DNA of 64,000 nucleotides from Pseudomonas sp. MTM4 (GTDB lineage Bacteria; Pseudomonadota; Gammaproteobacteria; Pseudomonadales; Pseudomonadaceae): assembly GCF_019355055.1 (NCBI RefSeq), contig NZ_CP048411.1, positions 496,001 to 560,000 on the forward strand, read 5' to 3'. Shown here piece after piece: positions 1-64,000 of this stretch. The position numbers were made by a program, and so were the translations under genes. Numbering within the stretch: position 1 is the stretch's first letter; every line of letters starts with the position of its first letter. The notes under the pieces were generated by a model, which had not been told where the DNA came from, made no database searches, and saw only the letters and a list, made by a program, of their open reading frames with translations.

Positions 1-2
1 AA

Positions 3-128
3 GGATGTGGACAGGCTGACGTTACGCTCAAGGAAGGTATCGAAAAAACGCTGCTGGAGCGGATTCCCGAGCTCAAAGGGGTGCGCGACGTAACTGACCA
101 TACCAATCGTGATAACGCCTACTATTAA
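3..128 (+). CDS. nfuA: NfuA Fe-S biogenesis protein, C-terminal end (partial)
   Basis: The window opens inside this gene. The 41 visible codons read [12 protein letters not shown] and end in [10 protein letters not shown] before a TAA stop. This is the C-terminal end of the Nfu domain, and the GCG cysteine is the second Cys of the CxxC motif that binds the [4Fe-4S] cluster in NfuA. NfuA carries Fe-S clusters to apoproteins, especially under oxidative stress or iron limitation. The 5' end and promoter lie outside the window. I recognise it from the well conserved tail. Confidence 0.85.
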
Positions 129-252
129 GGCTTAACCGCCTAAACGATGGGTGTTTCCGCCAGCCATGTGGCTAAATGCCATTATCGTTGTATGTCACCG
201 CCACGGCGCTCGTTTGCTGGGATAAGCTGTTCAGGTTCTGGAGGCTGACCAC

Positions 253-1251
253 GTGAGCGAGCGCTGCATGTCTGCCGTTTCCCTATTGATTTGTGATGAT
301 TCGAGCCTGGCGCGCAAGCAGCTGCTGCGTGCGCTACCGGCTGCCTGGCCACTGGATATTCACCAGGCGTCGAGTGGCCGCGAGGCGCTCGAACGTATTC
401 GTGAAGGCGGCATCGATGCGCTACTGCTCGATCTGACGATGCCGGACATGGACGGCTATCAGGTGCTTGGCGCGCTTCGCCACGAATGCCTCGAATGCAA
501 AGTCATCGTCATCTCGGCGGACGTTCAGGACGAGGCCGTGCGACGCGTGCTGGAGTTGGGCGCGCTTGCATTCATCCGCAAACCCGCCGATCCGGTACAT
601 CTGCAACAGACGCTGGCAAGCTTAGTGTTGTTAGGCGATGAAATGCCTTCGCTTGGTCAAAGGAATACCGGACATATCCCGTTTCGCGACGCGTTTCGCG
701 AAGTAGTGAACGTCGCGATGGGACGTGCAGCAGCGCTCCTGGCGCGAGTTCTCGGCGTTTTCGTTCAGTTGCCTATTCCCAATGTGAACATTTTCGAAGT
801 CGGCGAACTGCATATGGCGCTTGCCGACGCGGCTCAAGGGGACAAGCTCACGGCCGTCTGCCAGGGATATATTGGCGGCGGTATTGCCGGCGAGGCGTTG
901 CTGATTTTTCATGACTCGGAAATGGCCGACATGGCGGTCTTGATGGGCGCGGAGGATTACCGCGAACTTGAGATGCTGCTCGATCTGTCGAGTCTGTTGA
1001 TCAGCGCGTGCCTGAGCGGTATCGCCGATCAGATCGATGTCGTATTTTCCCAGGGGCATCCGCAAGTGCTGGGCCAGCACGCATCGATCGATGAGCTCAT
1101 CCGCGTGAACCGCCAACGCTGGAAAAATACCCTTGCGGTGGAAATCAGCTACAGCATTGAAGCTCACGATGTACATTTCGACCTGCTGTTGCTGTTCACC
1201 GAAGATTCGGTTGAGCTGCTGTCCCGTAAACTCGCGTACCTGATGGACTAA
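253..1251 (+). CDS. Response regulator with C-terminal CheC-like domain
   Basis: 332 aa. Residues 9-125 form a receiver domain with acidic pocket D15/D16, phospho-acceptor D60 (LLLDLTMPDMDG) and a conserved Lys in FIRKPADP. Residues about 145-330 resemble the CheC/CheX phosphatase family (FREVVNVAMGRAAALLAR, then a second half with similar helices). The GTG start has GGAGG eight bases upstream; an ATG five codons in is a weaker choice. A diguanylate cyclase starts two bases after the stop, so the two are surely co-transcribed. Inference: phosphorylation of the receiver, or CheC-type phosphatase activity, is linked to cyclic-di-GMP signalling. The exact role is unknown. Confidence 0.85.
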   Translation: MSERCMSAVSLLICDDSSLARKQLLRALPAAWPLDIHQASSGREALERIREGGIDALLLDLTMPDMDGYQVLGALRHECLECKVIVISADVQDEAVRRVLELGALAFIRKPADPVHLQQTLASLVLLGDEMPSLGQRNTGHIPFRDAFREVVNVAMGRAAALLARVLGVFVQLPIPNVNIFEVGELHMALADAAQGDKLTAVCQGYIGGGIAGEALLIFHDSEMADMAVLMGAEDYRELEMLLDLSSLLISACLSGIADQIDVVFSQGHPQVLGQHASIDELIRVNRQRWKNTLAVEISYSIEAHDVHFDLLLLFTEDSVELLSRKLAYLMD

Positions 1252-1253
1252 GC

Positions 1254-2207
1254 ATGTCCGACTCGAACAATCTGAGCGAACTTCACGGGCTGCTGGCAAT
1301 CGTTCAGAGCATTGACGTTGGTGTTGTGGTGATGGATCGCCAATACCGCATCGATGTGTGGAATACGTTCATGGAGAACCGATCCGGGCGGTTACCTGAA
1401 GAAGCGCGAAAGAAATCATTCTTCGAGCTGTTTCCGGAAGTCGACGAGCAGTGGTTCCGGCGTAAGGTAGAGAACGTCGCAACGCTCGGCACGCCTTCGT
1501 TCACTGTCTGGGAACAGCGCCCCTATCTGTTGCGATTCAAGAATTACCAGCCGATCACCGGACTGGAAGATTTCATGTACCAGAACACCACACTGCTGCC
1601 TTTGAAGGGGCTCGGTGGCGGCATCGAGCAGATTTGCTTAATCATCTATGACGTGACCGATGTCGCAACCAACCGCCGCCAGCTGCAAGCGGCGAACCGG
1701 GAGCTGCAACGGTTATCGAGCACCGACCGCCTGACAGGTCTGTTCAACCGGGGCCATTGGGAAGAGATGCTGCGTCAGGAATATGCACGGCATCGCCGCT
1801 ACGACCGCAACGCGGCGCTGGTGATGTTCGACATCGATCATTTCAAGAAAATCAACGACACCTATGGTCACCAGACTGGCGATGCCGTCATTCAGCAGAC
1901 GGCTGACGTCATTCGTAACAACATGCGGGACGCTGATATCGCAGGGCGCTACGGCGGTGAGGAGTTCGTGGTTTTGCTGCCCGATACCGATAGTGATGGC
2001 GCAGTATCAGTCGCCGAAAGGCTGCGTCAATCCATCGAGGCGCATGAAGTTGTCTACGAAGGTAATAGCATTCGCTTTACCGTCAGCCTTGGCGTCGCCG
2101 ATCTCAGCCAGCCCACAACTGGCTATGCGCAATTGATCGAGCGGGCCGACAGTGCGCTGTATATCTCCAAATCGGCGGGGCGCAACCGGGTAACGCTTTA
2201 CCAGTAA
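1254..2207 (+). CDS. PAS-GGDEF diguanylate cyclase
   Basis: 317 aa, with an N-terminal PAS-like sensor (about residues 10-135) and a GGDEF domain (about 150-317). The active-site loop is GGEEF at 234-238, so cyclase activity is expected, making cyclic-di-GMP from two GTP. An RxxD inhibitory site (RDAD, 225-228) lies exactly five residues before GGEEF, so product feedback inhibition is likely intact. No membrane segment is seen, so it should be cytoplasmic. It follows the receiver-CheC gene by two bases, which suggests that protein controls it. It converges on the topoisomerase gene with five bases between stop codons. Confidence 0.93.
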   Translation: MSDSNNLSELHGLLAIVQSIDVGVVVMDRQYRIDVWNTFMENRSGRLPEEARKKSFFELFPEVDEQWFRRKVENVATLGTPSFTVWEQRPYLLRFKNYQPITGLEDFMYQNTTLLPLKGLGGGIEQICLIIYDVTDVATNRRQLQAANRELQRLSSTDRLTGLFNRGHWEEMLRQEYARHRRYDRNAALVMFDIDHFKKINDTYGHQTGDAVIQQTADVIRNNMRDADIAGRYGGEEFVVLLPDTDSDGAVSVAERLRQSIEAHEVVYEGNSIRFTVSLGVADLSQPTTGYAQLIERADSALYISKSAGRNRVTLYQ

Positions 2208-2212
2208 GTGCG

Positions 2213-3316
2213 TCACACCGGATTGCGGTCAGTAAGGAAATTCAGAAGCGTGACCTCTGCGCTGCTCAACCATTTACGTTTTCGCGCCTTGGGCAGCCGC
2301 GCAAGTTCACCTGCAACAAAAGCATCGAGCACGTCGGGGTGTATGTAGCACTGGCGACATACCGCTGGTGTGTTCCCCAGCTGTCGGGAGACATCCTTGA
2401 CCGTTTCGACCAGATTGCGGCGCGCAACCGCTTCCGGTTGCCAATCACATTTGCGCAGATACTCAAGGGCCAGCGCGCTGCCAGCCCAGGTGCGATAGTC
2501 CTTGGCCGTGAAGTCGCCACCGGTCATATCCTGCAGGAATTGGTTCACGTCGCTTGAAGTGACCGGATGGCGCTGACCGTCCTCGTCCAGATACTGGAAG
2601 AGATGTTGACCGGACAGCTCCATGCAGCGGCGCATGATGCGCGCCAGTCTCTGATTCTTCAGCGTGACCTGATGCTCTACGCCGCTCTTGCCGCGAAATT
2701 GAAAGCGAATCGCCGCGCCCCGTACATCCACATGGCGCGTGCGTAACGTCGTCAGACCGTAGGAGCGGTTGTCCCGCGCGTATCGTGAGTTGCCGACACG
2801 GATCAATGTCGATTCGAGCAGTTGCACGACAAGCGCCATGACCTTTTCCCGTGGCATGCCGCGCAAGGACAGTTGCTGCTCCAGGCGAGCACGCAGCCTG
2901 GGCAGGGCCGCGCCGAACGCCAAGATGCGTTCGTACTTGTTGCTGTCGCGAATTTCCCGCCAGCGAGCGTGATAGCGATATTGTTTGCGACCGCGTGCGT
3001 CGCGCCCGGTGGCCTGCATATGGCCTTGCGGATCTGGACATATCCAGACGTCGGTATAGGCCGGAGGAATAGCCAGCTTGTTGATCCGCGAAATCTCTGC
3101 CGCATCACGAATGCGCTCGCCGCTTGGCAAAAAGTACGCAAATTTTCCTCTCAACACGCGGCGACTGATGCCGGGACTGCGGTCGTCGACGTAATGAAGA
3201 TCGGTAGGAAGCGGGGGGCACAGGGGAGTGCCCGTATCGTGTTGCTCGTCCGCTGGCACCGGGCGCACGCCTTCCGCCGAGCCTAGAGGAGTCTCACTGC
3301 TCTGATCGATCAGCAT
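2213..3316 (-). CDS. DNA topoisomerase IB (poxvirus/eukaryote type)
   Basis: 367 aa from the preferred start. The N-terminal half carries the type IB signature (YRYHARWREIRDSNKYER). The catalytic core holds an Arg in KDYRTWAGS and the probable nucleophilic Tyr in RQCYIHPDV near the C-terminus. The family relaxes supercoils through a 3'-phosphotyrosine intermediate and is found sporadically in bacteria, including many pseudomonads. An in-frame TTG lies six codons upstream, but the ATG at 3316 has AGGAG six bases before it and is the better start. It is non-essential in bacteria and its cellular role is unclear. Confidence 0.9.
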   Translation of the reverse strand: MLIDQSSETPLGSAEGVRPVPADEQHDTGTPLCPPLPTDLHYVDDRSPGISRRVLRGKFAYFLPSGERIRDAAEISRINKLAIPPAYTDVWICPDPQGHMQATGRDARGRKQYRYHARWREIRDSNKYERILAFGAALPRLRARLEQQLSLRGMPREKVMALVVQLLESTLIRVGNSRYARDNRSYGLTTLRTRHVDVRGAAIRFQFRGKSGVEHQVTLKNQRLARIMRRCMELSGQHLFQYLDEDGQRHPVTSSDVNQFLQDMTGGDFTAKDYRTWAGSALALEYLRKCDWQPEAVARRNLVETVKDVSRQLGNTPAVCRQCYIHPDVLDAFVAGELARLPKARKRKWLSSAEVTLLNFLTDRNPV

Positions 3317-3417
3317 TCGAAACTCCTCTTTCAAACATCATTCGGCCCTGGACGGCGTGGCCGGCAAGCCTGATCAGGGACCGCAACATACCCGGCGAGA
3401 GCCGGCGCCTAGTGCGA

Positions 3418-3582
3418 TCAGCTTTCCTTTTCCTGGCTGTTACGCATCAACAGCCGTATCGCGGCTACCAACTCGTCGATCGCTTCGCGATAAATTGCCG
3501 GATCCGCGCTTGTCTCAGCATGGTCAGCGTGCTTTCGTGCGGTTTCGAGATGTTCATTTATTGAGGAATAGTCGCCTAGCAT
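3418..3582 (-). CDS. Small hypothetical protein (54 aa)
   Basis: A 54-codon frame starting MLGDYSSINEHLE and ending RNSQEKES, preceded by CAGGAG seven bases before the ATG. The protein is acidic and helical in character, with no Cys and no membrane segment. It sits about 100 bases upstream of the topoisomerase gene on the same strand, so the two could share a transcript. I do not recognise a family. Support comes from the good ribosome site and gene-like codon usage. Confidence 0.6.
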   Translation of the reverse strand: MLGDYSSINEHLETARKHADHAETSADPAIYREAIDELVAAIRLLMRNSQEKES

Positions 3583-3690
3583 AGGAATTGCTCCTGAATC
3601 GCGAATGAAAAGCGCAACCGCGCTGAGGAGTCTTCGCGCGGACCGTCTTTATAAGTGACCGATGTCGGCGGAGTGGGTTCGCGCCGCATG

Positions 3691-4383
3691 TCAGCGCAAG
3701 CGCGGATTGCTAAGCGCAATGCACCAGTGCTGGTTCTGGCAACGAGGACAGGTCGCCTGCTGCTGTTCGCCGATCACTTGCGGGTATCCGCAGCGCGTGC
3801 AGGCATATAGACCGCTGGAGGGCGCCTGCTGATATGCAGGCCGGTACTCTGTGGGTAGAACCGGTAACCCGGGACGTATCGAGTCGTCGTCGTTGAAAAA
3901 AAGGCTCACGTCGCCGTCGGTTTCAAGAATGCCCAGGCGAACCTGCCCCAGGTGCTCGACGCCTTGCTGGCGCAACTCCATGAAGAATTCATCGGACGAA
4001 ATGTTCAATCCTTCCAGGCTGTTCAGCTCATACAGCCCGTCCTTGATGATCGTTACCGGCTTGCCTTCCATCCAGTTTGAGAATCGCTCGCTGTGGCCCG
4101 ACGCCCAAACCGTGAGCCGGTAAAGCCCAAGTAAAGTAACGAACACCGCGGCAACGGGCAGTAGGGGTACATCCTCATAAAACGACACATCACCGGCGGC
4201 GGAACCGAGGGTCAGGATCACTACCAGTTCGAACAGCGACAGCTGCCTGATACCGCGACGCCCACTGATCTTCAAAAACAGAAAAACCGCACAGAAGGCA
4301 AAAAACGCCCGTAGCGCCACCTCAGCGATAAACATCGGAGGAAAGCTATCCAGCAGCATGCGCTGCCAATCGAAAGGAGTCAT
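3691..4383 (-). CDS. DUF421 (YetF-like) membrane protein with C-terminal zinc ribbon
   Basis: 230 aa. Three hydrophobic segments fill the first 100 residues, followed by the cytoplasmic DUF421 domain (GKPVTIIKDGLYELNSL). This is the YetF/YcaP layout, whose function is unknown. The last 45 residues add a CxxC-x13-CxxC module (CTRCG and CPRCQ), which looks like a zinc ribbon. Typical DUF421 proteins end before this point. No strong ribosome site precedes the ATG. It lies downstream of three small genes on the same strand and may be the last gene of that run. Confidence 0.85.
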   Translation of the reverse strand: MTPFDWQRMLLDSFPPMFIAEVALRAFFAFCAVFLFLKISGRRGIRQLSLFELVVILTLGSAAGDVSFYEDVPLLPVAAVFVTLLGLYRLTVWASGHSERFSNWMEGKPVTIIKDGLYELNSLEGLNISSDEFFMELRQQGVEHLGQVRLGILETDGDVSLFFNDDDSIRPGLPVLPTEYRPAYQQAPSSGLYACTRCGYPQVIGEQQQATCPRCQNQHWCIALSNPRLR

Positions 4384-4408
4384 TCAGAGTCTCTGCGGGA
4401 GAAGGTGG

Positions 4409-4693
4409 TTATCCGGCGATACCCGGTTGCTCAGGCATGGACCATGGGCTCAGCGATATCCCGTCCTTGCTGAGCTGCAGACGCGCATGTTCCAGCAGCC
4501 CGGCAAGGTGCAGCGGCGTCGTGTGTTGGGAGCGCGCAATATGCGCGATGGAAAGAACTACATCGCCCGCTGCGTTGGTTACTCGCAGCGAAAAGCTGAC
4601 GTCCTCATTATCCGCCACGGTGGTGACATGGCAGGGTAGAAAAGCCATCTCGCTGATCCGAATGGCTTCGTCGAGTGTGAGCTGTTGACTCAT
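4409..4693 (-). CDS. Small hypothetical protein, paralogue of the gene at 5155-5424
   Basis: 94 aa from the ATG with GAGGGAGC upstream; an ATG 15 codons earlier lies inside the previous gene and has no ribosome site. The protein begins MSQQLTLDEAIRISEMAF and contains LEHARLQLSKDGISLSPWSMPE-like sequence near its end. The 5155-5424 product has the same pattern (LEQARADLSRQG then APWHMPE), so the two are clearly related. No signal peptide or membrane segment. No known domain recognised. Spacing of 25 bases to the gene before it suggests an operon. Confidence 0.7.
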   Translation of the reverse strand: MSQQLTLDEAIRISEMAFLPCHVTTVADNEDVSFSLRVTNAAGDVVLSIAHIARSQHTTPLHLAGLLEHARLQLSKDGISLSPWSMPEQPGIAG

Positions 4694-4718
4694 GGTTCCG
4701 CTCCCTCGTGATAGATGC

Positions 4719-5000
4719 TCAGTTTGCTGGGGCGACATCGAAAACGAGGTCTACGCCATCGCCGCTACCGTCCCCGACGACCGAGCCCACCACTGGTTTG
4801 TGCGTCACCTGGCGGCCTTCATAAACCTCGCTAAGTCGCTGCTGCGCGACTTCGCATACATGATTGATCAGTCCGGTGAATTGAGCATCGCGGGGAATGA
4901 TGAACTTCAAAGTAATGCAATGCGCCTCGGGCCCTTCTGGCAGATTTGCCAGTCCGCTGCTATGCCACTGATCATTGACGTAGGCTTCTGCACCTTTCAT
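4719..5000 (-). CDS. Small hypothetical protein
   Basis: 93 aa, starting MKGAEAYVNDQWHS. The ATG at 5000 has a clean AAGGAG seven bases upstream, better than the ATG at 5021. The protein is soluble, with an HCITLKFIIPRDAQF segment and a Gly/Asp-rich tail. I recognise no domain. It lies between the two paralogous small genes, transcribed the same way, and a terminator hairpin separates it from the upstream paralogue. Confidence 0.6.
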   Translation of the reverse strand: MKGAEAYVNDQWHSSGLANLPEGPEAHCITLKFIIPRDAQFTGLINHVCEVAQQRLSEVYEGRQVTHKPVVGSVVGDGSGDGVDLVFDVAPAN

Positions 5001-5104
5001 GGCTCGCTCCTTTTGATTCACTTATTGCTGGGACCGTGAAACAGGCGAATGGATCAGTCGAACAAGCGGGGCGGCGATGCGTGGCGGTACCGCGAACGCA
5101 ACGC

Positions 5105-5137
5105 AAAAGGCCCGGTGCTTGCGCAACCGGGCCTTTT
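5105..5137 (-). terminator. Rho-independent terminator
   Basis: A perfect 12-bp inverted repeat, AAAAGGCCCGGT and ACCGGGCCTTTT, with a 9-base loop. It follows the 5155-5424 gene on the minus strand. The A and T ends make it usable in both directions. Confidence 0.85.
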
Positions 5138-5154
5138 GCTTTCGAAGCCGAAGC

Positions 5155-5424
5155 TTATTCGGGCATGTGCCAGGGGGCGAAGTGAACGCCCTGACGGCTC
5201 AGATCGGCCCGTGCCTGCTCTAAGGATTTGCCAAGCTTGACCGGATCGGAATAGACATTGCTGGACAGTTTGCAATGCCCGACAGCGCGAGACTCGCTGC
5301 CATCCACCACGGTGATGCTGAGGTCGCCGTTGCCTTCGAGCAGCGTCCAGGCGACGCACTGGAACGGCTTGAAGGCTCGGTCAGTAATAAGAAGGGCGTC
5401 GTTGAAACGAAGGGGGCTGTTCAT
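5155..5424 (-). CDS. Small hypothetical protein, paralogue of the gene at 4409-4693
   Basis: 89 aa, starting MNSPLRFNDALLITDRAF. The chosen ATG has AGAGAG about nine bases upstream; an in-frame ATG nine codons earlier has no ribosome site. The C-terminal motif LEQARADLSRQGVHFAPW is shared with the 4409-4693 product. No membrane segment or signal peptide. Function unknown. It has its own terminator, so it is probably a single-gene transcript. Confidence 0.65.
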   Translation of the reverse strand: MNSPLRFNDALLITDRAFKPFQCVAWTLLEGNGDLSITVVDGSESRAVGHCKLSSNVYSDPVKLGKSLEQARADLSRQGVHFAPWHMPE

Positions 5425-5736
5425 GGGGGCATGTCTCTCTAGTGATACCAAAATTCGGATTGAGCCTGCCGCCAGGCTGCCGGCATTGGCTTACATATCC
5501 ATTGATGTACACAGAGGACTAATAAGTCACACAGACAGTTCGTAATTGCTGGGGATTTTTGCAATTAGCCGAAGGTATAGGATTAGTTGCGAGCGCGAGG
5601 TTTGGATTAATCGGGCTCTGAAAGCCTGATGCTGACTGGCCTGCAGCAGTTCAAGGGCAGTCATCTTTAGGCTTGGTGTTCCGTTTTGAGTACTCGGAGC
5701 GTGGCGAAAAGTCGCAGTCGATGATCGAAATAAAAA
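5425..5736. other. Intergenic stretch without a recognisable gene
   Basis: About 310 bases between the small gene at 5155-5424 and the chemoreceptor terminator. I see no plausible coding frame, no repeat shared with the rest of the window and no clear promoter pair. Confidence 0.5.
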
Positions 5737-5760
5737 GGCCAGCTCCTGCGGGAACTGGCC
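5737..5760 (-). terminator. Terminator of the chemoreceptor gene
   Basis: GGCCAG and CTGGCC arms with a partly paired centre, followed on the minus strand by a run of T. It lies 28 bases after the stop of the 5789-7423 gene. Confidence 0.8.
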
Positions 5761-5788
5761 ATACCAACTATCAGCGGTAAGTCTACGG

Positions 5789-7423
5789 TCAGACTTTGAA
5801 TTGCTTGAGTAATCGATTCAACTGTTCTGCCAAATCACCAAGTTGTTTGCCTGCCGCGCTCGATTGTTCGGCAGCCAGGGTGCTTTCCTGCGCCAGTCCG
5901 GCTGCCTGAGTGACGTTCTGATTGATGTCCTCGACGACGTGGCTCTGCTGTAACGTCGCACTGGCAATCGAAGCATTCAGGCCTGACAGATTGCGCAGCG
6001 CCTGAGCGATCTGGCCAAGGCTCTCTCCGGCCTGACTGGCCTGTTCAACCGTAGCCTGTGACGCGCGGCTGCTATTCATGATGACGGTGACCGCAGCTCC
6101 CGAGTTCTTCTGCAGGCGTTCGATCATCGTGTGAATTTCCGCCGTTGAGGTCTGGGTGCGCTGCGCCAACAGGCGGACCTCGTCAGCCACAACGGCAAAA
6201 CCGCGTCCCTGTTCGCCGGCACGTGCCGCCTCGATTGCGGCGTTCAGCGCGAGGAGATTGGTCTGTTCGGCAATCGACCCGATGACTTCGAGGACCGAGC
6301 CGATCTGGGTGGTTTCTTCGGCCAGCGATTGAATCACCCCAACCGCCTCGTTGATCGTCGTCGACAGTTGATCGATTTGTTGTAGGCTGGCATCGATATT
6401 GCGCTGCCCTAGATCGGCCTGTTTCTCCGCGTCGTTCACCTCGTTCGACGCATGCTCGGCATTCTTTGCCACTTCCTGTACGGCGTAAGTCACTTCGTTG
6501 ATGGCCGTGGCGACCAGCTCCATCTGCTGGGATTGCTGCTGGCTTTGTTTGTGGGCTTGGCCGGCCAGCCCACCGAGGGCGCGGGATGACTGGTCTAGCG
6601 AGCCCGACGTTTCGAACAGTTGGGTGATGACCGTACGGAGCTTGTGAGTGAAGGTGTTGAAGTCACGACTTAAAGTCGTCAACTCGTCATTGCCCGAGAC
6701 GTCGAGGCTACGCGTGAGGTCGGCTTCGCCGCTGGCTATGTTGGCCATGGCCTGCATGGAGTCGCGCAGCGGTTTGGTAATGCTGCGAATCAGAATGGCG
6801 ACCAGCACGGCCATCAGCGAGGCGATCACCAGGCCAATGATCGAAAAGCGAACCACATACCGCTGGAACTCTGCTTCGACATCGTCGACATAGATGCCCG
6901 TGCCGATGATCCAACCCCAAGGCTTGAACAGTTCGACATAGGAAATTTTCGGTACGGGATCTACCTCTCCCGGCTTCGCCCATTGATAGTCCACTAGACC
7001 CGCGCCCTGACGCTGTGCAACCCGAACCATTTCATTGAACAGCTCCTTGCCGTTCGGATCCTTGGTCTTGGAAAGGTCCTGTCCATCGAGCTCCGGCTTC
7101 ATCGGATGCATGAGCATTGTCGGCTTCATGTCGTTGATCCAGAAATAATCATCCTGTCCATAGCGGAGCAGGCGAATCTGGTCCATCGCCGCCTTTTGCG
7201 CCTCGGCAGTACTCAGCGAGCCGTTCGCTTCGAGTTGCTGGTAATGGCTGAGAATGCCGTTGGCGGTCTCGACGATGTTTTGCGTCATGACCTGCTTGCC
7301 TTTGTACAGGTCGGTCCGCACTTGCTGAATCATCAACAGGCCGAGGATGAAAAGCATGGCGATTGCTAACGCCGGGATCAGCCAAAGGCGTTTGCTGATC
7401 GGAAAATTTCTTAGCAGATTCAT
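5789..7423 (-). CDS. Methyl-accepting chemotaxis protein with single Cache sensor
   Basis: 544 aa. Order: a cytoplasmic stub, a transmembrane helix at about 12-31, a periplasmic sCache_2 domain (about 33-185, with DYFWINDM and [15 protein letters not shown]), a second helix at about 190-210, HAMP, then the long signalling coiled coil. The conserved hairpin tip reads [20 protein letters not shown]. Cache_2 receptors often bind small carboxylates, but the ligand cannot be read from the sequence. AGGAG precedes the ATG by about 11 bases. It is a single-gene unit with its own terminator. Confidence 0.93.
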
Positions 7424-7705
7424 GGGTTTGTACGCTCCTGTTGAACGCTTCTCTTAATTATTATTCGTGTATTGCTTCGCAGGGAGCTTGGCGCCGTGCC
7501 TGCCTGATGAGTCGCAAGACCCCAGCGTCTATTGCTGGGCCATCGAATAGCTTTTCGGCCGCTCAAAAAAAAAGATGAGCGCCGTATGTCGATGCATTGA
7601 ATTTACTTGGCACTAACGAGTCAGAACAGCGCCCTGTGTGGCTATCTGACATATACCTTCGTTGCATATTCAAACGCGGTGGTTTGCACCGCTATTGGGG
7701 AGTAG

Positions 7706-8536
7706 ATGGATCTTTGGGCTGCCTTTCAGGCGTTGCTTCTAGGGGTGGTTGAGGGCATCACGGAGTTCCTGCCGGTCTCCAGCACCGGACACCAGATCAT
7801 CGTTGCCGACCTGATCGGGTTCGGTGGCGAACGGGCGCTTGCTTTCAACATCATCATTCAGCTGGGCGCGATTCTGGCTGTGGTTTGGGAATACCGCCGC
7901 AAGATCATCGACGTCGTGGTCGGCTTGCCTAAAGAGCGTCAAGCGCAGAAGTTCACCGCCAATCTGCTGGTGGCATTCATGCCGGCTGTGGTACTGGGCG
8001 TGGCCTTCGCTGACCTGATTCACGAATATCTGTTCAACCCGATCACCGTGGCAACCGCGCTGGTCATCGGTGGCGTGGTGATGCTCTGGGCGGAAAAACG
8101 CCAGCATGAAGTGCAGGCCGAAACCGTCGACGACATGCGCTGGACCCACGCGTTGAAGGTCGGTTTCGCTCAATGCCTTGCGCTGGTTCCGGGTACCTCG
8201 CGCTCTGGCGCCACCATCATCGGTGGTCTGCTGTTCGGCCTGTCGCGCAAGGCAGCTACCGAGTTCTCCTTCTTTCTGGCGATGCCGACCATGGTTGGCG
8301 CCGCGGTGTACTCGGGCTACAAGTACCGCGACCTGTTCCAGCCGGGCGACTTCCCGGTGTTCGCGATAGGCTTCGTCACATCGTTCATCTTCGCGATGCT
8401 GGCGGTGCGGGCATTGCTGAAATTCATAGGCAACCATAGCTATGCGGCATTTGCCTGGTACCGAATCGTCTTCGGCATCATCATCCTGGCGACTTGGCAG
8501 TTCAGCCTGATCGACTGGAGCACCGCGGCGGGTTGA
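7706..8536 (+). CDS. uppP: Undecaprenyl-diphosphatase UppP (BacA)
   Basis: 276 aa, an integral membrane protein of normal family length. The two signature motifs are present: [15 protein letters not shown] (residues about 16-30) and [13 protein letters not shown] (about 168-180). It removes a phosphate from undecaprenyl diphosphate to recycle the lipid carrier for peptidoglycan and other envelope polymers. Overexpression confers bacitracin resistance in other bacteria. GGGGAG lies just before the ATG. The next gene starts 32 bases downstream and may be co-transcribed. Confidence 0.95.
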
Positions 8537-8568
8537 GCGCCTTGAGGCCATTGCTGAAGGAGCGCCCC

Positions 8569-9543
8569 GTGCACGAATACGAACACCAACTGCTGTCGGT
8601 CAATGGTATTACGCTTAGCGTCTATAGCGCCGGGCCGGCAGAGGGCCCTGTGGTCTGGTTGCTGCACGGCTTTCCTGAAAGCTGGTACTCGTGGCGACAT
8701 CAGATGCAGGCATTGGCCGACGCAGGCTACCGGGTGGTGGTTCCGGAGATGCGCGGCTACGGCCAAAGCAGCGCGCCGGATGATGTCGCGAGTTACGACC
8801 TGATCACCGTATGCGGCGACATCCAGGCTGCGATGGATCAGCTCGGGCACTGCTCGGTGGCCGTGATAGGGCATGACTGGGGCGCACCGGTTGCATGGCA
8901 CCTGGCACTCCTCGAGCCGGAGCGGGCCCGCGCCGTGGCTGCCATGGCCGTACCTTATGGCGGCCGCCCAAAAAAGCCTGCCATCGACATCATCCGCAGC
9001 CAGTTCTCCGATCGCTTCCACTACATCCTTTATTTTCAGCAGCCGGGCGTTGCCGAGGCCGAGCTGGATCCAGACATTCCGCGCACCTTGCGGATGATGA
9101 TGCATAACACCTCGGCGGCCGTCCCGAAGAACTTTTTCCTGCAAGACAAGCCTGCCGGCAGCACGCTCTATCTCGGCATGCAGGATCCCGGCTCGCCGCC
9201 GGCCTGGTGTGATCCGGAAGCCTTTGCCATCTACGTACGGACCTTCGAGGGGCGCGGTTTTCGCGGTGCGCTGAACTGGTATCGGAATTTCGAACGTAAC
9301 TGGGAGCGAACCGCGCCGCTGGCCGAGCGCAAGGTCGAGCAGCCGGCACTTTTCCTGCTGGGGGACAAGGACCCGGTAGGCACGCTAGAAGCGCATACAT
9401 TGCAGAAGATGCTCTCCTGGGTCCCAGACCTTGAGCAGCACCTGCTCAGCGACTGTGGCCACTGGGTACAGAGTGAGCAGCCCGAACAGGTCAACCGACT
9501 GTTGCTGGATTTCCTCGAGCGCCGCTACGCATCACCCCGATAA
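8569..9543 (+). CDS. Alpha/beta hydrolase, epoxide hydrolase-like
   Basis: 324 aa. Family landmarks: HGFPES (oxyanion region), the nucleophile elbow GHDWGAP with Asp as the nucleophile, and the catalytic His in CGHWVQSEQP. A cap domain lies between. An Asp nucleophile with this cap is typical of soluble epoxide hydrolases and haloalkane dehalogenases; HGFPES and GHDWG favour epoxide hydrolase. The start is the GTG with GAAGGAG seven bases upstream; the longer frame would overlap uppP. Substrate unknown. Confidence 0.85.
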   Translation: MHEYEHQLLSVNGITLSVYSAGPAEGPVVWLLHGFPESWYSWRHQMQALADAGYRVVVPEMRGYGQSSAPDDVASYDLITVCGDIQAAMDQLGHCSVAVIGHDWGAPVAWHLALLEPERARAVAAMAVPYGGRPKKPAIDIIRSQFSDRFHYILYFQQPGVAEAELDPDIPRTLRMMMHNTSAAVPKNFFLQDKPAGSTLYLGMQDPGSPPAWCDPEAFAIYVRTFEGRGFRGALNWYRNFERNWERTAPLAERKVEQPALFLLGDKDPVGTLEAHTLQKMLSWVPDLEQHLLSDCGHWVQSEQPEQVNRLLLDFLERRYASPR

Positions 9544-9615
9544 GCGGTTGGGGCGGCTCGTCATGCACCGAACGACGCATTAGAATCCCGGTCCCTGCCA
9601 ACCGGATCACCCGTC

Positions 9616-10299
9616 ATGGAATTACGCGGTCAGCTTAAAAGCTGGGACGACCAGAAAGGATTTGGCTTCATCCGGCCGGAGCTGGGTAGTGGTGATGTTT
9701 TCGCACATATCTCGGCCATGCGTGGCGCGCGTCGCCCCGTGCAAGGCGACCGGGTGCTGTATCTGAGCGAACCCGACAAGGCCGGGCGCCTGCGTGCCAC
9801 GCATATCCGGCTTGATGCGCCGCTGTCCCTCGACGAGCCAGCCATTCGCCGCAAGCCGTCCATGCCGAAATCCCGCCCCGCGCAGTCTGTGAAGCCCGCG
9901 CCGCGCGCACGCCGTAACGGTCCGTTGCAGCAACCGCTGTTGAAAGCGCTGGGGTTCTTCCTGCTCTGTCTGCTGCCTGCGCTCGGTAGCCTTCGATTGG
10001 CGGAGCACGGCAGCAACTGGCCGCTGTTCGCATACGTACTGGCTAGTTTGCTGGCCTTTGGGCTGTATCTGCGTGACAAACGCAGTGCGTTGCGCAGTGG
10101 TTGGCGCACACCCGAGGCGCGGCTGCATCTGGTCGAGTTGCTCGGTGGCTGGCCGGGCGCATTGATCGCCCAGCAATGGTTGCGACACAAAACCCGCAAG
10201 CTGTCGTTCCAGCTGGCGTTCTGGCTGATCGTCATCGCGCATCAGGTTGCGTGGTTCGACTATCTGTATCTCCAGCGCCTCTATCGACTGTTGCCGTAG
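9616..10299 (+). CDS. Cold-shock domain protein with C-terminal DUF1294 membrane domain
   Basis: 227 aa. Residues 1-66 form a cold-shock domain with RNP-like motifs KGFGFI and VFAHIS, expected to bind single-stranded nucleic acid. A basic, Pro/Arg-rich linker (about 70-105) leads into three or four hydrophobic segments of the DUF1294 family (about 110-225). The combination is common in pseudomonads, but its function is unknown. A bidirectional terminator lies 55 bases after the stop. Confidence 0.88.
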   Translation: MELRGQLKSWDDQKGFGFIRPELGSGDVFAHISAMRGARRPVQGDRVLYLSEPDKAGRLRATHIRLDAPLSLDEPAIRRKPSMPKSRPAQSVKPAPRARRNGPLQQPLLKALGFFLLCLLPALGSLRLAEHGSNWPLFAYVLASLLAFGLYLRDKRSALRSGWRTPEARLHLVELLGGWPGALIAQQWLRHKTRKLSFQLAFWLIVIAHQVAWFDYLYLQRLYRLLP

Positions 10300-10353
10300 A
10301 TCTGATCCAAGCTCGGGCGAAGTTGGATGCGTCAGCTGGGTACAGGTGCAAAA

Positions 10354-10375
10354 ACGCCCCGTACTAGCGGGGCGT
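10354..10375. terminator. Bidirectional terminator between convergent genes
   Basis: Perfect 8-bp arms ACGCCCCG and CGGGGCGT around a 6-base loop, with A-rich sequence before and T-rich after. It sits between the DUF1294 gene (plus) and ybiT (minus). Confidence 0.75.
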
Positions 10376-10394
10376 CTTCTATCGCTGCGATCCC

Positions 10395-11981
<1,587 letters not shown>

Positions 11982-12279
11982 AGCGGTGTCCTGGGGTTTC
12001 AGAGAGGCCGGGGTGCGGCACAGGCGCGACCAAGCCCGGTCGATTCGACCGGCGCGAGAGGCGAGTTGCGTAAAGGGCGTGCATTGTAGTGCGGATGGCC
12101 GCGATTCGACAGGGCTTCGCGTGTCCGTTTGGTCGCCTGCGTCATCAGCTAAAGGTTGTGGGGCGAGAGAAATATAGCGAGGCGGGTAAACGCGATGGTC
12201 ATACCGATCAACAGGGAAAAGCGCGGGTACCGTACGCAACCACGCGCTGAACGGGATCGCGGCGGCGGTCACGGTCGAC

Positions 12280-12317
12280 AGCGAAATGCACGCCCACGCG
12301 TGCGCGTGCATTTCGCT
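12280..12317. repeat. Perfect 14-bp inverted repeat
   Basis: Arms AGCGAAATGCACGC and GCGTGCATTTCGCT surround a 10-base centre that is itself partly palindromic. There is no T run, so it is not a standard terminator. It could be a regulator site, or an RNA structure upstream of ybiT. Confidence 0.6.
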
Positions 12318-12354
12318 GACGTTTGTCAGTAGGCGCCACCAGCCTTAATGGCAA

Positions 12355-12377
12355 GCGCCGCTCTGTCAAAGCGGCGC
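12355..12377 (-). terminator. Probable terminator of the dadA-ridA-TAXI run
   Basis: 8-bp arms GCGCCGCT and AGCGGCGC with a 7-base loop, seven bases after the TAXI gene stop. The T run is weak, so efficiency is uncertain. Confidence 0.5.
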
Positions 12378-12384
12378 CATTCGG

Positions 12385-13356
12385 TCACAACCAGCCTTTT
12401 TCCTTATAGAACCGCTCGGCTCCCTCGTGGAGCGGGGCGGTGAGGCCGACGCGGATCATGTCCTTGGCTTCCAGATTGGCGAAGGCAGGATGCAGGCGCT
12501 TGAATCGTTCGAGGTTGTCGAACACGGATTTGACCAGCTGATACACCACTTCCGGGTCGGCCTTAGCGGTGGTCGCCAGCACGGCCTTGCCGCCAATCGA
12601 AGGCACCGCCGCATCCACGCCTGGGTAGAGCCCGGCTGGAATTTCGGCGGCGGTGTAGTAATCGGCACCTTGGAGAAACTTCTCGATTTCCTCACCGCTG
12701 ACTGGGATCAGCTCGGCCTCGACATTGGTCAGCGCCTCCTGGATCGCGCCGCTGGGATGGCCGACCACATAGGTGATGGCGTCGAGGTTGTTGTCGCCGA
12801 GCGCCGAAGCCATTTCCGCGGGCTTAAGCTCGCCGGCCAGGGCAAAGTCGGCGTTGGTCCAGCCCTTGGCCTTCATGACTTCGTCGAAGGTGTCGCGGCT
12901 ACCGGAGCCGGGCACGCCGATGTTCACTCGCTTTCCTTTGAGATCGTCGAATGCCTTGATGCCACTGTCGGCCCGGGCCACCACGGTGAGGATTTCGGTC
13001 TGCAAGGAAAACACCGCCCGAAGCTCATCGATCGGACCATCTTTGTCGAACGGTGCGAGCCCCTGCAGCGCTTTGTGCTGATGGTCCGACTGGATGAAGC
13101 CGAACTCGTATTCGCCGTTACGTAACGAGACGATATTGGTAACGCTGCCGGCGGTGGAGGGCGCGTTGCACTTGATCGCAGGCTGTACCTCGGCGCGGTT
13201 GAGCAGGCGGCACACCGATTGGCCGGCGGTGTAGTAGACGCCGGTCTGGCCGCCGGTACCGATGGTGACGAAACGCTCCTGCGCCGCAGCTGCGGTCGCA
13301 CTCAGCGAGCCCGCCAAGACACAGCCCAGCAAGCCAATACGGATTTTCTGATTCAT
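12385..13356 (-). CDS. TAXI-family TRAP transporter solute-binding protein
   Basis: 323 aa. A signal peptide (MNQKIRIGLLG to SATAAAA) is followed by RFVTIGTGGQTGVYYTAGQ, the classic TAXI entry motif. Later come YEFGFIQSD and VGVPGSGSRDTFDEV-like segments. TAXI proteins feed fused TRAP permeases, often for glutamate or other acidic solutes, but no such permease gene is in this window. The second ATG is chosen because GAGGGA lies eight bases before it; the first ATG sits on the ribosome site. It lies 72 bases after ridA on the same strand, so amino acid uptake or sensing is a reasonable guess. Confidence 0.9.
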   Translation of the reverse strand: MNQKIRIGLLGCVLAGSLSATAAAAQERFVTIGTGGQTGVYYTAGQSVCRLLNRAEVQPAIKCNAPSTAGSVTNIVSLRNGEYEFGFIQSDHQHKALQGLAPFDKDGPIDELRAVFSLQTEILTVVARADSGIKAFDDLKGKRVNIGVPGSGSRDTFDEVMKAKGWTNADFALAGELKPAEMASALGDNNLDAITYVVGHPSGAIQEALTNVEAELIPVSGEEIEKFLQGADYYTAAEIPAGLYPGVDAAVPSIGGKAVLATTAKADPEVVYQLVKSVFDNLERFKRLHPAFANLEAKDMIRVGLTAPLHEGAERFYKEKGWL

Positions 13357-13428
13357 CGTCATTCCCTCTCGTGTTGTTGTTATTGGGTGAAACAAGGGTC
13401 GGCTCAGCAGCCAGCTAGCTACGAAGAT

Positions 13429-13776
13429 TCAGGCAGCGGCAGCAATCACCATGATCTCAACCAGCACGTCCGCCGAGGCGAGGCGTGCTTCGACGGTGGC
13501 CCGCGCCGGTGCGCAACCAGCCGGGAGCCATTCGCTCCAGACGGCGTTCATGGCCGCGAAGTCGGCTTCGATATCCTTCAGCCAGATCTGTGCGCTCAGC
13601 ATACGCGAGTGATCGGACCCGGCCGCGGCCAGCAGCCTGTCGATCTTCGCCAGCACCTGGCGGGTCTGCCCGGCGACATCCTCGCTACGGTCATCCGGCA
13701 CCTGTCCGGCCAGAAATACCAGATTGGCGAAGGTCACGGCTGCGGACATGCGCTCGTTGGTCTCGATACGTTGCAG
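13429..13776 (-). CDS. RidA family enamine/imine deaminase (probable CTG start)
   Basis: 115 aa if translation starts at the CTG; 106 aa from the ATG at 13749. The body has the RidA pattern: MSAAVTFANLVFLAGQVP at the N-terminus, the conserved Arg in CAPARATVEARL, and VLVEIMVIAAAA at the end. The codons before the ATG read LQRIETNER, which matches the usual start of this subfamily, and a TGA lies seven codons before the CTG with no ATG, GTG or TTG between. RidA proteins hydrolyse reactive enamines and imines, and the upstream D-amino-acid dehydrogenase produces imines, so the pairing makes sense. Confidence 0.82.
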   Translation of the reverse strand: MQRIETNERMSAAVTFANLVFLAGQVPDDRSEDVAGQTRQVLAKIDRLLAAAGSDHSRMLSAQIWLKDIEADFAAMNAVWSEWLPAGCAPARATVEARLASADVLVEIMVIAAAA

Positions 13777-13807
13777 GGTCTTGCGGAATCCTCTTCAGGT
13801 GATGCAG

Positions 13808-15052
13808 TCAGGATGTAAGGGTCAGGCCATCCAGCGCAACGGCAAGGCGCTGGTCGCCAATCAGACCACAAAGCAGGTCGGCGCTACCGCAGGCCAGGGT
13901 GAAACCGAGGCTGCCATGTCCGACGTTGAGCCAGAGATTGTCGAGCGCAGTCGCGCCGAGCAGCGGCGTACCTTCAGGCGTAGCGGGGCGCAGACCGGCC
14001 CACTGGGTAGCGCTGCGATAGTCCCCGGCGGCGGGGAAGGCCTCGCTGGCGAGGCGCTGCAACATGGCGATTCGTCCCTGGTCCAGGCTCGCATCCCAGC
14101 CGCCGATATCAACCATCGCCGCCACCCGCAGGTTATCGCCGAGGCGCGCGTAGACCACCTTGTTGTCGTAGTCGGTCACGTTGGTGTCGGGGATGCCGGC
14201 ATGGTTGCGCAAGGGCAACGTCAGGCTGTAACCCTTGAGCGGATAGATCGGCAGTTCGATGCCAAGCGGCCGCAGCAGCGCCACGCTGGCAGCCCCGGCG
14301 GCAACCACCAGATGATCCACGGCCAGTTCTTCAGGGCCGAGCCGCACCGCGCATACCCGGCCCTGCTCGCTGCGCAATGCGGTGACGGTCTGGCCGCCGT
14401 GCAGTTGAAAGTTCGGCGATCGGCCAAGCCGTTCCAGCAATCGTCGGCAGAACAGATGGCAATCCGCGACCTCGTCGCCGGGCGAGTAGATGCCGCCTTG
14501 CAGCGCGTCAGCCAAAGGCTGCAATGCGGGCTCAATGGCTGCGCATTGATCGGCATCGAACAGCTGTTGATTGCCGTCGCCATTCAAACCCGCTGCGGCT
14601 TTGTCCAGGCTGGCGCGGTCGCGGTAGATCACCAGCTTGCCGTTGGCGCGCCAGGCGAAATCGTCCAGTCCATCCTGTTCGCGCCAGTTGCGCAGCACCT
14701 GCTGGCTATGAAGGGCCAGGCGCAGCAAATGCGCGGCGTTGCGCCGATTGGTCGAGCGGCGGCAGGCGAGCAGAAAACGCGCGCACCAGCGCCACTGCTG
14801 CATGCTCATCTTGGGTCGGAAACGCAGTGGGGCATCGTTGCCGCGGAACATCCAGCCGAGCGCTTGCAAGGGCACGCCGGCATCGGCCAGCGGTGATACG
14901 TAGCGATAACTCAGTTGGCCACCATTGGCGAAACTGGTCTCCAGCGCCACTTGGTCGCGCTTCTCGATCAGCTCGACCTGATGGCCCTGGCGCACCAGTG
15001 CATAGGCCGTAGTCAGCCCGATGACGCCGCCGCCGATTACCGCAATTCGCAT
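13808..15052 (-). CDS. dadA: D-amino-acid dehydrogenase, DadA-type flavoprotein
   Basis: 414 aa. The N-terminus MRIAVIGGGVIGLTTAYAL is a Rossmann FAD-binding motif (GxGxxG), followed by an oxidoreductase fold ending in VGHGSLGFTLACGSADLL, as in DadA. It oxidises D-amino acids to imino acids that become oxo acids plus ammonia, passing electrons to the respiratory chain. GGAG lies eight bases before the ATG. Pseudomonads carry several DadA paralogues. This one is paired with ridA and a LysR regulator rather than alanine racemase dadX, so its substrate may differ from D-alanine. Confidence 0.87.
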   Translation of the reverse strand: MRIAVIGGGVIGLTTAYALVRQGHQVELIEKRDQVALETSFANGGQLSYRYVSPLADAGVPLQALGWMFRGNDAPLRFRPKMSMQQWRWCARFLLACRRSTNRRNAAHLLRLALHSQQVLRNWREQDGLDDFAWRANGKLVIYRDRASLDKAAAGLNGDGNQQLFDADQCAAIEPALQPLADALQGGIYSPGDEVADCHLFCRRLLERLGRSPNFQLHGGQTVTALRSEQGRVCAVRLGPEELAVDHLVVAAGAASVALLRPLGIELPIYPLKGYSLTLPLRNHAGIPDTNVTDYDNKVVYARLGDNLRVAAMVDIGGWDASLDQGRIAMLQRLASEAFPAAGDYRSATQWAGLRPATPEGTPLLGATALDNLWLNVGHGSLGFTLACGSADLLCGLIGDQRLAVALDGLTLTS

Positions 15053-15129
15053 CGTGCCGCTCCGTGAGATGGATGACAGAAGCCTAAGTCCGCACCAGCG
15101 AAGCGGCCAATGAAAGGTTGGAGGCAACA

Positions 15130-15146
15130 CATAACCCAGGGTTATG
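15130..15146. promoter_or_regulatory. Perfect palindrome in the dadA/LysR divergent promoter
   Basis: CATAACCC-A-GGGTTATG, an 8-bp perfect inverted repeat with one central base. It lies 77 bases before dadA and 29 bases before the LysR-type gene. Position and symmetry fit a LysR-type regulator box controlling both. Confidence 0.65.
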
Positions 15147-15175
15147 CTTCGTCCCAACCACTGGGGAACCTGCAT

Positions 15176-16087
15176 ATGCGCCTTCGCCACATCGAACTCT
15201 TTCAGGCCATCCTGCAGACCGGCAGCCTGACCGCCGCTGCGCAGCTGTTGCATATATCCCAGCCAGCGGCGAGCAAGATTCTCAAGCATGCCGAGCAGCA
15301 GCTCGGCTTCGCGCTGTTCAATCGGGTGCGCGGCAAGCTGCAGCCGACTGCCGAAGCGCGCATCCTGCAACAGGAAACCGAACGTCTGGCTGCGGACTTG
15401 CAGAGCCTTCGACGTCTGGCCGGTAATCTCGGCCGCGGCGAGGAACGGGCGTTGCGGCTAATCTGCACACCCGCGCTGGCCCAGGTGCTGCTGCCCGAAG
15501 CGTTGCGCTGCTGGCGCAGCCGTTTCGCCAGTACGCCGTGCCAGCTCGCCACCCAGCACACGGCGGAAATCGTCGAGGCATTGTTGTTGCGCGAAGCCGA
15601 TCTTGGGCTGACGCTGCAAACGGTGGAGCATCCCGGCTTGAGCAGCGAGGTGCTCGCGCAGGGACAGATGATGGTGATTGCGCCGGCCAACTGGTGGGCC
15701 GATGCTGAGCTGGCGCGCCCCTTGCGACTGGAGGAGCTGGCCGGCGCGCCGCTGATTGGGCTGGACACGCGCGATGCGCTGGGCGGCCTGTTACGCGGCC
15801 ACCTCGAAGAGCTCGATCCGCCGCCGCGTATCGACACCTGGGTGCAGACTTACCAGCTGGCGCGTTCGCTGGTGGCGGCGGGGCAGGGGTTGGCCTTGGT
15901 CGATCCGCTTACTGCGCTGGCCGGTGTCGATCATGCCGTGCAGGCGCGCCCGCTGGAGCCGGCGATTCCGGTGCCGCTGCATGCACTGGTGCGTGCGCAG
16001 GAAGTGTCGTCCGCCGCGCAGTTGGAACTACTGGCGCAGATTCGCCAACAGGCCGATGGGCTGATGGCTGCGTCGCGGCGGTTCTGA
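15176..16087 (+). CDS. LysR-family transcriptional regulator
   Basis: 303 aa. The winged helix-turn-helix covers residues 1-60 (MRLRHIELFQAILQTGSLTAAAQ, then QPAASKILKHAEQQLG). The rest is a periplasmic-binding-like effector domain. The ATG at 15176 aligns with the usual LysR N-terminus; a longer frame from 15110 would run through the palindromic operator. Divergent placement from dadA suggests it controls dadA-ridA-TAXI in response to an amino acid. The effector is not known. Confidence 0.9.
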   Translation: MRLRHIELFQAILQTGSLTAAAQLLHISQPAASKILKHAEQQLGFALFNRVRGKLQPTAEARILQQETERLAADLQSLRRLAGNLGRGEERALRLICTPALAQVLLPEALRCWRSRFASTPCQLATQHTAEIVEALLLREADLGLTLQTVEHPGLSSEVLAQGQMMVIAPANWWADAELARPLRLEELAGAPLIGLDTRDALGGLLRGHLEELDPPPRIDTWVQTYQLARSLVAAGQGLALVDPLTALAGVDHAVQARPLEPAIPVPLHALVRAQEVSSAAQLELLAQIRQQADGLMAASRRF

Positions 16088-16161
16088 TCGTCCAGCGCCA
16101 GAGCTGTGCTTCAAGCGTTGCTGGGCTACCATCGCGGCCATCATCGATATCGGCTTATTTC

Positions 16162-17289
16162 ATGGATAACGTCTCTCCGCTTGCCCTGTATCAGCAGGCC
16201 ATGGCCCGCGACGGGTTCGTCAGCGATGCCGCGCAGCTGCGTGCTGTCGAGCTGCTGCAAACCTGCTATCAGGCGTTGCATCAGCCTGGCGCTATCGAGG
16301 GTCCGCCTCGTGGTATCTACCTGTGGGGGCCGGTGGGGCGTGGCAAGACCTGGCTGATGGATATCTTCCATCGCAGCTTGCAGGTCCCGTCGCGGCGGCA
16401 GCATTTTCACCACTTCATGCGCTGGGTGCATATGCGGCTGTTCGCGCTCAATGGCACCGCCGATCCGCTGCGGGCGCTAGCAAGTGAGCTGGCCGAAGAG
16501 GTCCGTGTGCTGTGTTTCGACGAGCTGTTCGTGGCCGATATCGGCGATGCGATCATCCTGGGCCGCCTGTTCGAGGTGATGTTCGAGCAAGGCGTGGTCA
16601 TCGTCGCCACATCCAATCAGCCGCCCGATCAGTTGTATGCCGATGGCTTCAATCGCGAGCGCTTTCTGCCTGCCATCACCGCCATCGAGCACCATATGCA
16701 GGTGGTGAGTGTGGATGGCGGCGCTGACCATCGCCTGCGACCCGGTGCTGCGCTGCAGCGTTACTGGGTCAGCGATGATGAAAGCAGCGGTGAATTGCAG
16801 CAGGTGTTCGCTGAGCTGGCTGAAGGCACCGTCAGCAATGATCCTGTGGTCATTGGCCGGCGATCGTTGCAGGTGGTGCATCGCAGCCAGTCGGCAATTT
16901 GGTGTCGTTTCGACGATCTATTCGAGCAGCCGTTTTCAGCACTGGATTTCATCGAGCTGTGCGACCGTTTCTCCTCAATCCTGATCAGCGAAGTGCCACG
17001 GCTAGGCAGCAAGCAGAGGGAAGGGCGCATCGCTCGTGGCACCGAAGACGCGGCGGCTCGGGTGGAAGCGGGGGACCGTGAACTGCCCAAGCTGGCCGCA
17101 CGCGACGATGCGGTCAGACGTTTCATTGCGCTGGTGGATGAATGCTATGACCGTCAGGTACCGCTGTATCTGCAGGCGCAGGTGCCGATGAACGAGCTCT
17201 ATACCCAGGGCTATCTCTCGTTCGCCTTTCGCCGCACGCTGAGCCGGCTGCGGGAGATGCAGTTGCAGCGCTTCGGTACTGTGAGCTGA
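16162..17289 (+). CDS. zapE: Cell division protein ZapE (AFG1-like ATPase)
   Basis: 375 aa. Walker A is GPVGRGKTWLMD (about residues 55-62) and Walker B is VLCFDELFVADIGDA (about 115), followed by a sensor segment VVIVATSNQPPDQLY. This matches ZapE/YhcM, which acts on the Z ring during constriction, and mitochondrial AFG1/LACE1. The C-terminal half has the usual LYLQAQVPMNELY and FAFRRTLSRLREMQ. No clear ribosome site is seen before the ATG. It converges with the parvulin gene, with six bases between stops. Confidence 0.92.
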   Translation: MDNVSPLALYQQAMARDGFVSDAAQLRAVELLQTCYQALHQPGAIEGPPRGIYLWGPVGRGKTWLMDIFHRSLQVPSRRQHFHHFMRWVHMRLFALNGTADPLRALASELAEEVRVLCFDELFVADIGDAIILGRLFEVMFEQGVVIVATSNQPPDQLYADGFNRERFLPAITAIEHHMQVVSVDGGADHRLRPGAALQRYWVSDDESSGELQQVFAELAEGTVSNDPVVIGRRSLQVVHRSQSAIWCRFDDLFEQPFSALDFIELCDRFSSILISEVPRLGSKQREGRIARGTEDAAARVEAGDRELPKLAARDDAVRRFIALVDECYDRQVPLYLQAQVPMNELYTQGYLSFAFRRTLSRLREMQLQRFGTVS

Positions 17290-17295
17290 CGGGCC

Positions 17296-17574
17296 TCAGT
17301 CGCGATAGAAGACCTGCACCAAGTGATAGCCGAACTGACTCTTCACTGGCCCATGCACTTCACGCAACGGCTTCTTGAAAATCACCTGATCGATGCTGCG
17401 CACCATCTGGCCGGGGCGTACCTCGCCCAGGTCGCCACCTTTCTTGCCCGAGGGGCAGGTCGAGTACTTCTTCGCCAGCACGTCGAAGGCTTCGCCATTG
17501 GCGATACGCTTTTTCAGCTGTGCGGCCTCGGCTTCGGTCTTTACCAAGATGTGGCGTGCCATGGCTTTGGGCAT
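17296..17574 (-). CDS. ppiC: Peptidyl-prolyl cis-trans isomerase, parvulin type (PpiC)
   Basis: 92 aa, the size of a single cytoplasmic parvulin domain. Motifs: ARHILVKTEAEA at the start, FDVLAKKYSTCPSGKKGGDLG in the middle, and PVKSQFGYHLVQV near the end. It catalyses prolyl isomerisation during protein folding. No signal peptide. GAGGAG lies seven bases before the ATG. Confidence 0.93.
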   Translation of the reverse strand: MPKAMARHILVKTEAEAAQLKKRIANGEAFDVLAKKYSTCPSGKKGGDLGEVRPGQMVRSIDQVIFKKPLREVHGPVKSQFGYHLVQVFYRD

Positions 17575-17697
17575 TACAGGTCTCCTCGGATGCGGCGGCG
17601 ATTGTAGTCAGCACGCGAAGAAAACCGAAGCACCGACGCCAACAAGACGACCATTTGGCAGAGTCGAAAAGCGACGAACGGTAGTTATCGTTAAAAT

Positions 17698-17713
17698 ATG
17701 TTAGCGCTACCAT
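17698..17713. promoter_or_regulatory. Probable GntR (LacI-type) operator
   Basis: ATGTTAGCGCTACCAT is a near-perfect palindrome around a central GCGC, typical of LacI-family operators. It lies about 50 bases before the gluconate operon start and the LacI-type gene is in the same cluster. An ATG inside it is in frame with the kinase but is probably not used. Confidence 0.7.
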
Positions 17714-17763
17714 CTGGCTCAACAATCATAACGCGGCACATTGATGCTGCTGGAGAGCCGATA

Positions 17764-18906
17764 GTGGATTTCCACTCCAATAGCGACATTCGCGCCGCCA
17801 GCCGCACGCTGGTGGTCATGGGTGTCAGCGGTTCGGGTAAGACCGACACCAGCCATGCCGTTGCCGATGCAATGGGTTTTCGCCATATCGAAGCCGACAA
17901 CTTCCATCCCGAAGAAAACGTCGCACGCATGCGTGCCGGCACGCCGCTTTCCGACGCCGATCGCGTGGAGTGGCTGCAGAAACTCATCGTCGAGATGCAT
18001 AAGGCAATCGAAGACGATGTCGGCTTCGTGCTGGCCTGTTCTGCACTCAAGCGCCGCTATCGTGATCTATTACGCGACGCAGTGCCGGCCTTGCGTTTCG
18101 CGCATCTGTCCATCGATTACGACACTGCGATTCAGCGCGTCGGTGGCCGTGCTGGGCATTTCATGCCGATTTCCCTGGTGGACAGCCAGTTCGCCACACT
18201 CGAATCGCCGGAAGGCGAACCTGGTGTGCTGGTAGTCGATGCCAGCCAGTCGCGCGAGCAGGTTCTCGAAAAAATCGTCAGCTGGATGCAGCATGAATCT
18301 GGACTTGAAATCGCCGATCGCGAGGATCTTTCCGCACGCCCGCTTGATAGCGCTAACACAGAGCTGGAGCGCGGCGCTGAGTTGACCACCGCACCCATTT
18401 ACAGCGGAAAAATAGCGCAGAGCTTTGATCGGATCACCGATTGGCTGATGGCAGGCTTGCTCGCATTTATGGTGATCGTTGTGTTCAGCAGCGTGGTGCT
18501 GCGTTACGCCTTCGGTACCGGTTGGACTGGCGCCGAGGAGCTTTCGCGATTGGCCTTCGTCTGGCTGGTCTTCGTTGGCGTCGCGTCGAGCATGCGCCGC
18601 GGAGAACTGATGGCTTTCAGCATGATCCGTGATCGTTTTCCAAAGTTGTTTCGCCGCCTGGTCGATTCGGTCAGCTGGCTGATGGTGGCCATTGCCAGCG
18701 GCATGGCTGCTATGGGCGGATGGAACCAGATGCAGTTCGGCTGGAACATCAATAGTCCGGTGGTGGGCTATCCGCTGGCAGTAGCGATGCTGCCGGTAAT
18801 GGCCAGCATGATCGCACTGACGGTCCTGGCACTTTTGCAACTCGTGAACGTATGGCGCGGGCAGCCCCAGCCGCATGCCGCCGACGCCAATGTAACGGCC
18901 GACTGA
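17764..18906 (+). CDS. Gluconokinase fused to TRAP transporter small permease (GntK-DctQ)
   Basis: 380 aa from the GTG preceded by GGAG. Residues about 14-178 are a complete gluconokinase of the GntK/IdnK type: Walker A GVSGSGKT (20-27), EADNFHPEENVARMR, and CSALKRRYRDLLR. After an acidic linker (about 180-215), residues about 217-375 form a four-helix TRAP small permease, with LRYAFGTGWTGAEELSRLAFVWLVFVG as its DctQ signature. The large permease gene starts 42 bases downstream. The predicted protein would place the kinase on the cytoplasmic face of a gluconate importer. The frame is continuous, with no sign of a frameshift. Confidence 0.9.
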   Translation: MDFHSNSDIRAASRTLVVMGVSGSGKTDTSHAVADAMGFRHIEADNFHPEENVARMRAGTPLSDADRVEWLQKLIVEMHKAIEDDVGFVLACSALKRRYRDLLRDAVPALRFAHLSIDYDTAIQRVGGRAGHFMPISLVDSQFATLESPEGEPGVLVVDASQSREQVLEKIVSWMQHESGLEIADREDLSARPLDSANTELERGAELTTAPIYSGKIAQSFDRITDWLMAGLLAFMVIVVFSSVVLRYAFGTGWTGAEELSRLAFVWLVFVGVASSMRRGELMAFSMIRDRFPKLFRRLVDSVSWLMVAIASGMAAMGGWNQMQFGWNINSPVVGYPLAVAMLPVMASMIALTVLALLQLVNVWRGQPQPHAADANVTAD

Positions 18907-18948
18907 TTTATCTATAACAACAGGGCAATGCCCGCCTGAGGACCGTAC

Positions 18949-20226
18949 ATGACTGTCGTCGTCTTCCTTTCTTCACTGTTTGGCTTCATGGCCTTCGGCA
19001 TGCCGATCGCATTCGCGCTGATTCTCACTGGTGCGGTGCTGATGTGGTATCTGGATTTCTGGGATGTGCAACTGCTGGCCCAGAACCTTCAGGCCGGAGC
19101 CGACAGCTTTCCACTGTTGGCCGTGCCGTTCTTCATTCTTGCCGGTGAATTGATGAATGCCGGCGGCATTTCTCGTCGCATCATCAACATGGCGCAGGCC
19201 TATTTCGGCCACAAGCGTGGTGGGCTCGGGTATGTCGCGATTGCGGCCTCGGTGCTTCTAGCGAGCATGTCCGGCTCGGCACTGGCGGACACTGCCGCGC
19301 TGGCCACGCTGTTGCTGCCGATGATGCGTGAGCGTGGTTATCCGTTGAGTTCGTCATCGGGCCTGGTGGCGGCCGGCGGAATCATCGCCCCGATCATTCC
19401 GCCTTCGATGCCTTTCGTGATTTATGGCGTAGTCACCAACACGTCGATCAGTCAACTGTTCCTCGCCGGTATGGTGCCCGGTTTGATTATGGGCGCGGGT
19501 CTGGTGGTGGCCTGGACGTTGATCGCACGCAAGATCGAAGAGCCCCCTCAGGAAAAAGCCACCCGTGCCGAGCGCCGCAAGGCGCTGGTCGACGGAGCAG
19601 CCGCTTTGATGCTCCCGGTGATTATCGTCGGCGGCTTACGCGGCGGGTTGTTCACGCCAACCGAGGCAGCAGTAGTGGCAGCGGTTTATGCGCTTGCCGT
19701 TTCGACCTTGCTGTATCGCGAACTCAACTGGCGCGGCGTAATAGAAGTGCTGACCCGCGCGAGCCGTACCACGGCGTCAGTCATGTTCCTCTGCGCCGCG
19801 GCAATCGTTTCCGGCTACATGATCACACTGGCGCAATTGCCGGACGAGATCGCCATGATGCTCGGCCCGCTGGCGCAAGATCCGAAGCTGCTGATGGTTG
19901 CCATCATGGTGCTGATGATTGCGATTGGCATGGTGCTCGATCTGACACCGACCATTCTCATCCTTGGTCCAGTGCTGGCGCCTATCGCGGTCAAGGCCGG
20001 TATCGATCCGGTGTACTTCGGCGTGATGTTCGTATTGATCGGCTCCATCGGTTTGATTACGCCGCCGGTGGGCACTGTGCTGAACGTTGTCGGAGGTATC
20101 GGCAGGTTGCGCATGGAGACACTGGTGCGCGGAGTGATTCCATTCTTCGTTATTTATTTGCTGATCGTCGCACTGCTGGTAGCCGTGCCGGCGATCATCA
20201 CCGTGCCGCTGCAATGGTTGCGCTGA
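18949..20226 (+). CDS. TRAP transporter large permease (DctM)
   Basis: 425 aa, highly hydrophobic with about 12 segments, normal for DctM. Signature regions include GMPIAFALILTGAVLM, the SGSALADTAALATLLLP motif and GGIIAPIIPPSMPFVIYG. It forms the Na+-coupled channel of the TRAP transporter. Upstream is the kinase-DctQ fusion and downstream dctP, so all three parts of one transporter are present. The neighbouring kinase and LacI-type regulator point to gluconate or a related sugar acid. Confidence 0.93.
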   Translation: MTVVVFLSSLFGFMAFGMPIAFALILTGAVLMWYLDFWDVQLLAQNLQAGADSFPLLAVPFFILAGELMNAGGISRRIINMAQAYFGHKRGGLGYVAIAASVLLASMSGSALADTAALATLLLPMMRERGYPLSSSSGLVAAGGIIAPIIPPSMPFVIYGVVTNTSISQLFLAGMVPGLIMGAGLVVAWTLIARKIEEPPQEKATRAERRKALVDGAAALMLPVIIVGGLRGGLFTPTEAAVVAAVYALAVSTLLYRELNWRGVIEVLTRASRTTASVMFLCAAAIVSGYMITLAQLPDEIAMMLGPLAQDPKLLMVAIMVLMIAIGMVLDLTPTILILGPVLAPIAVKAGIDPVYFGVMFVLIGSIGLITPPVGTVLNVVGGIGRLRMETLVRGVIPFFVIYLLIVALLVAVPAIITVPLQWLR

Positions 20227-20323
20227 TCGGGGCAGGTACTCGCTTCGCAGCGGCATTCAAGTTTCGCCTTGGCGAGAAAAGCTTCACCTTCATTTCATCC
20301 ACAACAACAAAAGGTAAGACAGC

Positions 20324-21340
20324 ATGAAACGATTTCTCATAGCGGCCCTGGCGGCCACCACCCTCGGTAGCGCCATCACGGCGGTCAGCGCACAAGCGGC
20401 TGACGACGTCCGTTCGCGCATGATCCGCTTTGGTTATGGCCTCAACGAAGACAGCAACCAGGGCAGGGCGGCGAAGCTGCTTGCCGAAGAAATCGCCAAG
20501 GCGTCCGACGGCAAGCTCAAGATGCGGACCTTCGCCTCCGCTAGCCTGGGTTCGGACGATCAGATGCAGAACGCGCTGATGGGTGGAGCGCAGGAAATGA
20601 TGGTTGGCTCGACGGCAACGCTGGTTGGCATCGCCGAGGAAATGGCGGTTTGGGATACGCCGTTCCTCTTTGAAAGCGAAAAGCAGGCGGATTACGTGCT
20701 CGACGGTCCGGTAGGGCAGAAGGTCATGGATGCGCTGGAAGAGAAAGGGCTGGTTGGCCTGGTCTACTGGGAGAATGGCTTCCGCAATCTCACCAACAAC
20801 GTGCGCCCGGTCGAGAAGATGGAGGACTTCAACGGCATCAAACTGCGCGTGATGCCCAACCCTGTATTCATCGATACGTTCAAGCAGATGGGCGCCAATG
20901 CGGTCCCGCTGCCGTTCTCCGAACTGTTCACCGCGCTGGAAACCAAGGCGGTCGATGGCCAGGAAAACCCCTACAACACCATCCTGTCTTCCAAATTCTA
21001 TGAAGTGCAGAAGTACCTGAGCGTGACCAATCACGTCTACAGCCCTTGGATCGTCACAGCGTCCAAGCGCTGGTGGGATGGCCTGTCCGAGACCGAGCAG
21101 AACATCATCATGGACGCGGCGAAGAAGTCGCGTGATTCGGAGCGCGAAGACACCCGTGCCGAAGCCCGCGAAGCCTTGGCGCAAATCGAAGAGCACGGCA
21201 TGGAGATCAACAAGGTCAGCCCTGAAGAAATCCAACGTATGCGCGAGCAGGCCAAGCCGGCGATTCAGACCGTGATCGATACGGTCGGCGAGCCATTGTT
21301 CAATGAAGTCCAGGCAGAAATCGCGAAGGCGCCGAAGTGA
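20324..21340 (+). CDS. TRAP transporter solute-binding protein (DctP)
   Basis: 338 aa. Signal peptide MKRFLIAALAATTLGS to SAQA, then the DctP fold. IRFGYGLNEDSNQGRAAK lies at the start and FNGIKLRVMPNPVFIDTFKQMG carries the conserved Arg that contacts the substrate carboxylate. VDGQENPYNTI is the standard family motif. AAAGGTAAGA precedes the ATG. It binds the sugar acid in the periplasm for the DctQM permease. It lies 98 bases after dctM, so translation is not coupled. Confidence 0.93.
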   Translation: MKRFLIAALAATTLGSAITAVSAQAADDVRSRMIRFGYGLNEDSNQGRAAKLLAEEIAKASDGKLKMRTFASASLGSDDQMQNALMGGAQEMMVGSTATLVGIAEEMAVWDTPFLFESEKQADYVLDGPVGQKVMDALEEKGLVGLVYWENGFRNLTNNVRPVEKMEDFNGIKLRVMPNPVFIDTFKQMGANAVPLPFSELFTALETKAVDGQENPYNTILSSKFYEVQKYLSVTNHVYSPWIVTASKRWWDGLSETEQNIIMDAAKKSRDSEREDTRAEAREALAQIEEHGMEINKVSPEEIQRMREQAKPAIQTVIDTVGEPLFNEVQAEIAKAPK

Positions 21341-21347
21341 TCCTGCG

Positions 21348-21363
21348 CGCCCCTTCGGGGGCG
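21348..21363 (+). terminator. Short hairpin between dctP and gntR
   Basis: CGCCCC-TTCG-GGGGCG: a 6-bp stem capped by a TTCG loop, seven bases after the dctP stop. No T run follows, so it may stabilise the dctP transcript rather than terminate it. Confidence 0.5.
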
Positions 21364-21407
21364 TCGTGCCGAGGTAGAATTCACGCCTCTCGTCGCTGGA
21401 TCCCGCT

Positions 21408-22427
21408 ATGAGTTCTCGTCGCCGTCGCTCGTTGGAGCGGGTCACATTGTCTGATGTGGCTCGCAGTGCTGGTTGTTCATTGATGTCCGCTTCGCGTGCG
21501 CTGTCGCAACCGGAGCGAGTGTCCGATGCGCTGCGCGAGCGCGTCATGGCTGCGGTCAAAGCGCTGGGTTACGTGCCGCATACCGCGGCGCGAAGCCTCG
21601 CCAGCGCGCGCTCGAATCTAGTAGCTGTGATCATCCCTTCACTGTCGAACGCTGTGTTCGTCGATACCGTCGAGGCGGTTCAGCGAGTCCTGATGCCGGC
21701 CGGGTATGAGCTGATGATCGGCGTTAGTCACTACCGTCCGGAGGAAGACGAGCGCCTGTTGCGTGCGTATCTGGCCCATCAGCCGGCGGGACTTCTGGTC
21801 ACCGGCTTCCAGCGCAGCGATGCCGCGCGCGAAGTGCTGGGCAGCTACACCAGCCCCATCGTTACGCTGATGGAGCTGAGCGATGCGGACGAGGACTATT
21901 GCGTCGGTTTTTCCCAGTACGAAGCAGGCGCAGCAATGACCCGCAAGCTGCTCGAGCGTGGTTACCGCACTATCGCCTTCGCCGCTGCGCAGCTCGACCC
22001 GCGTACCCTGCAGCGTGCCGAAGGTTATCGGCAGGCGATGCGCGAGGCGTCCCGCTACGACCCCGCGCTGGAGCTGCTGACGCCGGAGGTATCCTCCATC
22101 GGCCTTGGCGCCGAACTGCTGGACAGGCTACTGGCCCAGCAGCCAGGCATCGATGCGATCTTCTTCAATAACGACGACCTGGCGCTGGGGGCACTATTCC
22201 GTGCCCGCCAGTTGCAGCTGGCCGTTCCTGGGCGTTTGGCCATTGCCGGTTTCAACGACCTGCCAGCCGCCGCTTGGATGCACCCGGCGCTGACGACCGT
22301 ACGCACCATCCGTGGCGAAATCGGCACGCTGGCCGGGCAGATGCTGCTCAGCCTGATGCGCGGCGAAACGCCAACGCAACGGCGGATAGATGTGGGGTTC
22401 GAAGTGGTGATGCGCGAAAGCGCCTGA
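21408..22427 (+). CDS. gntR: LacI-family repressor of the gluconate genes (GntR)
   Basis: 339 aa. The N-terminal helix-turn-helix and hinge read VTLSDVARSAGCSLMSASRALSQ, then LGYVPHTAARSLAS. A periplasmic-binding-type effector domain follows. In Pseudomonas, GntR represses gluconokinase and gluconate uptake genes until gluconate or 6-phosphogluconate relieves it. The palindrome at 17698 is the likely target. It lies 67 bases after dctP on the same strand and may also be read from the operon. Confidence 0.88.
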   Translation: MSSRRRRSLERVTLSDVARSAGCSLMSASRALSQPERVSDALRERVMAAVKALGYVPHTAARSLASARSNLVAVIIPSLSNAVFVDTVEAVQRVLMPAGYELMIGVSHYRPEEDERLLRAYLAHQPAGLLVTGFQRSDAAREVLGSYTSPIVTLMELSDADEDYCVGFSQYEAGAAMTRKLLERGYRTIAFAAAQLDPRTLQRAEGYRQAMREASRYDPALELLTPEVSSIGLGAELLDRLLAQQPGIDAIFFNNDDLALGALFRARQLQLAVPGRLAIAGFNDLPAAAWMHPALTTVRTIRGEIGTLAGQMLLSLMRGETPTQRRIDVGFEVVMRESA

Positions 22428-22435
22428 AAACTGAA

Positions 22436-22458
22436 CCGGCAGGCATTGCGCTTGCCGG
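22436..22458. terminator. Terminator-like hairpin between convergent regulators
   Basis: Arms CCGGCAGGC and GCTTGCCGG with one mismatch and a 5-base loop. It lies between gntR (plus) and the LysR-type gene (minus). No long T run. Confidence 0.55.
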
Positions 22459-22471
22459 CATTATCAACAGA

Positions 22472-23386
22472 TCAGTCGGCCTGCTGCGCCGCCGTGACCT
22501 GCTGGGCGATCTCGATCATCTGTTCGCGCATCCAGCGGTTGGCCGGGTCTTGATCCGTGCTTTCGTGCCAGTAGATGTGCGTTTCCAGCGGCGGAATGTC
22601 CACCGGCAGCGGTACCTGATGCAGGTCGTGGCGGCGGGCGAAACGCTCCGGCACGGTCACCGCCATATCGGTGTGCTGAATGACCTGAGTAGCCATCATG
22701 TAATGCTGTGAGCGCAGGGCGATCTTGCGCTGCAGCCCCATCTTGCCCAGAGCCAGATCGACCATGCCCAAACCGCTGCGCCGGCTTGAGATATGAATGT
22801 GCGACAGCGATAGGTATTCCTCAACGCTCAGTTTGTCTTTCGCCAGCGGATGGCCGCGGCGCATCGCGCAGACATAGCTGTCCTCGAGCAGCTTGACGTG
22901 ACGCACCTGCGGGTCGGTATTTAGTGGCGCGTCCATGGCGAAGTCCAGGCGCCCAGCCGCCAGCTCCTTGGTGGTCTCGCGGCGCTTGGCCAGCATGCTC
23001 TCGATCTTCACGTTCGGTGCCATGCGGCGCAGGCGTTGGAACAGCGGCGGCAACACCACGGCCTCGGTGAGGTCGGTCATGCTGATGCGGAAGGTCTTGT
23101 TCGCCTGCAGCGGATTGAAGGTACGGCTTTCCTGCACCGACACGCGCAGCAACTGCAATGCGTTGCGCACCGGGCCGATGATGTTCTGTGCCATCGGCGT
23201 CGGCACCATGCCTTGCGCGGTGCGCACGAACAGCGGGTCGTTGAAGGTCTCGCGCAGGCGCGCCAAGGCATTGGAAACGGCGGGCTGAGTGATACCGACG
23301 ATCTGCCCGGCGCGGGTCAGATTCGCCTCGGTATAGATGGCATCGAAGACGATAAACAGGTTGAGATCGACCTTATTCAGGTTCAT
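22472..23386 (-). CDS. LysR-family transcriptional regulator
   Basis: 304 aa. The start MNLNKVDLNLFIVFDAIYTEANLTRAGQ, then ITQPAVSNALARLRE, is the LysR helix-turn-helix of the NodD/LeuO-like branch. The effector domain fills the rest. GGAG lies ten bases before the ATG. It is divergent from the acyl-CoA dehydrogenase gene, 140 bases away, so it probably controls that gene. Effector unknown. Confidence 0.9.
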   Translation of the reverse strand: MNLNKVDLNLFIVFDAIYTEANLTRAGQIVGITQPAVSNALARLRETFNDPLFVRTAQGMVPTPMAQNIIGPVRNALQLLRVSVQESRTFNPLQANKTFRISMTDLTEAVVLPPLFQRLRRMAPNVKIESMLAKRRETTKELAAGRLDFAMDAPLNTDPQVRHVKLLEDSYVCAMRRGHPLAKDKLSVEEYLSLSHIHISSRRSGLGMVDLALGKMGLQRKIALRSQHYMMATQVIQHTDMAVTVPERFARRHDLHQVPLPVDIPPLETHIYWHESTDQDPANRWMREQMIEIAQQVTAAQQAD

Positions 23387-23526
23387 TCCGCAAGCTCTCC
23401 GGCTGGGTCATTCGCGCCGATCATATATCGGTGATGAATGTTTATACACGAGGAAAATAGCGTAGGTAAATCTTCAGCCCTGCACTAGCATTTCGTTACA
23501 TCGTCCAATCCGAAGAAGGTTTGTCC

Positions 23527-24753
23527 ATGAATTTCGCCTATTCCCCCAAGGTTCAAGAGCTGCGTGAACGTGTCCAGGCGTTCATGGATGTGCATGTCTA
23601 TCCCGCCGAGAAAATCTTTTATCAGCAGGTGAGCGAAGGTGATCGCTGGCAGCCTACCGCCATCGTCGAAGAACTGAAGGCCAAGGCTAAAGCTGAAGGC
23701 CTATGGAACCTGTTCCTGCCGGAATCAGAATTGGGCGCCGGGCTGACCAATACCGAATACGCGCCGCTGGCGGAAATCATGGGTAGCTCGGGCCTTGGCC
23801 CGGAAGCCTTCAACTGCTCGGCGCCCGACACGGGCAATATGGAAGTGCTGGTGCGTTACGGCAGCGAAGCGCAGAAGAAGCAGTGGCTAGAGCCGCTGCT
23901 GCGCGGTGAGATCCGCTCGGCCTTCGGCATGACCGAACCGGGCGTAGCGTCTTCGGATGCCACCAACATGGAAGCCCGCGCCGTGCGTGAAGGTGATGAG
24001 TGGGTGATCAACGGCCGCAAGTGGTGGACGTCGGGCGCCTGCGACCCGCGTTGCAAGGTGATGATTTTCATGGGCCTGACCAATCCGGATGCGCCGCGCC
24101 ACCAGCAGCATTCGATGATTCTCGTGCCGATGGATGCGCCCGGTCTCAAGGTACTGCGCCCGCTACCGGTGTTCGGCTATGACGACGCGCCGCACGGCCA
24201 CGCCGAGGTGTTGCTGGAGAACGTGCGTGTGCCTTACGAAAACGTCCTGCTCGGCGAAGGCCGTGGCTTCGAGATTGCCCAGGGTCGCCTTGGCCCGGGC
24301 CGCATTCACCATTGCATGCGCTCGGTGGGTGTCGCCGAGCGGGCGCTGAAGCTGATGTGCGAGCGTTCGGTCAGCCGCACGGCGTTCGGCAAGCCGCTGG
24401 CGCGCCTGGGGGCCAACTTCGATCACATCGCCGAATGCCGGATCGAGATCAATATGGCACGCCTGCTGACGCTCAACGCGGCCTACATGATGGATACGGT
24501 GGGCAACAAGATCGCCGCCAGCGAAATCGCCCAAATCAAGGTGGTCGCTCCCAACGTGGCGTTGAAGGTTATCGACCGTGCCATTCAGATCCACGGTGGC
24601 GCCGGCGTCTCCGAAGATTTCCCGCTGGCCCACTGGTACGCCATGCAGCGCACCCTGCGCCTGGCCGACGGCCCGGATGAAGTACATCGCGCCTCGATCG
24701 CCAAGCACGAGCTGGGCAAATACGTACCGCGCGAGGCGCTGCGTAGCCGTTGA
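23527..24753 (+). CDS. Acyl-CoA dehydrogenase (ACAD10/11-like)
   Basis: 408 aa. Typical motifs: [19 protein letters not shown] (FAD region), [30 protein letters not shown], and [20 protein letters not shown] with [13 protein letters not shown] at the end. The last motif is typical of the ACAD10/11 branch. It should oxidise an acyl-CoA to the 2-enoyl-CoA with electrons to ETF; chain length is not evident. ATG at 23527 has AAGG seven bases upstream; a TTG two codons earlier is less likely. Confidence 0.92.
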
Positions 24754-24771
24754 CGCGCTCTGGTTGTACCG

Positions 24772-24807
24772 AAAGGCAAAGCCATGAACCCTGGCTTTGC
24801 CTTTTTT
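24772..24807 (+). terminator. Rho-independent terminator of the acyl-CoA dehydrogenase gene
   Basis: Perfect 13-bp arms AAAGGCAAAGCCA and TGGCTTTGCCTTT with a 7-base loop and a following T run. Starts 19 bases after the stop. Confidence 0.92.
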
Positions 24808-24854
24808 ATGCGTGGGTTATCTGCTAGTGTGGCGCGCTGGCGATTGGACAAAGC

Positions 24855-24926
24855 GTTCGCGCGCAAGCTCGTTCCTACTGGATCGTGCGTCTCTCGGCCC
24901 GTGTAGGAGTGAGCTTGCTCGCGAAC
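24855..24926. repeat. Canonical Pseudomonas REP pair (REPIN)
   Basis: Two inverted copies of the known Pseudomonas REP related to GTAGGAGCGAGCTTGCTCGC: the left unit at 24855-24878 and the right at 24903-24926. They end four bases from the xylulokinase stop. This is the only copy of this REP type seen in the window. Confidence 0.85.
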
Positions 24927-24929
24927 GTG

Positions 24930-26426
24930 TCACGCCTGCTGATTATGGAGGCCGGTCACCAGCCCGCGATAACGCCGATAGGCCTGCTCGTAAGCTGCGA
25001 CGGCACCGGCCTCAGGCTCGACGGCTGTCGCCTCATCAAGACTGACACAGCGCTCACACATCTCGGCAAGACTGGCCTGCGGATCGCCTTGTCGCGCATG
25101 GCACCACGCCGCCTGGATAGCCGCGCCCAGCGCTGGGGCCTCGCTGTGCGTGGCGCAGATGACTGGTGCATCCATGACATCGGCGATGATCTGCCGCCAC
25201 AGTGGGTTCTTTGCACCGCCACCGATCAAACGAATCCGCTCGCTGCGGATGCCGCTGTCCCGCAGCAGGTCCAGGCCATAACGCAGGCCGAAGGTCACGC
25301 CTTCGAGCACTGCGCGGCAGAGATTGGCGCGAGTGAGGTTGTCGCTGGTCAAGCCGTGCAGGCTGGCGCTGGCCTGGGGCAGGGCGGGTACGCGTTCGCC
25401 GTTGAGAAACGGCAGCATGCTTACGCCATCCGCGCCGATGGGCGCTTGTGCCACCAGTGCGTTGAATTGTTCGAGATCGAGCTGCAGCAACTCGCGGATG
25501 GCGCCATTGGCGTTGGTCAGGTTCATGGTGCAGATCAGCGGCAGCCAGCCACCGCTGGACGAACAGAAGGTCGCGACCGATGGCTGCGAACTGACGCGGG
25601 GCTCATTGCCGTATCCGTACAGTGTGCCGGAGGTGCCCAGGCTCATGGTGATGGCGCCGGGCGCGATATTGCCGGTGCCGATGGCGCCCATCATGTTGTC
25701 GCCGCCACCGCTGGCCACCAAAGCCTGGGGATTGAGCCCAAGCCGCGCCGCCAGTTCAGGACGTAGCGATCCGATCGGTTGGTGGGCTTCGATCAGCTCC
25801 GGCAGGGTCGCTGCCAGCCGGCCGCTCGGGTCGATATGGTGTAGCAGTTCCAGATCCCAGCGGCGGGTACGCACGTTGAAGTAGCCGGTACCCGAGGCAT
25901 CGCCGTACTCGCTGCGACAACGCCCGGTGAGCCAGTAGTTGAGGTAGTCATGGGGCAGCAGGATGTGCGCGATGCGCTCGAACAGCGCGGGATGCTGTTC
26001 CTTCATCCAAAGCAGCTTGGACACCGTGTAACCCGGCGCGATGGCGACGCCCAAGCGCTGCAGCGAGCCGGTCTCACCACCCAGCCAGTCCAGCAGGCGC
26101 TGGTTCTCGGTGGCCGATTCGGTGTCGCACCAGAGCTTGGCCGGCCGTAGAACCTGGCCATCCGCGTCCAGCGTGACCAACCCATGCTGCTGGCCGGAAA
26201 CACCAATGCCAAGCACGGCTGTTCCCTTGATCCCTGCCTGGGCCAGCGCAGCCGCCGTAGCCTTCTCGAACGCCTCGATCCATTGCTCGGTCGCCTGCTC
26301 GCGGCGACCGTTAGGGCCGCTGATCAGTTCATGACTGGCCGAACCTTCACCCAGCACGGTTCCGGTCGCGGCGTCGAGCAGCAGCGCCTTGGTGCCTTGG
26401 GTACCGCAGTCGATGCCTAGAAACAT
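24930..26426 (-). CDS. xylB: Xylulokinase (MtlY/XylB), polyol operon
   Basis: 498 aa, normal for FGGY xylulokinases. MFLGIDCGTQGTKALLLD at the start is the ATP-binding strand-turn, ISGQQHG-like GVSGQQHGLV follows, then PHDYLNYWLTGR and SGGGDNMMGAIGTGNI. It phosphorylates D-xylulose, the product of D-arabitol oxidation by MtlD, feeding the pentose phosphate pathway. AGGAGG lies just before the ATG. It is the last gene of the mannitol operon, eight bases after mtlD; in P. fluorescens this position is called mtlY. Confidence 0.92.
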   Translation of the reverse strand: MFLGIDCGTQGTKALLLDAATGTVLGEGSASHELISGPNGRREQATEQWIEAFEKATAAALAQAGIKGTAVLGIGVSGQQHGLVTLDADGQVLRPAKLWCDTESATENQRLLDWLGGETGSLQRLGVAIAPGYTVSKLLWMKEQHPALFERIAHILLPHDYLNYWLTGRCRSEYGDASGTGYFNVRTRRWDLELLHHIDPSGRLAATLPELIEAHQPIGSLRPELAARLGLNPQALVASGGGDNMMGAIGTGNIAPGAITMSLGTSGTLYGYGNEPRVSSQPSVATFCSSSGGWLPLICTMNLTNANGAIRELLQLDLEQFNALVAQAPIGADGVSMLPFLNGERVPALPQASASLHGLTSDNLTRANLCRAVLEGVTFGLRYGLDLLRDSGIRSERIRLIGGGAKNPLWRQIIADVMDAPVICATHSEAPALGAAIQAAWCHARQGDPQASLAEMCERCVSLDEATAVEPEAGAVAAYEQAYRRYRGLVTGLHNQQA

Positions 26427-26434
26427 AGGGCCTC

Positions 26435-27910
26435 CTAGCTCGCGAGCAACTGATCGAGCGTGCCTTTCACCCCCAGCGAACGCAGCCGCGTCAAGTTGCG
26501 CTCGAAGGCCTCCCGAAATGCAGCCGAACGCGGGATCTGCGTACCGAAGATATCCTCGCGGCCGAGCAGACGCTCGGCCAGTCCTTCGTCCTCGGCGACC
26601 AGGGCCTGGCAGAACACCAGCCGTGGATCGAGAATCCGGTAGCGCTCGCCATTCTCATCGACGCCCCGCAGATACAGCGCCCAGGCTGCGATCACCAGCG
26701 CGGCGCGATCCAGCTCGGCGTTGTCGGCGATCAGCTGGTTGATGGTCGGTACGCTGAACTTGGAGAACTTCGACGAGCCATCCGAACAGACTCGCTCCAG
26801 TTGATCGGCGATGGCGCGGTTGGAGAAGCGTTCGATCAGTGTGCGCTTGTACTGGGTGAGATCGATGCCGGGCACTGGTGCCAGCTGTGGCGTCACGTCG
26901 TCATCCATGTAGCGCTGCACGTAGCGCTTGATCAACGGGTCTTCCATGGTTTCGTGCACATAGCGATAGCCGCGCAGAGCGCCCAGGTAGGTCAGCGCCA
27001 GATGGCTGCTGTTGAGCAGCTTGAGTTTCATTTCCTCATAGGGCGCGACATCGTCGGTGAACTGCACGCCGACCTTCTCCCAGGCGGGGCGGCCGTTGAC
27101 GAACTTGTCTTCCAGCACCCATTGCACGAAGGGCTCACAGACCACCGGCCAGGCGTCGTCGATGCCGTGCTGGTCCTGCAGCGCCTGACGATGTGCGGGG
27201 CTGGTCATCGGCGTGATGCGATCGACCATGGCGTTGGGGAAACTGACGTGGCGCTCGATCCAGCCGGCCAGCTCGGCATCGACCAGCGTCGCGAAGGCCA
27301 GCAGCGCCTTACGGGTGACATCGCCGTTGTGCGGTAGGTTATCGCAGGACATCACCGTGAAGGGCGCAACACCTGCGCCACGCCGCCGGGCCAACGCCGC
27401 ACAGAGCAGGCCGAACACGCTGATTGGCGCGCGTGGGGTGGCCAGGTCGTGCTGGATCTGCGGCAGCGAGGCGTCGAACTGGCCGCTGCTTTCGTCCATG
27501 CAGTAGCCGCCTTCGGTGATTGTCAGCGAGACGATACGGATCGCCGGATTTGCGAGTCGGGTCAAGACCGCCTCCGGGCTATCCTCGACCAGCAGCATGT
27601 CGCGAATGCTGCCGATTACCCGCACCTCGGTATCCGGTCGGTCATCCAGCTCCACCAGGGTGAACATATAATCCTGCGCCGCCAGGGCGTCGCGCATGGT
27701 CCTTTCCTCGGGGCGGGTGCCGATGCCGCAGATGCCCCAGTCCAGCCCTTCACCGGTATTCATCAGGGCATCGGTATAAGCCGCCTGGTGGGCCCGATGA
27801 AAACCGCCAACGCCGATATGGGCGATGCCGGTGCTGACCTTTTCCAGGGCATAGCCGGGGCGCTTGATGTTGGCCGGCAGGCGTTGCAGATTCTGTTCGT
27901 TCAACTTCAT
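26435..27910 (-). CDS. mtlD: Mannitol/polyol 2-dehydrogenase MtlD
   Basis: 491 aa. N-terminal HIGVGGFHRAHQAAY is the nucleotide-binding start of the long-chain polyol dehydrogenases; the catalytic Lys lies in KLKLLNSSHLALTYLG, with the conserved Asn and His nearby. It oxidises D-mannitol to D-fructose with NAD+, and in pseudomonads also D-arabitol to D-xylulose and D-sorbitol to fructose. The ATG at 27910 is preferred over an in-frame GTG four codons earlier, since GAG lies seven bases before it. A weak hairpin (27986-28010) separates it from mtlK. Confidence 0.93.
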   Translation of the reverse strand: MKLNEQNLQRLPANIKRPGYALEKVSTGIAHIGVGGFHRAHQAAYTDALMNTGEGLDWGICGIGTRPEERTMRDALAAQDYMFTLVELDDRPDTEVRVIGSIRDMLLVEDSPEAVLTRLANPAIRIVSLTITEGGYCMDESSGQFDASLPQIQHDLATPRAPISVFGLLCAALARRRGAGVAPFTVMSCDNLPHNGDVTRKALLAFATLVDAELAGWIERHVSFPNAMVDRITPMTSPAHRQALQDQHGIDDAWPVVCEPFVQWVLEDKFVNGRPAWEKVGVQFTDDVAPYEEMKLKLLNSSHLALTYLGALRGYRYVHETMEDPLIKRYVQRYMDDDVTPQLAPVPGIDLTQYKRTLIERFSNRAIADQLERVCSDGSSKFSKFSVPTINQLIADNAELDRAALVIAAWALYLRGVDENGERYRILDPRLVFCQALVAEDEGLAERLLGREDIFGTQIPRSAAFREAFERNLTRLRSLGVKGTLDQLLAS

Positions 27911-27985
27911 TGGATGTCTCACGGATAGGCGTGTGCGTCCGAACTACGGGATCTGCCATAGCGGTTGGCGACACGGGAGCGGATG

Positions 27986-28010
27986 GCAGGCTGCCGTTTG
28001 GGCGGCCTGC
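27986..28010 (-). terminator. Intra-operon hairpin between mtlK and mtlD
   Basis: GCAGGCTGCC and GGCGGCCTGC with one mismatch and a 5-base loop. No T run. It may lower or stabilise expression of parts of the operon rather than end it. Confidence 0.45.
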
Positions 28011-28020
28011 CCAAGCTGAT

Positions 28021-29124
<1,104 letters not shown>

Positions 29125-29158
29125 CTTCGAATCCTCTGTTGTTCTTCTCGGTTTGGCG

Positions 29159-29992
29159 TTATTTCACGGCGCCGAACGACAGGCCGCGGACCAGCTGTTT
29201 CTGGCTGATCCAGCCGAATATCAGAATGGGTGCGCAGGCCAGGGTGGAGACGGCCGAAAGCTTGGCCCAGAACAGGCCCTCGGGGCTGGAGTAGGAGGCG
29301 ATCAGCGCCGTCAGCGGCGCGGCATTGGCGGAGGTCAGGTTGAGCGACCAGAAAGCCTCGTTCCAGCACAGGATCAGCGACAGCAGCATGGTGGAGGCCA
29401 GCCCGCCCTTGCTGATGGGCAGCAGCACGCGGAGCATTTCCTGCGACAGGGTGGCACCGTCCATGCGCGCCGCTTCGAGAATGTCGCGCGGGATGTCCTT
29501 GAAGTAGGTGTAGGTCATCCAGACCAGGATCGGCAGGTTGATCAGCGTGTAGATGACGATCAGTACCGTGCGGCTGTCGAGCAGGCCGAACTGCTTGGCC
29601 AGCAGGTAGATCGGCACCAGCACGCCGACCGCCGGCAGCATCTTGGTGGAGAGCATCCACAGCAGGGTGCCCTTGGTTCGCTTGGTCTCGAAGAAGGCCA
29701 TGGAGTAGGCCGCCGGAATGGCGATCAGCATGCCCAGGACGGTGGCGCCGAAGGAGATGGTCACCGAGTTCCAGGCGTACTTGAAGTAGCCGCTGCGCTC
29801 CTGGATATGCACGTAGTTGTCCAGCGTCGGTGTGAAGATGAATTGCGGCGGCGTGGCGAAGGCGTCGATCTCGGTCTTGAAGCTGGTCATCAGCATCCAG
29901 AAGATCGGGAAGAACAGCAGCAGCGCCACCGCCCAGGCGAGTACGCCAACCAGCAGGGTGTTGAGGCGGCGACTTTGTTTCAGCGTCAGCAT
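29159..29992 (-). CDS. mtlG: Polyol ABC transporter permease MtlG
   Basis: 277 aa with six predicted membrane helices. The EAA loop reads [20 protein letters not shown], the contact with MtlK. This is the MalG-type partner of the CUT1 permease pair. GACAGACC lies upstream of the ATG, ten bases after the mtlF stop. Confidence 0.92.
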
Positions 29993-30002
29993 CGGTCTGT
30001 CC

Positions 30003-30947
30003 TCAGTATTTCTCGGTGAGATTCTTGCCGAGCATCCGCACCAGGATGATCGCCGCGATATTGGCGATGACCACCGCGATCAGCCCGCCTGCCGACGCCA
30101 TGCCGACATCGAACTGCAACAGCGCCTGGTTGTAGATCAGGTAGGCGAGGTTGGTGGAGGCATAACCGGGGCCGCCGCTGGTGGTGGTGAAGATTTCAGC
30201 GAATATTGAGAGCAGGAAGATGGTTTCGATCATCACCACTACCGCTATCGGGCGGGCCAGGTGCGGCAGCGTCAGGTGCCAGAAGATGGCGATGGGGCCG
30301 GCACCGTCGAGGCGCGCCGCCTCCTTCTGCTCCTGGTCCAGCGACTGCATGGCGGTCATCAGGATCAGGATGGCGAAGGGCAGCCATTGCCAGGAGACGA
30401 TGATCACGATGGATGCCAGCGGATGCTGCGCCAGCCAGTCCACCGGCTGGGCGCCGAAGAACTTCCAGACGGCGGCGAGAATGCCCGACACGGGGTGGTA
30501 GATCAGGTTCTTCCAGACCAGCGCGCTGACCGTTGGCATGATGAAGAACGGCGAGATCAGCAGCACGCGGACGATCCCACGCCCGGCGAAATCGGCCGCT
30601 TCCAGCAGTGCCGAGATCAACACGCCCAGCACCACGCTGATCAGCAACACGCTGCCGACCAGGATCAGGGTGTTAGCCATGCCCGGCATGAAGCCGGCGT
30701 CGGTGAGGAAGTAATGGAAGTTCTCCAGCCCGACGAAATCGTTTTCGCCCGGATAGAGCAGGTTGTAACGGATGACCGAGAAATAGACGGTCATCGACAG
30801 CGGTACCAGCATCCACAGCAGTAGTAATGCCACGGATGGGCTTACGAGGAACCAGCTGGGACCGAGCCGCCGGCGACGGCGCTCGGTCGGTTCGCTGTCC
30901 ATGCGAGTGTCGGGAGCCTTGGGCAAGGCAGTGGTTGTGGTAGCCAT
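30003..30947 (-). CDS. mtlF: Polyol ABC transporter permease MtlF
   Basis: 314 aa. A charged N-terminal tail (RRRRRLGPSW) precedes six membrane helices. The EAA loop is EAARLDGAGPIAIFWHLTLP. It is the MalF-type partner of MtlG. AGCACGACC lies upstream of the ATG and the gene follows mtlE by 67 bases. Confidence 0.92.
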   Translation of the reverse strand: MATTTTALPKAPDTRMDSEPTERRRRRLGPSWFLVSPSVALLLLWMLVPLSMTVYFSVIRYNLLYPGENDFVGLENFHYFLTDAGFMPGMANTLILVGSVLLISVVLGVLISALLEAADFAGRGIVRVLLISPFFIMPTVSALVWKNLIYHPVSGILAAVWKFFGAQPVDWLAQHPLASIVIIVSWQWLPFAILILMTAMQSLDQEQKEAARLDGAGPIAIFWHLTLPHLARPIAVVVMIETIFLLSIFAEIFTTTSGGPGYASTNLAYLIYNQALLQFDVGMASAGGLIAVVIANIAAIILVRMLGKNLTEKY

Positions 30948-31014
30948 GGTCGTGCTCCAGATGAAGGAGGGCCGATGAGGGCACAGCGAGCCCTCAATGG
31001 GAGGTAACGGCTGC

Positions 31015-32322
31015 CTACTTGGGATAGCCCGCGCGCTTCATCTCGCGCGTGGTCGACTGCTGCACGGCGGTTAGCATCTGCTCCACCGGCATCTGCCCGG
31101 TGAGGGCGGCGGCAAACATCTTGCCGACCTGGGTGCCGATGGCCTGAAACTCGGGAATGGTCACCAGCTGGATGCCGACATAAGGCACCGGCTTGGCCGA
31201 GGGCGAGGCGGGATCGGCCTGCTTCAGCGATTGCAGGGTAACCTCGGCAAACGGTGCCGCGGCCATGTACTCCTCGCTGTAGGTCGATTCGCGGGTGCCC
31301 GGCGGTACGTTGGCCACGCCATCGGTCTCGGCGACCAGCTTGGCGTAGTCCTTGGAGGTCGCCCAGGCGGCGAAGGTCTTGGCGGCCTCCTTCTGCTGCG
31401 AGCTGGTAGGAATCGCCAGCGCCCAGGAGTAAAGCCAGGCCGATCCCTTGTCGGTGTCCTGATGCGGCGCGAAGGCGAAGCCGACCTTGTCAGCCACCTT
31501 GCTCTGCGAGCTGTCGGTGACGAAGGAGCCAGCCACGGTGGCATCGACCCACATGGCGCACTTGCCCGTGTTGAACAGCGCCAGGTTTTCGTTGAAGCCG
31601 TTGCTGGAGGCGCCCGGTGGACCGTATTTGCTCAGCAGATCGACATAGAAGGTAGCCGCCTTGGTCCATTCGGGACTGTTGAATTCAGGCTGCCATTGCT
31701 CATCGAACCAGCGCGCGCCAAAGGCGTTGGCGACGGTGGTGACCAATGCCATGTTCTCGCCCCAGCCGGCCTTGCCGCGCAGGCACATGCCGTACTGGTC
31801 CTGATCGGGCTTGTGCAACTTCTCGGCGAACTCAGCCATCTGCGTCCAGGTCGGGCGTTCCGGCATCTGCAAACCGGCCTGCTCGAACAGGTCGGTGCGG
31901 TAGTAGGTCATCGAGCTTTCGGCGTAGAAGGGCAGCGCATAGAGGGTGCCGTCGACCGATAGGCCTTCGCGTACCGAGGGGAATACATCGTCGAGATCGT
32001 AATCGGCGGGCAGGTCGGTCATCGGTGCTAGCCAGCCCTTGTCACCCCACAGCGAGGCTTCGTACATGCCGATGGTCAGTACGTCGAACTGCCCGCCCTG
32101 GGTGGCGATGTCAGTGGTCAAGCGCTGGCGCAGTACGTTCTCTTCAAGTACGACCCAGTTGAGATCGATCTCTGGATTCTGTTGTTCGAAGGTCTGGGAG
32201 AGGCGCTGCATGCGGATCATGTCTGCATTGTTGACGGTGGCGACCGTGAGGGTTTCGGCCGCGTGGGTCGCGCCGATCATCGCAATACAGGTGGTGCCGA
32301 GCAGCAGTTTGACGGTTTTCAT
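31015..32322 (-). CDS. mtlE: Polyol ABC transporter substrate-binding protein MtlE
   Basis: 435 aa. Signal peptide MKTVKLLLGTTCIAMIGATHA, then a CUT1 binding protein fold with LTVATVNNADMIRM and FDVLTIGMYEASLWG. It captures mannitol and related polyols (sorbitol, arabitol) in the periplasm. AGGAG lies six bases before the chosen ATG; the upstream in-frame ATG overlaps it. It is the first gene of the mtlEFGKD-xylB operon. Confidence 0.92.
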   Translation of the reverse strand: MKTVKLLLGTTCIAMIGATHAAETLTVATVNNADMIRMQRLSQTFEQQNPEIDLNWVVLEENVLRQRLTTDIATQGGQFDVLTIGMYEASLWGDKGWLAPMTDLPADYDLDDVFPSVREGLSVDGTLYALPFYAESSMTYYRTDLFEQAGLQMPERPTWTQMAEFAEKLHKPDQDQYGMCLRGKAGWGENMALVTTVANAFGARWFDEQWQPEFNSPEWTKAATFYVDLLSKYGPPGASSNGFNENLALFNTGKCAMWVDATVAGSFVTDSSQSKVADKVGFAFAPHQDTDKGSAWLYSWALAIPTSSQQKEAAKTFAAWATSKDYAKLVAETDGVANVPPGTRESTYSEEYMAAAPFAEVTLQSLKQADPASPSAKPVPYVGIQLVTIPEFQAIGTQVGKMFAAALTGQMPVEQMLTAVQQSTTREMKRAGYPK

Positions 32323-32409
32323 CCTGGACTCCTCTTCCACGGCCAGGGCGGTGGAAGCGCTTATTGTTTTTGTTGTTGCTCGTGTACTGCGTACGAGCGT
32401 CTCGCGAGC

Positions 32410-32439
32410 ATTACAACGCTCGCATCGAGGTGGTTACAA
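32410..32439 (-). promoter_or_regulatory. Probable mtlE promoter
   Basis: On the minus strand TTGTAA (32439-32434) and TGTAAT (32415-32410) are separated by 18 bases, giving a transcript start near 32403 and an 80-base leader. A weak -35 fits a promoter that needs MtlR. Confidence 0.5.
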
Positions 32440-32448
32440 AGCCCTGAC

Positions 32449-32477
32449 TGCACTTCGTTAGATACTTTTTTGCACTT
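32449..32477 (-). promoter_or_regulatory. Probable MtlR operator, two direct repeats
   Basis: AAGTGCA occurs twice on the minus strand, 22 bp apart (32477-32471 and 32455-32449), two helical turns. The nearer copy ends nine bases before the proposed -35. This is the usual arrangement for an AraC-type activator. Confidence 0.6.
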
Positions 32478-32620
32478 TTTGTCTGATCATGCTGGGTGCA
32501 GTGATACGCGGCTCGACAACGGTGAAGAGCACGGCGCAGCGGGGTTACCTATACAGAAAGGCAGCGCAAGCGGCGCCTCGGTAGTCGGGAAGCGACACCG
32601 CGAAGCAATGACGATGCGTA

Positions 32621-33526
32621 TCAGCCGGCCAGGTTCTGCGCCGTCAGCCGCTGCTCGACCAGGCGGCGGTAACACGAGGGCGTCATGCCTTTGAGCTGCT
32701 GGAAGCGGCGATTGAAATTGGAGAGGTTGTTGAAACCGGACTCGAAACAGACGTCGGTGACCGGCTTTTCGTTGTCCAGCAAAAGCTCGCAGGATTTGCT
32801 GATGCGCAGACTGTTCACGAACTCGACGTAGCAACGCCCGGTGGCACGCTTGAAAAAGCGCGAGAAGTAGGTGGGCTTCATGCCCAGATGGCCGGCGACT
32901 TCTTCGAGCGGCAGTTCGCGCATGTAGTTCTCGAAGATGTAGTTGACCGCCATGTTGGTGCGGTCGGCGTGGTTGTCATCTCCCAGCTGCGCTGAGGTAG
33001 TGCCGGACAGCAGTTGATAGTCGTCACAACTGGCGAGCAGTTCGAGCATGATCAGGAAATAGCCGAGACGGGTGGCGCCGCGGCTGTCAGCCACTCGCTG
33101 CATCAATCGACCGGCCTCGGTGATCGTGCGGCGGCAGCGGAACTCGATGCCATAACGCGAGCGTTCGAGCATCGGCGTCAGGCTGCGCAGCTCGGAAAAT
33201 ACGCTGTGGCCCGCTTCGAACAACTCGTCGGTGAAATTGACCAGCATGTCTCGCTTGGCGACGACTTCGCCGTCATCGACCTGGCTGATCCAGTTGTGCG
33301 GTAGATGCGGGCCGGTGAGAAACAGGCTGTCCGGACCGAAGTTGCCCACGTAATCGCCAATGAATACCTTGCCGGTACTGGCGACGATCAGGTGCAGCTC
33401 GTACTCCTTGTGGTTATGCCAACGCACCAGAGGGCAGGGGAAGCCGTGCTCCCGGTAGATCAGCGAGTTGCCGTGGTGGTCGTCCATCAGCTCGTAGGAG
33501 GGATCGGAGATCTTCAGTCCTTTCAT
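32621..33526 (-). CDS. mtlR: AraC-family activator of the mannitol operon, MtlR
   Basis: 301 aa. The N-terminal half is a cupin-like sensor (HNHKEYELHLIVAS, then GPHLPHNWIS). The C-terminal half has two helix-turn-helix motifs: LEEVAGHLGMKPTYFSRFFK and VTDVCFESGFNNLSNFNRRF. The layout matches P. fluorescens MtlR, which activates the mtl operon with mannitol, sorbitol or arabitol. It is read in the same direction as, and just before, the operon. Confidence 0.9.
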   Translation of the reverse strand: MKGLKISDPSYELMDDHHGNSLIYREHGFPCPLVRWHNHKEYELHLIVASTGKVFIGDYVGNFGPDSLFLTGPHLPHNWISQVDDGEVVAKRDMLVNFTDELFEAGHSVFSELRSLTPMLERSRYGIEFRCRRTITEAGRLMQRVADSRGATRLGYFLIMLELLASCDDYQLLSGTTSAQLGDDNHADRTNMAVNYIFENYMRELPLEEVAGHLGMKPTYFSRFFKRATGRCYVEFVNSLRISKSCELLLDNEKPVTDVCFESGFNNLSNFNRRFQQLKGMTPSCYRRLVEQRLTAQNLAG

Positions 33527-33582
33527 TGCACGCTGCGCCGTAGGGTAATTATTGTCAGGGGCTGGACGTTACGTAATCGATT

Positions 33583-33664
33583 GTAGGGTGCGCTATGCGC
33601 ACCGAACGGCGGATGCCGGGAATGAGCTGCGCCCCCGTCGCCGTTGCGCGGAGCACACCCTACG
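33583..33664. repeat. REPIN 1 (GTAGGGTGCGC type)
   Basis: Left unit 33583-33603, right inverted unit 33643-33664, with a 39-base spacer. Each unit contains its own GGTGCGC/GCGCACC palindrome. It lies between mtlZ and mtlR. Slightly diverged copies. Confidence 0.8.
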
Positions 33665-33699
33665 ATGGCCGACCGGCGAAACGGAACAGGACCTATGGT

Positions 33700-34659
33700 T
33701 TATAGACCTGGAACCAAATTCGGCCAGTCAATTTCGTATCGGTAGGGCAGGTCCGGCCCGGTGCGTGAACAGGTGATGGCCGCTGCTTGCACAGCGAATC
33801 CGAGCATCGCCTCGAGTTGTTCGCGATCCAGTTCGGCAAGCCCCGCCGCGGTCTGGACACGCTGCTCATGCAGATAACTCAACAGCGCGGCCTGGAAGGT
33901 ATCGCCCGCTCCAACGGTGTCGCGAACTACCGTAGGCTTTGCGGCTGCGTAGAGCTGACCATGCTTACGGCTGAACAGCTGCGCGCCTTCGCGGCCACGT
34001 GTCAGCAATACCAGTTCACAGCGATCCTTCAACCAGCCTTGGGCAATGCGCTCGGGTGCCTCGCCGGGATAGAGCAACGCGAGATCCTCGTCGCTGACCT
34101 TGATCAGGTGCGCGTGTTTGGCGAACGCGTCGACACGTTCGCGCCAGCGCGGCAGGCTGGGCTCGACGTTGAGGCGTACGTTGGGATCCATGGAGATCAG
34201 GCGCCTGTGGCTCTCACGCGCGACCAGCGTCTGCAGGGTATCGGCGATCGGCGGCACGACCAGACTGTAAGAGCCGACATGAATGGCACAGATATCGTCA
34301 CTCAGCGGCTTGAGGTGCGCTTCCTCGAGCAGACGGTCGGCGCAGCCTTCGCCACGAAAGCTGTAGCGTGGCGAGCCGTCGGCGCCGAGCGCGACCATCG
34401 CCAGGGTGGTGGCTGCTTCGAACGGCACTAAGTAGGTATCGACCACGCCTTCCTCGCTCAGGATCTGGCGCAGGCGTTCACCGAAACTGTCGCTGGAAAT
34501 CCCGCCGAACAAGGCTACCGGCACGCCCAGCCTCGAAAGGCCAACGGCGACGTTGAAGGGTGAGCCGCCCGCAACCGCCTCCAATGTCAGTCGGTTGCTC
34601 GGGCCGTCCCCGGTCGCAGTGAATACATCGAACAAGGCTTCGCCACAGATCAGGTACAT
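33700..34659 (-). CDS. mtlZ: Fructokinase MtlZ (PfkB family)
   Basis: 319 aa from the ATG at 34659. PfkB signatures are present: GGSPFNVAVGLSRLG (about 30-44) and DTVGAGDTFQAALL (about 250-263, catalytic Asp in GAGD). It phosphorylates fructose made by MtlD from mannitol or sorbitol. The open frame extends 41 codons upstream, but that part is not PfkB-like. No strong ribosome site is seen. In P. fluorescens mtlZ is at the end of the operon; here it is upstream of mtlR, split off by a REPIN. Confidence 0.9.
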   Translation of the reverse strand: MYLICGEALFDVFTATGDGPSNRLTLEAVAGGSPFNVAVGLSRLGVPVALFGGISSDSFGERLRQILSEEGVVDTYLVPFEAATTLAMVALGADGSPRYSFRGEGCADRLLEEAHLKPLSDDICAIHVGSYSLVVPPIADTLQTLVARESHRRLISMDPNVRLNVEPSLPRWRERVDAFAKHAHLIKVSDEDLALLYPGEAPERIAQGWLKDRCELVLLTRGREGAQLFSRKHGQLYAAAKPTVVRDTVGAGDTFQAALLSYLHEQRVQTAAGLAELDREQLEAMLGFAVQAAAITCSRTGPDLPYRYEIDWPNLVPGL

Positions 34660-35000
34660 GACAATCGCTGCTGTTGTTGTTTGAGCCGAGCTTAGTACCC
34701 GCTCGATTCTTCGGACAGTACGAAGCGTCCGCCAGACTGATACGTTGTTGTCCTTGATGTTGGGTTCGTCTGATGGACCCACTCCCTAAGCCATGCAGCA
34801 GCCACTTGGCCACAAGCGCTACGGCGTAATACCAAAGCGCCAGTGCTGCCGATCGGTGCCGCCTGTGCTCGGGAGGCAATACGGATGACAGGGCCAAAGC
34901 ACTAGCCATTCGCCGCCATAGCAGCGTATGTGCGCCCCGGTGGCCTTTCGATAATCGCTCCCGTCACGACTGCCTGTCGTCAAATACAGCGGAGAGCGCC
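34660..35000. other. Intergenic region between mtlZ and the porin
   Basis: About 340 bases that must contain two divergent promoters. I see no third gene and no clear operator. A single GGAGAG lies before the porin ATG. Confidence 0.5.
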
Positions 35001-36188
35001 ATGCACAACAACAAGAAAGCCGTTTCAACCCTGCTGCCTCTGGCCCTGGTCAGTGCCGTTGCCATGTCGGTGAGCCAATTGGCATCGGCTGAGATCGTGC
35101 TTTACGACCAGGACGACACCCGTTTTTCCACCGACGGTTACTTCAATACCTTCTACGTCCATAGCGATGTCGATCGTGCCGGCGAGCAATTTGACCGCAA
35201 GCAGTCGCGGGTCAAGATGGGTTTCCTGCCCAATTACATCGGCTTCAACTTCAGCAAGCAGGTCAATGACCTCAAGCTCGGCGGTCGCTCCTCTTTCTGG
35301 GTGACCATCAACGACAGCGACACCAATGGCACCGAAACCGGTATCGACGTTCGCCAGTTCTACGCCACGGTGTCTAACGATGCCTGGGGCGAGGTGCTGT
35401 TCGGCAAGGATTTCGGCCTGTTCGCCCGTTCCAACATCCTGCTCGACGAAATGCTCACCGGCTATGGCCAGGTCAGCGACACCCTGGGGCTGGTGGACGG
35501 TGGCGGCGTGTCCTTCGGCAACATCGGCACCGGCTATCCGTACCCGTTCCCGACATCGCAGGTTACTTACCGCTCCCCGGTCATAAGCGGTGTGCGCGTG
35601 GCGGTCGGCATCATGGACCCGGTGGACACCACTGAGGACACCAGCTCCACCCTCGACAAGGCCTACCAGGAAGAGCCGCGTCTGGAAGCCGAGGTGACCT
35701 ACCAGTTCGAGCTGGGCGGCACCCACCTCTATACCTGGATCAACGCCATGCAGCAGAGCTCGGACAACACCGACGACAGCATCGAGGACGTGACCTCCAA
35801 GGGCCTCGGCTACGGCGTGCAGGCGAAGATGGGCAGCTTCTCGCTGACCGCGTCGGGCTTCCAGGCCGAAGGCATCAACCCGTTCTTCACCAATAACGCC
35901 GGCGAAGCCTTGCTGCGCGAGGTGGACAGCGATGGCTACCTGCTACAGGGCTCCTATCGTTTCGGCAAGAACCGCATTGCGCTGTCGTACGGTAAGACCA
36001 AGGATGACGGCAACGGTCTGGGCACCGCCGCCGATTATGAAACCCGCGGCATCGCGCTGTTCCACGATATCAATGACAACCTCAAGTTGGTCGCCGAACT
36101 CAACGAGTTCGAGATCGCTGGACGCGATACCGGTGCCGTCGACGAAGACACCCGGACTTTTGCTATGGGCGCTGCGCTGAGCTTCTGA
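35001..36188 (+). CDS. Outer-membrane porin (Gram-negative porin family)
   Basis: 395 aa. Signal peptide to residue 30 (SQLASA), then alternating beta-strand sequence and a terminal Phe (GAALSF), the signal for the Bam complex. KMGFLPNYIGFNFSKQV and WGEVLFGKDFGLF are typical of general trimeric porins of the porin_4 family. It is not an OprB sugar porin. It stands between the mannitol and alcohol loci and could serve either. It has its own terminator. Confidence 0.88.
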   Translation: MHNNKKAVSTLLPLALVSAVAMSVSQLASAEIVLYDQDDTRFSTDGYFNTFYVHSDVDRAGEQFDRKQSRVKMGFLPNYIGFNFSKQVNDLKLGGRSSFWVTINDSDTNGTETGIDVRQFYATVSNDAWGEVLFGKDFGLFARSNILLDEMLTGYGQVSDTLGLVDGGGVSFGNIGTGYPYPFPTSQVTYRSPVISGVRVAVGIMDPVDTTEDTSSTLDKAYQEEPRLEAEVTYQFELGGTHLYTWINAMQQSSDNTDDSIEDVTSKGLGYGVQAKMGSFSLTASGFQAEGINPFFTNNAGEALLREVDSDGYLLQGSYRFGKNRIALSYGKTKDDGNGLGTAADYETRGIALFHDINDNLKLVAELNEFEIAGRDTGAVDEDTRTFAMGAALSF

Positions 36189-36208
36189 GCCAAGGGTGCA
36201 GGACAGAG

Positions 36209-36241
36209 GGCTGGCCCCCGTGAGGAGGGCCAGCCTTTTTT
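36209..36241 (+). terminator. Terminator of the porin gene
   Basis: 9-bp arms GGCTGGCCC and GGGCCAGCC with a 9-base loop and a T run. It lies 20 bases after the stop. Confidence 0.92.
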
Positions 36242-36259
36242 GTTATTCCAACGCAGGCG

Positions 36260-36317
36260 ATGCGCGGAGCGCACCCTACGAATGTTTGACGCATGCGTAG
36301 GGTGCGCTCCGCGCACC
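36260..36317. repeat. REPIN 2 (GTAGGGTGCGC type)
   Basis: Inverted units, about 36260-36279 and 36297-36317, with a short spacer. Lies between the porin terminator and nosP. Confidence 0.85.
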
Positions 36318-36436
36318 GATTGGGAGGCGAGGCCCCGCTACCTAGGCACGTGTATTCCGGTACTCAAGTAGCATTTTCGTGCCCAATGCCCTGACCAAGA
36401 ATGTGGGCAATCCGATAGCGGTGCGGGAGGCAGTGC

Positions 36437-37600
36437 GTGAGCGAGCAACAGACGGAAACGATACGCACGGCAATGTCCGAAGCGCGGCTGGCTGAAACGG
36501 TGGCCCAGGATCTGGCGCGCCAGTTGATCCATCCGCACCTGGGTTTCGTGCTGTTCTTCTGCTCCGCCGAGTACGACCTGCCGGCATTGGCCGATGCGTT
36601 GCAGCAGTACTTCGGTGGCGTGCGTCTGGTGGGCTGTACCTCGGCGGGCGAGATTACCGCCCAGGGCTACAGCCGCAGCTGCGTCAGTGCCATAGGCTTC
36701 GACCACCGCAACTTTTCCATTGCCTGCGAGCTGATCGACGAGATGGAGCGCTTCAGCCTGGTCGATGCCCAGCAAATGGTGGAGCGGCTGGGCAGCGCCT
36801 GTCGCAGCAACTCCCTCGCGCCGATCAAGGACCACAGCTTCGCCCTGACCCTGCTCGACGGCCTATCCAGTCGTGAGGAACAAGTGCTCGCGGCGCTCAG
36901 CGCAGCCTTCGGCAGCATTCCACATTTCGGCGGCTCAGCGGGCGACGACAACCACCTGGCTGACACCCACGTCTATTACGACGGCAAGTTCCACAACGGC
37001 GCAGCCATCGTGGTGCTGATCAATACCTGGCTGGATTTCGAGGTGTTCACCACCCACCACATCCTGCCCAATGGCGAGAAGCTGGTGGTCACCCAGGCCG
37101 ACAGCAACGGCCGCCGGGTCTTCGAGCTGAATGCCGAGCCGGCCGCCGAGGAATACGCCCGGTTGATCGGCGTGCATGTTGCCGATCTCGATCATCGGCT
37201 GTTCGCCGCGCATCCGCTGGCGGTGCGCATCAACGAGCAGTACTACGTGCGCTCGATACAGAAGGTCAACGAGGACCTGAGCCTGACGTTCTACTGCGCG
37301 GTGGAGAACGGCATCGTGCTGACGGCCATGCAGCCCGGCCCGTTGATGCCCAATCTCGAAGCGCTATTCCGGCGCCTCGAAAACCGCCTGGGCCCGCCGC
37401 TGCTCACCATCGGCTGCGACTGTTTCCTGCGCCGCCTGGAAATCGAAGCCAACGGTGCCAGCGAGCAGGTGTCGGCTTTTCTCAAGCGCCAGCAGGTGAT
37501 CGGCTTCAACACCTACGGAGAGCAGTTCAATGGCATGCATATCAACCAGACCTTCACCGGTGTTGCCATTGGCCGACCAGGAGGGCGGGGCGGTCATTGA
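36437..37600 (+). CDS. nosP: FIST-domain nitric oxide sensor NosP
   Basis: 387 aa with FIST N (about 30-215) and FIST C (about 225-365) domains. It starts MSEQQTETIRTAMSEARLAE and has LVGCTSAGEITAQGY, a typical FIST segment. In P. aeruginosa the same pair (PA1975-PA1976) is NosP, a haem protein that senses NO and inhibits the adjacent kinase NahK. The next gene here is the kinase, overlapping by 71 bases, so the pairing is conserved. Haem ligands were not identified. Confidence 0.87.
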   Translation: MSEQQTETIRTAMSEARLAETVAQDLARQLIHPHLGFVLFFCSAEYDLPALADALQQYFGGVRLVGCTSAGEITAQGYSRSCVSAIGFDHRNFSIACELIDEMERFSLVDAQQMVERLGSACRSNSLAPIKDHSFALTLLDGLSSREEQVLAALSAAFGSIPHFGGSAGDDNHLADTHVYYDGKFHNGAAIVVLINTWLDFEVFTTHHILPNGEKLVVTQADSNGRRVFELNAEPAAEEYARLIGVHVADLDHRLFAAHPLAVRINEQYYVRSIQKVNEDLSLTFYCAVENGIVLTAMQPGPLMPNLEALFRRLENRLGPPLLTIGCDCFLRRLEIEANGASEQVSAFLKRQQVIGFNTYGEQFNGMHINQTFTGVAIGRPGGRGGH

Positions 37601-40169
37601 ACTGCTGGCGCGCCAGACCGAGCTGGAGCGTGAGAACCGCAAGCTGGTGCGGATCAATGCCGCGCTGATCGAGCGCGTCGAGTCCAGCGGCGCGGGGCGT
37701 GATGCACCCTATGCGGCGTTCCAGCATTCGGTAGAGCTGGCCGAGCAGGTACGCGAGCGTACCGACGCGCTGAACCAGACGATGGCTGAACTCCAGGGCA
37801 GCAACCAGCTGCTCAGCGATGCGCGCCTGCGGGCGGAAACCGCACACCAGCACTTGGTCGACGCCATCGAGAGCATCTCCGATGCCTTTGTGCTGTTCGA
37901 CTGCGAGCAGCGCATCGTTCTGTTCAATCGGCGCTTCAAATCGCTGTGGAACCGAACCCCGGTGCGCATCAACGCTGGCACGCGATTGGCCGATGTGCGG
38001 CAGCTGGCCAAGAGCACAGGGCTCATCGTCGAGGAACATCAAGGCAAGGGCGATGAGCCCACAGTCTATCGACTGAACAACGGCCGCTGGGTACAGGTCA
38101 GTGAACGACCGACTCGCGAGGGTGGGTTGGTGATGCTCTACACCGACATCACCGAGGTGAAAGTCAGCGAAACCATGCGCCGCGAACAGGCGCTGGCGCA
38201 GAAGTCGCGTCTGCTGCAACGCGCGGTGGACAACCTGTCCCAAGGCGTGGCCATGGTGGGCGCCGAGGGCACGCTGGAACTGTGGAACCGGCGTTTTCTC
38301 GAACTCTGCGGGCTTGCTCCGATCGAGGCGCATCGGCCGTTCGATGAGGTGATGGCAGAGAGCGAGCTGAAGCTCCTGACGCCCAACAGTCGAGATGGTA
38401 ACGGGCGACCTATCCGTGAGCTGGAGCAGCGCCTGTTCGACGGACGCATGCTGGAGATCCGCACCCATGCGCTGCCCACCGGCGGCTTCGTCAACACCTT
38501 CACCGACATCACCGATCGCTACCGCCACGCCGAGGCGCTGCGTGAGAGCGAACGTTGGATCCGCCTGATCACCGACCACGTACCGGCGCTGATTGCCTAC
38601 GTGTCTTCCGATCTGACCTACGAGTTCACCAACAAGGTCTACGAGCAATGGTACCGCTGGCCCAGCGAAGGCATGCTCGGGCAGAGCCTGCCCGAAGTGC
38701 ACAGCGGCGAGCATTGGCGGCAGCTGGCGCCTTATATCGACCGCGCCTTGTCCGGCGAAAACGTCAGCTTCGAGATGTCCGAGTGCAACCATGCCGGTCA
38801 GCAGCGCTACATGCTGCGTTCCTACGTACCGAACCGGCTTTCCAGCGGCGAGGTCGCCGGCATCTTCGTGCTGATCCAGGACATCACCGACCGCCGGCGT
38901 ACCGCCGAGGCGCTGCACCAGGCCTATCAGAACCTGGAGCAGCGAGTGCGCGAGCGCACCGCCGAACTGACCAGCCTCAACGACCAGCTGTTGCGCGAGA
39001 TCGAAGAGCGCAGCCTGGTTGAAGCACGGTTGCGCGAGGCCAAGCGCGAGTCGGAGCTGGCCAACCTGTCCAAGACCAAGTTTCTCGCAGCCGTCAGCCA
39101 TGACTTGTTGCAGCCGCTGAATGCCGCGCGGCTGTTCACTAGCGCTTTGCTGGAGCAGCCGGCAGAGCCCAGCGGCGGGCTGGTGCGCAACATCAGCAAC
39201 TCACTGGAGGACGTGGAGAATCTGCTCGGCACCCTGGTGGACATTTCCAAGCTCGACGCCGGCGTGATCAAGCCCGATATCGCTCCGTTCGCCGTCAGTG
39301 AACTGCTGGAGAACCTGGCCATGGAGTTCCGCCAGATCGCCGGGGCCGAGCGCCTGCAGCTGGATTCCATCCCCAGTTCGGCACTGGTGCGCAGCGATAT
39401 CCAACTGCTGGCGCGCATCCTGCGCAATCTGCTGACCAATGCCATCCGCTATACGCCGCAGGGGCGCGTGCTGCTGGGCTGCCGGCGGCGTCGGCAGCGG
39501 CTGTCGATCGAGGTGTGGGACACCGGCGTCGGCATCGCCGAGGACAAGCTTGAGGAAATCTTCCAGGAGTTCAAACGCGGGGAGGGCGTGCGGCCGAACC
39601 AGGACCGCGGGCTGGGCCTCGGCCTGGCCATCGTCGAGAAGATCGCGCGCATGCTCGGCCATCGCATTCAGGTCAGCTCGCAGCCGGGGCGAGGGTCCCG
39701 GTTCGCCATCGAGGTGCCGCTGGCCAAGCGCGCCCCCATGACACGTGCCGAGCCGACCACCACTGAGCTGGTGCTGCAGCGTTTGCAGGGCGCGCGGGTC
39801 TGGGTGCTGGATAACGACACGGCGATCTGCGCCGGCATGCGCACCCTGCTCGAAGGCTGGGGTTGCTTGGTGATCACCGCATTGTCGGAAGAAGATCTGG
39901 CGCGCCAGGTGGACGACTTCCATGCCGAGGCCGATCTGCTGATCGCCGACTACCACCTGGACAACGGTCACACCGGCATCGACGTGGTCGCCAAGGTCAA
40001 CGCCCGCCGCGCCAGCCCGCTGCCTGCGCTGATGATCACCGCCAACTACAGCAACGACCTCAAGCAGCAGGTACGCGAGCTGGGCCACATGCTGATGCAC
40101 AAGCCGGTACGGCCGATGAAGCTCAAGACCGCCATGTGCCACATGCTGGAGCATGGGCTGGCGGGCTGA
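37530..40169 (+). CDS. nahK: Hybrid sensor histidine kinase NahK (ErcS')
   Basis: 879 aa. A coiled coil at about 25-110, three PAS regions (about 110-215, 225-335, 345-450), a second coiled coil, then the dimerisation domain with AAVSHDLLQPLNAARLF (phospho-acceptor His 524), a full ATPase domain (NLLTNAIRYTPQG, GLGLGLAIVEK) and a C-terminal receiver (LLIADYHLDNG). No membrane segment, so it is cytoplasmic, fitting control by soluble NosP. The ATG has GGAG nine bases upstream; a later start (GTG at 37560) is also possible. In P. aeruginosa it feeds the HptB relay and affects ethanol oxidation. Confidence 0.9.
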   Translation: MACISTRPSPVLPLADQEGGAVIELLARQTELERENRKLVRINAALIERVESSGAGRDAPYAAFQHSVELAEQVRERTDALNQTMAELQGSNQLLSDARLRAETAHQHLVDAIESISDAFVLFDCEQRIVLFNRRFKSLWNRTPVRINAGTRLADVRQLAKSTGLIVEEHQGKGDEPTVYRLNNGRWVQVSERPTREGGLVMLYTDITEVKVSETMRREQALAQKSRLLQRAVDNLSQGVAMVGAEGTLELWNRRFLELCGLAPIEAHRPFDEVMAESELKLLTPNSRDGNGRPIRELEQRLFDGRMLEIRTHALPTGGFVNTFTDITDRYRHAEALRESERWIRLITDHVPALIAYVSSDLTYEFTNKVYEQWYRWPSEGMLGQSLPEVHSGEHWRQLAPYIDRALSGENVSFEMSECNHAGQQRYMLRSYVPNRLSSGEVAGIFVLIQDITDRRRTAEALHQAYQNLEQRVRERTAELTSLNDQLLREIEERSLVEARLREAKRESELANLSKTKFLAAVSHDLLQPLNAARLFTSALLEQPAEPSGGLVRNISNSLEDVENLLGTLVDISKLDAGVIKPDIAPFAVSELLENLAMEFRQIAGAERLQLDSIPSSALVRSDIQLLARILRNLLTNAIRYTPQGRVLLGCRRRRQRLSIEVWDTGVGIAEDKLEEIFQEFKRGEGVRPNQDRGLGLGLAIVEKIARMLGHRIQVSSQPGRGSRFAIEVPLAKRAPMTRAEPTTTELVLQRLQGARVWVLDNDTAICAGMRTLLEGWGCLVITALSEEDLARQVDDFHAEADLLIADYHLDNGHTGIDVVAKVNARRASPLPALMITANYSNDLKQQVRELGHMLMHKPVRPMKLKTAMCHMLEHGLAG

Positions 40170-40216
40170 GTAGGCATGCTTCGCTGATACGGAGGAAGGA
40201 CGGTGTGGCTCTTGTT

Positions 40217-40274
40217 GGTGCGCGGAGCGCACCCTACTAGGGGCAGGACTCTTGTAGGGTGCGCTCCGCGCACC
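40217..40274. repeat. REPIN 3 (GTAGGGTGCGC type)
   Basis: Two near-identical inverted 21-bp units at 40217-40237 and 40254-40274. Located between the convergent nahK and agmR genes. Confidence 0.88.
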
Positions 40275-40291
40275 GAAGAGCCCGCCCCGAC

Positions 40292-40957
40292 TCAGCGACG
40301 CAGGTAGGCGGTGAAGTCGATATCGCCGGCCGAGAGAATCGCCTGCACGCGGTTGTGCACGTTGAGCTTGCGCAGGATCGCCGAGACGTGGGCCTTGACC
40401 GTGGTTTCGGCGATGTCGAGGTTATAGGCGATCTGCTTGTTGGATTCGCCCTTGGTCATGCGCTCCAGCACCAGTAGTTGCTTGCGGGTCAGCGCCTGCA
40501 GCAGCTCGGGCGGGATCGAAGGTTCGTTGTAGCTGGTCTGGCGCCGGCCGCTTTTCTGGCTGCGGATAATGTCCGAGGGCAGGTAGACGTTGCCGTTGAG
40601 AATTTGCTCGATGGCCTCGGTCATCTGTGCGCGAGGCGAAGACTTGGTGATGAAACCGACCGCGCCGTAGGTGATCGCCTGCAACACGATTTGCTTGTCC
40701 TGCTCGGCGGAAACGATCACCACCGGAATCGTCGGCGCCTCGTTGCGCAGGTTGATCAGCCCGTTCAGGCCATGCATGCCGGGCATGTTGAGGTCGAGCA
40801 GGACCAGGTCGAGGTCGTCGTGTTCGAGCGTCAAGGCCAAGGCACTGTCGAGGTCGGCGGTTTCCAGAATTTCGCTGTCAGGAAAGCCGTCGCGGATGAC
40901 GTTGTGGATGGCTTCGCGAAACAGCGGATGGTCGTCGGCAATCAATATCTTGTACAA
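40292..40957 (-). CDS. agmR: LuxR-type response regulator AgmR/ErbR
   Basis: 221 aa. Receiver with D8/D9 and phospho-acceptor D55 ([16 protein letters not shown]), then a LuxR-type helix-turn-helix ([40 protein letters not shown] region, 155-205). The start [21 protein letters not shown] closely matches P. aeruginosa AgmR (PA1978), also named ErbR, which activates PQQ synthesis and exa genes and is needed for growth on ethanol and glycerol. No kinase gene is adjacent on its strand. Confidence 0.9.
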
Positions 40958-41002
40958 GGCTGGTCACCTCTTTTTGTGGTTATGGTCGGCACGCTTGGTG
41001 GA

Positions 41003-41561
41003 TCATTCCGGACCGTTCAGAGCCTCCGGCGTTGCGGGGCTCAGGGGCAGGCCGGCCTGTTCCCAGCCGTCCACGCCATCGCGATACCAGTAAAGGTTCG
41101 TGTAGCCCAGTGCGTGAGCCCGTCGGGTGGCGTTCCAGCCCAGCCAGCAATCGGAGCGGCAGTAGAATACCAGCGGCTGGTCGAAACGCCCCCGGCTGAT
41201 ACGGGCAAGGTTCCTAGCGAAATAGTCCGCCCATTCCGGTGTGAGGGCTCCATCCCCGGTATTGGGCAGCCAGACGCTGCCGGGCAGGTTGGAGTGCGCC
41301 TCGGTTTCGATGAAGCGACCGGCCAGCCACTGGCGACGATAGACATCCACCAGCACCAGCTGCGGCTCGTCATCCAGCAATGTGCGTAGCGAGGCGGTGT
41401 CCAGCGTTTGCGCACCTTCGGCGGTGGCGGGCGTCGGGCTGCGGTAGTGCGCCTGGCGGTAACCCTCGGCGGAGAACAGCTCGTCATCCGCTTGCGCCGA
41501 TGCTGTCTGGTTGATGCCCAGGCAGGTCAATATGACGATCAGTAACGGTAGACGCGGCATC
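41003..41561 (-). CDS. PQQ-dependent catabolism-associated CXXCW-motif protein (rhodanese-like)
   Basis: 185 aa. Signal peptide MPRLPLLIVILTCLGINQTASA, then a rhodanese-like domain. LVFYCRSDCWLGWNATRRA holds the two Cys and Trp that name the family, followed by YTNLYWYRDGVDGWEQ. The family occurs with PQQ alcohol dehydrogenases and is thought to support their periplasmic redox chain, but its function is not established. AGGAG lies eight bases before the ATG. The much longer open frame upstream is not coding. Confidence 0.87.
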
Positions 41562-41644
41562 GTCTGGGCTCCTGTGTGCTCCGATGAAAGGATTACAGAA
41601 CAATGGTGCTGGCTTTGAAATCCTACGATGGAGGCGAAAACCGG

Positions 41645-41658
41645 TACCAAAGTAGTAG
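41645..41658 (+). promoter_or_regulatory. TACCAA motif, copy 1
   Basis: TACCAAAGTAGTAG, 303 bases before exaE. Shares TACCAA, AG at positions 10-11 and A at 13 with four other copies upstream of exaE, exaB, exaC and pqqA. Confidence 0.55.
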
Positions 41659-41740
41659 ATCGCCACGCGTCCAACGCGCAACCAGGAAGGAAGACGTCGG
41701 CGGCGCAAGCGGGACTGCATAGAAAGTACGGCTCCGGCGC

Positions 41741-41754
41741 TACCAAGGTAGTAG
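41741..41754 (+). promoter_or_regulatory. TACCAA motif, copy 2
   Basis: TACCAAGGTAGTAG, 207 bases before exaE and 96 bases after copy 1. CTACC-AA-GGTAG at its core is also an inverted repeat. Confidence 0.6.
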
Positions 41755-41832
41755 GCAGGTGAGTGTTTCCAAGCTCTAGCATGTGGTTATCCGTAGCACG
41801 AACTGGCGCCGGAAGCCCGTGAGGTACTAGCC

Positions 41833-41891
41833 GGTGCGCAGAGCGCACCCTACGGATGTACAAGACCCTTATAGGGTGCGCTCCGCGCACC
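41833..41891. repeat. REPIN 4 (GTAGGGTGCGC type)
   Basis: Inverted units at 41833-41853 and 41871-41891. It lies directly before the exaE start region. Confidence 0.85.
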
Positions 41892-41947
41892 ACGGACCTG
41901 ATGGCCGACAGTGGCCTGAACGTCCCTTATGAGAAGGCGGCTAGCCT

Positions 41948-42613
41948 GTGAAAATTCTTCTGGTAGATGACCATGCGATGGTGCGTCAGGGTTGCGCCGC
42001 GTTGCTGCGTGCAGTGCTGCCCGAGGTACAGCTGAGCGAAGCCTGCGACGGCGAGCAGGCGTTGGGCGAGTGCCAGCGGGACATCCCAAGCCTAGTGATT
42101 ATGGATATCGGCCTGCCAGGTATCAGCGGTATCGAGACCACGCGACGGCTGCGCCAGCGGCTGCCGCAGCTACGCGTGCTGTTTTTCAGCATGCACGATG
42201 AGCTTTCACTGGTTCGCCAGGCGCTGGATACCGGAGCGGCGGGATATATCACCAAAAAGGCGTCGCCACAGGTGCTGATCGAGGCCGTGCGGCGCGTTCT
42301 CTCCGGCCATGCCTATATCGAACAGCCGCTGGCTACCGAACTGGCGCGCAATCCTGGCCACTACGGCTCACCGGACCCGCGTCTGCAAGGCATGACTCAG
42401 CGTGAGTTCGAAGTTTTCGTGATGCTCGCCAAGGGCACACCCGCCCGGCAGATCGCCGAGCAGTTGTGCATCAGCGGCAAGACCGTTTCCAACTACCTGA
42501 CCATGCTCAAGAGCAAACTGCAGGTCGGCTCCCATGCTGAACTGGTACACCTGGCCATCGATACCGGCGTGCTGCGCGTCGGCGAGCGGAAAATGGTATT
42601 ACAAGTTTCCTGA
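41948..42613 (+). CDS. exaE: LuxR-type response regulator ExaE/EraR
   Basis: 221 aa. Receiver with D7/D8 and phospho-acceptor D53 (LVIMDIGLPGISGIE), and a C-terminal LuxR-type helix-turn-helix (MTQREFEVFVMLAKGTPAR then ISGKTVSNYLTMLKSKL). It corresponds to P. aeruginosa ExaE (EraR), which turns on exaA and exaBC. There the kinase ExaD/EraS lies next to it; here no such kinase exists in the window. An ATG follows GGCTAGCCTGTG with only a weak ribosome site. Confidence 0.85.
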   Translation: MKILLVDDHAMVRQGCAALLRAVLPEVQLSEACDGEQALGECQRDIPSLVIMDIGLPGISGIETTRRLRQRLPQLRVLFFSMHDELSLVRQALDTGAAGYITKKASPQVLIEAVRRVLSGHAYIEQPLATELARNPGHYGSPDPRLQGMTQREFEVFVMLAKGTPARQIAEQLCISGKTVSNYLTMLKSKLQVGSHAELVHLAIDTGVLRVGERKMVLQVS

Positions 42614-42700
42614 GGCGACCCACCGGGTGGAGTGTTTGTGGGTATGTGCCTGTGTAGGGTCGCTGATTACTTGGTAGGCATCTGAATGCATCGGCTTTTC

Positions 42701-42760
42701 GTAGGATGCGCTCCGCGCACCAGCGGCCTCGGTGAATGTGGTGCGCGGAGCGCACCCTTT
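42701..42760. repeat. REPIN 5 (GTAGGGTGCGC type)
   Basis: Units at 42701-42721 and about 42740-42758; the second reaches to within a few bases of the stop codon of the pentapeptide gene. Confidence 0.85.
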
Positions 42761-42766
42761 TCGCAA

Positions 42767-43411
42767 TTATTTTTCCCAGTCCATCGGGCAATCCGTGCAG
42801 CCTTCCATGTTGGTGCCCTGAAAGGTTGCGTAATGCCGGCGCGCGCCCGTGAGGATGGCATTTTCGAGGTTGGCGTCGTTGAACTTTGCTTCTTGCAAGT
42901 TGGCGTCGGTCAGGTTGGCGCCTTTGAGGTCGGCCTTGCTGAGCCAGGTCATCTCTAGGTCGGCGGCGCTCAGGTTGCTGTCGTGCAGCTTGGCGCCGCT
43001 CATGCGTGCAAATTCGAGGTAGGCGCCGGTGAGGTTGGCCCCCTTGAACTGCGCGGCCTGGGCGAACAGTCCCCAGCCCTGGATGGCTACCAGTTGGGCA
43101 TTGGTGAAATCGGCCAGGCGCAGGTTGGACTGTTGCAGGCTGGCGCGGTTGAGCGTTGCGCCGCTCAGGTTGGCCTTCTCAAGGTTGGCCAGGTCCAGAA
43201 TAGTGTGGCGCAGGTTGGCGCCGGACAGATTGGCGCCGGCCAGGTTGATCTTGCGCAGGTCCTGATTGCTGAGATCGGCACCGCGCAGGTCGGCGTTGGT
43301 GCACTGGCTTTCCGGTTCGAGTGTGCAGCCGTTAATGATCAGGGGTTGGTCGTCGGCGAAAGACGGGGCAGCAACGAATAACAAGGGAAGGATCAGGCTG
43401 GACGGTTTCAT
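42767..43411 (-). CDS. Secreted pentapeptide-repeat protein
   Basis: 214 aa. Signal peptide MKPSSLILPLLFVAAPSFA, then about 28 pentapeptide repeats of the A(D/N)LXX type (ADLRGADLSNQDL, ANLSGANL, and so on) forming a right-handed beta helix. Two cysteines lie before the helix and two near the C-terminal CTDCPMDW. Such proteins are often found beside exaA in pseudomonads, but the function is unknown. The ATG at 43411 is preferred over one five codons upstream; the ribosome site is weak. Confidence 0.87.
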   Translation of the reverse strand: MKPSSLILPLLFVAAPSFADDQPLIINGCTLEPESQCTNADLRGADLSNQDLRKINLAGANLSGANLRHTILDLANLEKANLSGATLNRASLQQSNLRLADFTNAQLVAIQGWGLFAQAAQFKGANLTGAYLEFARMSGAKLHDSNLSAADLEMTWLSKADLKGANLTDANLQEAKFNDANLENAILTGARRHYATFQGTNMEGCTDCPMDWEK

Positions 43412-43428
43412 ATGAGGCCCATGCATGT

Positions 43429-43488
43429 GTAGGGTGCGCTCTGCGCACCGGATTCAGAATAAAAGCTGGTGCGCGAAGCGCACCCTAC
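43429..43488. repeat. REPIN 6 (GTAGGGTGCGC type)
   Basis: Inverted units at 43429-43449 and 43468-43488, between exaA and the pentapeptide gene. Confidence 0.88.
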
Positions 43489-43555
43489 GGGCGACGAGAG
43501 CGCTCGCATCTAGCGAAAAGGCCGTGTCCGCGATGAGGCGGGCACGGCCGGGACA

Positions 43556-45427
43556 TCAGCGCTGGGCGGTCTTGTTTTCCCACTCAGGTAATTTGAACAC
43601 CCAGAACGAGCCGCCCTGTGCGACCGGCTTGGTCAGCTCGGCCATGTCGCCGCCCCACAGCGGCACTGCGCCGCCGTAACCGACGGTCACGCCGATGTAC
43701 TGCTCGCCGTCCTGCTCCCAGGTCACGGGCGGGGAGATGATTCCGCTGCCGGTCTGGAATTTCCAAAGCTCGTCGCCGGTCTTGGCGTCAAAGGCCTTGA
43801 AGTAGCCATCGCTGGTGCCGGTGAACACCAAGTTGCCCTTGGTGGCCAGCACACCGGCCCACAGCGGCAGCTTCTCCTTGTGTTCCCACTCCACCTTGCC
43901 GGTGGTGGGGTTCATGGCGCGCAGGATGCCAACGTGGTCGTCATACATGCGCTTGATGCGGAAGCCCTGGCCAAGGTAGGCCGAACCCTTCTTGTAGCTG
44001 ACTTCCTCGGTCCAGTAGTCCTCTTTCCAGTGGTTGGCAGGCACGTAGAACAGGCCGGTGTCCTGGCTGTAGGCCATGGGGTTCCAGTTCTTGCCGCCGA
44101 GGAAGGGCGGGGAGACCTCGACTGCTTTGCCGTGCTTCTCGCCCGGCTCGGGCTTGGGTGGACGCTGGCCTTCGTTTTCAATCGGGCGTCCGGTCTCGAG
44201 GTCGATACCTTTGGCCCAGGTGATGTTGTCGACGAAGGGGAAGGCGTTCTGCAGCTTGCCGTCGTTACGGTCGACCACGTAGAAAAAGCCGTTGCGGTCA
44301 GCGTGGGCGGTGGCCTTGATCGTCTTGCCGTCTTTGTCCTTGTAGTCGAAGAGCACTAGCTCGTTGTTGCCGGAGAAGTCCCAGGCATCGTTCGGCGTGT
44401 GCTGGTAGAACCATTTCACTTCACCGGTGCTCGGGTCGACGCCAACCTGGCCGGACGTGTAGAGGCTGTCGTAGTCCTGGGGCTTGCCATCCTTGGAGGT
44501 GCGTGCCCAGCCGTTCCACGGGGCCGGGTTGCCGGCTCCGACAATGATGGTGTTGGTCTCGGCATCGAAGCTCGCGCTCTGCCACGGTGCGCCGCCACCC
44601 TGGCTCCAGGCCTCGACCTTGCCGGTGGGGGAGTTCGGATCGTCCGGCCAGGAGGGCGCCTTGATGTCGCCGGTGGGGGTGCTGTCCTTGCCGTTCAGGC
44701 GACCCACATGACCTTCGACGAAGGGACGCATCCAGATTTCTTCACCGGTATCCGGATCGCGGGCGAACAGCTTGCCGACCACGCCAAATTCGTCCCCCGA
44801 ACTGCCGTGAATCAGCAGCACCTTGCCGGTCTCGCCGTCTTTCACGAGGGTCGGTGCGCCGGTCATGGTGTAGCCCGCGCCGTGATCGCCGAATTTCTTG
44901 TTCCAGACGACCTTGCCGGTGTCTTTGTTCAGCGCCACGACGCGAGCATCGAGAGTGCCAAAGTAGACCTTGTCGCCATAAATGGCGACGCCGCGGTTGA
45001 CCACATCGCAGCAGGGACGGATGTCGTCGGGCAGGCGATGGGCGTAGCTCCAGAGGCGCTTACCGGTCTTGGCATCCAGCGCGAATACCCGCGAGTAGGA
45101 GCCGGTGACGTAAATGATGCCGTCGTGCACCACGGCCTGGGATTCCTGTCCGCGCTGCTTCTCGTCGCCGAAGGAGAACGACCAGGCGGGTGTCAGCTTG
45201 AAGACGTTCTTGTCGTTGACCTGAGCCAGCGGGCTGAAGCGCTGGGCGTGGGTGCCCAAGCCATATTGCAGGACGTTGTTGGTCGAAATGTGGTCGTTGG
45301 CGATGTCTTCCCAGCTGACCGGCGTGGCCTGGGCGGCACCGATCATTGCAAGGCTGCCAGCCAGTGCCAGGCATTGCACGGCTAAGGCGAGGGGACGTTT
45401 GCTGCCGGGGTGCGATCTTGTTGTCAT
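43556..45427 (-). CDS. exaA: Quinoprotein ethanol dehydrogenase ExaA (PQQ, calcium type)
   Basis: 623 aa, the same size as P. aeruginosa ExaA. A signal peptide (to AAQA, about residue 34) is followed by an eight-bladed quinoprotein propeller with tryptophan-docking repeats. The adjacent-cysteine disulfide is in RPCCDVV (139-140). The catalytic Asp is about residue 350 in NDAWDFSGNN, and the residue two after it is Ser, not Asp, so the enzyme should use Ca2+ and not a lanthanide. It oxidises ethanol and other primary alcohols in the periplasm, passing electrons to ExaB. AAGGGA precedes the ATG. Confidence 0.94.
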   Translation of the reverse strand: MTTRSHPGSKRPLALAVQCLALAGSLAMIGAAQATPVSWEDIANDHISTNNVLQYGLGTHAQRFSPLAQVNDKNVFKLTPAWSFSFGDEKQRGQESQAVVHDGIIYVTGSYSRVFALDAKTGKRLWSYAHRLPDDIRPCCDVVNRGVAIYGDKVYFGTLDARVVALNKDTGKVVWNKKFGDHGAGYTMTGAPTLVKDGETGKVLLIHGSSGDEFGVVGKLFARDPDTGEEIWMRPFVEGHVGRLNGKDSTPTGDIKAPSWPDDPNSPTGKVEAWSQGGGAPWQSASFDAETNTIIVGAGNPAPWNGWARTSKDGKPQDYDSLYTSGQVGVDPSTGEVKWFYQHTPNDAWDFSGNNELVLFDYKDKDGKTIKATAHADRNGFFYVVDRNDGKLQNAFPFVDNITWAKGIDLETGRPIENEGQRPPKPEPGEKHGKAVEVSPPFLGGKNWNPMAYSQDTGLFYVPANHWKEDYWTEEVSYKKGSAYLGQGFRIKRMYDDHVGILRAMNPTTGKVEWEHKEKLPLWAGVLATKGNLVFTGTSDGYFKAFDAKTGDELWKFQTGSGIISPPVTWEQDGEQYIGVTVGYGGAVPLWGGDMAELTKPVAQGGSFWVFKLPEWENKTAQR

Positions 45428-45549
45428 GGTTGCGATTCCCTTGGTCGGTTCGGACAAGGCCGCTGCTCGGTCTGTGTAGACGCGGGTCTGACACTGCCGA
45501 TAGCGGCTTGGCGAATCGATTATTGGAAGCGCGGCGCAGGCGCCGATAC

Positions 45550-45582
45550 GGAAAAATTCCCGCGAACGCCGGGAATATTTCC
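45550..45582. promoter_or_regulatory. Inverted repeat in the exaA-exaB control region
   Basis: Arms GGAAAAATTCCCG and CGGGAATATTTCC, one mismatch, 7-base centre. No T run, so a protein-binding site is more likely than a terminator. Confidence 0.6.
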
Positions 45583-45655
45583 CAAACGTCCGGTGTTTTG
45601 GCCTTGCTCCACAAGTGCTGTTCGACCCACTGCCAAAGGTGGTGGGAAAGCTTGC

Positions 45656-45669
45656 TACCAAGGGAGGAG
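45656..45669 (+). promoter_or_regulatory. TACCAA motif, copy 3
   Basis: TACCAAGGGAGGAG, 127 bases before exaB. Shares all nine fixed positions with the other copies. Confidence 0.6.
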
Positions 45670-45782
45670 TCGCCGGCTTCCAAAGCAGGATTCAGTCAAC
45701 CCGACACCACCGCCAACATGGTCGCCATGCGCTCCCGGAAGGGGGCTGCCTTGCACGGATTCACGAAACGAGGTGGTTAGTC

Positions 45783-46220
45783 ATGAACAATAAGAACCCT
45801 ATGCGCGCACTTGTGGCTGCAGGCTTTATCGCTGTAACCGGTCTGGCCCTGGCTCATGGTGATGTCGTTCCCCATGCCGTAGAGACCAAGGGCCTGCCCG
45901 CTCTTGGTGAAGAGTGGGTGGATGAAAACCCCTATCGTGAACCGGGCGAGCACCACGACCTTGCTGTAGAAATTGGCTCTTCTGCCTACAACCAGAACTG
46001 CGCCCGCTGCCATGGTCTGGAAGCGATCTCAGGCGGCATCGCGCCGGATCTGCGTGAGCTGGAAGCCGATATAAGCGGTGACGAGTGGTACAAGGAGCGC
46101 GTGATCAACGGCGCGGTGCGAGACGGCGCGGTGTACATGCCACGCATGGCCGATACGCTCAGCCAGGAAGCGCTGTGGGCCATCCGTACCTATATAGAGA
46201 GCGAAGCGACCAAGCAGTGA
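45783..46220 (+). CDS. exaB: Cytochrome c550 ExaB
   Basis: 145 aa with a signal peptide (to about ALAHG, residue 26). The haem site is CARCH (73-77) and a candidate Met ligand lies in VYMPRM. It is the electron acceptor of ExaA in P. aeruginosa. GAGGTGG lies eight bases before the ATG. Normal length. Confidence 0.93.
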   Translation: MNNKNPMRALVAAGFIAVTGLALAHGDVVPHAVETKGLPALGEEWVDENPYREPGEHHDLAVEIGSSAYNQNCARCHGLEAISGGIAPDLRELEADISGDEWYKERVINGAVRDGAVYMPRMADTLSQEALWAIRTYIESEATKQ

Positions 46221-46234
46221 TGCGGGTGAAAAAT

Positions 46235-46295
46235 GTAGGGTGCGCTCCGCGCACCGCACGCACCGAGGTCTGGCGGTGCGCCAAGCGCACCCTAC
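46235..46295. repeat. REPIN 7 (GTAGGGTGCGC type)
   Basis: Inverted units at 46235-46255 and 46275-46295, between exaB and the SoxYZ-like gene. Confidence 0.87.
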
Positions 46296-46382
46296 GAAAA
46301 AACCGTGCTGCTTCGTGCAGGCGGACAGCTCATCCGAAAAGATCACGGGGCTGCCATGCCGATCCGCCGCCGGAGATACGAC

Positions 46383-47132
46383 ATGAACATGCGAATCCTG
46401 CTGGCACTCGTGCTGACCGTTAGAACCGACGGCCTGTTCGCGGCCGACACCGACCCGCTGCAATCGGTCATGTGGGAGCACCACCACGAGCGCGTGCTGA
46501 ACGGCGAGCCTTACGTGTTCGACGACCGCGTACAGGTGCTTGTGCCGCCCTTCGCCGAGGATGCGCGCCAGGTGCCGATGCACATCGATGCCCGCGCCCT
46601 GGGCGATGAAGTGGTGCGTATCGAGGCCTGGGCCGAACTCAACCCCATTCCACGCGTGTTCAGCTTCAGCCCCGGCGAACAGGTACTGCCGTTGGTGGCG
46701 ATTCGCTTCCGCGTGGAGCAGGCCACGCCCATTCGCGCGGCGGTTCTGACCCGAGATGGCGTCTGGCACGTGGGCTCGGCCCGGGTGGATGCCGCTGGCG
46801 GGGGCTGTTCGGCGCCAAGCGTAGTGCGCACCCAGCCCGGATGGGAAAAGCGGCTGGGAAGGGTAGTGGGCGGTCGCTTCGAGCGTAGTACTGGCAGCCG
46901 CCTGCGATTGCAGGTATCGCACCCGATGGACAACGGCTTGATTAGCGGCATTCCCGAATTCTTCCTAAACCAGGCCGAGCTGCGCGATACCGAGGGCAAC
47001 GTACTGGCGACGCTGGAGCTGTATCCGGCCGTCAGCGAGAACCCGACGCTGAGCCTGGAAGTGAAAGGCCAGCAAGGCACCCGCCTGTGGTTGCGCGACA
47101 ACAACGGCAACGAGTTCGAGGCGGCATTGTAA
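46383..47132 (+). CDS. Quinoprotein dehydrogenase-associated SoxYZ-like carrier protein
   Basis: 249 aa. Signal peptide MNMRILLALV to GLFAA. Residues about 25-145 resemble SoxY and end in AAGGGC (Cys 142), the place where SoxY carries its thiol on a flexible arm. Residues about 150-249 resemble SoxZ (SHPMDNGLISG, VSENPTLSLEV). Such fused proteins cluster with PQQ alcohol dehydrogenases rather than sulfur oxidation genes; their job is unknown. CGGAG precedes the ATG by seven bases. Confidence 0.87.
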   Translation: MNMRILLALVLTVRTDGLFAADTDPLQSVMWEHHHERVLNGEPYVFDDRVQVLVPPFAEDARQVPMHIDARALGDEVVRIEAWAELNPIPRVFSFSPGEQVLPLVAIRFRVEQATPIRAAVLTRDGVWHVGSARVDAAGGGCSAPSVVRTQPGWEKRLGRVVGGRFERSTGSRLRLQVSHPMDNGLISGIPEFFLNQAELRDTEGNVLATLELYPAVSENPTLSLEVKGQQGTRLWLRDNNGNEFEAAL

Positions 47133-47146
47133 GACCCGCTGCTTTT

Positions 47147-47167
47147 GTAGGGTGCGCTCCGCGCACC
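47147..47167 (+). repeat. Single REP unit (GTAGGGTGCGC type)
   Basis: One unpaired 21-bp unit, ending 24 bases before the metallohydrolase ATG, inside a likely operon. Confidence 0.88.
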
Positions 47168-47190
47168 GGCTTTCCCGGCAAGGAAACGAC

Positions 47191-48120
47191 ATGCGCTTGC
47201 TTATCCTGACCCTCGCGTTCTGCCTGGCGCTGCCTGTACAGGCCGAGTTGCAATATCGGCTGCAGCCGCGCCAGATCGCCGAAAACGTCTGGCTGCTGGA
47301 AGGCTCGACGGACAACTTCGACCCACGCAACGGCGGCAATATCGTCAACACCGGCTTCATCGTGACCTCAGCCGGTGTCGTGGTTATAGACAGTGGTCCT
47401 TCCAGACGCTACGGCGAAGCCATGCGCGCCGCTATCGCCGAGGTTACCGATCGTCCCGTCATCAAGGTGCTGCTCACCCATCACCATCCCGACCATGTGC
47501 TGGGCAACCAAGCGTTCGCTGACGTGCCCATCGCCGCGCTTGCCGGGACGGCCGATCTGCTGCGCGAGCAGGGCGATGCCATGGCCGAGAACATGTACCG
47601 GATGGTCGGCGACTGGATGCGCGGCACCGAGGTGGTGCTGCCGAACGAAAAGCTGGAGCCTGGGCTGCTGGAAGTCGGTGAACACAGGCTGCGCCTGCTG
47701 CAATTGCACGGCCACACCGGTGCTGACCTGGCGGTTCTTGATGAAATCAGTGGCGTGCTCTTCGCCGGTGACATCCTCTTCTACCAACGTGCCCTGACCA
47801 CACCCAATAGCCCCGGGCTGGATGTATGGCTGGCGGATCTCGATCGTCTCGAAGCCACGCCCTGGAAACTGCTGGTGCCCGGCCACGGCCCGTTGAGCCG
47901 TGACAGCGCGCCGTTCGAGCAGATGCGCGATTACCTGGGCTGGCTCGACGGTCTGTTGCGCGACACTGCGGCCACCGGTGCCGACATGAACGAAGTCATC
48001 CAGAGCCCGATGCCCACGCGCTTCGCCGGCATCAGCCTGACACGCTACGAACTGATCCGTAGCGTCAGCCATCTCTATCCGAAATACGAAGCTCGGCAGC
48101 TGCAGCGGGTGGATGATTAA
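47191..48120 (+). CDS. Quinoprotein relay system zinc metallohydrolase
   Basis: 309 aa. Signal peptide MRLLILTLAFCLALPVQA, then a metallo-beta-lactamase fold. The zinc motif HHHPDH is at 97-102, with further ligands in LHGHTGADL and PGHGPLS. It belongs to the SoxH-related group found with PQQ dehydrogenases and the SoxYZ-like carrier, which sits just upstream. Substrate unknown. AAGGAAA lies seven bases before the ATG. Confidence 0.9.
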   Translation: MRLLILTLAFCLALPVQAELQYRLQPRQIAENVWLLEGSTDNFDPRNGGNIVNTGFIVTSAGVVVIDSGPSRRYGEAMRAAIAEVTDRPVIKVLLTHHHPDHVLGNQAFADVPIAALAGTADLLREQGDAMAENMYRMVGDWMRGTEVVLPNEKLEPGLLEVGEHRLRLLQLHGHTGADLAVLDEISGVLFAGDILFYQRALTTPNSPGLDVWLADLDRLEATPWKLLVPGHGPLSRDSAPFEQMRDYLGWLDGLLRDTAATGADMNEVIQSPMPTRFAGISLTRYELIRSVSHLYPKYEARQLQRVDD

Positions 48121-48137
48121 AAGACAGCCGCTCAGTT

Positions 48138-48244
48138 GTAGGTGCGCTCCGCGCACCGACCCCGCGACGAAGCCCCCTGGTGCGCGGAGCGCACCCTACA
48201 GGCTAGGCCGGAGCTCATGCAAAGTAGGGTGCGCTCCGCGCGCC
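48138..48244. repeat. Triple REP cluster (GTAGGGTGCGC type)
   Basis: Three alternating units: 48138-48157 (one base short), 48179-48199 inverted, 48224-48244 (slightly diverged). It sits between the metallohydrolase and exaC. Confidence 0.87.
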
Positions 48245-48284
48245 GGACATTGCATCGCAGCTCCGCAGAGCCCTTGGCATCTAC

Positions 48285-48298
48285 TACCAAATGAGGAG
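48285..48298 (+). promoter_or_regulatory. TACCAA motif, copy 4
   Basis: TACCAAATGAGGAG, 128 bases before exaC. Shares all nine fixed positions with the other copies. Confidence 0.6.
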
Positions 48299-48412
48299 CG
48301 TCTCGCTGCCATGGGCGCATACCGGGGGTGGTGGGGCGCTGCCTAAGATCGGTCCATGCCCTGCGTCCGTTCTGGCGCAGGCTCTGACACGCAGAAGAAA
48401 GAGAGGCCCATC

Positions 48413-49933
48413 ATGATTTACGCCCAACCTGGTACCGCAGGCGCCGTCGTTTCCTTCAAGCCGCGATACGGCAACTACATCGGTGGTGAATTCGTGCCGC
48501 CGGTCAAGGGTGAGTATTTCGTCAACACCTCGCCGGTGAATGGTGAAGTGATCGCCGAGTTCCCGCGCTCCGGCGCCGAAGACGTGGAGAGGGCTCTGGA
48601 TGCCGCCCACGCCGCCGCCGATGCCTGGGGCAAGACCTCGGTACAGGACCGTGCGCTGATGCTGCTTAAGATCGCCGACCGCATCGAGGCCAACCTGGAA
48701 AAGCTCGCTATTGCCGAGACCTGGGACAACGGCAAGGCCGTGCGAGAAACGCTGAACGCCGACGTGCCGCTGGCTGCCGACCACTTCCGTTACTTCGCCG
48801 GCTGCATCCGCGCCCAGGAAGGCAGCGCCGCCGAGATCAACGAGCACACCGCCGCTTATCATTTCCATGAGCCACTGGGTGTGGTCGGGCAGATCATTCC
48901 GTGGAACTTTCCGCTGCTGATGGCGGCCTGGAAGCTGGCGCCAGCGCTGGCCGCCGGCAACTGCGTGGTGTTGAAGCCCGCCGAGCAAACCCCGCTGTCG
49001 ATCATGGTCTTCGCCGAAATCATCGACGGCCTGTTGCCGCCGGGCGTGCTGAACATCGTCCAGGGCTTTGGTCGTGAAGCCGGCCAGGCACTGGCCACCA
49101 GCACCCGTATCGCCAAGATCGCCTTCACCGGCTCGACGCCGGTGGGTTCGCACATCATGCGTTGCGCTGCCGAGAACATCATTCCGAGCACCGTGGAGCT
49201 GGGCGGAAAGAGCCCGAACATCTTCTTCGAAGACATCATGCAGGCCGAGCCGGCCTTCATCGAGAAAGCCGCCGAAGGCCTGGTGCTGGCGTTCTTCAAC
49301 CAGGGCGAGGTCTGCACCTGCCCGTCGCGTGCGGTGATCCAGGAGTCGGTCTTCGAACCCTTCATGGAGGTGGTGATGAAAAAGATCCAGCAGATCAAAC
49401 GCGGCAACCCGCTGGACACTGAGACCATGGTCGGCGCCCAGGCGTCCGAGCAACAGTTCGACAAGATCCTCTCGTACATGGAGATCGCCCGCCAGGAAGG
49501 CGGCCAGATCCTCACCGGCGGCGCCGCCGAGAAGCTCGAAGGCAGCCTGGCGACCGGCTATTACGTGCAGCCGACCCTGATCAAGGGCCACAACAAGATG
49601 CGCGTGTTCCAGGAGGAGATCTTCGGGCCGGTGGTGGCCGTGACCACTTTCAAGGACGAGGCCGAAGCCCTGGCCATCGCCAACGATTCCGAGTTCGGCC
49701 TGGGTGCAGGCGTCTGGACCCGCGACATCAACCGCGCCTACCGCATGGGCCGCGGCATCAAGGCTGGGCGTGTCTGGACCAACTGCTACCACCTGTACCC
49801 GGCGCATGCGGCGTTCGGCGGCTACAAGAAATCCGGTGTGGGCCGCGAGACCCACAAGATGATGCTCGACCACTATCAGCAGACCAAGAACCTGCTGGTC
49901 AGCTACGACGTCAATCCGCTCGGCTTCTTCTGA
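48413..49933 (+). CDS. exaC: NAD+-dependent acetaldehyde dehydrogenase ExaC
   Basis: 506 aa, equal to P. aeruginosa ExaC. Motifs: [31 protein letters not shown] (NAD-binding), catalytic Glu in ELGGKSPNI and catalytic Cys in [11 protein letters not shown]. It oxidises acetaldehyde and other aldehydes made by ExaA to acids. GAGAGG lies six bases before the ATG. The gene has its own candidate operator upstream and a terminator downstream. Confidence 0.94.
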
Positions 49934-50354
49934 TGGATGGGCTCCGGCGTGCGCTCCCGAATGCGCCGGTTACTTGGCAGGCACCGAGTGTGCCGAGCCT
50001 TTCCGAGCCATCATCCCCGTGACGGCCGGACGGCTCGTTTCGCAGCGCGGCCTTTTGGCCGCGTTTTTTTAGAAGAACGCTGTAAGAACGTGCGGGCTCT
50101 GGTTCTGCACTAGAGTGCTTTCGGCAGAGCACTGTTTTCATTCCTGACACAACTGTTCCACTCCTCGCTTCGCCTGTTCCTTCCCTGGTACAGCTGCCCG
50201 CCTGCCAGCGCAGTCATTTCTGCTTTCATCCAATCATCAGGCCCAGTATCCACGCGCCCTCCAGCGATAAAGCGTAACGCTGGCACAGCCATTGCGATAT
50301 CTCAGGGACCGTGGCGCGACGCTGCGGCCCCTAATAAGAACTGGAGACGCATTG
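49934..50354. other. Intergenic region before the quinohemoprotein gene
   Basis: 420 bases. It holds the exaC terminator (50046-50070) and, on the minus strand, a partial match to the TACCAA motif (50177-50190). No convincing gene. Confidence 0.55.
50046..50070 (+). terminator. Rho-independent terminator after exaC
   Basis: CGCGGCC-TTTT-GGCCGCG followed by seven T. About 110 bases after the exaC stop. Confidence 0.9.
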
Positions 50355-52541
50355 ATGAATCCTACTGGCCTGCAAAGGTGTGGAGGCGCAGAGCCGCCGC
50401 CAGCCGCCTCGTTCGTGAAAAGCCTGTTCACCGTGCTGGCGTTGAGCGCGGCCTGTTCTTCGGTAGCGCTAGCGGCCGATGTCGACGGCAAACGCATCGC
50501 CAATGCCGACGCTGAACCCGGCAACTGGATGAGCCACGGTCGTGACTATGGTGAGCAGCGTTACAGCCCGCTGACGAACATCACAGCCGAGAACGTCGAC
50601 GAGCTGGGGCTGGCCTGGAGTTACAAGCTCGACATCGACCGTGGCGTGGAAGCCACGCCTATCGTGGTCGATGGCGTGATGTACACCACTGGCCCGTTCT
50701 CCATCGTCTACGCACTGGACGCCCGCAGCGGGGAGCTGATCTGGAAGTACGATCCGCAGTCCGACCGCTCCCGCGCTGGCGAAGCCTGTTGTGATGCGAT
50801 CAACCGCGGCGTTGCCGTGTGGAAAGGCAAGGTCTACGTCGGCGTGCTCGATGGTCGCCTGGAAGCCATCGACGCCAAGACCGGCGAACGCGTCTGGTCC
50901 GTCGATACCCGCAACGACAAAGCGCGCAGCTACTCCATCACCGGCGCGCCGCGAGTGGTCAATGGCAAGGTCGTGATCGGCAATGGTGGCGCCGAGTTCG
51001 GTGTACGCGGCTACGTGACCGCCTACGATGCCGAGACCGGCGAGCAGGCCTGGCGCTTCTTCACCGTGCCCGGCGACCCGGACAAGCCCGCCGAAGGCAA
51101 AGGCATGGAAATCGCGAAGAAGACCTGGCACGGCCGCGCCTTCGTCGAACAGGGCGGTGGTGGCACCGCGTGGGACTCCTTCGCCTACGACCCCGAGCTG
51201 AACCTGCTTTACATAGGCGTCGGCAACGGCTCGCTGTGGGACCCGATCTGGCGCAGCGAAGGCAAGGGCGACAACCTGTTCCTGTCCTCCATCGTCGCGG
51301 TCAACGCCGATACCGGCGAATACGTCTGGCATTACCAGACCACGCCTGGCGATGCCTGGGACTACACCGCTACCCAGCACATGATTCTCGCTGACCTCGA
51401 AATCGAGGGGAAAGAGCGCAAAGTGCTGATGCAAGCGCCGAAGAACGGCTTCTTCTACGTCATCGACCGCGCCACTGGCGAACTGCTGTCGGCCGAGAAC
51501 ATCGTGCCGATCAACTGGGCCAAGGGTGTCGATCTGAAGACTGGCCGTCCCATCGTCGACGACGAAGCCGCGGCCTACTGGAAGGGCGAGAAGAAGGCCA
51601 AGCTGGTCCAGCCCGGCTTCTGGGGCGCGCATGACTGGCACCCAATGTCTTACAACCCGGACACGGGCCTCGTCTACATCCCTGCACACATCATGTCCGC
51701 CTGGTACGAACACGTGCCGGACGCGCCGGCGCGCAACAAATTCAAGAGCATGTATCAGCTGGGCCTGAAGACCGGGATGATGCCTGAGGACCCCGAAGGC
51801 CTCGGCAAGTACGCCGACACCTGGTCCGGCAAGCTGATCGCCTGGGACCCGGTGAAGCAGGAGCAGGCCTGGGAAGTGCCCTACGTCACCATCTTCAACG
51901 GTGGCACCCTGACAACCGCCGGCAACCTGGTGTTCGAGGGCAGCGCCGATGGTCGCGTCATCGCCTACGCCGCCGACACCGGCAAGAAGCTATGGGAACA
52001 GCCCGCCGCCAGTGGCGTGATGGCAGCACCTGTGACCTACAGCGTCGACGGCGAGCAGTACGTGACCTTCATGGCTGGCTGGGGCGGCGCTTTCTCCACC
52101 TTCGCCGGGGCCTTGTCGCTGCGGGCCGGCGTGCAGCCTTATGCGCAAGTGCTGACTTACAAGCTCGGCGGTACGGGCGAATTGCAGGAACCAGCACCAC
52201 GGGCAGACGCACCCGAGCCGCCACCGCTGACCGCCGACGCCGCCACGGTCGAAGCCGGCGCCAAGCTCTACGACGGTTATTGCTCACAGTGCCACGGTAT
52301 CCACGCGGTCAGCGGCGGTGTGCTGCCGGATCTGCGCATGCTTACCGCGGAAAAGCACGAGCAGTTCCTCGGCATCCTCCACGGCGCTCGGATACCCGAC
52401 GGCATGCCGTCGTTCGCCGAAGCCTTCGACATGGAACAGATGAAGCAGATCCATCAATACCTGATCAAGCGCGCCCACGACCGCGTCGAGCACGGCCCGG
52501 ACGACCTGCCGCAGCCGACTCAGAAAACCGCAAGCAACTGA
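50355..52541 (+). CDS. Quinohemoprotein alcohol dehydrogenase (type II, PQQ and haem c)
   Basis: 728 aa. Signal peptide (long, to ALAA about residue 42), PQQ propeller with adjacent cysteines in GEACCDAI and catalytic Asp 336 in GDAWDYTATQ. The residue two after it is Thr, so calcium, not lanthanide, is expected. A linker rich in Pro and Ala leads to a cytochrome c domain with CSQCH (643-647) and probable Met ligand in IPDGMPSF. This is the type II layout, active on longer or secondary alcohols. GGAG lies eight bases before the ATG. The aldehyde dehydrogenase gene follows by 16 bases. Confidence 0.93.
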   Translation: MNPTGLQRCGGAEPPPAASFVKSLFTVLALSAACSSVALAADVDGKRIANADAEPGNWMSHGRDYGEQRYSPLTNITAENVDELGLAWSYKLDIDRGVEATPIVVDGVMYTTGPFSIVYALDARSGELIWKYDPQSDRSRAGEACCDAINRGVAVWKGKVYVGVLDGRLEAIDAKTGERVWSVDTRNDKARSYSITGAPRVVNGKVVIGNGGAEFGVRGYVTAYDAETGEQAWRFFTVPGDPDKPAEGKGMEIAKKTWHGRAFVEQGGGGTAWDSFAYDPELNLLYIGVGNGSLWDPIWRSEGKGDNLFLSSIVAVNADTGEYVWHYQTTPGDAWDYTATQHMILADLEIEGKERKVLMQAPKNGFFYVIDRATGELLSAENIVPINWAKGVDLKTGRPIVDDEAAAYWKGEKKAKLVQPGFWGAHDWHPMSYNPDTGLVYIPAHIMSAWYEHVPDAPARNKFKSMYQLGLKTGMMPEDPEGLGKYADTWSGKLIAWDPVKQEQAWEVPYVTIFNGGTLTTAGNLVFEGSADGRVIAYAADTGKKLWEQPAASGVMAAPVTYSVDGEQYVTFMAGWGGAFSTFAGALSLRAGVQPYAQVLTYKLGGTGELQEPAPRADAPEPPPLTADAATVEAGAKLYDGYCSQCHGIHAVSGGVLPDLRMLTAEKHEQFLGILHGARIPDGMPSFAEAFDMEQMKQIHQYLIKRAHDRVEHGPDDLPQPTQKTASN

Positions 52542-52557
52542 AGCCACGGAGAGCGAT

Positions 52558-53994
52558 ATGACCGACGCAATCACCTATCAGAACTACATCGACGGCGAAT
52601 TCGTCGCCTGCGACAACCTCGTCGAAGTGCGCAACCCGGCCAACGGCGCCGTGCTTTCCCGCGTGCCAGAATCGGACGCAGCCACCACAGAGCGCGCCAT
52701 CGCGGCTGCGCGCACCGCGCAAAAGGAGTGGTCCAACAAACCGGCCATCGAGCGCGCCAGCTATCTGCGTGCCATCGCCAGCAAGATTCGCCAGAACGCC
52801 GAGCGTCTGGCTCGCGTGATTACCGAAGAACAGGGCAAGATCCAGAGCTTGGCACTGGTGGAGGTCAACTTCACGGCCGACTACATGGATTACATGGCCG
52901 AGTGGGCGCGGCGTATCGAAGGTGAAATCATCACCAGCGACCGCCCAGGTGAGAACATTTTCCTATTCCGTAAACCGCTGGGCGTGGTAGCCGGCATCCT
53001 GCCGTGGAATTTCCCATTCTTCCTGATCGCGCGGAAGATGGCGCCGGCGCTGGTCACCGGCAATACCATCGTGATCAAGCCCAGCGAAGAAACCCCGAAC
53101 AACTGTTTCGAATTCGCCAAACTGGTGGCCGAGACCGACTTGCCGAGGGGCGTCTTCAACGTGGTCTGTGGCAGCGGCGCCGGTGTCGGTGGCGCGCTGA
53201 CCACGAGCAGCGGGATCGACATGATCAGCTTCACCGGCAGCGTTGGCACCGGCTCGCGGATCATGGCCGCTGCGGCGCCTAACGTCACCAAACTCAACCT
53301 CGAGCTTGGCGGCAAGGCACCTGCGATCGTTATGAACGATGCCGATCTGGAGCTGGCGATCAACGCTATTCGCGCCTCGCGAATCATCAACACCGGCCAG
53401 GTGTGCAACTGCGCCGAGCGCGTCTACGTGCAGCGAGGCGTGGCCGACCAGTTCATCGAACGCATCTCCGGCGCAATGGCTGAAACCCGTTACGGCGACC
53501 CGATCGCGCAGGCGGATGTAGAGATGGGCCCACTTATCAACGAGGCCGGACTACGCAAGGTCGAGCAAATGGTCAGAACCGCCCAGAATCAGGGCGCCCA
53601 GCTGATCACTGGCGGCCAGGTCGCTGACTTAGGCCAGGGCTTCCACTACCAGCCGACGATCCTTGCCAACTGCTCGCAGGACATGGAAATCATGCGTCAG
53701 GAGATCTTCGGCCCGGTGCTGCCAATCCAGATCATCGACGACCTGGAGGAAGCCATTGCACTGGCCAACGACTGCGAGTACGGCCTGACTTCGTCGATCT
53801 ACACCCGCGACCTGTCCACCGCGATGAAAGCGGCCGCTGGGCTGGATTTCGGCGAAACCTACATCAACCGCGAGAACTTCGAAGCGATGCAGGGCTTTCA
53901 TGCTGGCACTCGAAAGTCGGGGATCGGCGGGGCGGACGGCAAGCACGGGCTCTATGAGTACACCCGTACGCATGTGGTTTATATCCAGCAGTAA
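52558..53994 (+). CDS. NAD+-dependent aldehyde dehydrogenase AldA-like
   Basis: 478 aa. ILPWNFPFFLIARKMAPAL, FTGSVGTGSRIM, catalytic Glu in LELGGKAPAIV and Cys in NTGQVCNCAERVY. The sequence resembles E. coli AldA (lactaldehyde/glycolaldehyde dehydrogenase). It probably handles the aldehyde made by the quinohemoprotein enzyme just upstream. GGAG lies seven bases before the ATG. Confidence 0.92.
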   Translation: MTDAITYQNYIDGEFVACDNLVEVRNPANGAVLSRVPESDAATTERAIAAARTAQKEWSNKPAIERASYLRAIASKIRQNAERLARVITEEQGKIQSLALVEVNFTADYMDYMAEWARRIEGEIITSDRPGENIFLFRKPLGVVAGILPWNFPFFLIARKMAPALVTGNTIVIKPSEETPNNCFEFAKLVAETDLPRGVFNVVCGSGAGVGGALTTSSGIDMISFTGSVGTGSRIMAAAAPNVTKLNLELGGKAPAIVMNDADLELAINAIRASRIINTGQVCNCAERVYVQRGVADQFIERISGAMAETRYGDPIAQADVEMGPLINEAGLRKVEQMVRTAQNQGAQLITGGQVADLGQGFHYQPTILANCSQDMEIMRQEIFGPVLPIQIIDDLEEAIALANDCEYGLTSSIYTRDLSTAMKAAAGLDFGETYINRENFEAMQGFHAGTRKSGIGGADGKHGLYEYTRTHVVYIQQ

Positions 53995-54001
53995 AGGTAA
54001 G

Positions 54002-54018
54002 GGCCGCCTTGGGCGGCC
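54002..54018 (+). terminator. Short hairpin after the aldehyde dehydrogenase
   Basis: GGCCGCC-TTG-GGCGGCC, 7-bp stem. Followed by mixed pyrimidines, not a clean T run. Confidence 0.5.
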
Positions 54019-54230
54019 TCATACCCATCTTCCTTCTTCAGGGTAAGACCAGCGAATCAGGACTCGCCCCTGGAGAGCCGCGGAAAGCTCGGACCTCGAA
54101 CTGCCGAGCACTATTTCAGTGAGGCACGGCGCCAGGATGGCGAGGCACGGAAAGCCTTCCTAGGTATCGCCATTCGCCATCTGCGGTCAGCTCGCTCCAT
54201 GGCGTGCTGAGTCTCTCCTGCAACTCAGAG

Positions 54231-56183
54231 CTAGAACATCTCATTGGGCTGGACGATGCCGTGCTTTTTCATCTTGCGGTACAGCGTCGAGCGGGAAACG
54301 GAGCTGGCTTCGGCTGCCGCGCTGATGTTCCAACGGTATTGCCGCAGGACTGCCAGCAGATGGCGCGCTTCGTCGTCGCCCAACTGGTCGGCCAGGGTGG
54401 CTGCTGGCGCCGGCGGCGCGGCCGGAGCGGGAAGGGACGGTTGATGCAGCTCGGCAGGTAGGCAATCGCAATCGATCACACCGTCTTCGGCCAGGGCCAC
54501 GGCGTAACGTAGCGCATTGAGCAACTGGCGGATATTGCCAGGCCAGGGATGGTTGAGAAGGCGCTGGCGTGCCGCTTCGTCCAGACGTAATCCATCAGCG
54601 TCGGCCTGAGCGCTGAGCAGGTTGTGAATCAGCTCGGCGCGGTCGCTGCGCTCGCGCAAGGCCGGCAGCGCCAGGGTCATGCCGCTGAGTCGATAGAACA
54701 GATCCTCGCGGAACAGCCTGGCCTGGATCATCCCGTGCAGATCCTGATGCGTGGCGGACACCACCTGCACATCCAGCGGCACCGGCGTCTCGGCACCCAA
54801 GGGAAAGATCTCTCGCTCTGCCAGCACCCGCAGTAGACGGGTTTGCAAATGCGCCGGCATATCGCCGATCTCATCGAGAAACAGCGTGCCGCCGTTGGCC
54901 AGCTCCAGCTTGCCCTTCATGCCTTTCTTGCTGGCACCTGTGAAGCTGCCGCTACGGTAGCCGAAGAGTTCGCTCTCGATCAGAGTTTCCGGGATGGCGG
55001 CACAATTGAGGGCGATGAAAGGACCGCCTCGCCGGGCGCTGGCCTGATGGACGGCCCGCGCGAAGGCTTCCTTGCCGGTGCCTGTCTCGCCAGTGATGAG
55101 GATAGGGATACCTTTATCGATCACCTTGCGGATTCGCCGCACGCCCAGTTGCAACTGCGGGTCGCTTCCGCCGAGATGTTCAAGGTCGGGATGCTCGCTT
55201 GCCGGGGTGCGAGCGCACGCATCTGACGTCGGACGCGCGGAGCGCAGATGGTTCGCGGGAATGCGCAAGCCAACATCCATCAGCGCCTCGCCCTGCAGGG
55301 AACGCAGTCGCACGCCACGGGCTCCGCCGTTGGTCATGCTGAGCAGTTCATTGACGTTGGCCGGCAGTAGGCTATCGATGGGCCGGCCGAGCAGGGCGCT
55401 TCCATGGCCTTGCTCGTAGGCGACGAAGGCGGCGCGGTTGGCACCGATCACCCGTCCTTGTTCGTCCAGGGCCAACAACTGTTCATTGGCAAGATCGGTG
55501 ATGTCGTCCCGTGGCTTGATGGCCAATGTCAGGCGATCGCGGTAGCTCTGATGGAAGTGGGCGTTCTCGATCAGCCGCGCGTACATGATCACCAATTGCA
55601 GGGTCAGGTACTGCGCTTCCTTGGGGCCATCGCTGTTCAGGCATGTGGCGTTGAGGCAGCCGCGCAGCTGGCCCTGGGCGTCGAAGATTGGCGATACCGA
55701 GCAGCTCAGGCGGAAGTTCGTGGCGAGGAAGTGCTCCTCACGGTGGATGGTCAGCGCCTGGGTCGCGGCAAGGGCAGTACCGATGCCGTTGGTACCGGCG
55801 ACCGATTCGTCCCAGCGCGCACCGATGATTAGCCCAGACTGAGTGTAGAGGTCGCGCTGTGCGGGCAGGCGCGCATCCAGCGTGACGCCGCCCTCGTCGC
55901 TGAGCAGCACGGAGAAGCCGGCTTGCACGACGCGCTTGGCCAGGCCGGTGACGCCCTGGCTGGCGACAGCCAGATACTCCTGATGCTGAGCCTGGTGCTG
56001 GCGGATCTCGGCAGCGGTGAGAATGTTCTTCTCGCAGCGTCCGCGCGGGTTGAGGCGGTGCTGGGTAACGCTTCGGTACCAGGACTGAGCAATCAAGCCG
56101 TCCGGTTGAATGCCACGTTCGGGAAAGTGATCAGCCACGAAGGCTGCGAGTTCGCTGGCATTATCCGAAGCATGCAAATTCAT
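54231..56183 (-). CDS. Sigma-54-dependent Fis-family activator (AcoR-like)
   Basis: 650 aa from the ATG at 56183. A GAF-type sensor (about 55-200), PAS-like region, then the AAA+ domain: GETGTGKEAFARAVH (Walker A), the sigma-54 loop ELFGYRSGSFTGASKKG (GAFTGA region), GGTLFLDEIGDMP (Walker B) and an Arg finger region. The C-terminal Fis helix-turn-helix reads WNISAAAEASSVSRSTLYRKMK. The family (AcoR, others) controls acetoin, ethanol and butanol genes. The position between aldA and pqqA suggests it controls the quinohemoprotein-aldA operon. Confidence 0.92.
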   Translation of the reverse strand: MNLHASDNASELAAFVADHFPERGIQPDGLIAQSWYRSVTQHRLNPRGRCEKNILTAAEIRQHQAQHQEYLAVASQGVTGLAKRVVQAGFSVLLSDEGGVTLDARLPAQRDLYTQSGLIIGARWDESVAGTNGIGTALAATQALTIHREEHFLATNFRLSCSVSPIFDAQGQLRGCLNATCLNSDGPKEAQYLTLQLVIMYARLIENAHFHQSYRDRLTLAIKPRDDITDLANEQLLALDEQGRVIGANRAAFVAYEQGHGSALLGRPIDSLLPANVNELLSMTNGGARGVRLRSLQGEALMDVGLRIPANHLRSARPTSDACARTPASEHPDLEHLGGSDPQLQLGVRRIRKVIDKGIPILITGETGTGKEAFARAVHQASARRGGPFIALNCAAIPETLIESELFGYRSGSFTGASKKGMKGKLELANGGTLFLDEIGDMPAHLQTRLLRVLAEREIFPLGAETPVPLDVQVVSATHQDLHGMIQARLFREDLFYRLSGMTLALPALRERSDRAELIHNLLSAQADADGLRLDEAARQRLLNHPWPGNIRQLLNALRYAVALAEDGVIDCDCLPAELHQPSLPAPAAPPAPAATLADQLGDDEARHLLAVLRQYRWNISAAAEASSVSRSTLYRKMKKHGIVQPNEMF

Positions 56184-56319
56184 TGTGATCCTCAGTGGCC
56201 GATGACGGGCCTGGGGGCACGTCCCGACGTCTTGTTGTTTTTTGTCGAACCAGCGGCTGACCGAACGCTTCAACCATAGACTTCTTCAGCGGCTCTTTCT
56301 GTCATCCATCCGTCGGAGA

Positions 56320-56335
56320 TGGCACGGATACAGCA
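56320..56335 (+). promoter_or_regulatory. Possible sigma-54 promoter
   Basis: TGGCACGGATACAGCA keeps GG and GC ten bases apart, as sigma-54 needs, but the -12 half is CAGCA rather than TTGCA. It points towards pqqA. Confidence 0.35.
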
Positions 56336-56424
56336 AGTGATATGCCGGGAGCACTCGGCGTCACCGCAAGTCCCGAGCTTGAGCGGTCAGAGGTAGGCCG
56401 CAGAGTGCGGATGTCGGCACAGCC

Positions 56425-56440
56425 GTCGCAAGAATGCGAC
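56425..56440. promoter_or_regulatory. Inverted repeat in the pqqA upstream region
   Basis: GTCGCA-AGAA-TGCGAC. It may be a binding site for the adjacent activator or another regulator. Confidence 0.4.
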
Positions 56441-56478
56441 ATGTGGAGCGGACAGGCGTACAGGTGTCGCTGACACGC

Positions 56479-56492
56479 TACCAAATCAGGAC
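56479..56492 (+). promoter_or_regulatory. TACCAA motif, copy 5
   Basis: TACCAAATCAGGAC, 110 bases before pqqA. Shares all nine fixed positions with the other copies. Confidence 0.6.
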
Positions 56493-56588
56493 CGAAACTC
56501 GTTCGAAAGTAGCATTCGGGGGTGTCGGGCCTGATGGTTAACTCAAATCTGCCGGAATTCTCCGGCTTCATAAGAAGAGGAACGACCC

Positions 56589-56660
56589 ATGTGGACTAAA
56601 CCCGAGTACAGCGATCTGCGTATTGGTTTCGAAGTGACCATGTACTTCGCCAATCGTTGA
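56589..56660 (+). CDS. pqqA: PQQ precursor peptide PqqA
   Basis: 23 aa, from MWTKPEYSDLRIGF to YFANR. Glu15 and Tyr19 (E-V-T-M-Y) are the two residues crosslinked by PqqE to form PQQ. AAGAGGAA lies seven bases before the ATG. A hairpin after the stop may separate its abundance from that of pqqB-E. Confidence 0.97.
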   Translation: MWTKPEYSDLRIGFEVTMYFANR

Positions 56661-56668
56661 CTGTTCCG

Positions 56669-56686
56669 CCCCGGCTTCGGCCGGGG
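56669..56686 (+). terminator. UUCG-tetraloop hairpin between pqqA and pqqB
   Basis: CCCCGGC-TTCG-GCCGGGG, a 7-bp all-GC stem with the very stable C(UUCG)G loop. Followed by TTCTATC, a weak T run. Probable partial terminator or RNA-stabilising element. Confidence 0.75.
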
Positions 56687-56708
56687 TTCTATCAATCGGG
56701 GGAAGTGC

Positions 56709-57620
56709 ATGTTCATCCAGATTCTCGGTTCTGCTGCAGGCGGTGGTTTCCCTCAGTGGAATTGCAATTGCTCCAACTGTGCCGGCCTGCGCGCCGGTAC
56801 GTTGCGCGGACTGGCACGTACCCAGTCGTCCATCGCCATCAGCGATAACGGCGTGGACTGGATTCTCTGCAACGCCTCGCCGGATATCCGTGCGCAACTG
56901 GAGGCCTTTCCCGCCTTGCAGCCGGCGCGCAAGCCGCGCGATACGGCGATCGGCGCGATCATCCTGCTCGACAGTCAGATCGATCACACCACCGGCTTGC
57001 TGACGCTGCGCGAAGGCTGCCCACATGAGGTCTGGTGCAGCGAGATGGTCTACCAGGACCTGACCACCGGCTTTCCATTGTTCAACATGCTCGAGCACTG
57101 GAATGGTGGCTTGAATTGGAACCCCATCGCCCTGGACGGCAGCTTCGTCATTCCGGCCTGTCCGAGCCTCGTCATCACGCCGATTCCGCTGCGCAGTTCG
57201 GCGCCGCCGTATTCGCCGCACCGCAACGATCCGCATCCGGGCGACAACATCGGCCTGTTCATCGAAGATCGCCGCACCGGCGGCAAGCTGTTCTATGCGC
57301 CGGGCCTGGGCCAGGTGAGCGAGGCGCTGCTGGGCACCATGCGCGGCGCCGATTGTCTGCTGGTGGACGGTACGCTCTGGCGCGACGACGAAATGCGTGT
57401 GCGTGAGGTCGGCGACAAACTGGGCAGCGAAATGGGCCATCTGCCTCAGAGCGGCCCGGGCGGCATGATCGAGGTGCTCGACGGCCTGTCGGCGGCGCGC
57501 AAGATCCTCATTCATATCAACAACACCAACCCGATTCTCGACCAGGACTCGCCCGAGCGCGCCATTCTCGACGAGCACGGCATCGAAGTGGCCTTCGATG
57601 GCATGAGCATCGAGTTGTAG
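56709..57620 (+). CDS. pqqB: PQQ biosynthesis protein PqqB
   Basis: 303 aa. A metallo-beta-lactamase-like fold starting [19 protein letters not shown], with CNCSNC Cys cluster and [11 protein letters not shown]. PqqB is a hydroxylase that acts on the crosslinked Glu-Tyr intermediate. GGGGGAAG lies three bases before the ATG. Normal length. Confidence 0.96.
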
Positions 57621-57631
57621 CTGCGCCGAAT

Positions 57632-57692
57632 GTAGGGTGCGCTTCGCGCACCGGACTACTTCGGAATTGATGGTGCGCAGATCGCACCCTAC
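57632..57692. repeat. REPIN 8 (GTAGGGTGCGC type)
   Basis: Units at 57632-57652 and 57672-57692, inside the pqq operon between pqqB and pqqC. Confidence 0.87.
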
Positions 57693-57748
57693 GAGAGCAA
57701 TCCTCCCCACGCGTGTATTACCAACTGGGAATAGCAAAGGAAGCCGCG

Positions 57749-58501
57749 ATGACCCTGCCAGCCATGACCCCCGTCGAATTCGAACAGGCGCTGCGTGCCA
57801 AGGGCGATTACTACCATATTCATCACCCCTTTCATCGAGCGATGTACGCCGGGCAGGCCACCCGTGAGCAGATCCAGGGCTGGGTGGCCAACCGTTTCTA
57901 CTACCAAGTCTGCATTCCGCTGAAGGATGCGGCGATCATGGCCAACTGTCCGGATCGCGACGCGCGCCGCGAGTGGGTCCAGCGCATCCTCGACCATGAT
58001 GGCGCGCCCGGCGAGGAGGGCGGCATCGAGGCCTGGCTGCGGCTGGCCGAGGCCGTGGGGCTCGACCGCGAGCAGGTGCTGTCGCAGGAGCTGGTGCTGC
58101 CCGGCGTGCGTTTCTCAGTGGATGCTTATGTCAACTTCGCGCGCCGCGCCTCCTGGCAGGAGGCGGCCAGCAGCTCGTTGACCGAGCTCTTCGCACCGAC
58201 CATCCACCAGTCGCGCCTGGATGCCTGGCCGCAGCATTACCCCTGGATCGATGCCTCCGGTTATGACTATTTCCGCAAGCGCTTGAAGGAAGCGCGTCGT
58301 GACGTCGAGCACGGGCTGCGCATCACGCTCGGCCACTACCGCACGCGTGACGCGCAGGAGCGCATGCTGAACATTCTTCAGTTCAAGCTGGACGTGTTGT
58401 GGAGCATGCTCGATGCCATGAGCATGGCGTACGAATTGGGCCGTCCGCCGTACCACACCGTGACCCGTGAGCGGGTTTGGCATAACGGCATTACGTTGTG
58501 A
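57749..58501 (+). CDS. pqqC: Pyrroloquinoline-quinone synthase PqqC
   Basis: 250 aa, normal for PqqC. Sequences [21 protein letters not shown] and [22 protein letters not shown] are typical of this cofactorless oxidase, which does the final eight-electron oxidation and ring closure to PQQ. AAAGGAA lies six bases before the ATG; an ATG 12 codons earlier is not needed. Confidence 0.96.
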
Positions 58502-58555
58502 GTGCGAAACCCCGCGCAGCGTGTATGGCCACCCGTATTTGGCAAGTGAACTGAC

Positions 58556-58834
58556 ATGAACGAGAACATTCTGCTGAAAGTCCCGGTCTTCCGCCGCGGT
58601 TATCGCTTCCAGTTCGAGCCGGCGCAAGGCTGTCACGTTTTGCTCTACCCGGAGGGCATGATCAAGCTCAACGACAGCGCCGCCGAGATACTCAAACGGG
58701 TCGACGGCGCCCGTACGGTAGGAGGAATCGTTGCCGATCTGCAGGGGAGTTTCCCCGGCGCGGAGGCCATCGAAGAAGACATCCTGGCATTCCTGGAGGT
58801 GGCCGTTGAACGGTTCTGGATCGAGCTTCGTTAA
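58556..58834 (+). CDS. pqqD: PQQ biosynthesis chaperone PqqD
   Basis: 92 aa, with [25 protein letters not shown] and [18 protein letters not shown] as in the family. PqqD is a RiPP recognition element that binds the PqqA leader and delivers it to PqqE. The pqqE start lies inside its 3' end, so the two are translationally coupled. Confidence 0.95.
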
Positions 58835-59960
58835 ACCCGGCTACGAACCCGGTCCGCCGCTGTGGCTGCTCGCCGAGCTGACCTACCGCTGCCCGCTGCA
58901 ATGCCCGTACTGCTCTAACCCGCTGGATTTCGCCCGCAGCCATGAGGAGCTGAGTACCGCCGAGTGGATCGAGGTGTTCCGCCAGGCGCGGGAGATGGGC
59001 GCGGCGCAGCTGGGTTTTTCAGGTGGCGAGCCGCTGGTGCGCCAGGACCTGGCCGAGCTGATCGAGGCGGCCCGCGGGCTGGGTTACTACACCAACCTGA
59101 TCACTTCGGGCATCGGCCTGACCGAAGAGAAGATCGCCCGCTTCGCCGAAGCCGGGCTGGACCATATCCAGATCAGCTTCCAGGCCGCCGACGAAGAGGT
59201 GAACAACCTGCTGGCCGGCTCGAAGAAGGCCTTTGCGCAGAAGCTGGAAATGGCCCGCGCGGTGAAGCGGCATGGCTACCCGATGGTGCTCAACTTCGTC
59301 ACCCATCGGCATAACATCGACAACATCGAGCGCATCATCGAGCTGTGCCTGGAGCTGGAAGCGGATTTCGTCGAGCTGGCCACCTGCCAGTTCTACGGCT
59401 GGGCCGAGCTGAACCGCGCCGGCCTGTTGCCGAGCAAGGCGCAACTGGAGCGGGCCGAACGCATCACCAACCAGTGGCGCGAGCGGCTCGCCGCCGAGAA
59501 TCATCCCTGCAAGCTGATCTTCGTGACGCCCGACTATTACGAAGAGCGCCCCAAGGCCTGCATGAGCGGCTGGGGGAACCTGTTTCTCGACGTCACTCCC
59601 GACGGCACCGCATTGCCGTGCCACAGCGCGCGCCAGCTGCCGGTGGAGTTTCCCAACGTGCGCGAGCACAGCATCGAATACATCTGGCGGCATTCCTTCG
59701 GCTTCAATAAGTTTCGCGGCTACGACTGGATGCCCGAACCCTGCCGTAGTTGCGACGAGAAGGAACAGGACTTCGGTGGCTGCCGTTGCCAGGCGTTCAT
59801 GCTCACCGGCGACGCCGCGAATGCCGACCCGGTGTGCAGCAAGTCGGCGCAGCACGGCAAGATTCTCGCTGCGCGCGAACAGGCCGAGCAGAACGCGCCG
59901 GGCCTCGATCAACTACGCTACCGCAACGAGAAAGCGTCGAAACTCATCCTCAAGGTCTGA
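58806..59960 (+). CDS. pqqE: Radical SAM PqqA peptide cyclase PqqE (TTG start)
   Basis: 384 aa. The radical SAM motif CPLQCPYC gives C29, C33, C36 for the SAM cluster. SPASM cysteines are in [20 protein letters not shown] and [19 protein letters not shown]. It makes the C-C bond between Glu and Tyr in PqqA. The start is a TTG with GGAGGTG ahead, inside pqqD (29-base overlap). No ATG or GTG is available that fits the domain start. Confidence 0.95.
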
Positions 59961-59995
59961 CCTGGTAGCTCCGGTCGCCGGACGATGGAGCAACC

Positions 59996-60520
59996 ATGAG
60001 CAAAACCGCTGTTCCCTATGGCTCCTGGCCCAGCGAGTGGAGTGCCGAGCGGGCTGCCGCCACCAGCCAGGACTTCGCCGAGCTGCGGGCCGGTCATCGC
60101 GGGCTGTTCTGGATCGAGTACGACCCGGCGGATGCGCATTGCACGCTCAGGTACTGGCGGGTTGCAACAGCCGCGTTTTGCCGAGGACGGGATTCTTTAT
60201 TGCCTGAGCGATCATGATGGTTTGGCGCGAGAGCGGAGGGCGGCTTGTGGTGCGTGAGTTTGGCGGTGCGCCGAGCGTACCCTACGGAAACATGCCTGAG
60301 TCAGCCGTAGGGTGCGCTCCGCGCACCGGTGATTTTGACCGTACCCCGGCCCCATGGCAGTTAGGTACTGCCAGCTATCAGCCCCTGGCCGGTGGCGGTC
60401 TGTTGTTGACCCACCGCCGCCTATCAGCTGCATCCGGTGGAACGCCACGGCTTTCGCAACGCCGCCAATCTGGCTGATGCGCTTCAGCGTGAATGACGCT
60501 TCTACCAAGCGCTGCTTTGA
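59996..60520 (+). pseudogene. pqqH: Decayed prolyl-oligopeptidase-like gene (pqqH remnant)
   Basis: Remnant of the S9-family peptidase that follows pqqE in P. aeruginosa (PA1990, PqqH). The first 56 codons (MSKTAVPYGSWPSEW to CTLRYWRV) are intact. Then the frame shifts to QQPRFAEDGILYCLSDHDG, later to TPAPWQLGTASYQPLAGG, and last to YQLHPVERHGFRNAANLADALQ followed by an in-frame TGA where the family has Trp, and RFYQALL before the end stop. About 550 codons of the normal protein are missing, and a REPIN lies inside. Not functional. Confidence 0.82.
60265..60327. repeat. REPIN 9, inside the pqqH remnant
   Basis: Units at 60265-60285 (slightly diverged) and 60307-60327. It lies between two surviving pieces of the peptidase gene. 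Confidence 0.85.
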
Positions 60521-60693
60521 ACGACGCTCGTCTGGGAAGCCAACCCTAGCTCTGATCCCGTTTCGCCGAAGCCGCGTCGGGTTATGCAACGAAACGGGAC
60601 GGACCTACGCACGCTATTCCTTGAGTGCATTGCTTTACCCGACCAATCCAGTAGGCTTGCGCGGTTGTTACAAAAATAATAAAGGCCACGGTG

Positions 60694-61857
60694 ATGAGCC
60701 CGAATATCAGCCTCCAGCGTAAATTCGTTTCCCCTGAAATCATCTTCGGTGCCGGTTGCCGTCACAGCGTCGGCACCTGTGCCAGCAACTTCGGCGCGCG
60801 CAAGGTGCTGGTGGTTTCCGACCCCGGTGTGGTGGCTGCTGGCTGGGTAGCCGACGTGCAGGCCAGCCTCGAGCGGCAGAACGTCGAACACCACCTGTTC
60901 ACCGATGTATCGCCCAACCCGCGTTGCGAAGAGGTGATGCTCGGCGCCGAGGTCTATCGCAACGAAGGTTGCAACGTGATCGTCGCGGTGGGCGGCGGCA
61001 GCCCGATGGATTGCGCCAAGGGCATCGGCATCGTGGTCGCCCACGGTCGCCATATCATCGAGTTCGAAGGGGTAGATACCCTGCGCGTCCCCAGCCCGCC
61101 GCTGATCCTGATCCCCACCACGGCCGGTACCTCGGCCGACGTGTCGCAGTTCGTGATCATCTCCAACCAGGACGAGCGGATGAAGTTCTCCATCGTCAGC
61201 AAGGCGGCTGTGCCGGACGTTTCGTTGATCGACCCGGAAACCACCGCGAGCATGGATCCCTTCCTGTCCGCCTGTACCGGCATCGACGCGCTGGTGCACG
61301 CCATCGAGGCGTTCGTCTCCACCGGTAACGGCCCGCTGACCGATCCCCACGCGCTGGAGGCCATGCGGCTGATCAACGGCAATCTGGTGCAGATGATCGC
61401 CAATCCGGCGGATATCGCCCTGCGCGAGCAGATCATGCTCGGCAGCATGCAGGCCGGGCTGGCGTTCTCCAACGCGATTCTGGGCGCCGTGCATGCCATG
61501 TCCCACAGCCTCGGCGGCTATCTCGACTTGCCTCACGGACTGTGTAACGCGGTGCTGGTCGAGCACGTGGTGGCATTCAACTACGACGCCGCGCCGGATC
61601 GCTTCAAAATCGTCGCCCAGACGCTGGGTATTGATACGCGCGGCCTGAACCACCGGCAGATTCGCGAGCGCCTGGTGCAACATCTGATCAGCCTCAAGCA
61701 GTCGATCGGCTTCAAGGAAAGCCTCGGCCTGCATGGCGTCGACCTGTCGGATATCCCCTTCCTTTCGCAGCATGCGATGCAGGACCCCTGCATCCTTACC
61801 AATCCACGTTCTTCGACCCAGCGCGATGTCGAGGTCGTCTATGCCGAAGCCCTCTGA
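60694..61857 (+). CDS. ercA: Iron-containing alcohol dehydrogenase ErcA
   Basis: 387 aa. Group III ADH: VGGGSPMDCAKGIGIV (cofactor) and metal-ligand region GIDALVHAIEAFVS, with HAMSHSLGG and LPHGLCNAV carrying the later His ligands. ErcA in P. aeruginosa (PA1991) is needed for normal ethanol oxidation and acts in its regulation. AAAGG lies eight bases before the ATG; a GTG directly before it is the other choice. The kinase gene overlaps its end by 17 bases. Confidence 0.93.
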   Translation: MSPNISLQRKFVSPEIIFGAGCRHSVGTCASNFGARKVLVVSDPGVVAAGWVADVQASLERQNVEHHLFTDVSPNPRCEEVMLGAEVYRNEGCNVIVAVGGGSPMDCAKGIGIVVAHGRHIIEFEGVDTLRVPSPPLILIPTTAGTSADVSQFVIISNQDERMKFSIVSKAAVPDVSLIDPETTASMDPFLSACTGIDALVHAIEAFVSTGNGPLTDPHALEAMRLINGNLVQMIANPADIALREQIMLGSMQAGLAFSNAILGAVHAMSHSLGGYLDLPHGLCNAVLVEHVVAFNYDAAPDRFKIVAQTLGIDTRGLNHRQIRERLVQHLISLKQSIGFKESLGLHGVDLSDIPFLSQHAMQDPCILTNPRSSTQRDVEVVYAEAL

Positions 61858-63535
61858 CGATCAACAGCAGGCCCTGACCCAGCTGCTCGGCTTCGGTAGC
61901 CATTCGGCGCGCAAGAGCCATTACCCCGAACTGCTGAGCCGCCTGGAGGAGCTGGAAGCCGAGCGCAATCGCTACAAATGGCTGTTCGAGCATGCGGTGC
62001 ATGGCATCTTCCAGGCCAGCCTGCAGGAGGGCATTCGTGCCGCCAACCCGGCCTTGGCGCGCATGCTCGGCTATGAAAGTCCCGAGGCTGCGCTGTGGGC
62101 GCTGACCGATCTGTCGCATCACCTGTTCATCGGTGGTGAAGAAGAGCTGCTGCAGATTCGTCATACCCTGAGCAGTCAGCTGGGCCTGTTCGGCTACGAA
62201 ACCCGGTTGCGGCGCAAGGACGGCAGTTTCATCGACGTCATGATGAACCTGCTGCTCAAACCGGACGAAGACGGCCTGGTGGAAGGCTTCGTCGCCGACA
62301 TCACCGAGCGCAAGCAAGCGCAACAGCGGTTGCTGCAGCTCAACGAGCAGCTGGAACAGCGCGTTGCCGAACGCACCTGCGAATTGCGCGAAGCCCGCGA
62401 TGCCGCTGAAGCGGCCAACCTCAGCAAGGACAAGTACCTGGCTGCCGCTAGCCACGATTTGCTGCAACCGTTGAATGCGGCGCGGCTGCTGATCTCCACC
62501 CTGTGCGAACGGGACTTGCCGAGTGCCGAGCGCAACCTGGTGCTGCGGGCGCACCAGGCGTTGGAAGGCGCGGAGGACCTGCTCACCGACCTGCTGGATA
62601 TCTCCAAGCTGGACCAGAGCGCGATCAAGCCGGACATCGACAGCTATGGCCTCGACGAAGTGCTGTTGCCGCTGGTTTCGGAGTTCCAGCCGGTCGCCGA
62701 GGCGGCGGGGCTGCAGCTCGTCCACTTCATTCCGCGCTATGCGATCCAGACCGATTTCCGCCTGCTGAGCCGCATCCTGCGCAACTTTCTCAGCAATGCC
62801 TGCCGTTACACCGAACGCGGTCGGGTATTGCTCGGCGCGCGCAAGCGCGGCGGTTCGCTGCGCATCGAGGTCTGGGATAGCGGGCGCGGCATCGCCGAGG
62901 ACCAGCTGCAATCGATCTTCCTTGAATTCAATCAGCTCGGGGTCGAGCGCGCGGCCGAGCGGCGGGGCGTCGGCCTAGGGCTCGCCATCGTCGAGCGCAT
63001 CGCCAAGATGCTCGACTACCGCATCCAGGTCAGGTCGCAACCGGGGCGCGGCTCGGTTTTTTGCATCGAGGTGCCACTGAGTGAATCCATGCCCAGGCGC
63101 AATATCGAGACGCTGGTCAGCGTGCCGCAACTGGGTGATCCCTTGCCGGGACGGCGGCTGCTGGTGCTGGATAACGAGCTGAGCATTCTGCATAGCATGT
63201 TCGCGCTGCTCGGCCAGTGGGGCTGCGAAGTCCTCACGGCGACCGATCAGGCGCAAGCGATTGCCGTGCTGGGCGGGCAGGCGCCGGAGCTGATCCTGGC
63301 CGACTTCCATCTCGACCAAGGTGTCACTGGCTGGGAGGTGGCGCAGGCATTGCGTGAGCGCTTCGGCGAGGCGATTCCGGTGGTGATGATCACCGCTGAT
63401 CGCAGCGACCAGTGCCGCAAGCAGTTGCAGGGCCTCGGCGTGCCGGTGCTGAACAAGCCGGTCAAGGCCGGCAAGATGCGCTCGGTGCTCAGCCATCTGC
63501 TTGCTGGCGATACATCCAAATCGGCTGTGGAGTAG
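61841..63535 (+). CDS. ercS: Hybrid sensor kinase ErcS
   Basis: 564 aa. N-terminal coiled coil, PAS domain (about 45-160), second coiled coil, dimerisation domain with AASHDLLQPLNAARLL (phospho-acceptor His 205), ATPase domain (NFLSNACRYTERGR, GVGLGLAIVER) and C-terminal receiver (LILADFHLDQG). No membrane helix. The His region is almost identical to that of NahK at 37.5 kb. It overlaps ercA and has GAGG seven bases before the ATG. In P. aeruginosa it is part of the cascade controlling exaA. Confidence 0.92.
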   Translation: MPKPSDDQQQALTQLLGFGSHSARKSHYPELLSRLEELEAERNRYKWLFEHAVHGIFQASLQEGIRAANPALARMLGYESPEAALWALTDLSHHLFIGGEEELLQIRHTLSSQLGLFGYETRLRRKDGSFIDVMMNLLLKPDEDGLVEGFVADITERKQAQQRLLQLNEQLEQRVAERTCELREARDAAEAANLSKDKYLAAASHDLLQPLNAARLLISTLCERDLPSAERNLVLRAHQALEGAEDLLTDLLDISKLDQSAIKPDIDSYGLDEVLLPLVSEFQPVAEAAGLQLVHFIPRYAIQTDFRLLSRILRNFLSNACRYTERGRVLLGARKRGGSLRIEVWDSGRGIAEDQLQSIFLEFNQLGVERAAERRGVGLGLAIVERIAKMLDYRIQVRSQPGRGSVFCIEVPLSESMPRRNIETLVSVPQLGDPLPGRRLLVLDNELSILHSMFALLGQWGCEVLTATDQAQAIAVLGGQAPELILADFHLDQGVTGWEVAQALRERFGEAIPVVMITADRSDQCRKQLQGLGVPVLNKPVKAGKMRSVLSHLLAGDTSKSAVE

Positions 63536-63565
63536 TGGTAGAAAACAAGCCGCGATCTAGGCATT

Positions 63566-64000
63566 TCAGTAAAGCCAGACCTCTACGCGCCTGTTCTTGA
63601 CCCGGCCTGACGGGGTATTAGAAGCCACTGGAAGTTGATCACCCAACCCATTGATATCTTTAACCAGAATTCCACCACGCGCTAACTCGCGACGCACCGC
63701 CATCGCGCGGAGTTTGGACAGCAGCTCGGTACGCGCCGAGTCCCCTCGCGCATCGCCGAAGCCCACCAGCACCGCGGCGTTCATCTGTTTGTCAGCACGC
63801 TGGAGATAATCGATCAAGCGTCCGATATCACGTTGAGCCTTGTTATCCAGCCGTGCGCTGCCCTCGTCGAAACGAAAGTTGACGGTCAGCCGCCGGGCAT
63901 CGTTGGCCAGGTCTTGGTAAAGCTGTGGCATGTCGGGTTGGGCCGGCAGCTTTATCGCAGTGATTGCCTGCGCGACGTAGCCGGCCTTTTCGACGATGGC
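63566..64000 (-). CDS. OmpA-family protein, C-terminal part (runs off the window)
   Basis: 145 codons seen, open at the window edge. The OmpA C-terminal domain reads LTVNFRFDEGSARLDNKAQRDIGRLIDYL and ends RVKNRRVEVWLY, which binds peptidoglycan. The part before it (IVEKAGYVAQAITAIKLPAQPD) looks like the end of another domain, possibly a PstS-like binding protein as seen in some pseudomonad fusions. It converges with ercS. The start is outside the window. Confidence 0.8.
   Translation of the reverse strand, partial: AIVEKAGYVAQAITAIKLPAQPDMPQLYQDLANDARRLTVNFRFDEGSARLDNKAQRDIGRLIDYLQRADKQMNAAVLVGFGDARGDSARTELLSKLRAMAVRRELARGGILVKDINGLGDQLPVASNTPSGRVKNRRVEVWLY

Follow-up and report, generated by a model that had tools for sequence, protein, structure and literature searches.

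What joins the promoters of an alcohol-oxidation gene cluster into one regulon, and which regulator reads them? We addressed this question in a 64,000-nt stretch of Pseudomonas sp. MTM4 DNA (NZ_CP048411.1 positions 496,001-560,000; hereafter the window, with window-relative coordinates), in which an earlier note had pointed by eye to five plus-strand sites as the operator of an alcohol-oxidation regulon bound by AgmR/ErbR or ExaE. An exact pattern count over the window gives five occurrences of TACCAANNNAGNAS and no more, with coordinates and strand as given there (41645, 41741, 45656, 48285 and 56479), and this number is far above chance, 100 dinucleotide shuffles containing 0.03 occurrences on average and 1 at most. 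Distances to the start codon were likewise confirmed for exaB (127 bp), exaC (128 bp) and pqqA (110 bp). The claim that each site lies upstream of a plus-strand gene of the pathway fails at 41645, which belongs to the minus-strand agmR operon: its end is 98 bp from the start (41560) of a minus-strand CXXCW gene that is itself upstream of agmR. The site at 45656 falls between exaB and the divergent exaA, whose start is likely near 45430.

Over the whole 4.69-Mb genome, TACCAANNNAGNAS and its reversed control pattern have 16 matches each, and 11 of the former lie beyond the window; the bare 14-mer is thus at background outside the window, its unusual feature being the five sites inside 15 kb, and was rejected as a genome-wide predictor. 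Genome-wide background occurrence, which had been named as evidence against the motif, is therefore a property of the bare 14-mer and not of the full paired element described below, which is specific.

The 14-mer falls within an 18-bp dyad, CTACTACCAAGGNAGTAG; the consensus of the box, TACTACC-AA-GGTAGTA, has half-sites inverted round a two-base centre. Related genomes usually carry this dyad (box1) as the upstream one of two. A gap of 3-5 bp separates it from the other dyad (box2), a -10 hexamer follows 22-23 bp further on, and the box starts are 22 bp (21-23) apart. With spacing left free, box2 starts 22 bp from box1 in 31/32 exaB upstreams and 22-23 bp in 53/53 exaC upstreams, and the best -10 lies 22-23 bp from box2 in 31/32 and 48/53, respectively. 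Few upstreams of other classes contain both boxes (pqqA 7, CXXCW 17, porin 3, nosP 2, second ADH 0), and among those of CXXCW another spacing was chosen in 5/17 and the best -10 lay at 22 in only 6/17. Dyad pairs average 6.06 of 9 in exaB box1 against 2.39 for 18-mers of the window, six other classes reach only 2.5-4.3, and pqqA box1 in the window is hardly dyadic (2/9 pairs).

A composite scan combined the -10 with box matrices from exaB and exaC of other genera and genomes, the reversed window serving as control; its -10 matrix and the gaps it permitted were chosen manually once the promoters had been inspected, gap 3 with the CXXCW promoter of the window in view. Two further models were used: R1, built from exaB and exaC only, and R2, trained on further classes as well, porin and nosP among them. 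Both exclude, by design, the window and the rows from its genus. Of the 121 selected rows, 119 were aligned, an L061 porin and an L082 ExaA-like row being dropped; L047, a false pick in the first training list, is not in R1 but is among the 51 rows used to build the box matrices of the composite and free-spacing scans. The composite scan identified six promoters in the window, the lowest scoring 12.0 against a control maximum of 7.7. Over the 4.69-Mb genome R2, with 150 of 662 first-look candidates scored, returned six matches, all in the window (porin, nosP-nahK, CXXCW/agmR operon, exaB, exaC and pqqA). R1 returned exaC and exaB, then porin (E 0.2) and position 2010357 (E 0.7), the last inside an apparent ABC-transporter gene and taken as chance. 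Searched by itself with at most 3 mismatches, the 18-mer had 9 genome matches against 15 for the reversed control; only 3 of the 9 were cognate sites in the window. One box is thus not specific, and specificity resides only in the pair with its -10.

The predicted exaC promoter (48281..48349, plus strand) comprises box1 at 48281-48298 (site 48285), box2 at 48303-48320 and a -10, TAAGAT, at 48344-48349, with a composite score of 52.8 (R1 E 3.0e-12; R2 E 1.6e-5). That of exaB (45652..45719, plus strand) scores 39.1 (R1 E 3.4e-7 genome-wide; R2 E 1.0e-4), with box1 at 45652-45669 (site 45656), box2 at 45674-45691 and a poor -10, CAACAT, at 45714-45719. For pqqA (56475..56543, plus strand), box1 at 56475-56492 (site 56479), box2 at 56498-56515 and TTAACT at 56538-56543 give 25.6 (R2 E 8.8e-5). 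The site at 41645 overlaps box1 (41658-41641) of the putative minus-strand promoter of the CXXCW/agmR operon (41592..41658), which has box2 at 41637-41620 and TGTAAT at 41597-41592 (composite 26.1; R2 E 0.0029). The first gene of this operon (41003..41560, minus strand; stop at 41003), judged from its translation, encodes an exported protein that we take to be CXXCW-type, rhodanese-like and PP_2666-like. Two additional AgmR-type promoters on the plus strand precede a porin gene at 35001 (34888..34955; box1 34888-34905, box2 34910-34927, GATAAT 34950-34955; composite 18.4 against the reversed-window maximum of 7.7; R2 whole-genome E 1.7e-6) and nosP-nahK at 36437 (36335..36402; box1 36335-36352, box2 36357-36374, AAGAAT 36397-36402; composite 12.0 against 7.7, the weakest composite match; R2 E 5.0e-5). 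The earlier reading included neither of these two promoters, nor the minus-strand agmR promoter, box2, the dyad or the -10 phasing.

The predicted exaE promoter (41714..41782, plus strand) has a poor distal half (41714-41731), a strong proximal box (41737-41754; site 41741) and TAGCAT at 41777-41782; it lacks a good second box and gives only a weak partial match to R2 (E 1.1). Two other loci, L038 and L069, have this layout ahead of the ORF that precedes exaE, and L025 and L030 have it ahead of a different gene. Reading the L025, L030 and L038 matches as minus-strand promoters was rejected given a plus-strand -10 at 22 bp.

Conservation upstream of orthologous exa and pqq genes, which the operator reading led one to expect, is borne out: the box is kept before exaB and exaC in Pseudomonas, Marinobacter and Halomonadaceae, and 27/30 pqqA and 19/19 CXXCW-agmR upstreams (the latter with the same layout as in the window) exceed a 99% null. 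These counts refer to distinct upstreams because of duplicates among the loci; 40 of the stretches overlap one another in places and include at least three apparent duplicates (L135/L155 = L025, L156 = L020, L143 = L028), and the 79-locus table omits L078, whose upstream is too short. At ≥65% identity, 13/16 nosP and 9/16 porin upstreams exceed the null, both being classes that also trained R2. None does so for PedD (0/14), SoxYZ (0/28), SoxH (0/28) or NahK (0/21), and no box was found before the second PQQ-ADH of the window (0/5) or AldA (0/5). Boxes do precede 13/13 close exaA orthologs (>60% identity), but by eye these look like divergent exaB boxes read backwards and were rejected as exaA's own. 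Most of those before ErcA (9/26), and most or all of those before PqqB (18/22), are the pqqA promoter itself, reached across a short pqqA. A Marinospirillum locus (L076) was dismissed as a counter-example from the mismatch scan, since the composite scan detects in it a phased pair that has diverged (score 14.5). The motif is supported as the probable operator of the alcohol-oxidation regulon by its conservation, its phasing with the promoter and its specificity across the genome.

AgmR/ErbR, encoded at 40292..40957 on the minus strand, is a NarL-type response regulator and the proposed binder. It scores 183.8 bits against the ErdR model, under that model's cut-off of 390, and its best solved relative by sequence is NarL. 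Among 119 Pseudomonadaceae genomes, scored with R1, the paired box occurs in 73, comprising 70/74 with AgmR and 3/45 without, an association whose Fisher values are overstated, given the non-independence of the species and the location of box and agmR in one cluster. The exceptions are four AgmR-bearing genomes without an R1 match (G006, G023, G037, G066) and three matches without AgmR (G044, 4.1e-6; G001 and G083, weak). The recognition-helix segment is identical at 14-16 of 16 positions in 15/16 AgmR-like proteins compared (12/16 in L076), and head-to-head AgmR-like genes in Halomonadaceae also count in favour of AgmR. The box is carried by AgmR-dependent genes, namely exaB, exaC, pqqA, the exaE/exaD side and the agmR operon (dependence per PMC13390443 and PMC12997753). 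Because its distribution tracks AgmR, survives the absence of ExaE and is not linked to ErdR, AgmR is the best candidate, and the paired box is most likely an operator occupied by AgmR (ErbR).

It is highly improbable that the boxes are an operator bound by ExaE (PedR2/EraR). The ExaE-like response regulator of the window (41948..42613, plus strand), which has no partner kinase, is encoded within the cluster, and a box is present in 52/56 ExaE-positive genomes. Yet the paired box is kept in 18/18 genomes with AgmR but no ExaE, so ExaE is not required and is disfavoured, and none of the 119 genomes has ExaE without AgmR at the thresholds used. Four ExaE proteins match the AgmR recognition helix at only 3-5 of 16 positions, the exaA boxes resemble backward exaB boxes, and the pedS2R2 promoter requires PedR1 only (PMC13390443). 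ExaE is better placed as a proposed target; of the earlier reading, the regulon operator and AgmR survive and ExaE as binder does not.

That ErdR/CrbR reads the boxes as ACTU elements of the acetate regulon is likewise highly improbable. Eight distinct ACTU 17-mers (from the nine table rows listed), compared with box1/box2, rank within the best 1.3% of random 17-mers taken from the window and several reach ≤1e-4, the fit being in only one of two registers tried; ErdR shares 11/16 recognition-helix residues, and ACTU lies at -52 to -36, near predicted box2 (PMC5715377). ErdR is, however, found in 118/119 genomes (104 above the curated cut-off), including all 45 without AgmR, 42 of which lack the paired box, so it fails to explain the box distribution, and ACTU is described in that paper as a single box. 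A conserved promoter or leader without a regulator, or chance aided by by-eye choice, would suit a pattern found by eye whose 14-mer sits at genome background. Conservation, fixed phasing and six genome matches confined to the cluster make this explanation extremely improbable, as does the lack of a box in 37/41 exaC loci without exaA, exaB, pqqA or agmR neighbours.

AgmR therefore remains the favoured reader, and from sequence comparison the motif is very probably the first dyad of a two-box operator that accommodates a pair of dimers of NarL-type AgmR (ErbR/PedR1). We infer binding, phosphorylation, start sites and activation as follows. Each 18-bp box would take one AgmR dimer on its inverted half-sites, and the 22 bp between box starts equal two helical turns, which would place both dimers on the same side of the DNA. 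A start about 7 bp past the -10 hexamer would put box2 at about -51 to -34 and box1 at about -73 to -56. Phosphorylated AgmR could then make up for a weak -35 contact by recruiting sigma-70 polymerase, switching on exaB, exaC, pqqA, porin, nosP-nahK and exaE, and its own operon in a positive loop.

We lean towards a broader interpretation, in which AgmR-family regulators share a single phased tandem operator that defines an alcohol-oxidation regulon across Pseudomonadaceae, Marinobacter and Halomonadaceae. It would have outlived swaps of enzymes and of the local two-component system (a PQQ-ADH accompanied by ExaE; a different PQQ-ADH where ExaE is absent; a zinc alcohol dehydrogenase and ExaC in Onishia, with no PQQ genes nearby). 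It would also link alcohol sensing to agmR autoactivation and to nosP-nahK, the sensor pair for nitric oxide. The box and the recognition helix may change in step with the phasing kept constant (L076). The operator predicts that autoactivation and AgmR control of nosP-nahK. It also lets direct and ExaE/PedR2-mediated AgmR action be tested at each promoter, makes the regulon predictable in any genome and offers clean parts for alcohol biosensors. Comparison with ACTU may also indicate how the related regulators AgmR and ErdR divide related sites.

AgmR itself was already known; what the analysis adds is its candidate docking site, which amounts to a useful regulon definition and not a new kind of system. 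The operator may have been described before in a RegPrecise ErbR entry or a 2021 DAP-seq survey of response regulators. NarL operators consist of two inverted heptamers with 2 bp between them (7-2-7), a geometry fitted by the TACTACC-AA-GGTAGTA consensus, but the heptamer sequence is only partly alike and the AgmR operator is a fixed tandem pair. Main-text passages of the open literature searched give no AgmR operator sequence (the HT-SELEX atlas PMC8041468, PMC12997753, PMC13390443, PMC5715377, PMC8402216, PMC9023270, PMC13086498, PMC5487730, PMC8233155, PMC3840689, PMC12051241). The AgmR/ErbR (PedR1) regulon of Pseudomonas (PMC13390443, PMC12997753, PMC9023270) overlaps the genes with boxes at exaB, exaC, pqq, the exaE side and the nosP-nahK region, which lies within the ErbR-2 iModulon PA1975-PA1990. 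In P. putida, PedR1 is needed for pedE, pedI and pedF and acts alone for the pedS2R2 promoter; AgmR genetically tops the ethanol/PQQ cascade, and opinion is divided on whether it acts on catabolic genes directly or solely by way of ExaE/PedR2 (PMC13390443). To this regulon we add a proposed operator sequence, its phasing and putative agmR-operon autoregulation. A close known counterpart of the box is ACTU, the 17-bp imperfect dyad of the related LuxR/NarL-type regulator CrbR/ErdR, which shares its register and centre and likewise lies directly upstream of a sigma-70 promoter, acting in C2 metabolism (Sepulveda and Lupas 2017, PMC5715377). By register the box belongs to the ACTU class, although its distribution is not that of CrbR/ErdR (73/119 genomes against 118/119). 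The right half reads GGNAGTAG in the AgmR box and is mostly RGTCNAAT-like in ACTU, and the AgmR operator further differs in its two boxes 22 bp apart, in its target genes and in a presence that follows AgmR rather than ErdR.

The pattern TACCAANNNAGNAS matches the window exactly five times, at 41645, 41741, 45656, 48285 and 56479, just as the earlier note had claimed, where shuffles expect 0.03. Genome-wide (4.69 Mb) we count 16 matches, the same number as for the reversed control pattern, and the bare pattern is thus at background outside the window; what is anomalous is the presence of five matches within 15 kb. The proposal that this motif is the operator of the alcohol-oxidation genes captured part of the truth: the motif belongs to a real operator, only part of which had been recognised. 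The complete element is best read as a tandem, helically phased putative AgmR operator that overlaps a sigma-70 promoter whose -35 is poor, and as present at seven window promoters, including that of agmR's own operon.

Family searches of the window identified NosP, NahK, a pentapeptide protein, an ExaE-type regulator, a PQQ-ADH (ExaA), cytochrome c550 (PedF/ExaB), ExaC, a second PQQ-ADH, SoxYZ-like and SoxH-like proteins, pqqB/C/E, ErcA and an ErcS-like kinase, while the AgmR-type regulator scored 183.8 bits with the ErdR model, under the cut-off of 390. The names AgmR, ExaE, ExaA and porin are our assignments from cluster order and the literature, with no curated model behind them. An exported gene presumably of the CXXCW type (41560 to 41003, minus strand) lies between agmR and exaE, so sites 41645 and 41741 fall in a divergent region; exaA likely starts near 45430, which places site 45656 between divergent genes as well. 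The agmR start codon at 40957 is TTG, not ATG; the agmR of locus L017 also starts with a Leu codon, that of L020 starts with Val, and the others start with Met.

A search of genome contigs with ExaC provided 80 loci for comparison. Ahead of exaB and exaC in Pseudomonas, Marinobacter and Halomonadaceae, the motif recurs as an 18-bp dyad, CTACTACCAAGGNAGTAG (box1), about 105 to 160 bp ahead of these genes, with both halves altered in the Halomonadaceae form (CTCCTACCAAGGGAGGAG). A weaker dyad that mostly ends in GCAT or GTAT (box2) lies 4-5 bp past box1, and a -10-like hexamer lies 22 bp past this second dyad. With spacing left free (box matrices trained on exaB/exaC themselves, -10 matrix set by hand), box1 and box2 were 22 bp apart, start to start, in 31/32 exaB and 22-23 bp apart in 53/53 exaC upstreams, and the best -10 lay 22-23 bp from box2 in 31/32 and 48/53, respectively. 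Free-spacing support beyond these classes is thin: the boxes were 21-22 bp apart in 12/17 CXXCW upstreams (36 bp in 5/17; -10 at 22 bp in 6/17), 23 bp in 6/7 for pqqA, 21-22 bp in 3/3 for the porin and 22 bp in 1/2 for nosP, and no second-ADH upstream had both boxes. A dyad-like third copy, CCACTGCCAAAGGTGGTG, occupies 45627-45644, 25 bp upstream of the exaB box1, and also occurs in L017.

We scanned the window with a composite matrix trained on exaB/exaC of loci L020-L096 only (51 rows, one of them, L047, false), admitting a 3-bp gap to accommodate the CXXCW layout. Scores were 52.8 for exaC, 39.1 for exaB, 26.1 for CXXCW-agmR (minus strand), 25.6 for pqqA, 18.4 for the porin and 12.0 for nosP, and the reversed window reached 7.7; the scan was partly blind, in that the pqqA and CXXCW layouts were known beforehand and those of porin and nosP were not. 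A second model (R2; 119 promoters in eight classes, the window's genus left out) reported six places at E up to 10 in the 4.69-Mb genome, all in the window, with 150 of 662 first-look candidates scored: porin (1.7e-6), exaC (1.6e-5), nosP (5.0e-5), pqqA (8.8e-5), exaB (1.0e-4) and CXXCW-agmR (0.0029). Searching the window alone, unfiltered, returned these six promoters at E no higher than 3.9e-5, with the next-best match at 0.036. The porin and nosP classes had been picked with the composite, and R2 therefore tests orthologous conservation there, not independent discovery.

The exaE site departs from the usual order, with the strong box promoter-proximal, the distal half poor and TAGCAT 22 bp downstream. 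This layout is also found in L038 and L069, ahead of an ORF preceding exaE that we took as exaD from position alone, and in L025 and L030, ahead of some other gene; exaE in the window itself follows an element that elsewhere precedes the ORF ahead of it. REP-like palindromes (gtgcgcggagcgcaccctac and variants) occupy several intergenic regions (41830-41890, 46240-46300, 48130-48190), and one stands between the exaE promoter and exaE.

We compared distinct upstreams, at most 330 bp long, with a null distribution of 1638 values; those above 99% of the null were 26/26 for exaB and 53/93 for exaC (both partly training classes), 19/19 for CXXCW, 27/30 for pqqA, 20/22 for an ExaA-like second PQQ-ADH (46-60%) and, at identity of at least 65%, 13/16 for nosP and 9/16 for the porin (15/16 each above 95%). 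None exceeded 99% for PedD (0/14), SoxYZ (0/28), SoxH (0/28), NahK (0/21), ErcS (0/12), AldA (0/5) or ADH2 (0/5), and one did for PqqC (1/19). The count immediately ahead of agmR itself is low (5/37) because the box precedes the operon's first gene. Of the 79 exaC loci compared, 38 have an exaA, exaB, pqqA or agmR neighbour, and 37 of these carry the box (exception L020); of the 41 without such a neighbour, 37 lack it (exceptions L019, L028, L050, L061). Promoters of the 46-60% ExaA-like PQQ-ADH (L122 1325-1396, L138 5325-5396 and similar) combine box1 with a conserved CAATTGTTG stretch, a -35-like TTGTTG and AAGAAT.

AgmR/ErbR and ExaE had both been suggested as binders, and we infer that AgmR binds the paired element. 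In a set of 119 Pseudomonadaceae genomes, 74 carry AgmR (E up to 1e-75), 73 the element as modelled from exaB/exaC only (E up to 0.01 under stricter filters) and 56 ExaE (E up to 1e-50). The box is present in 18/18 genomes with AgmR and no ExaE, in 52/56 with both and in 3/45 without AgmR (Fisher, ignoring kinship: 7e-24 for AgmR, 6e-12 for ExaE). ExaE itself (41948-42613) appears to be an orphan: a search of 33001-64000 for an ExaD-like kinase found none, and across the genome only one match, a 31% kinase elsewhere, reached E 1e-15. ErdR occurs in 118/119 genomes, and the one without it (G002) carries AgmR and the box.

In eleven Halomonadaceae loci (L053, L056-L058, L060, L062, L063, L067, L073, L077, L087), an AgmR-like gene (50-54% identity) and a paired box stand head to head, and none of these loci yielded an exaE of at least 50% identity. 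The gene opposite the AgmR-like one, named by eye from its sequence, reads as a zinc-type alcohol dehydrogenase in L063 and L067 and as a further exaC in L073. Both zinc-type examples are from Onishia taeanensis (L063 8600-9758, L067 8600-9756), where the AgmR-like gene faces the dehydrogenase with the same paired box and the locus yielded no PQQ genes. In Litchfieldella L059, AgmR (73%) is not head to head, and boxes stand at exaB, PQQ-ADH and, weakly, exaC. Over the recognition-helix segment, 15/16 AgmR-like proteins are identical at 14-16 of 16 positions, ErdR at 11 and four ExaE at 3-5. The remaining AgmR-like protein (L076, 12 of 16) has an altered helix alongside an altered yet still phased pair. 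In this Marinospirillum locus a perfect but different dyad, CCAGGACTTAAGTCCTGG, holds the box1 position 139 bp ahead of exaC; box2 and the -10 keep their phase, and the AgmR-like gene lies alongside.

A review and the ErbR-2 iModulon, as far as their available text goes, cover overlapping genes (PMC12997753, PMC9023270). The accessible portion of one study reports that PedR1 (AgmR) is required for pedE, pedI and pedF and that the pedS2R2 promoter requires PedR1 alone (PMC13390443). We found no AgmR operator in the accessible text of the open literature. A close comparison is with CrbR/ErdR, which works via ACTU, an imperfect inverted repeat of 17 bp that spans -52 to -36 of P. fluorescens acs and whose role was established through mutation and activation in E. 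coli (PMC5715377). Scored against box1 and box2, eight ACTU examples rank within the top 1.3% in one register, and the other register tried gives no such fit.
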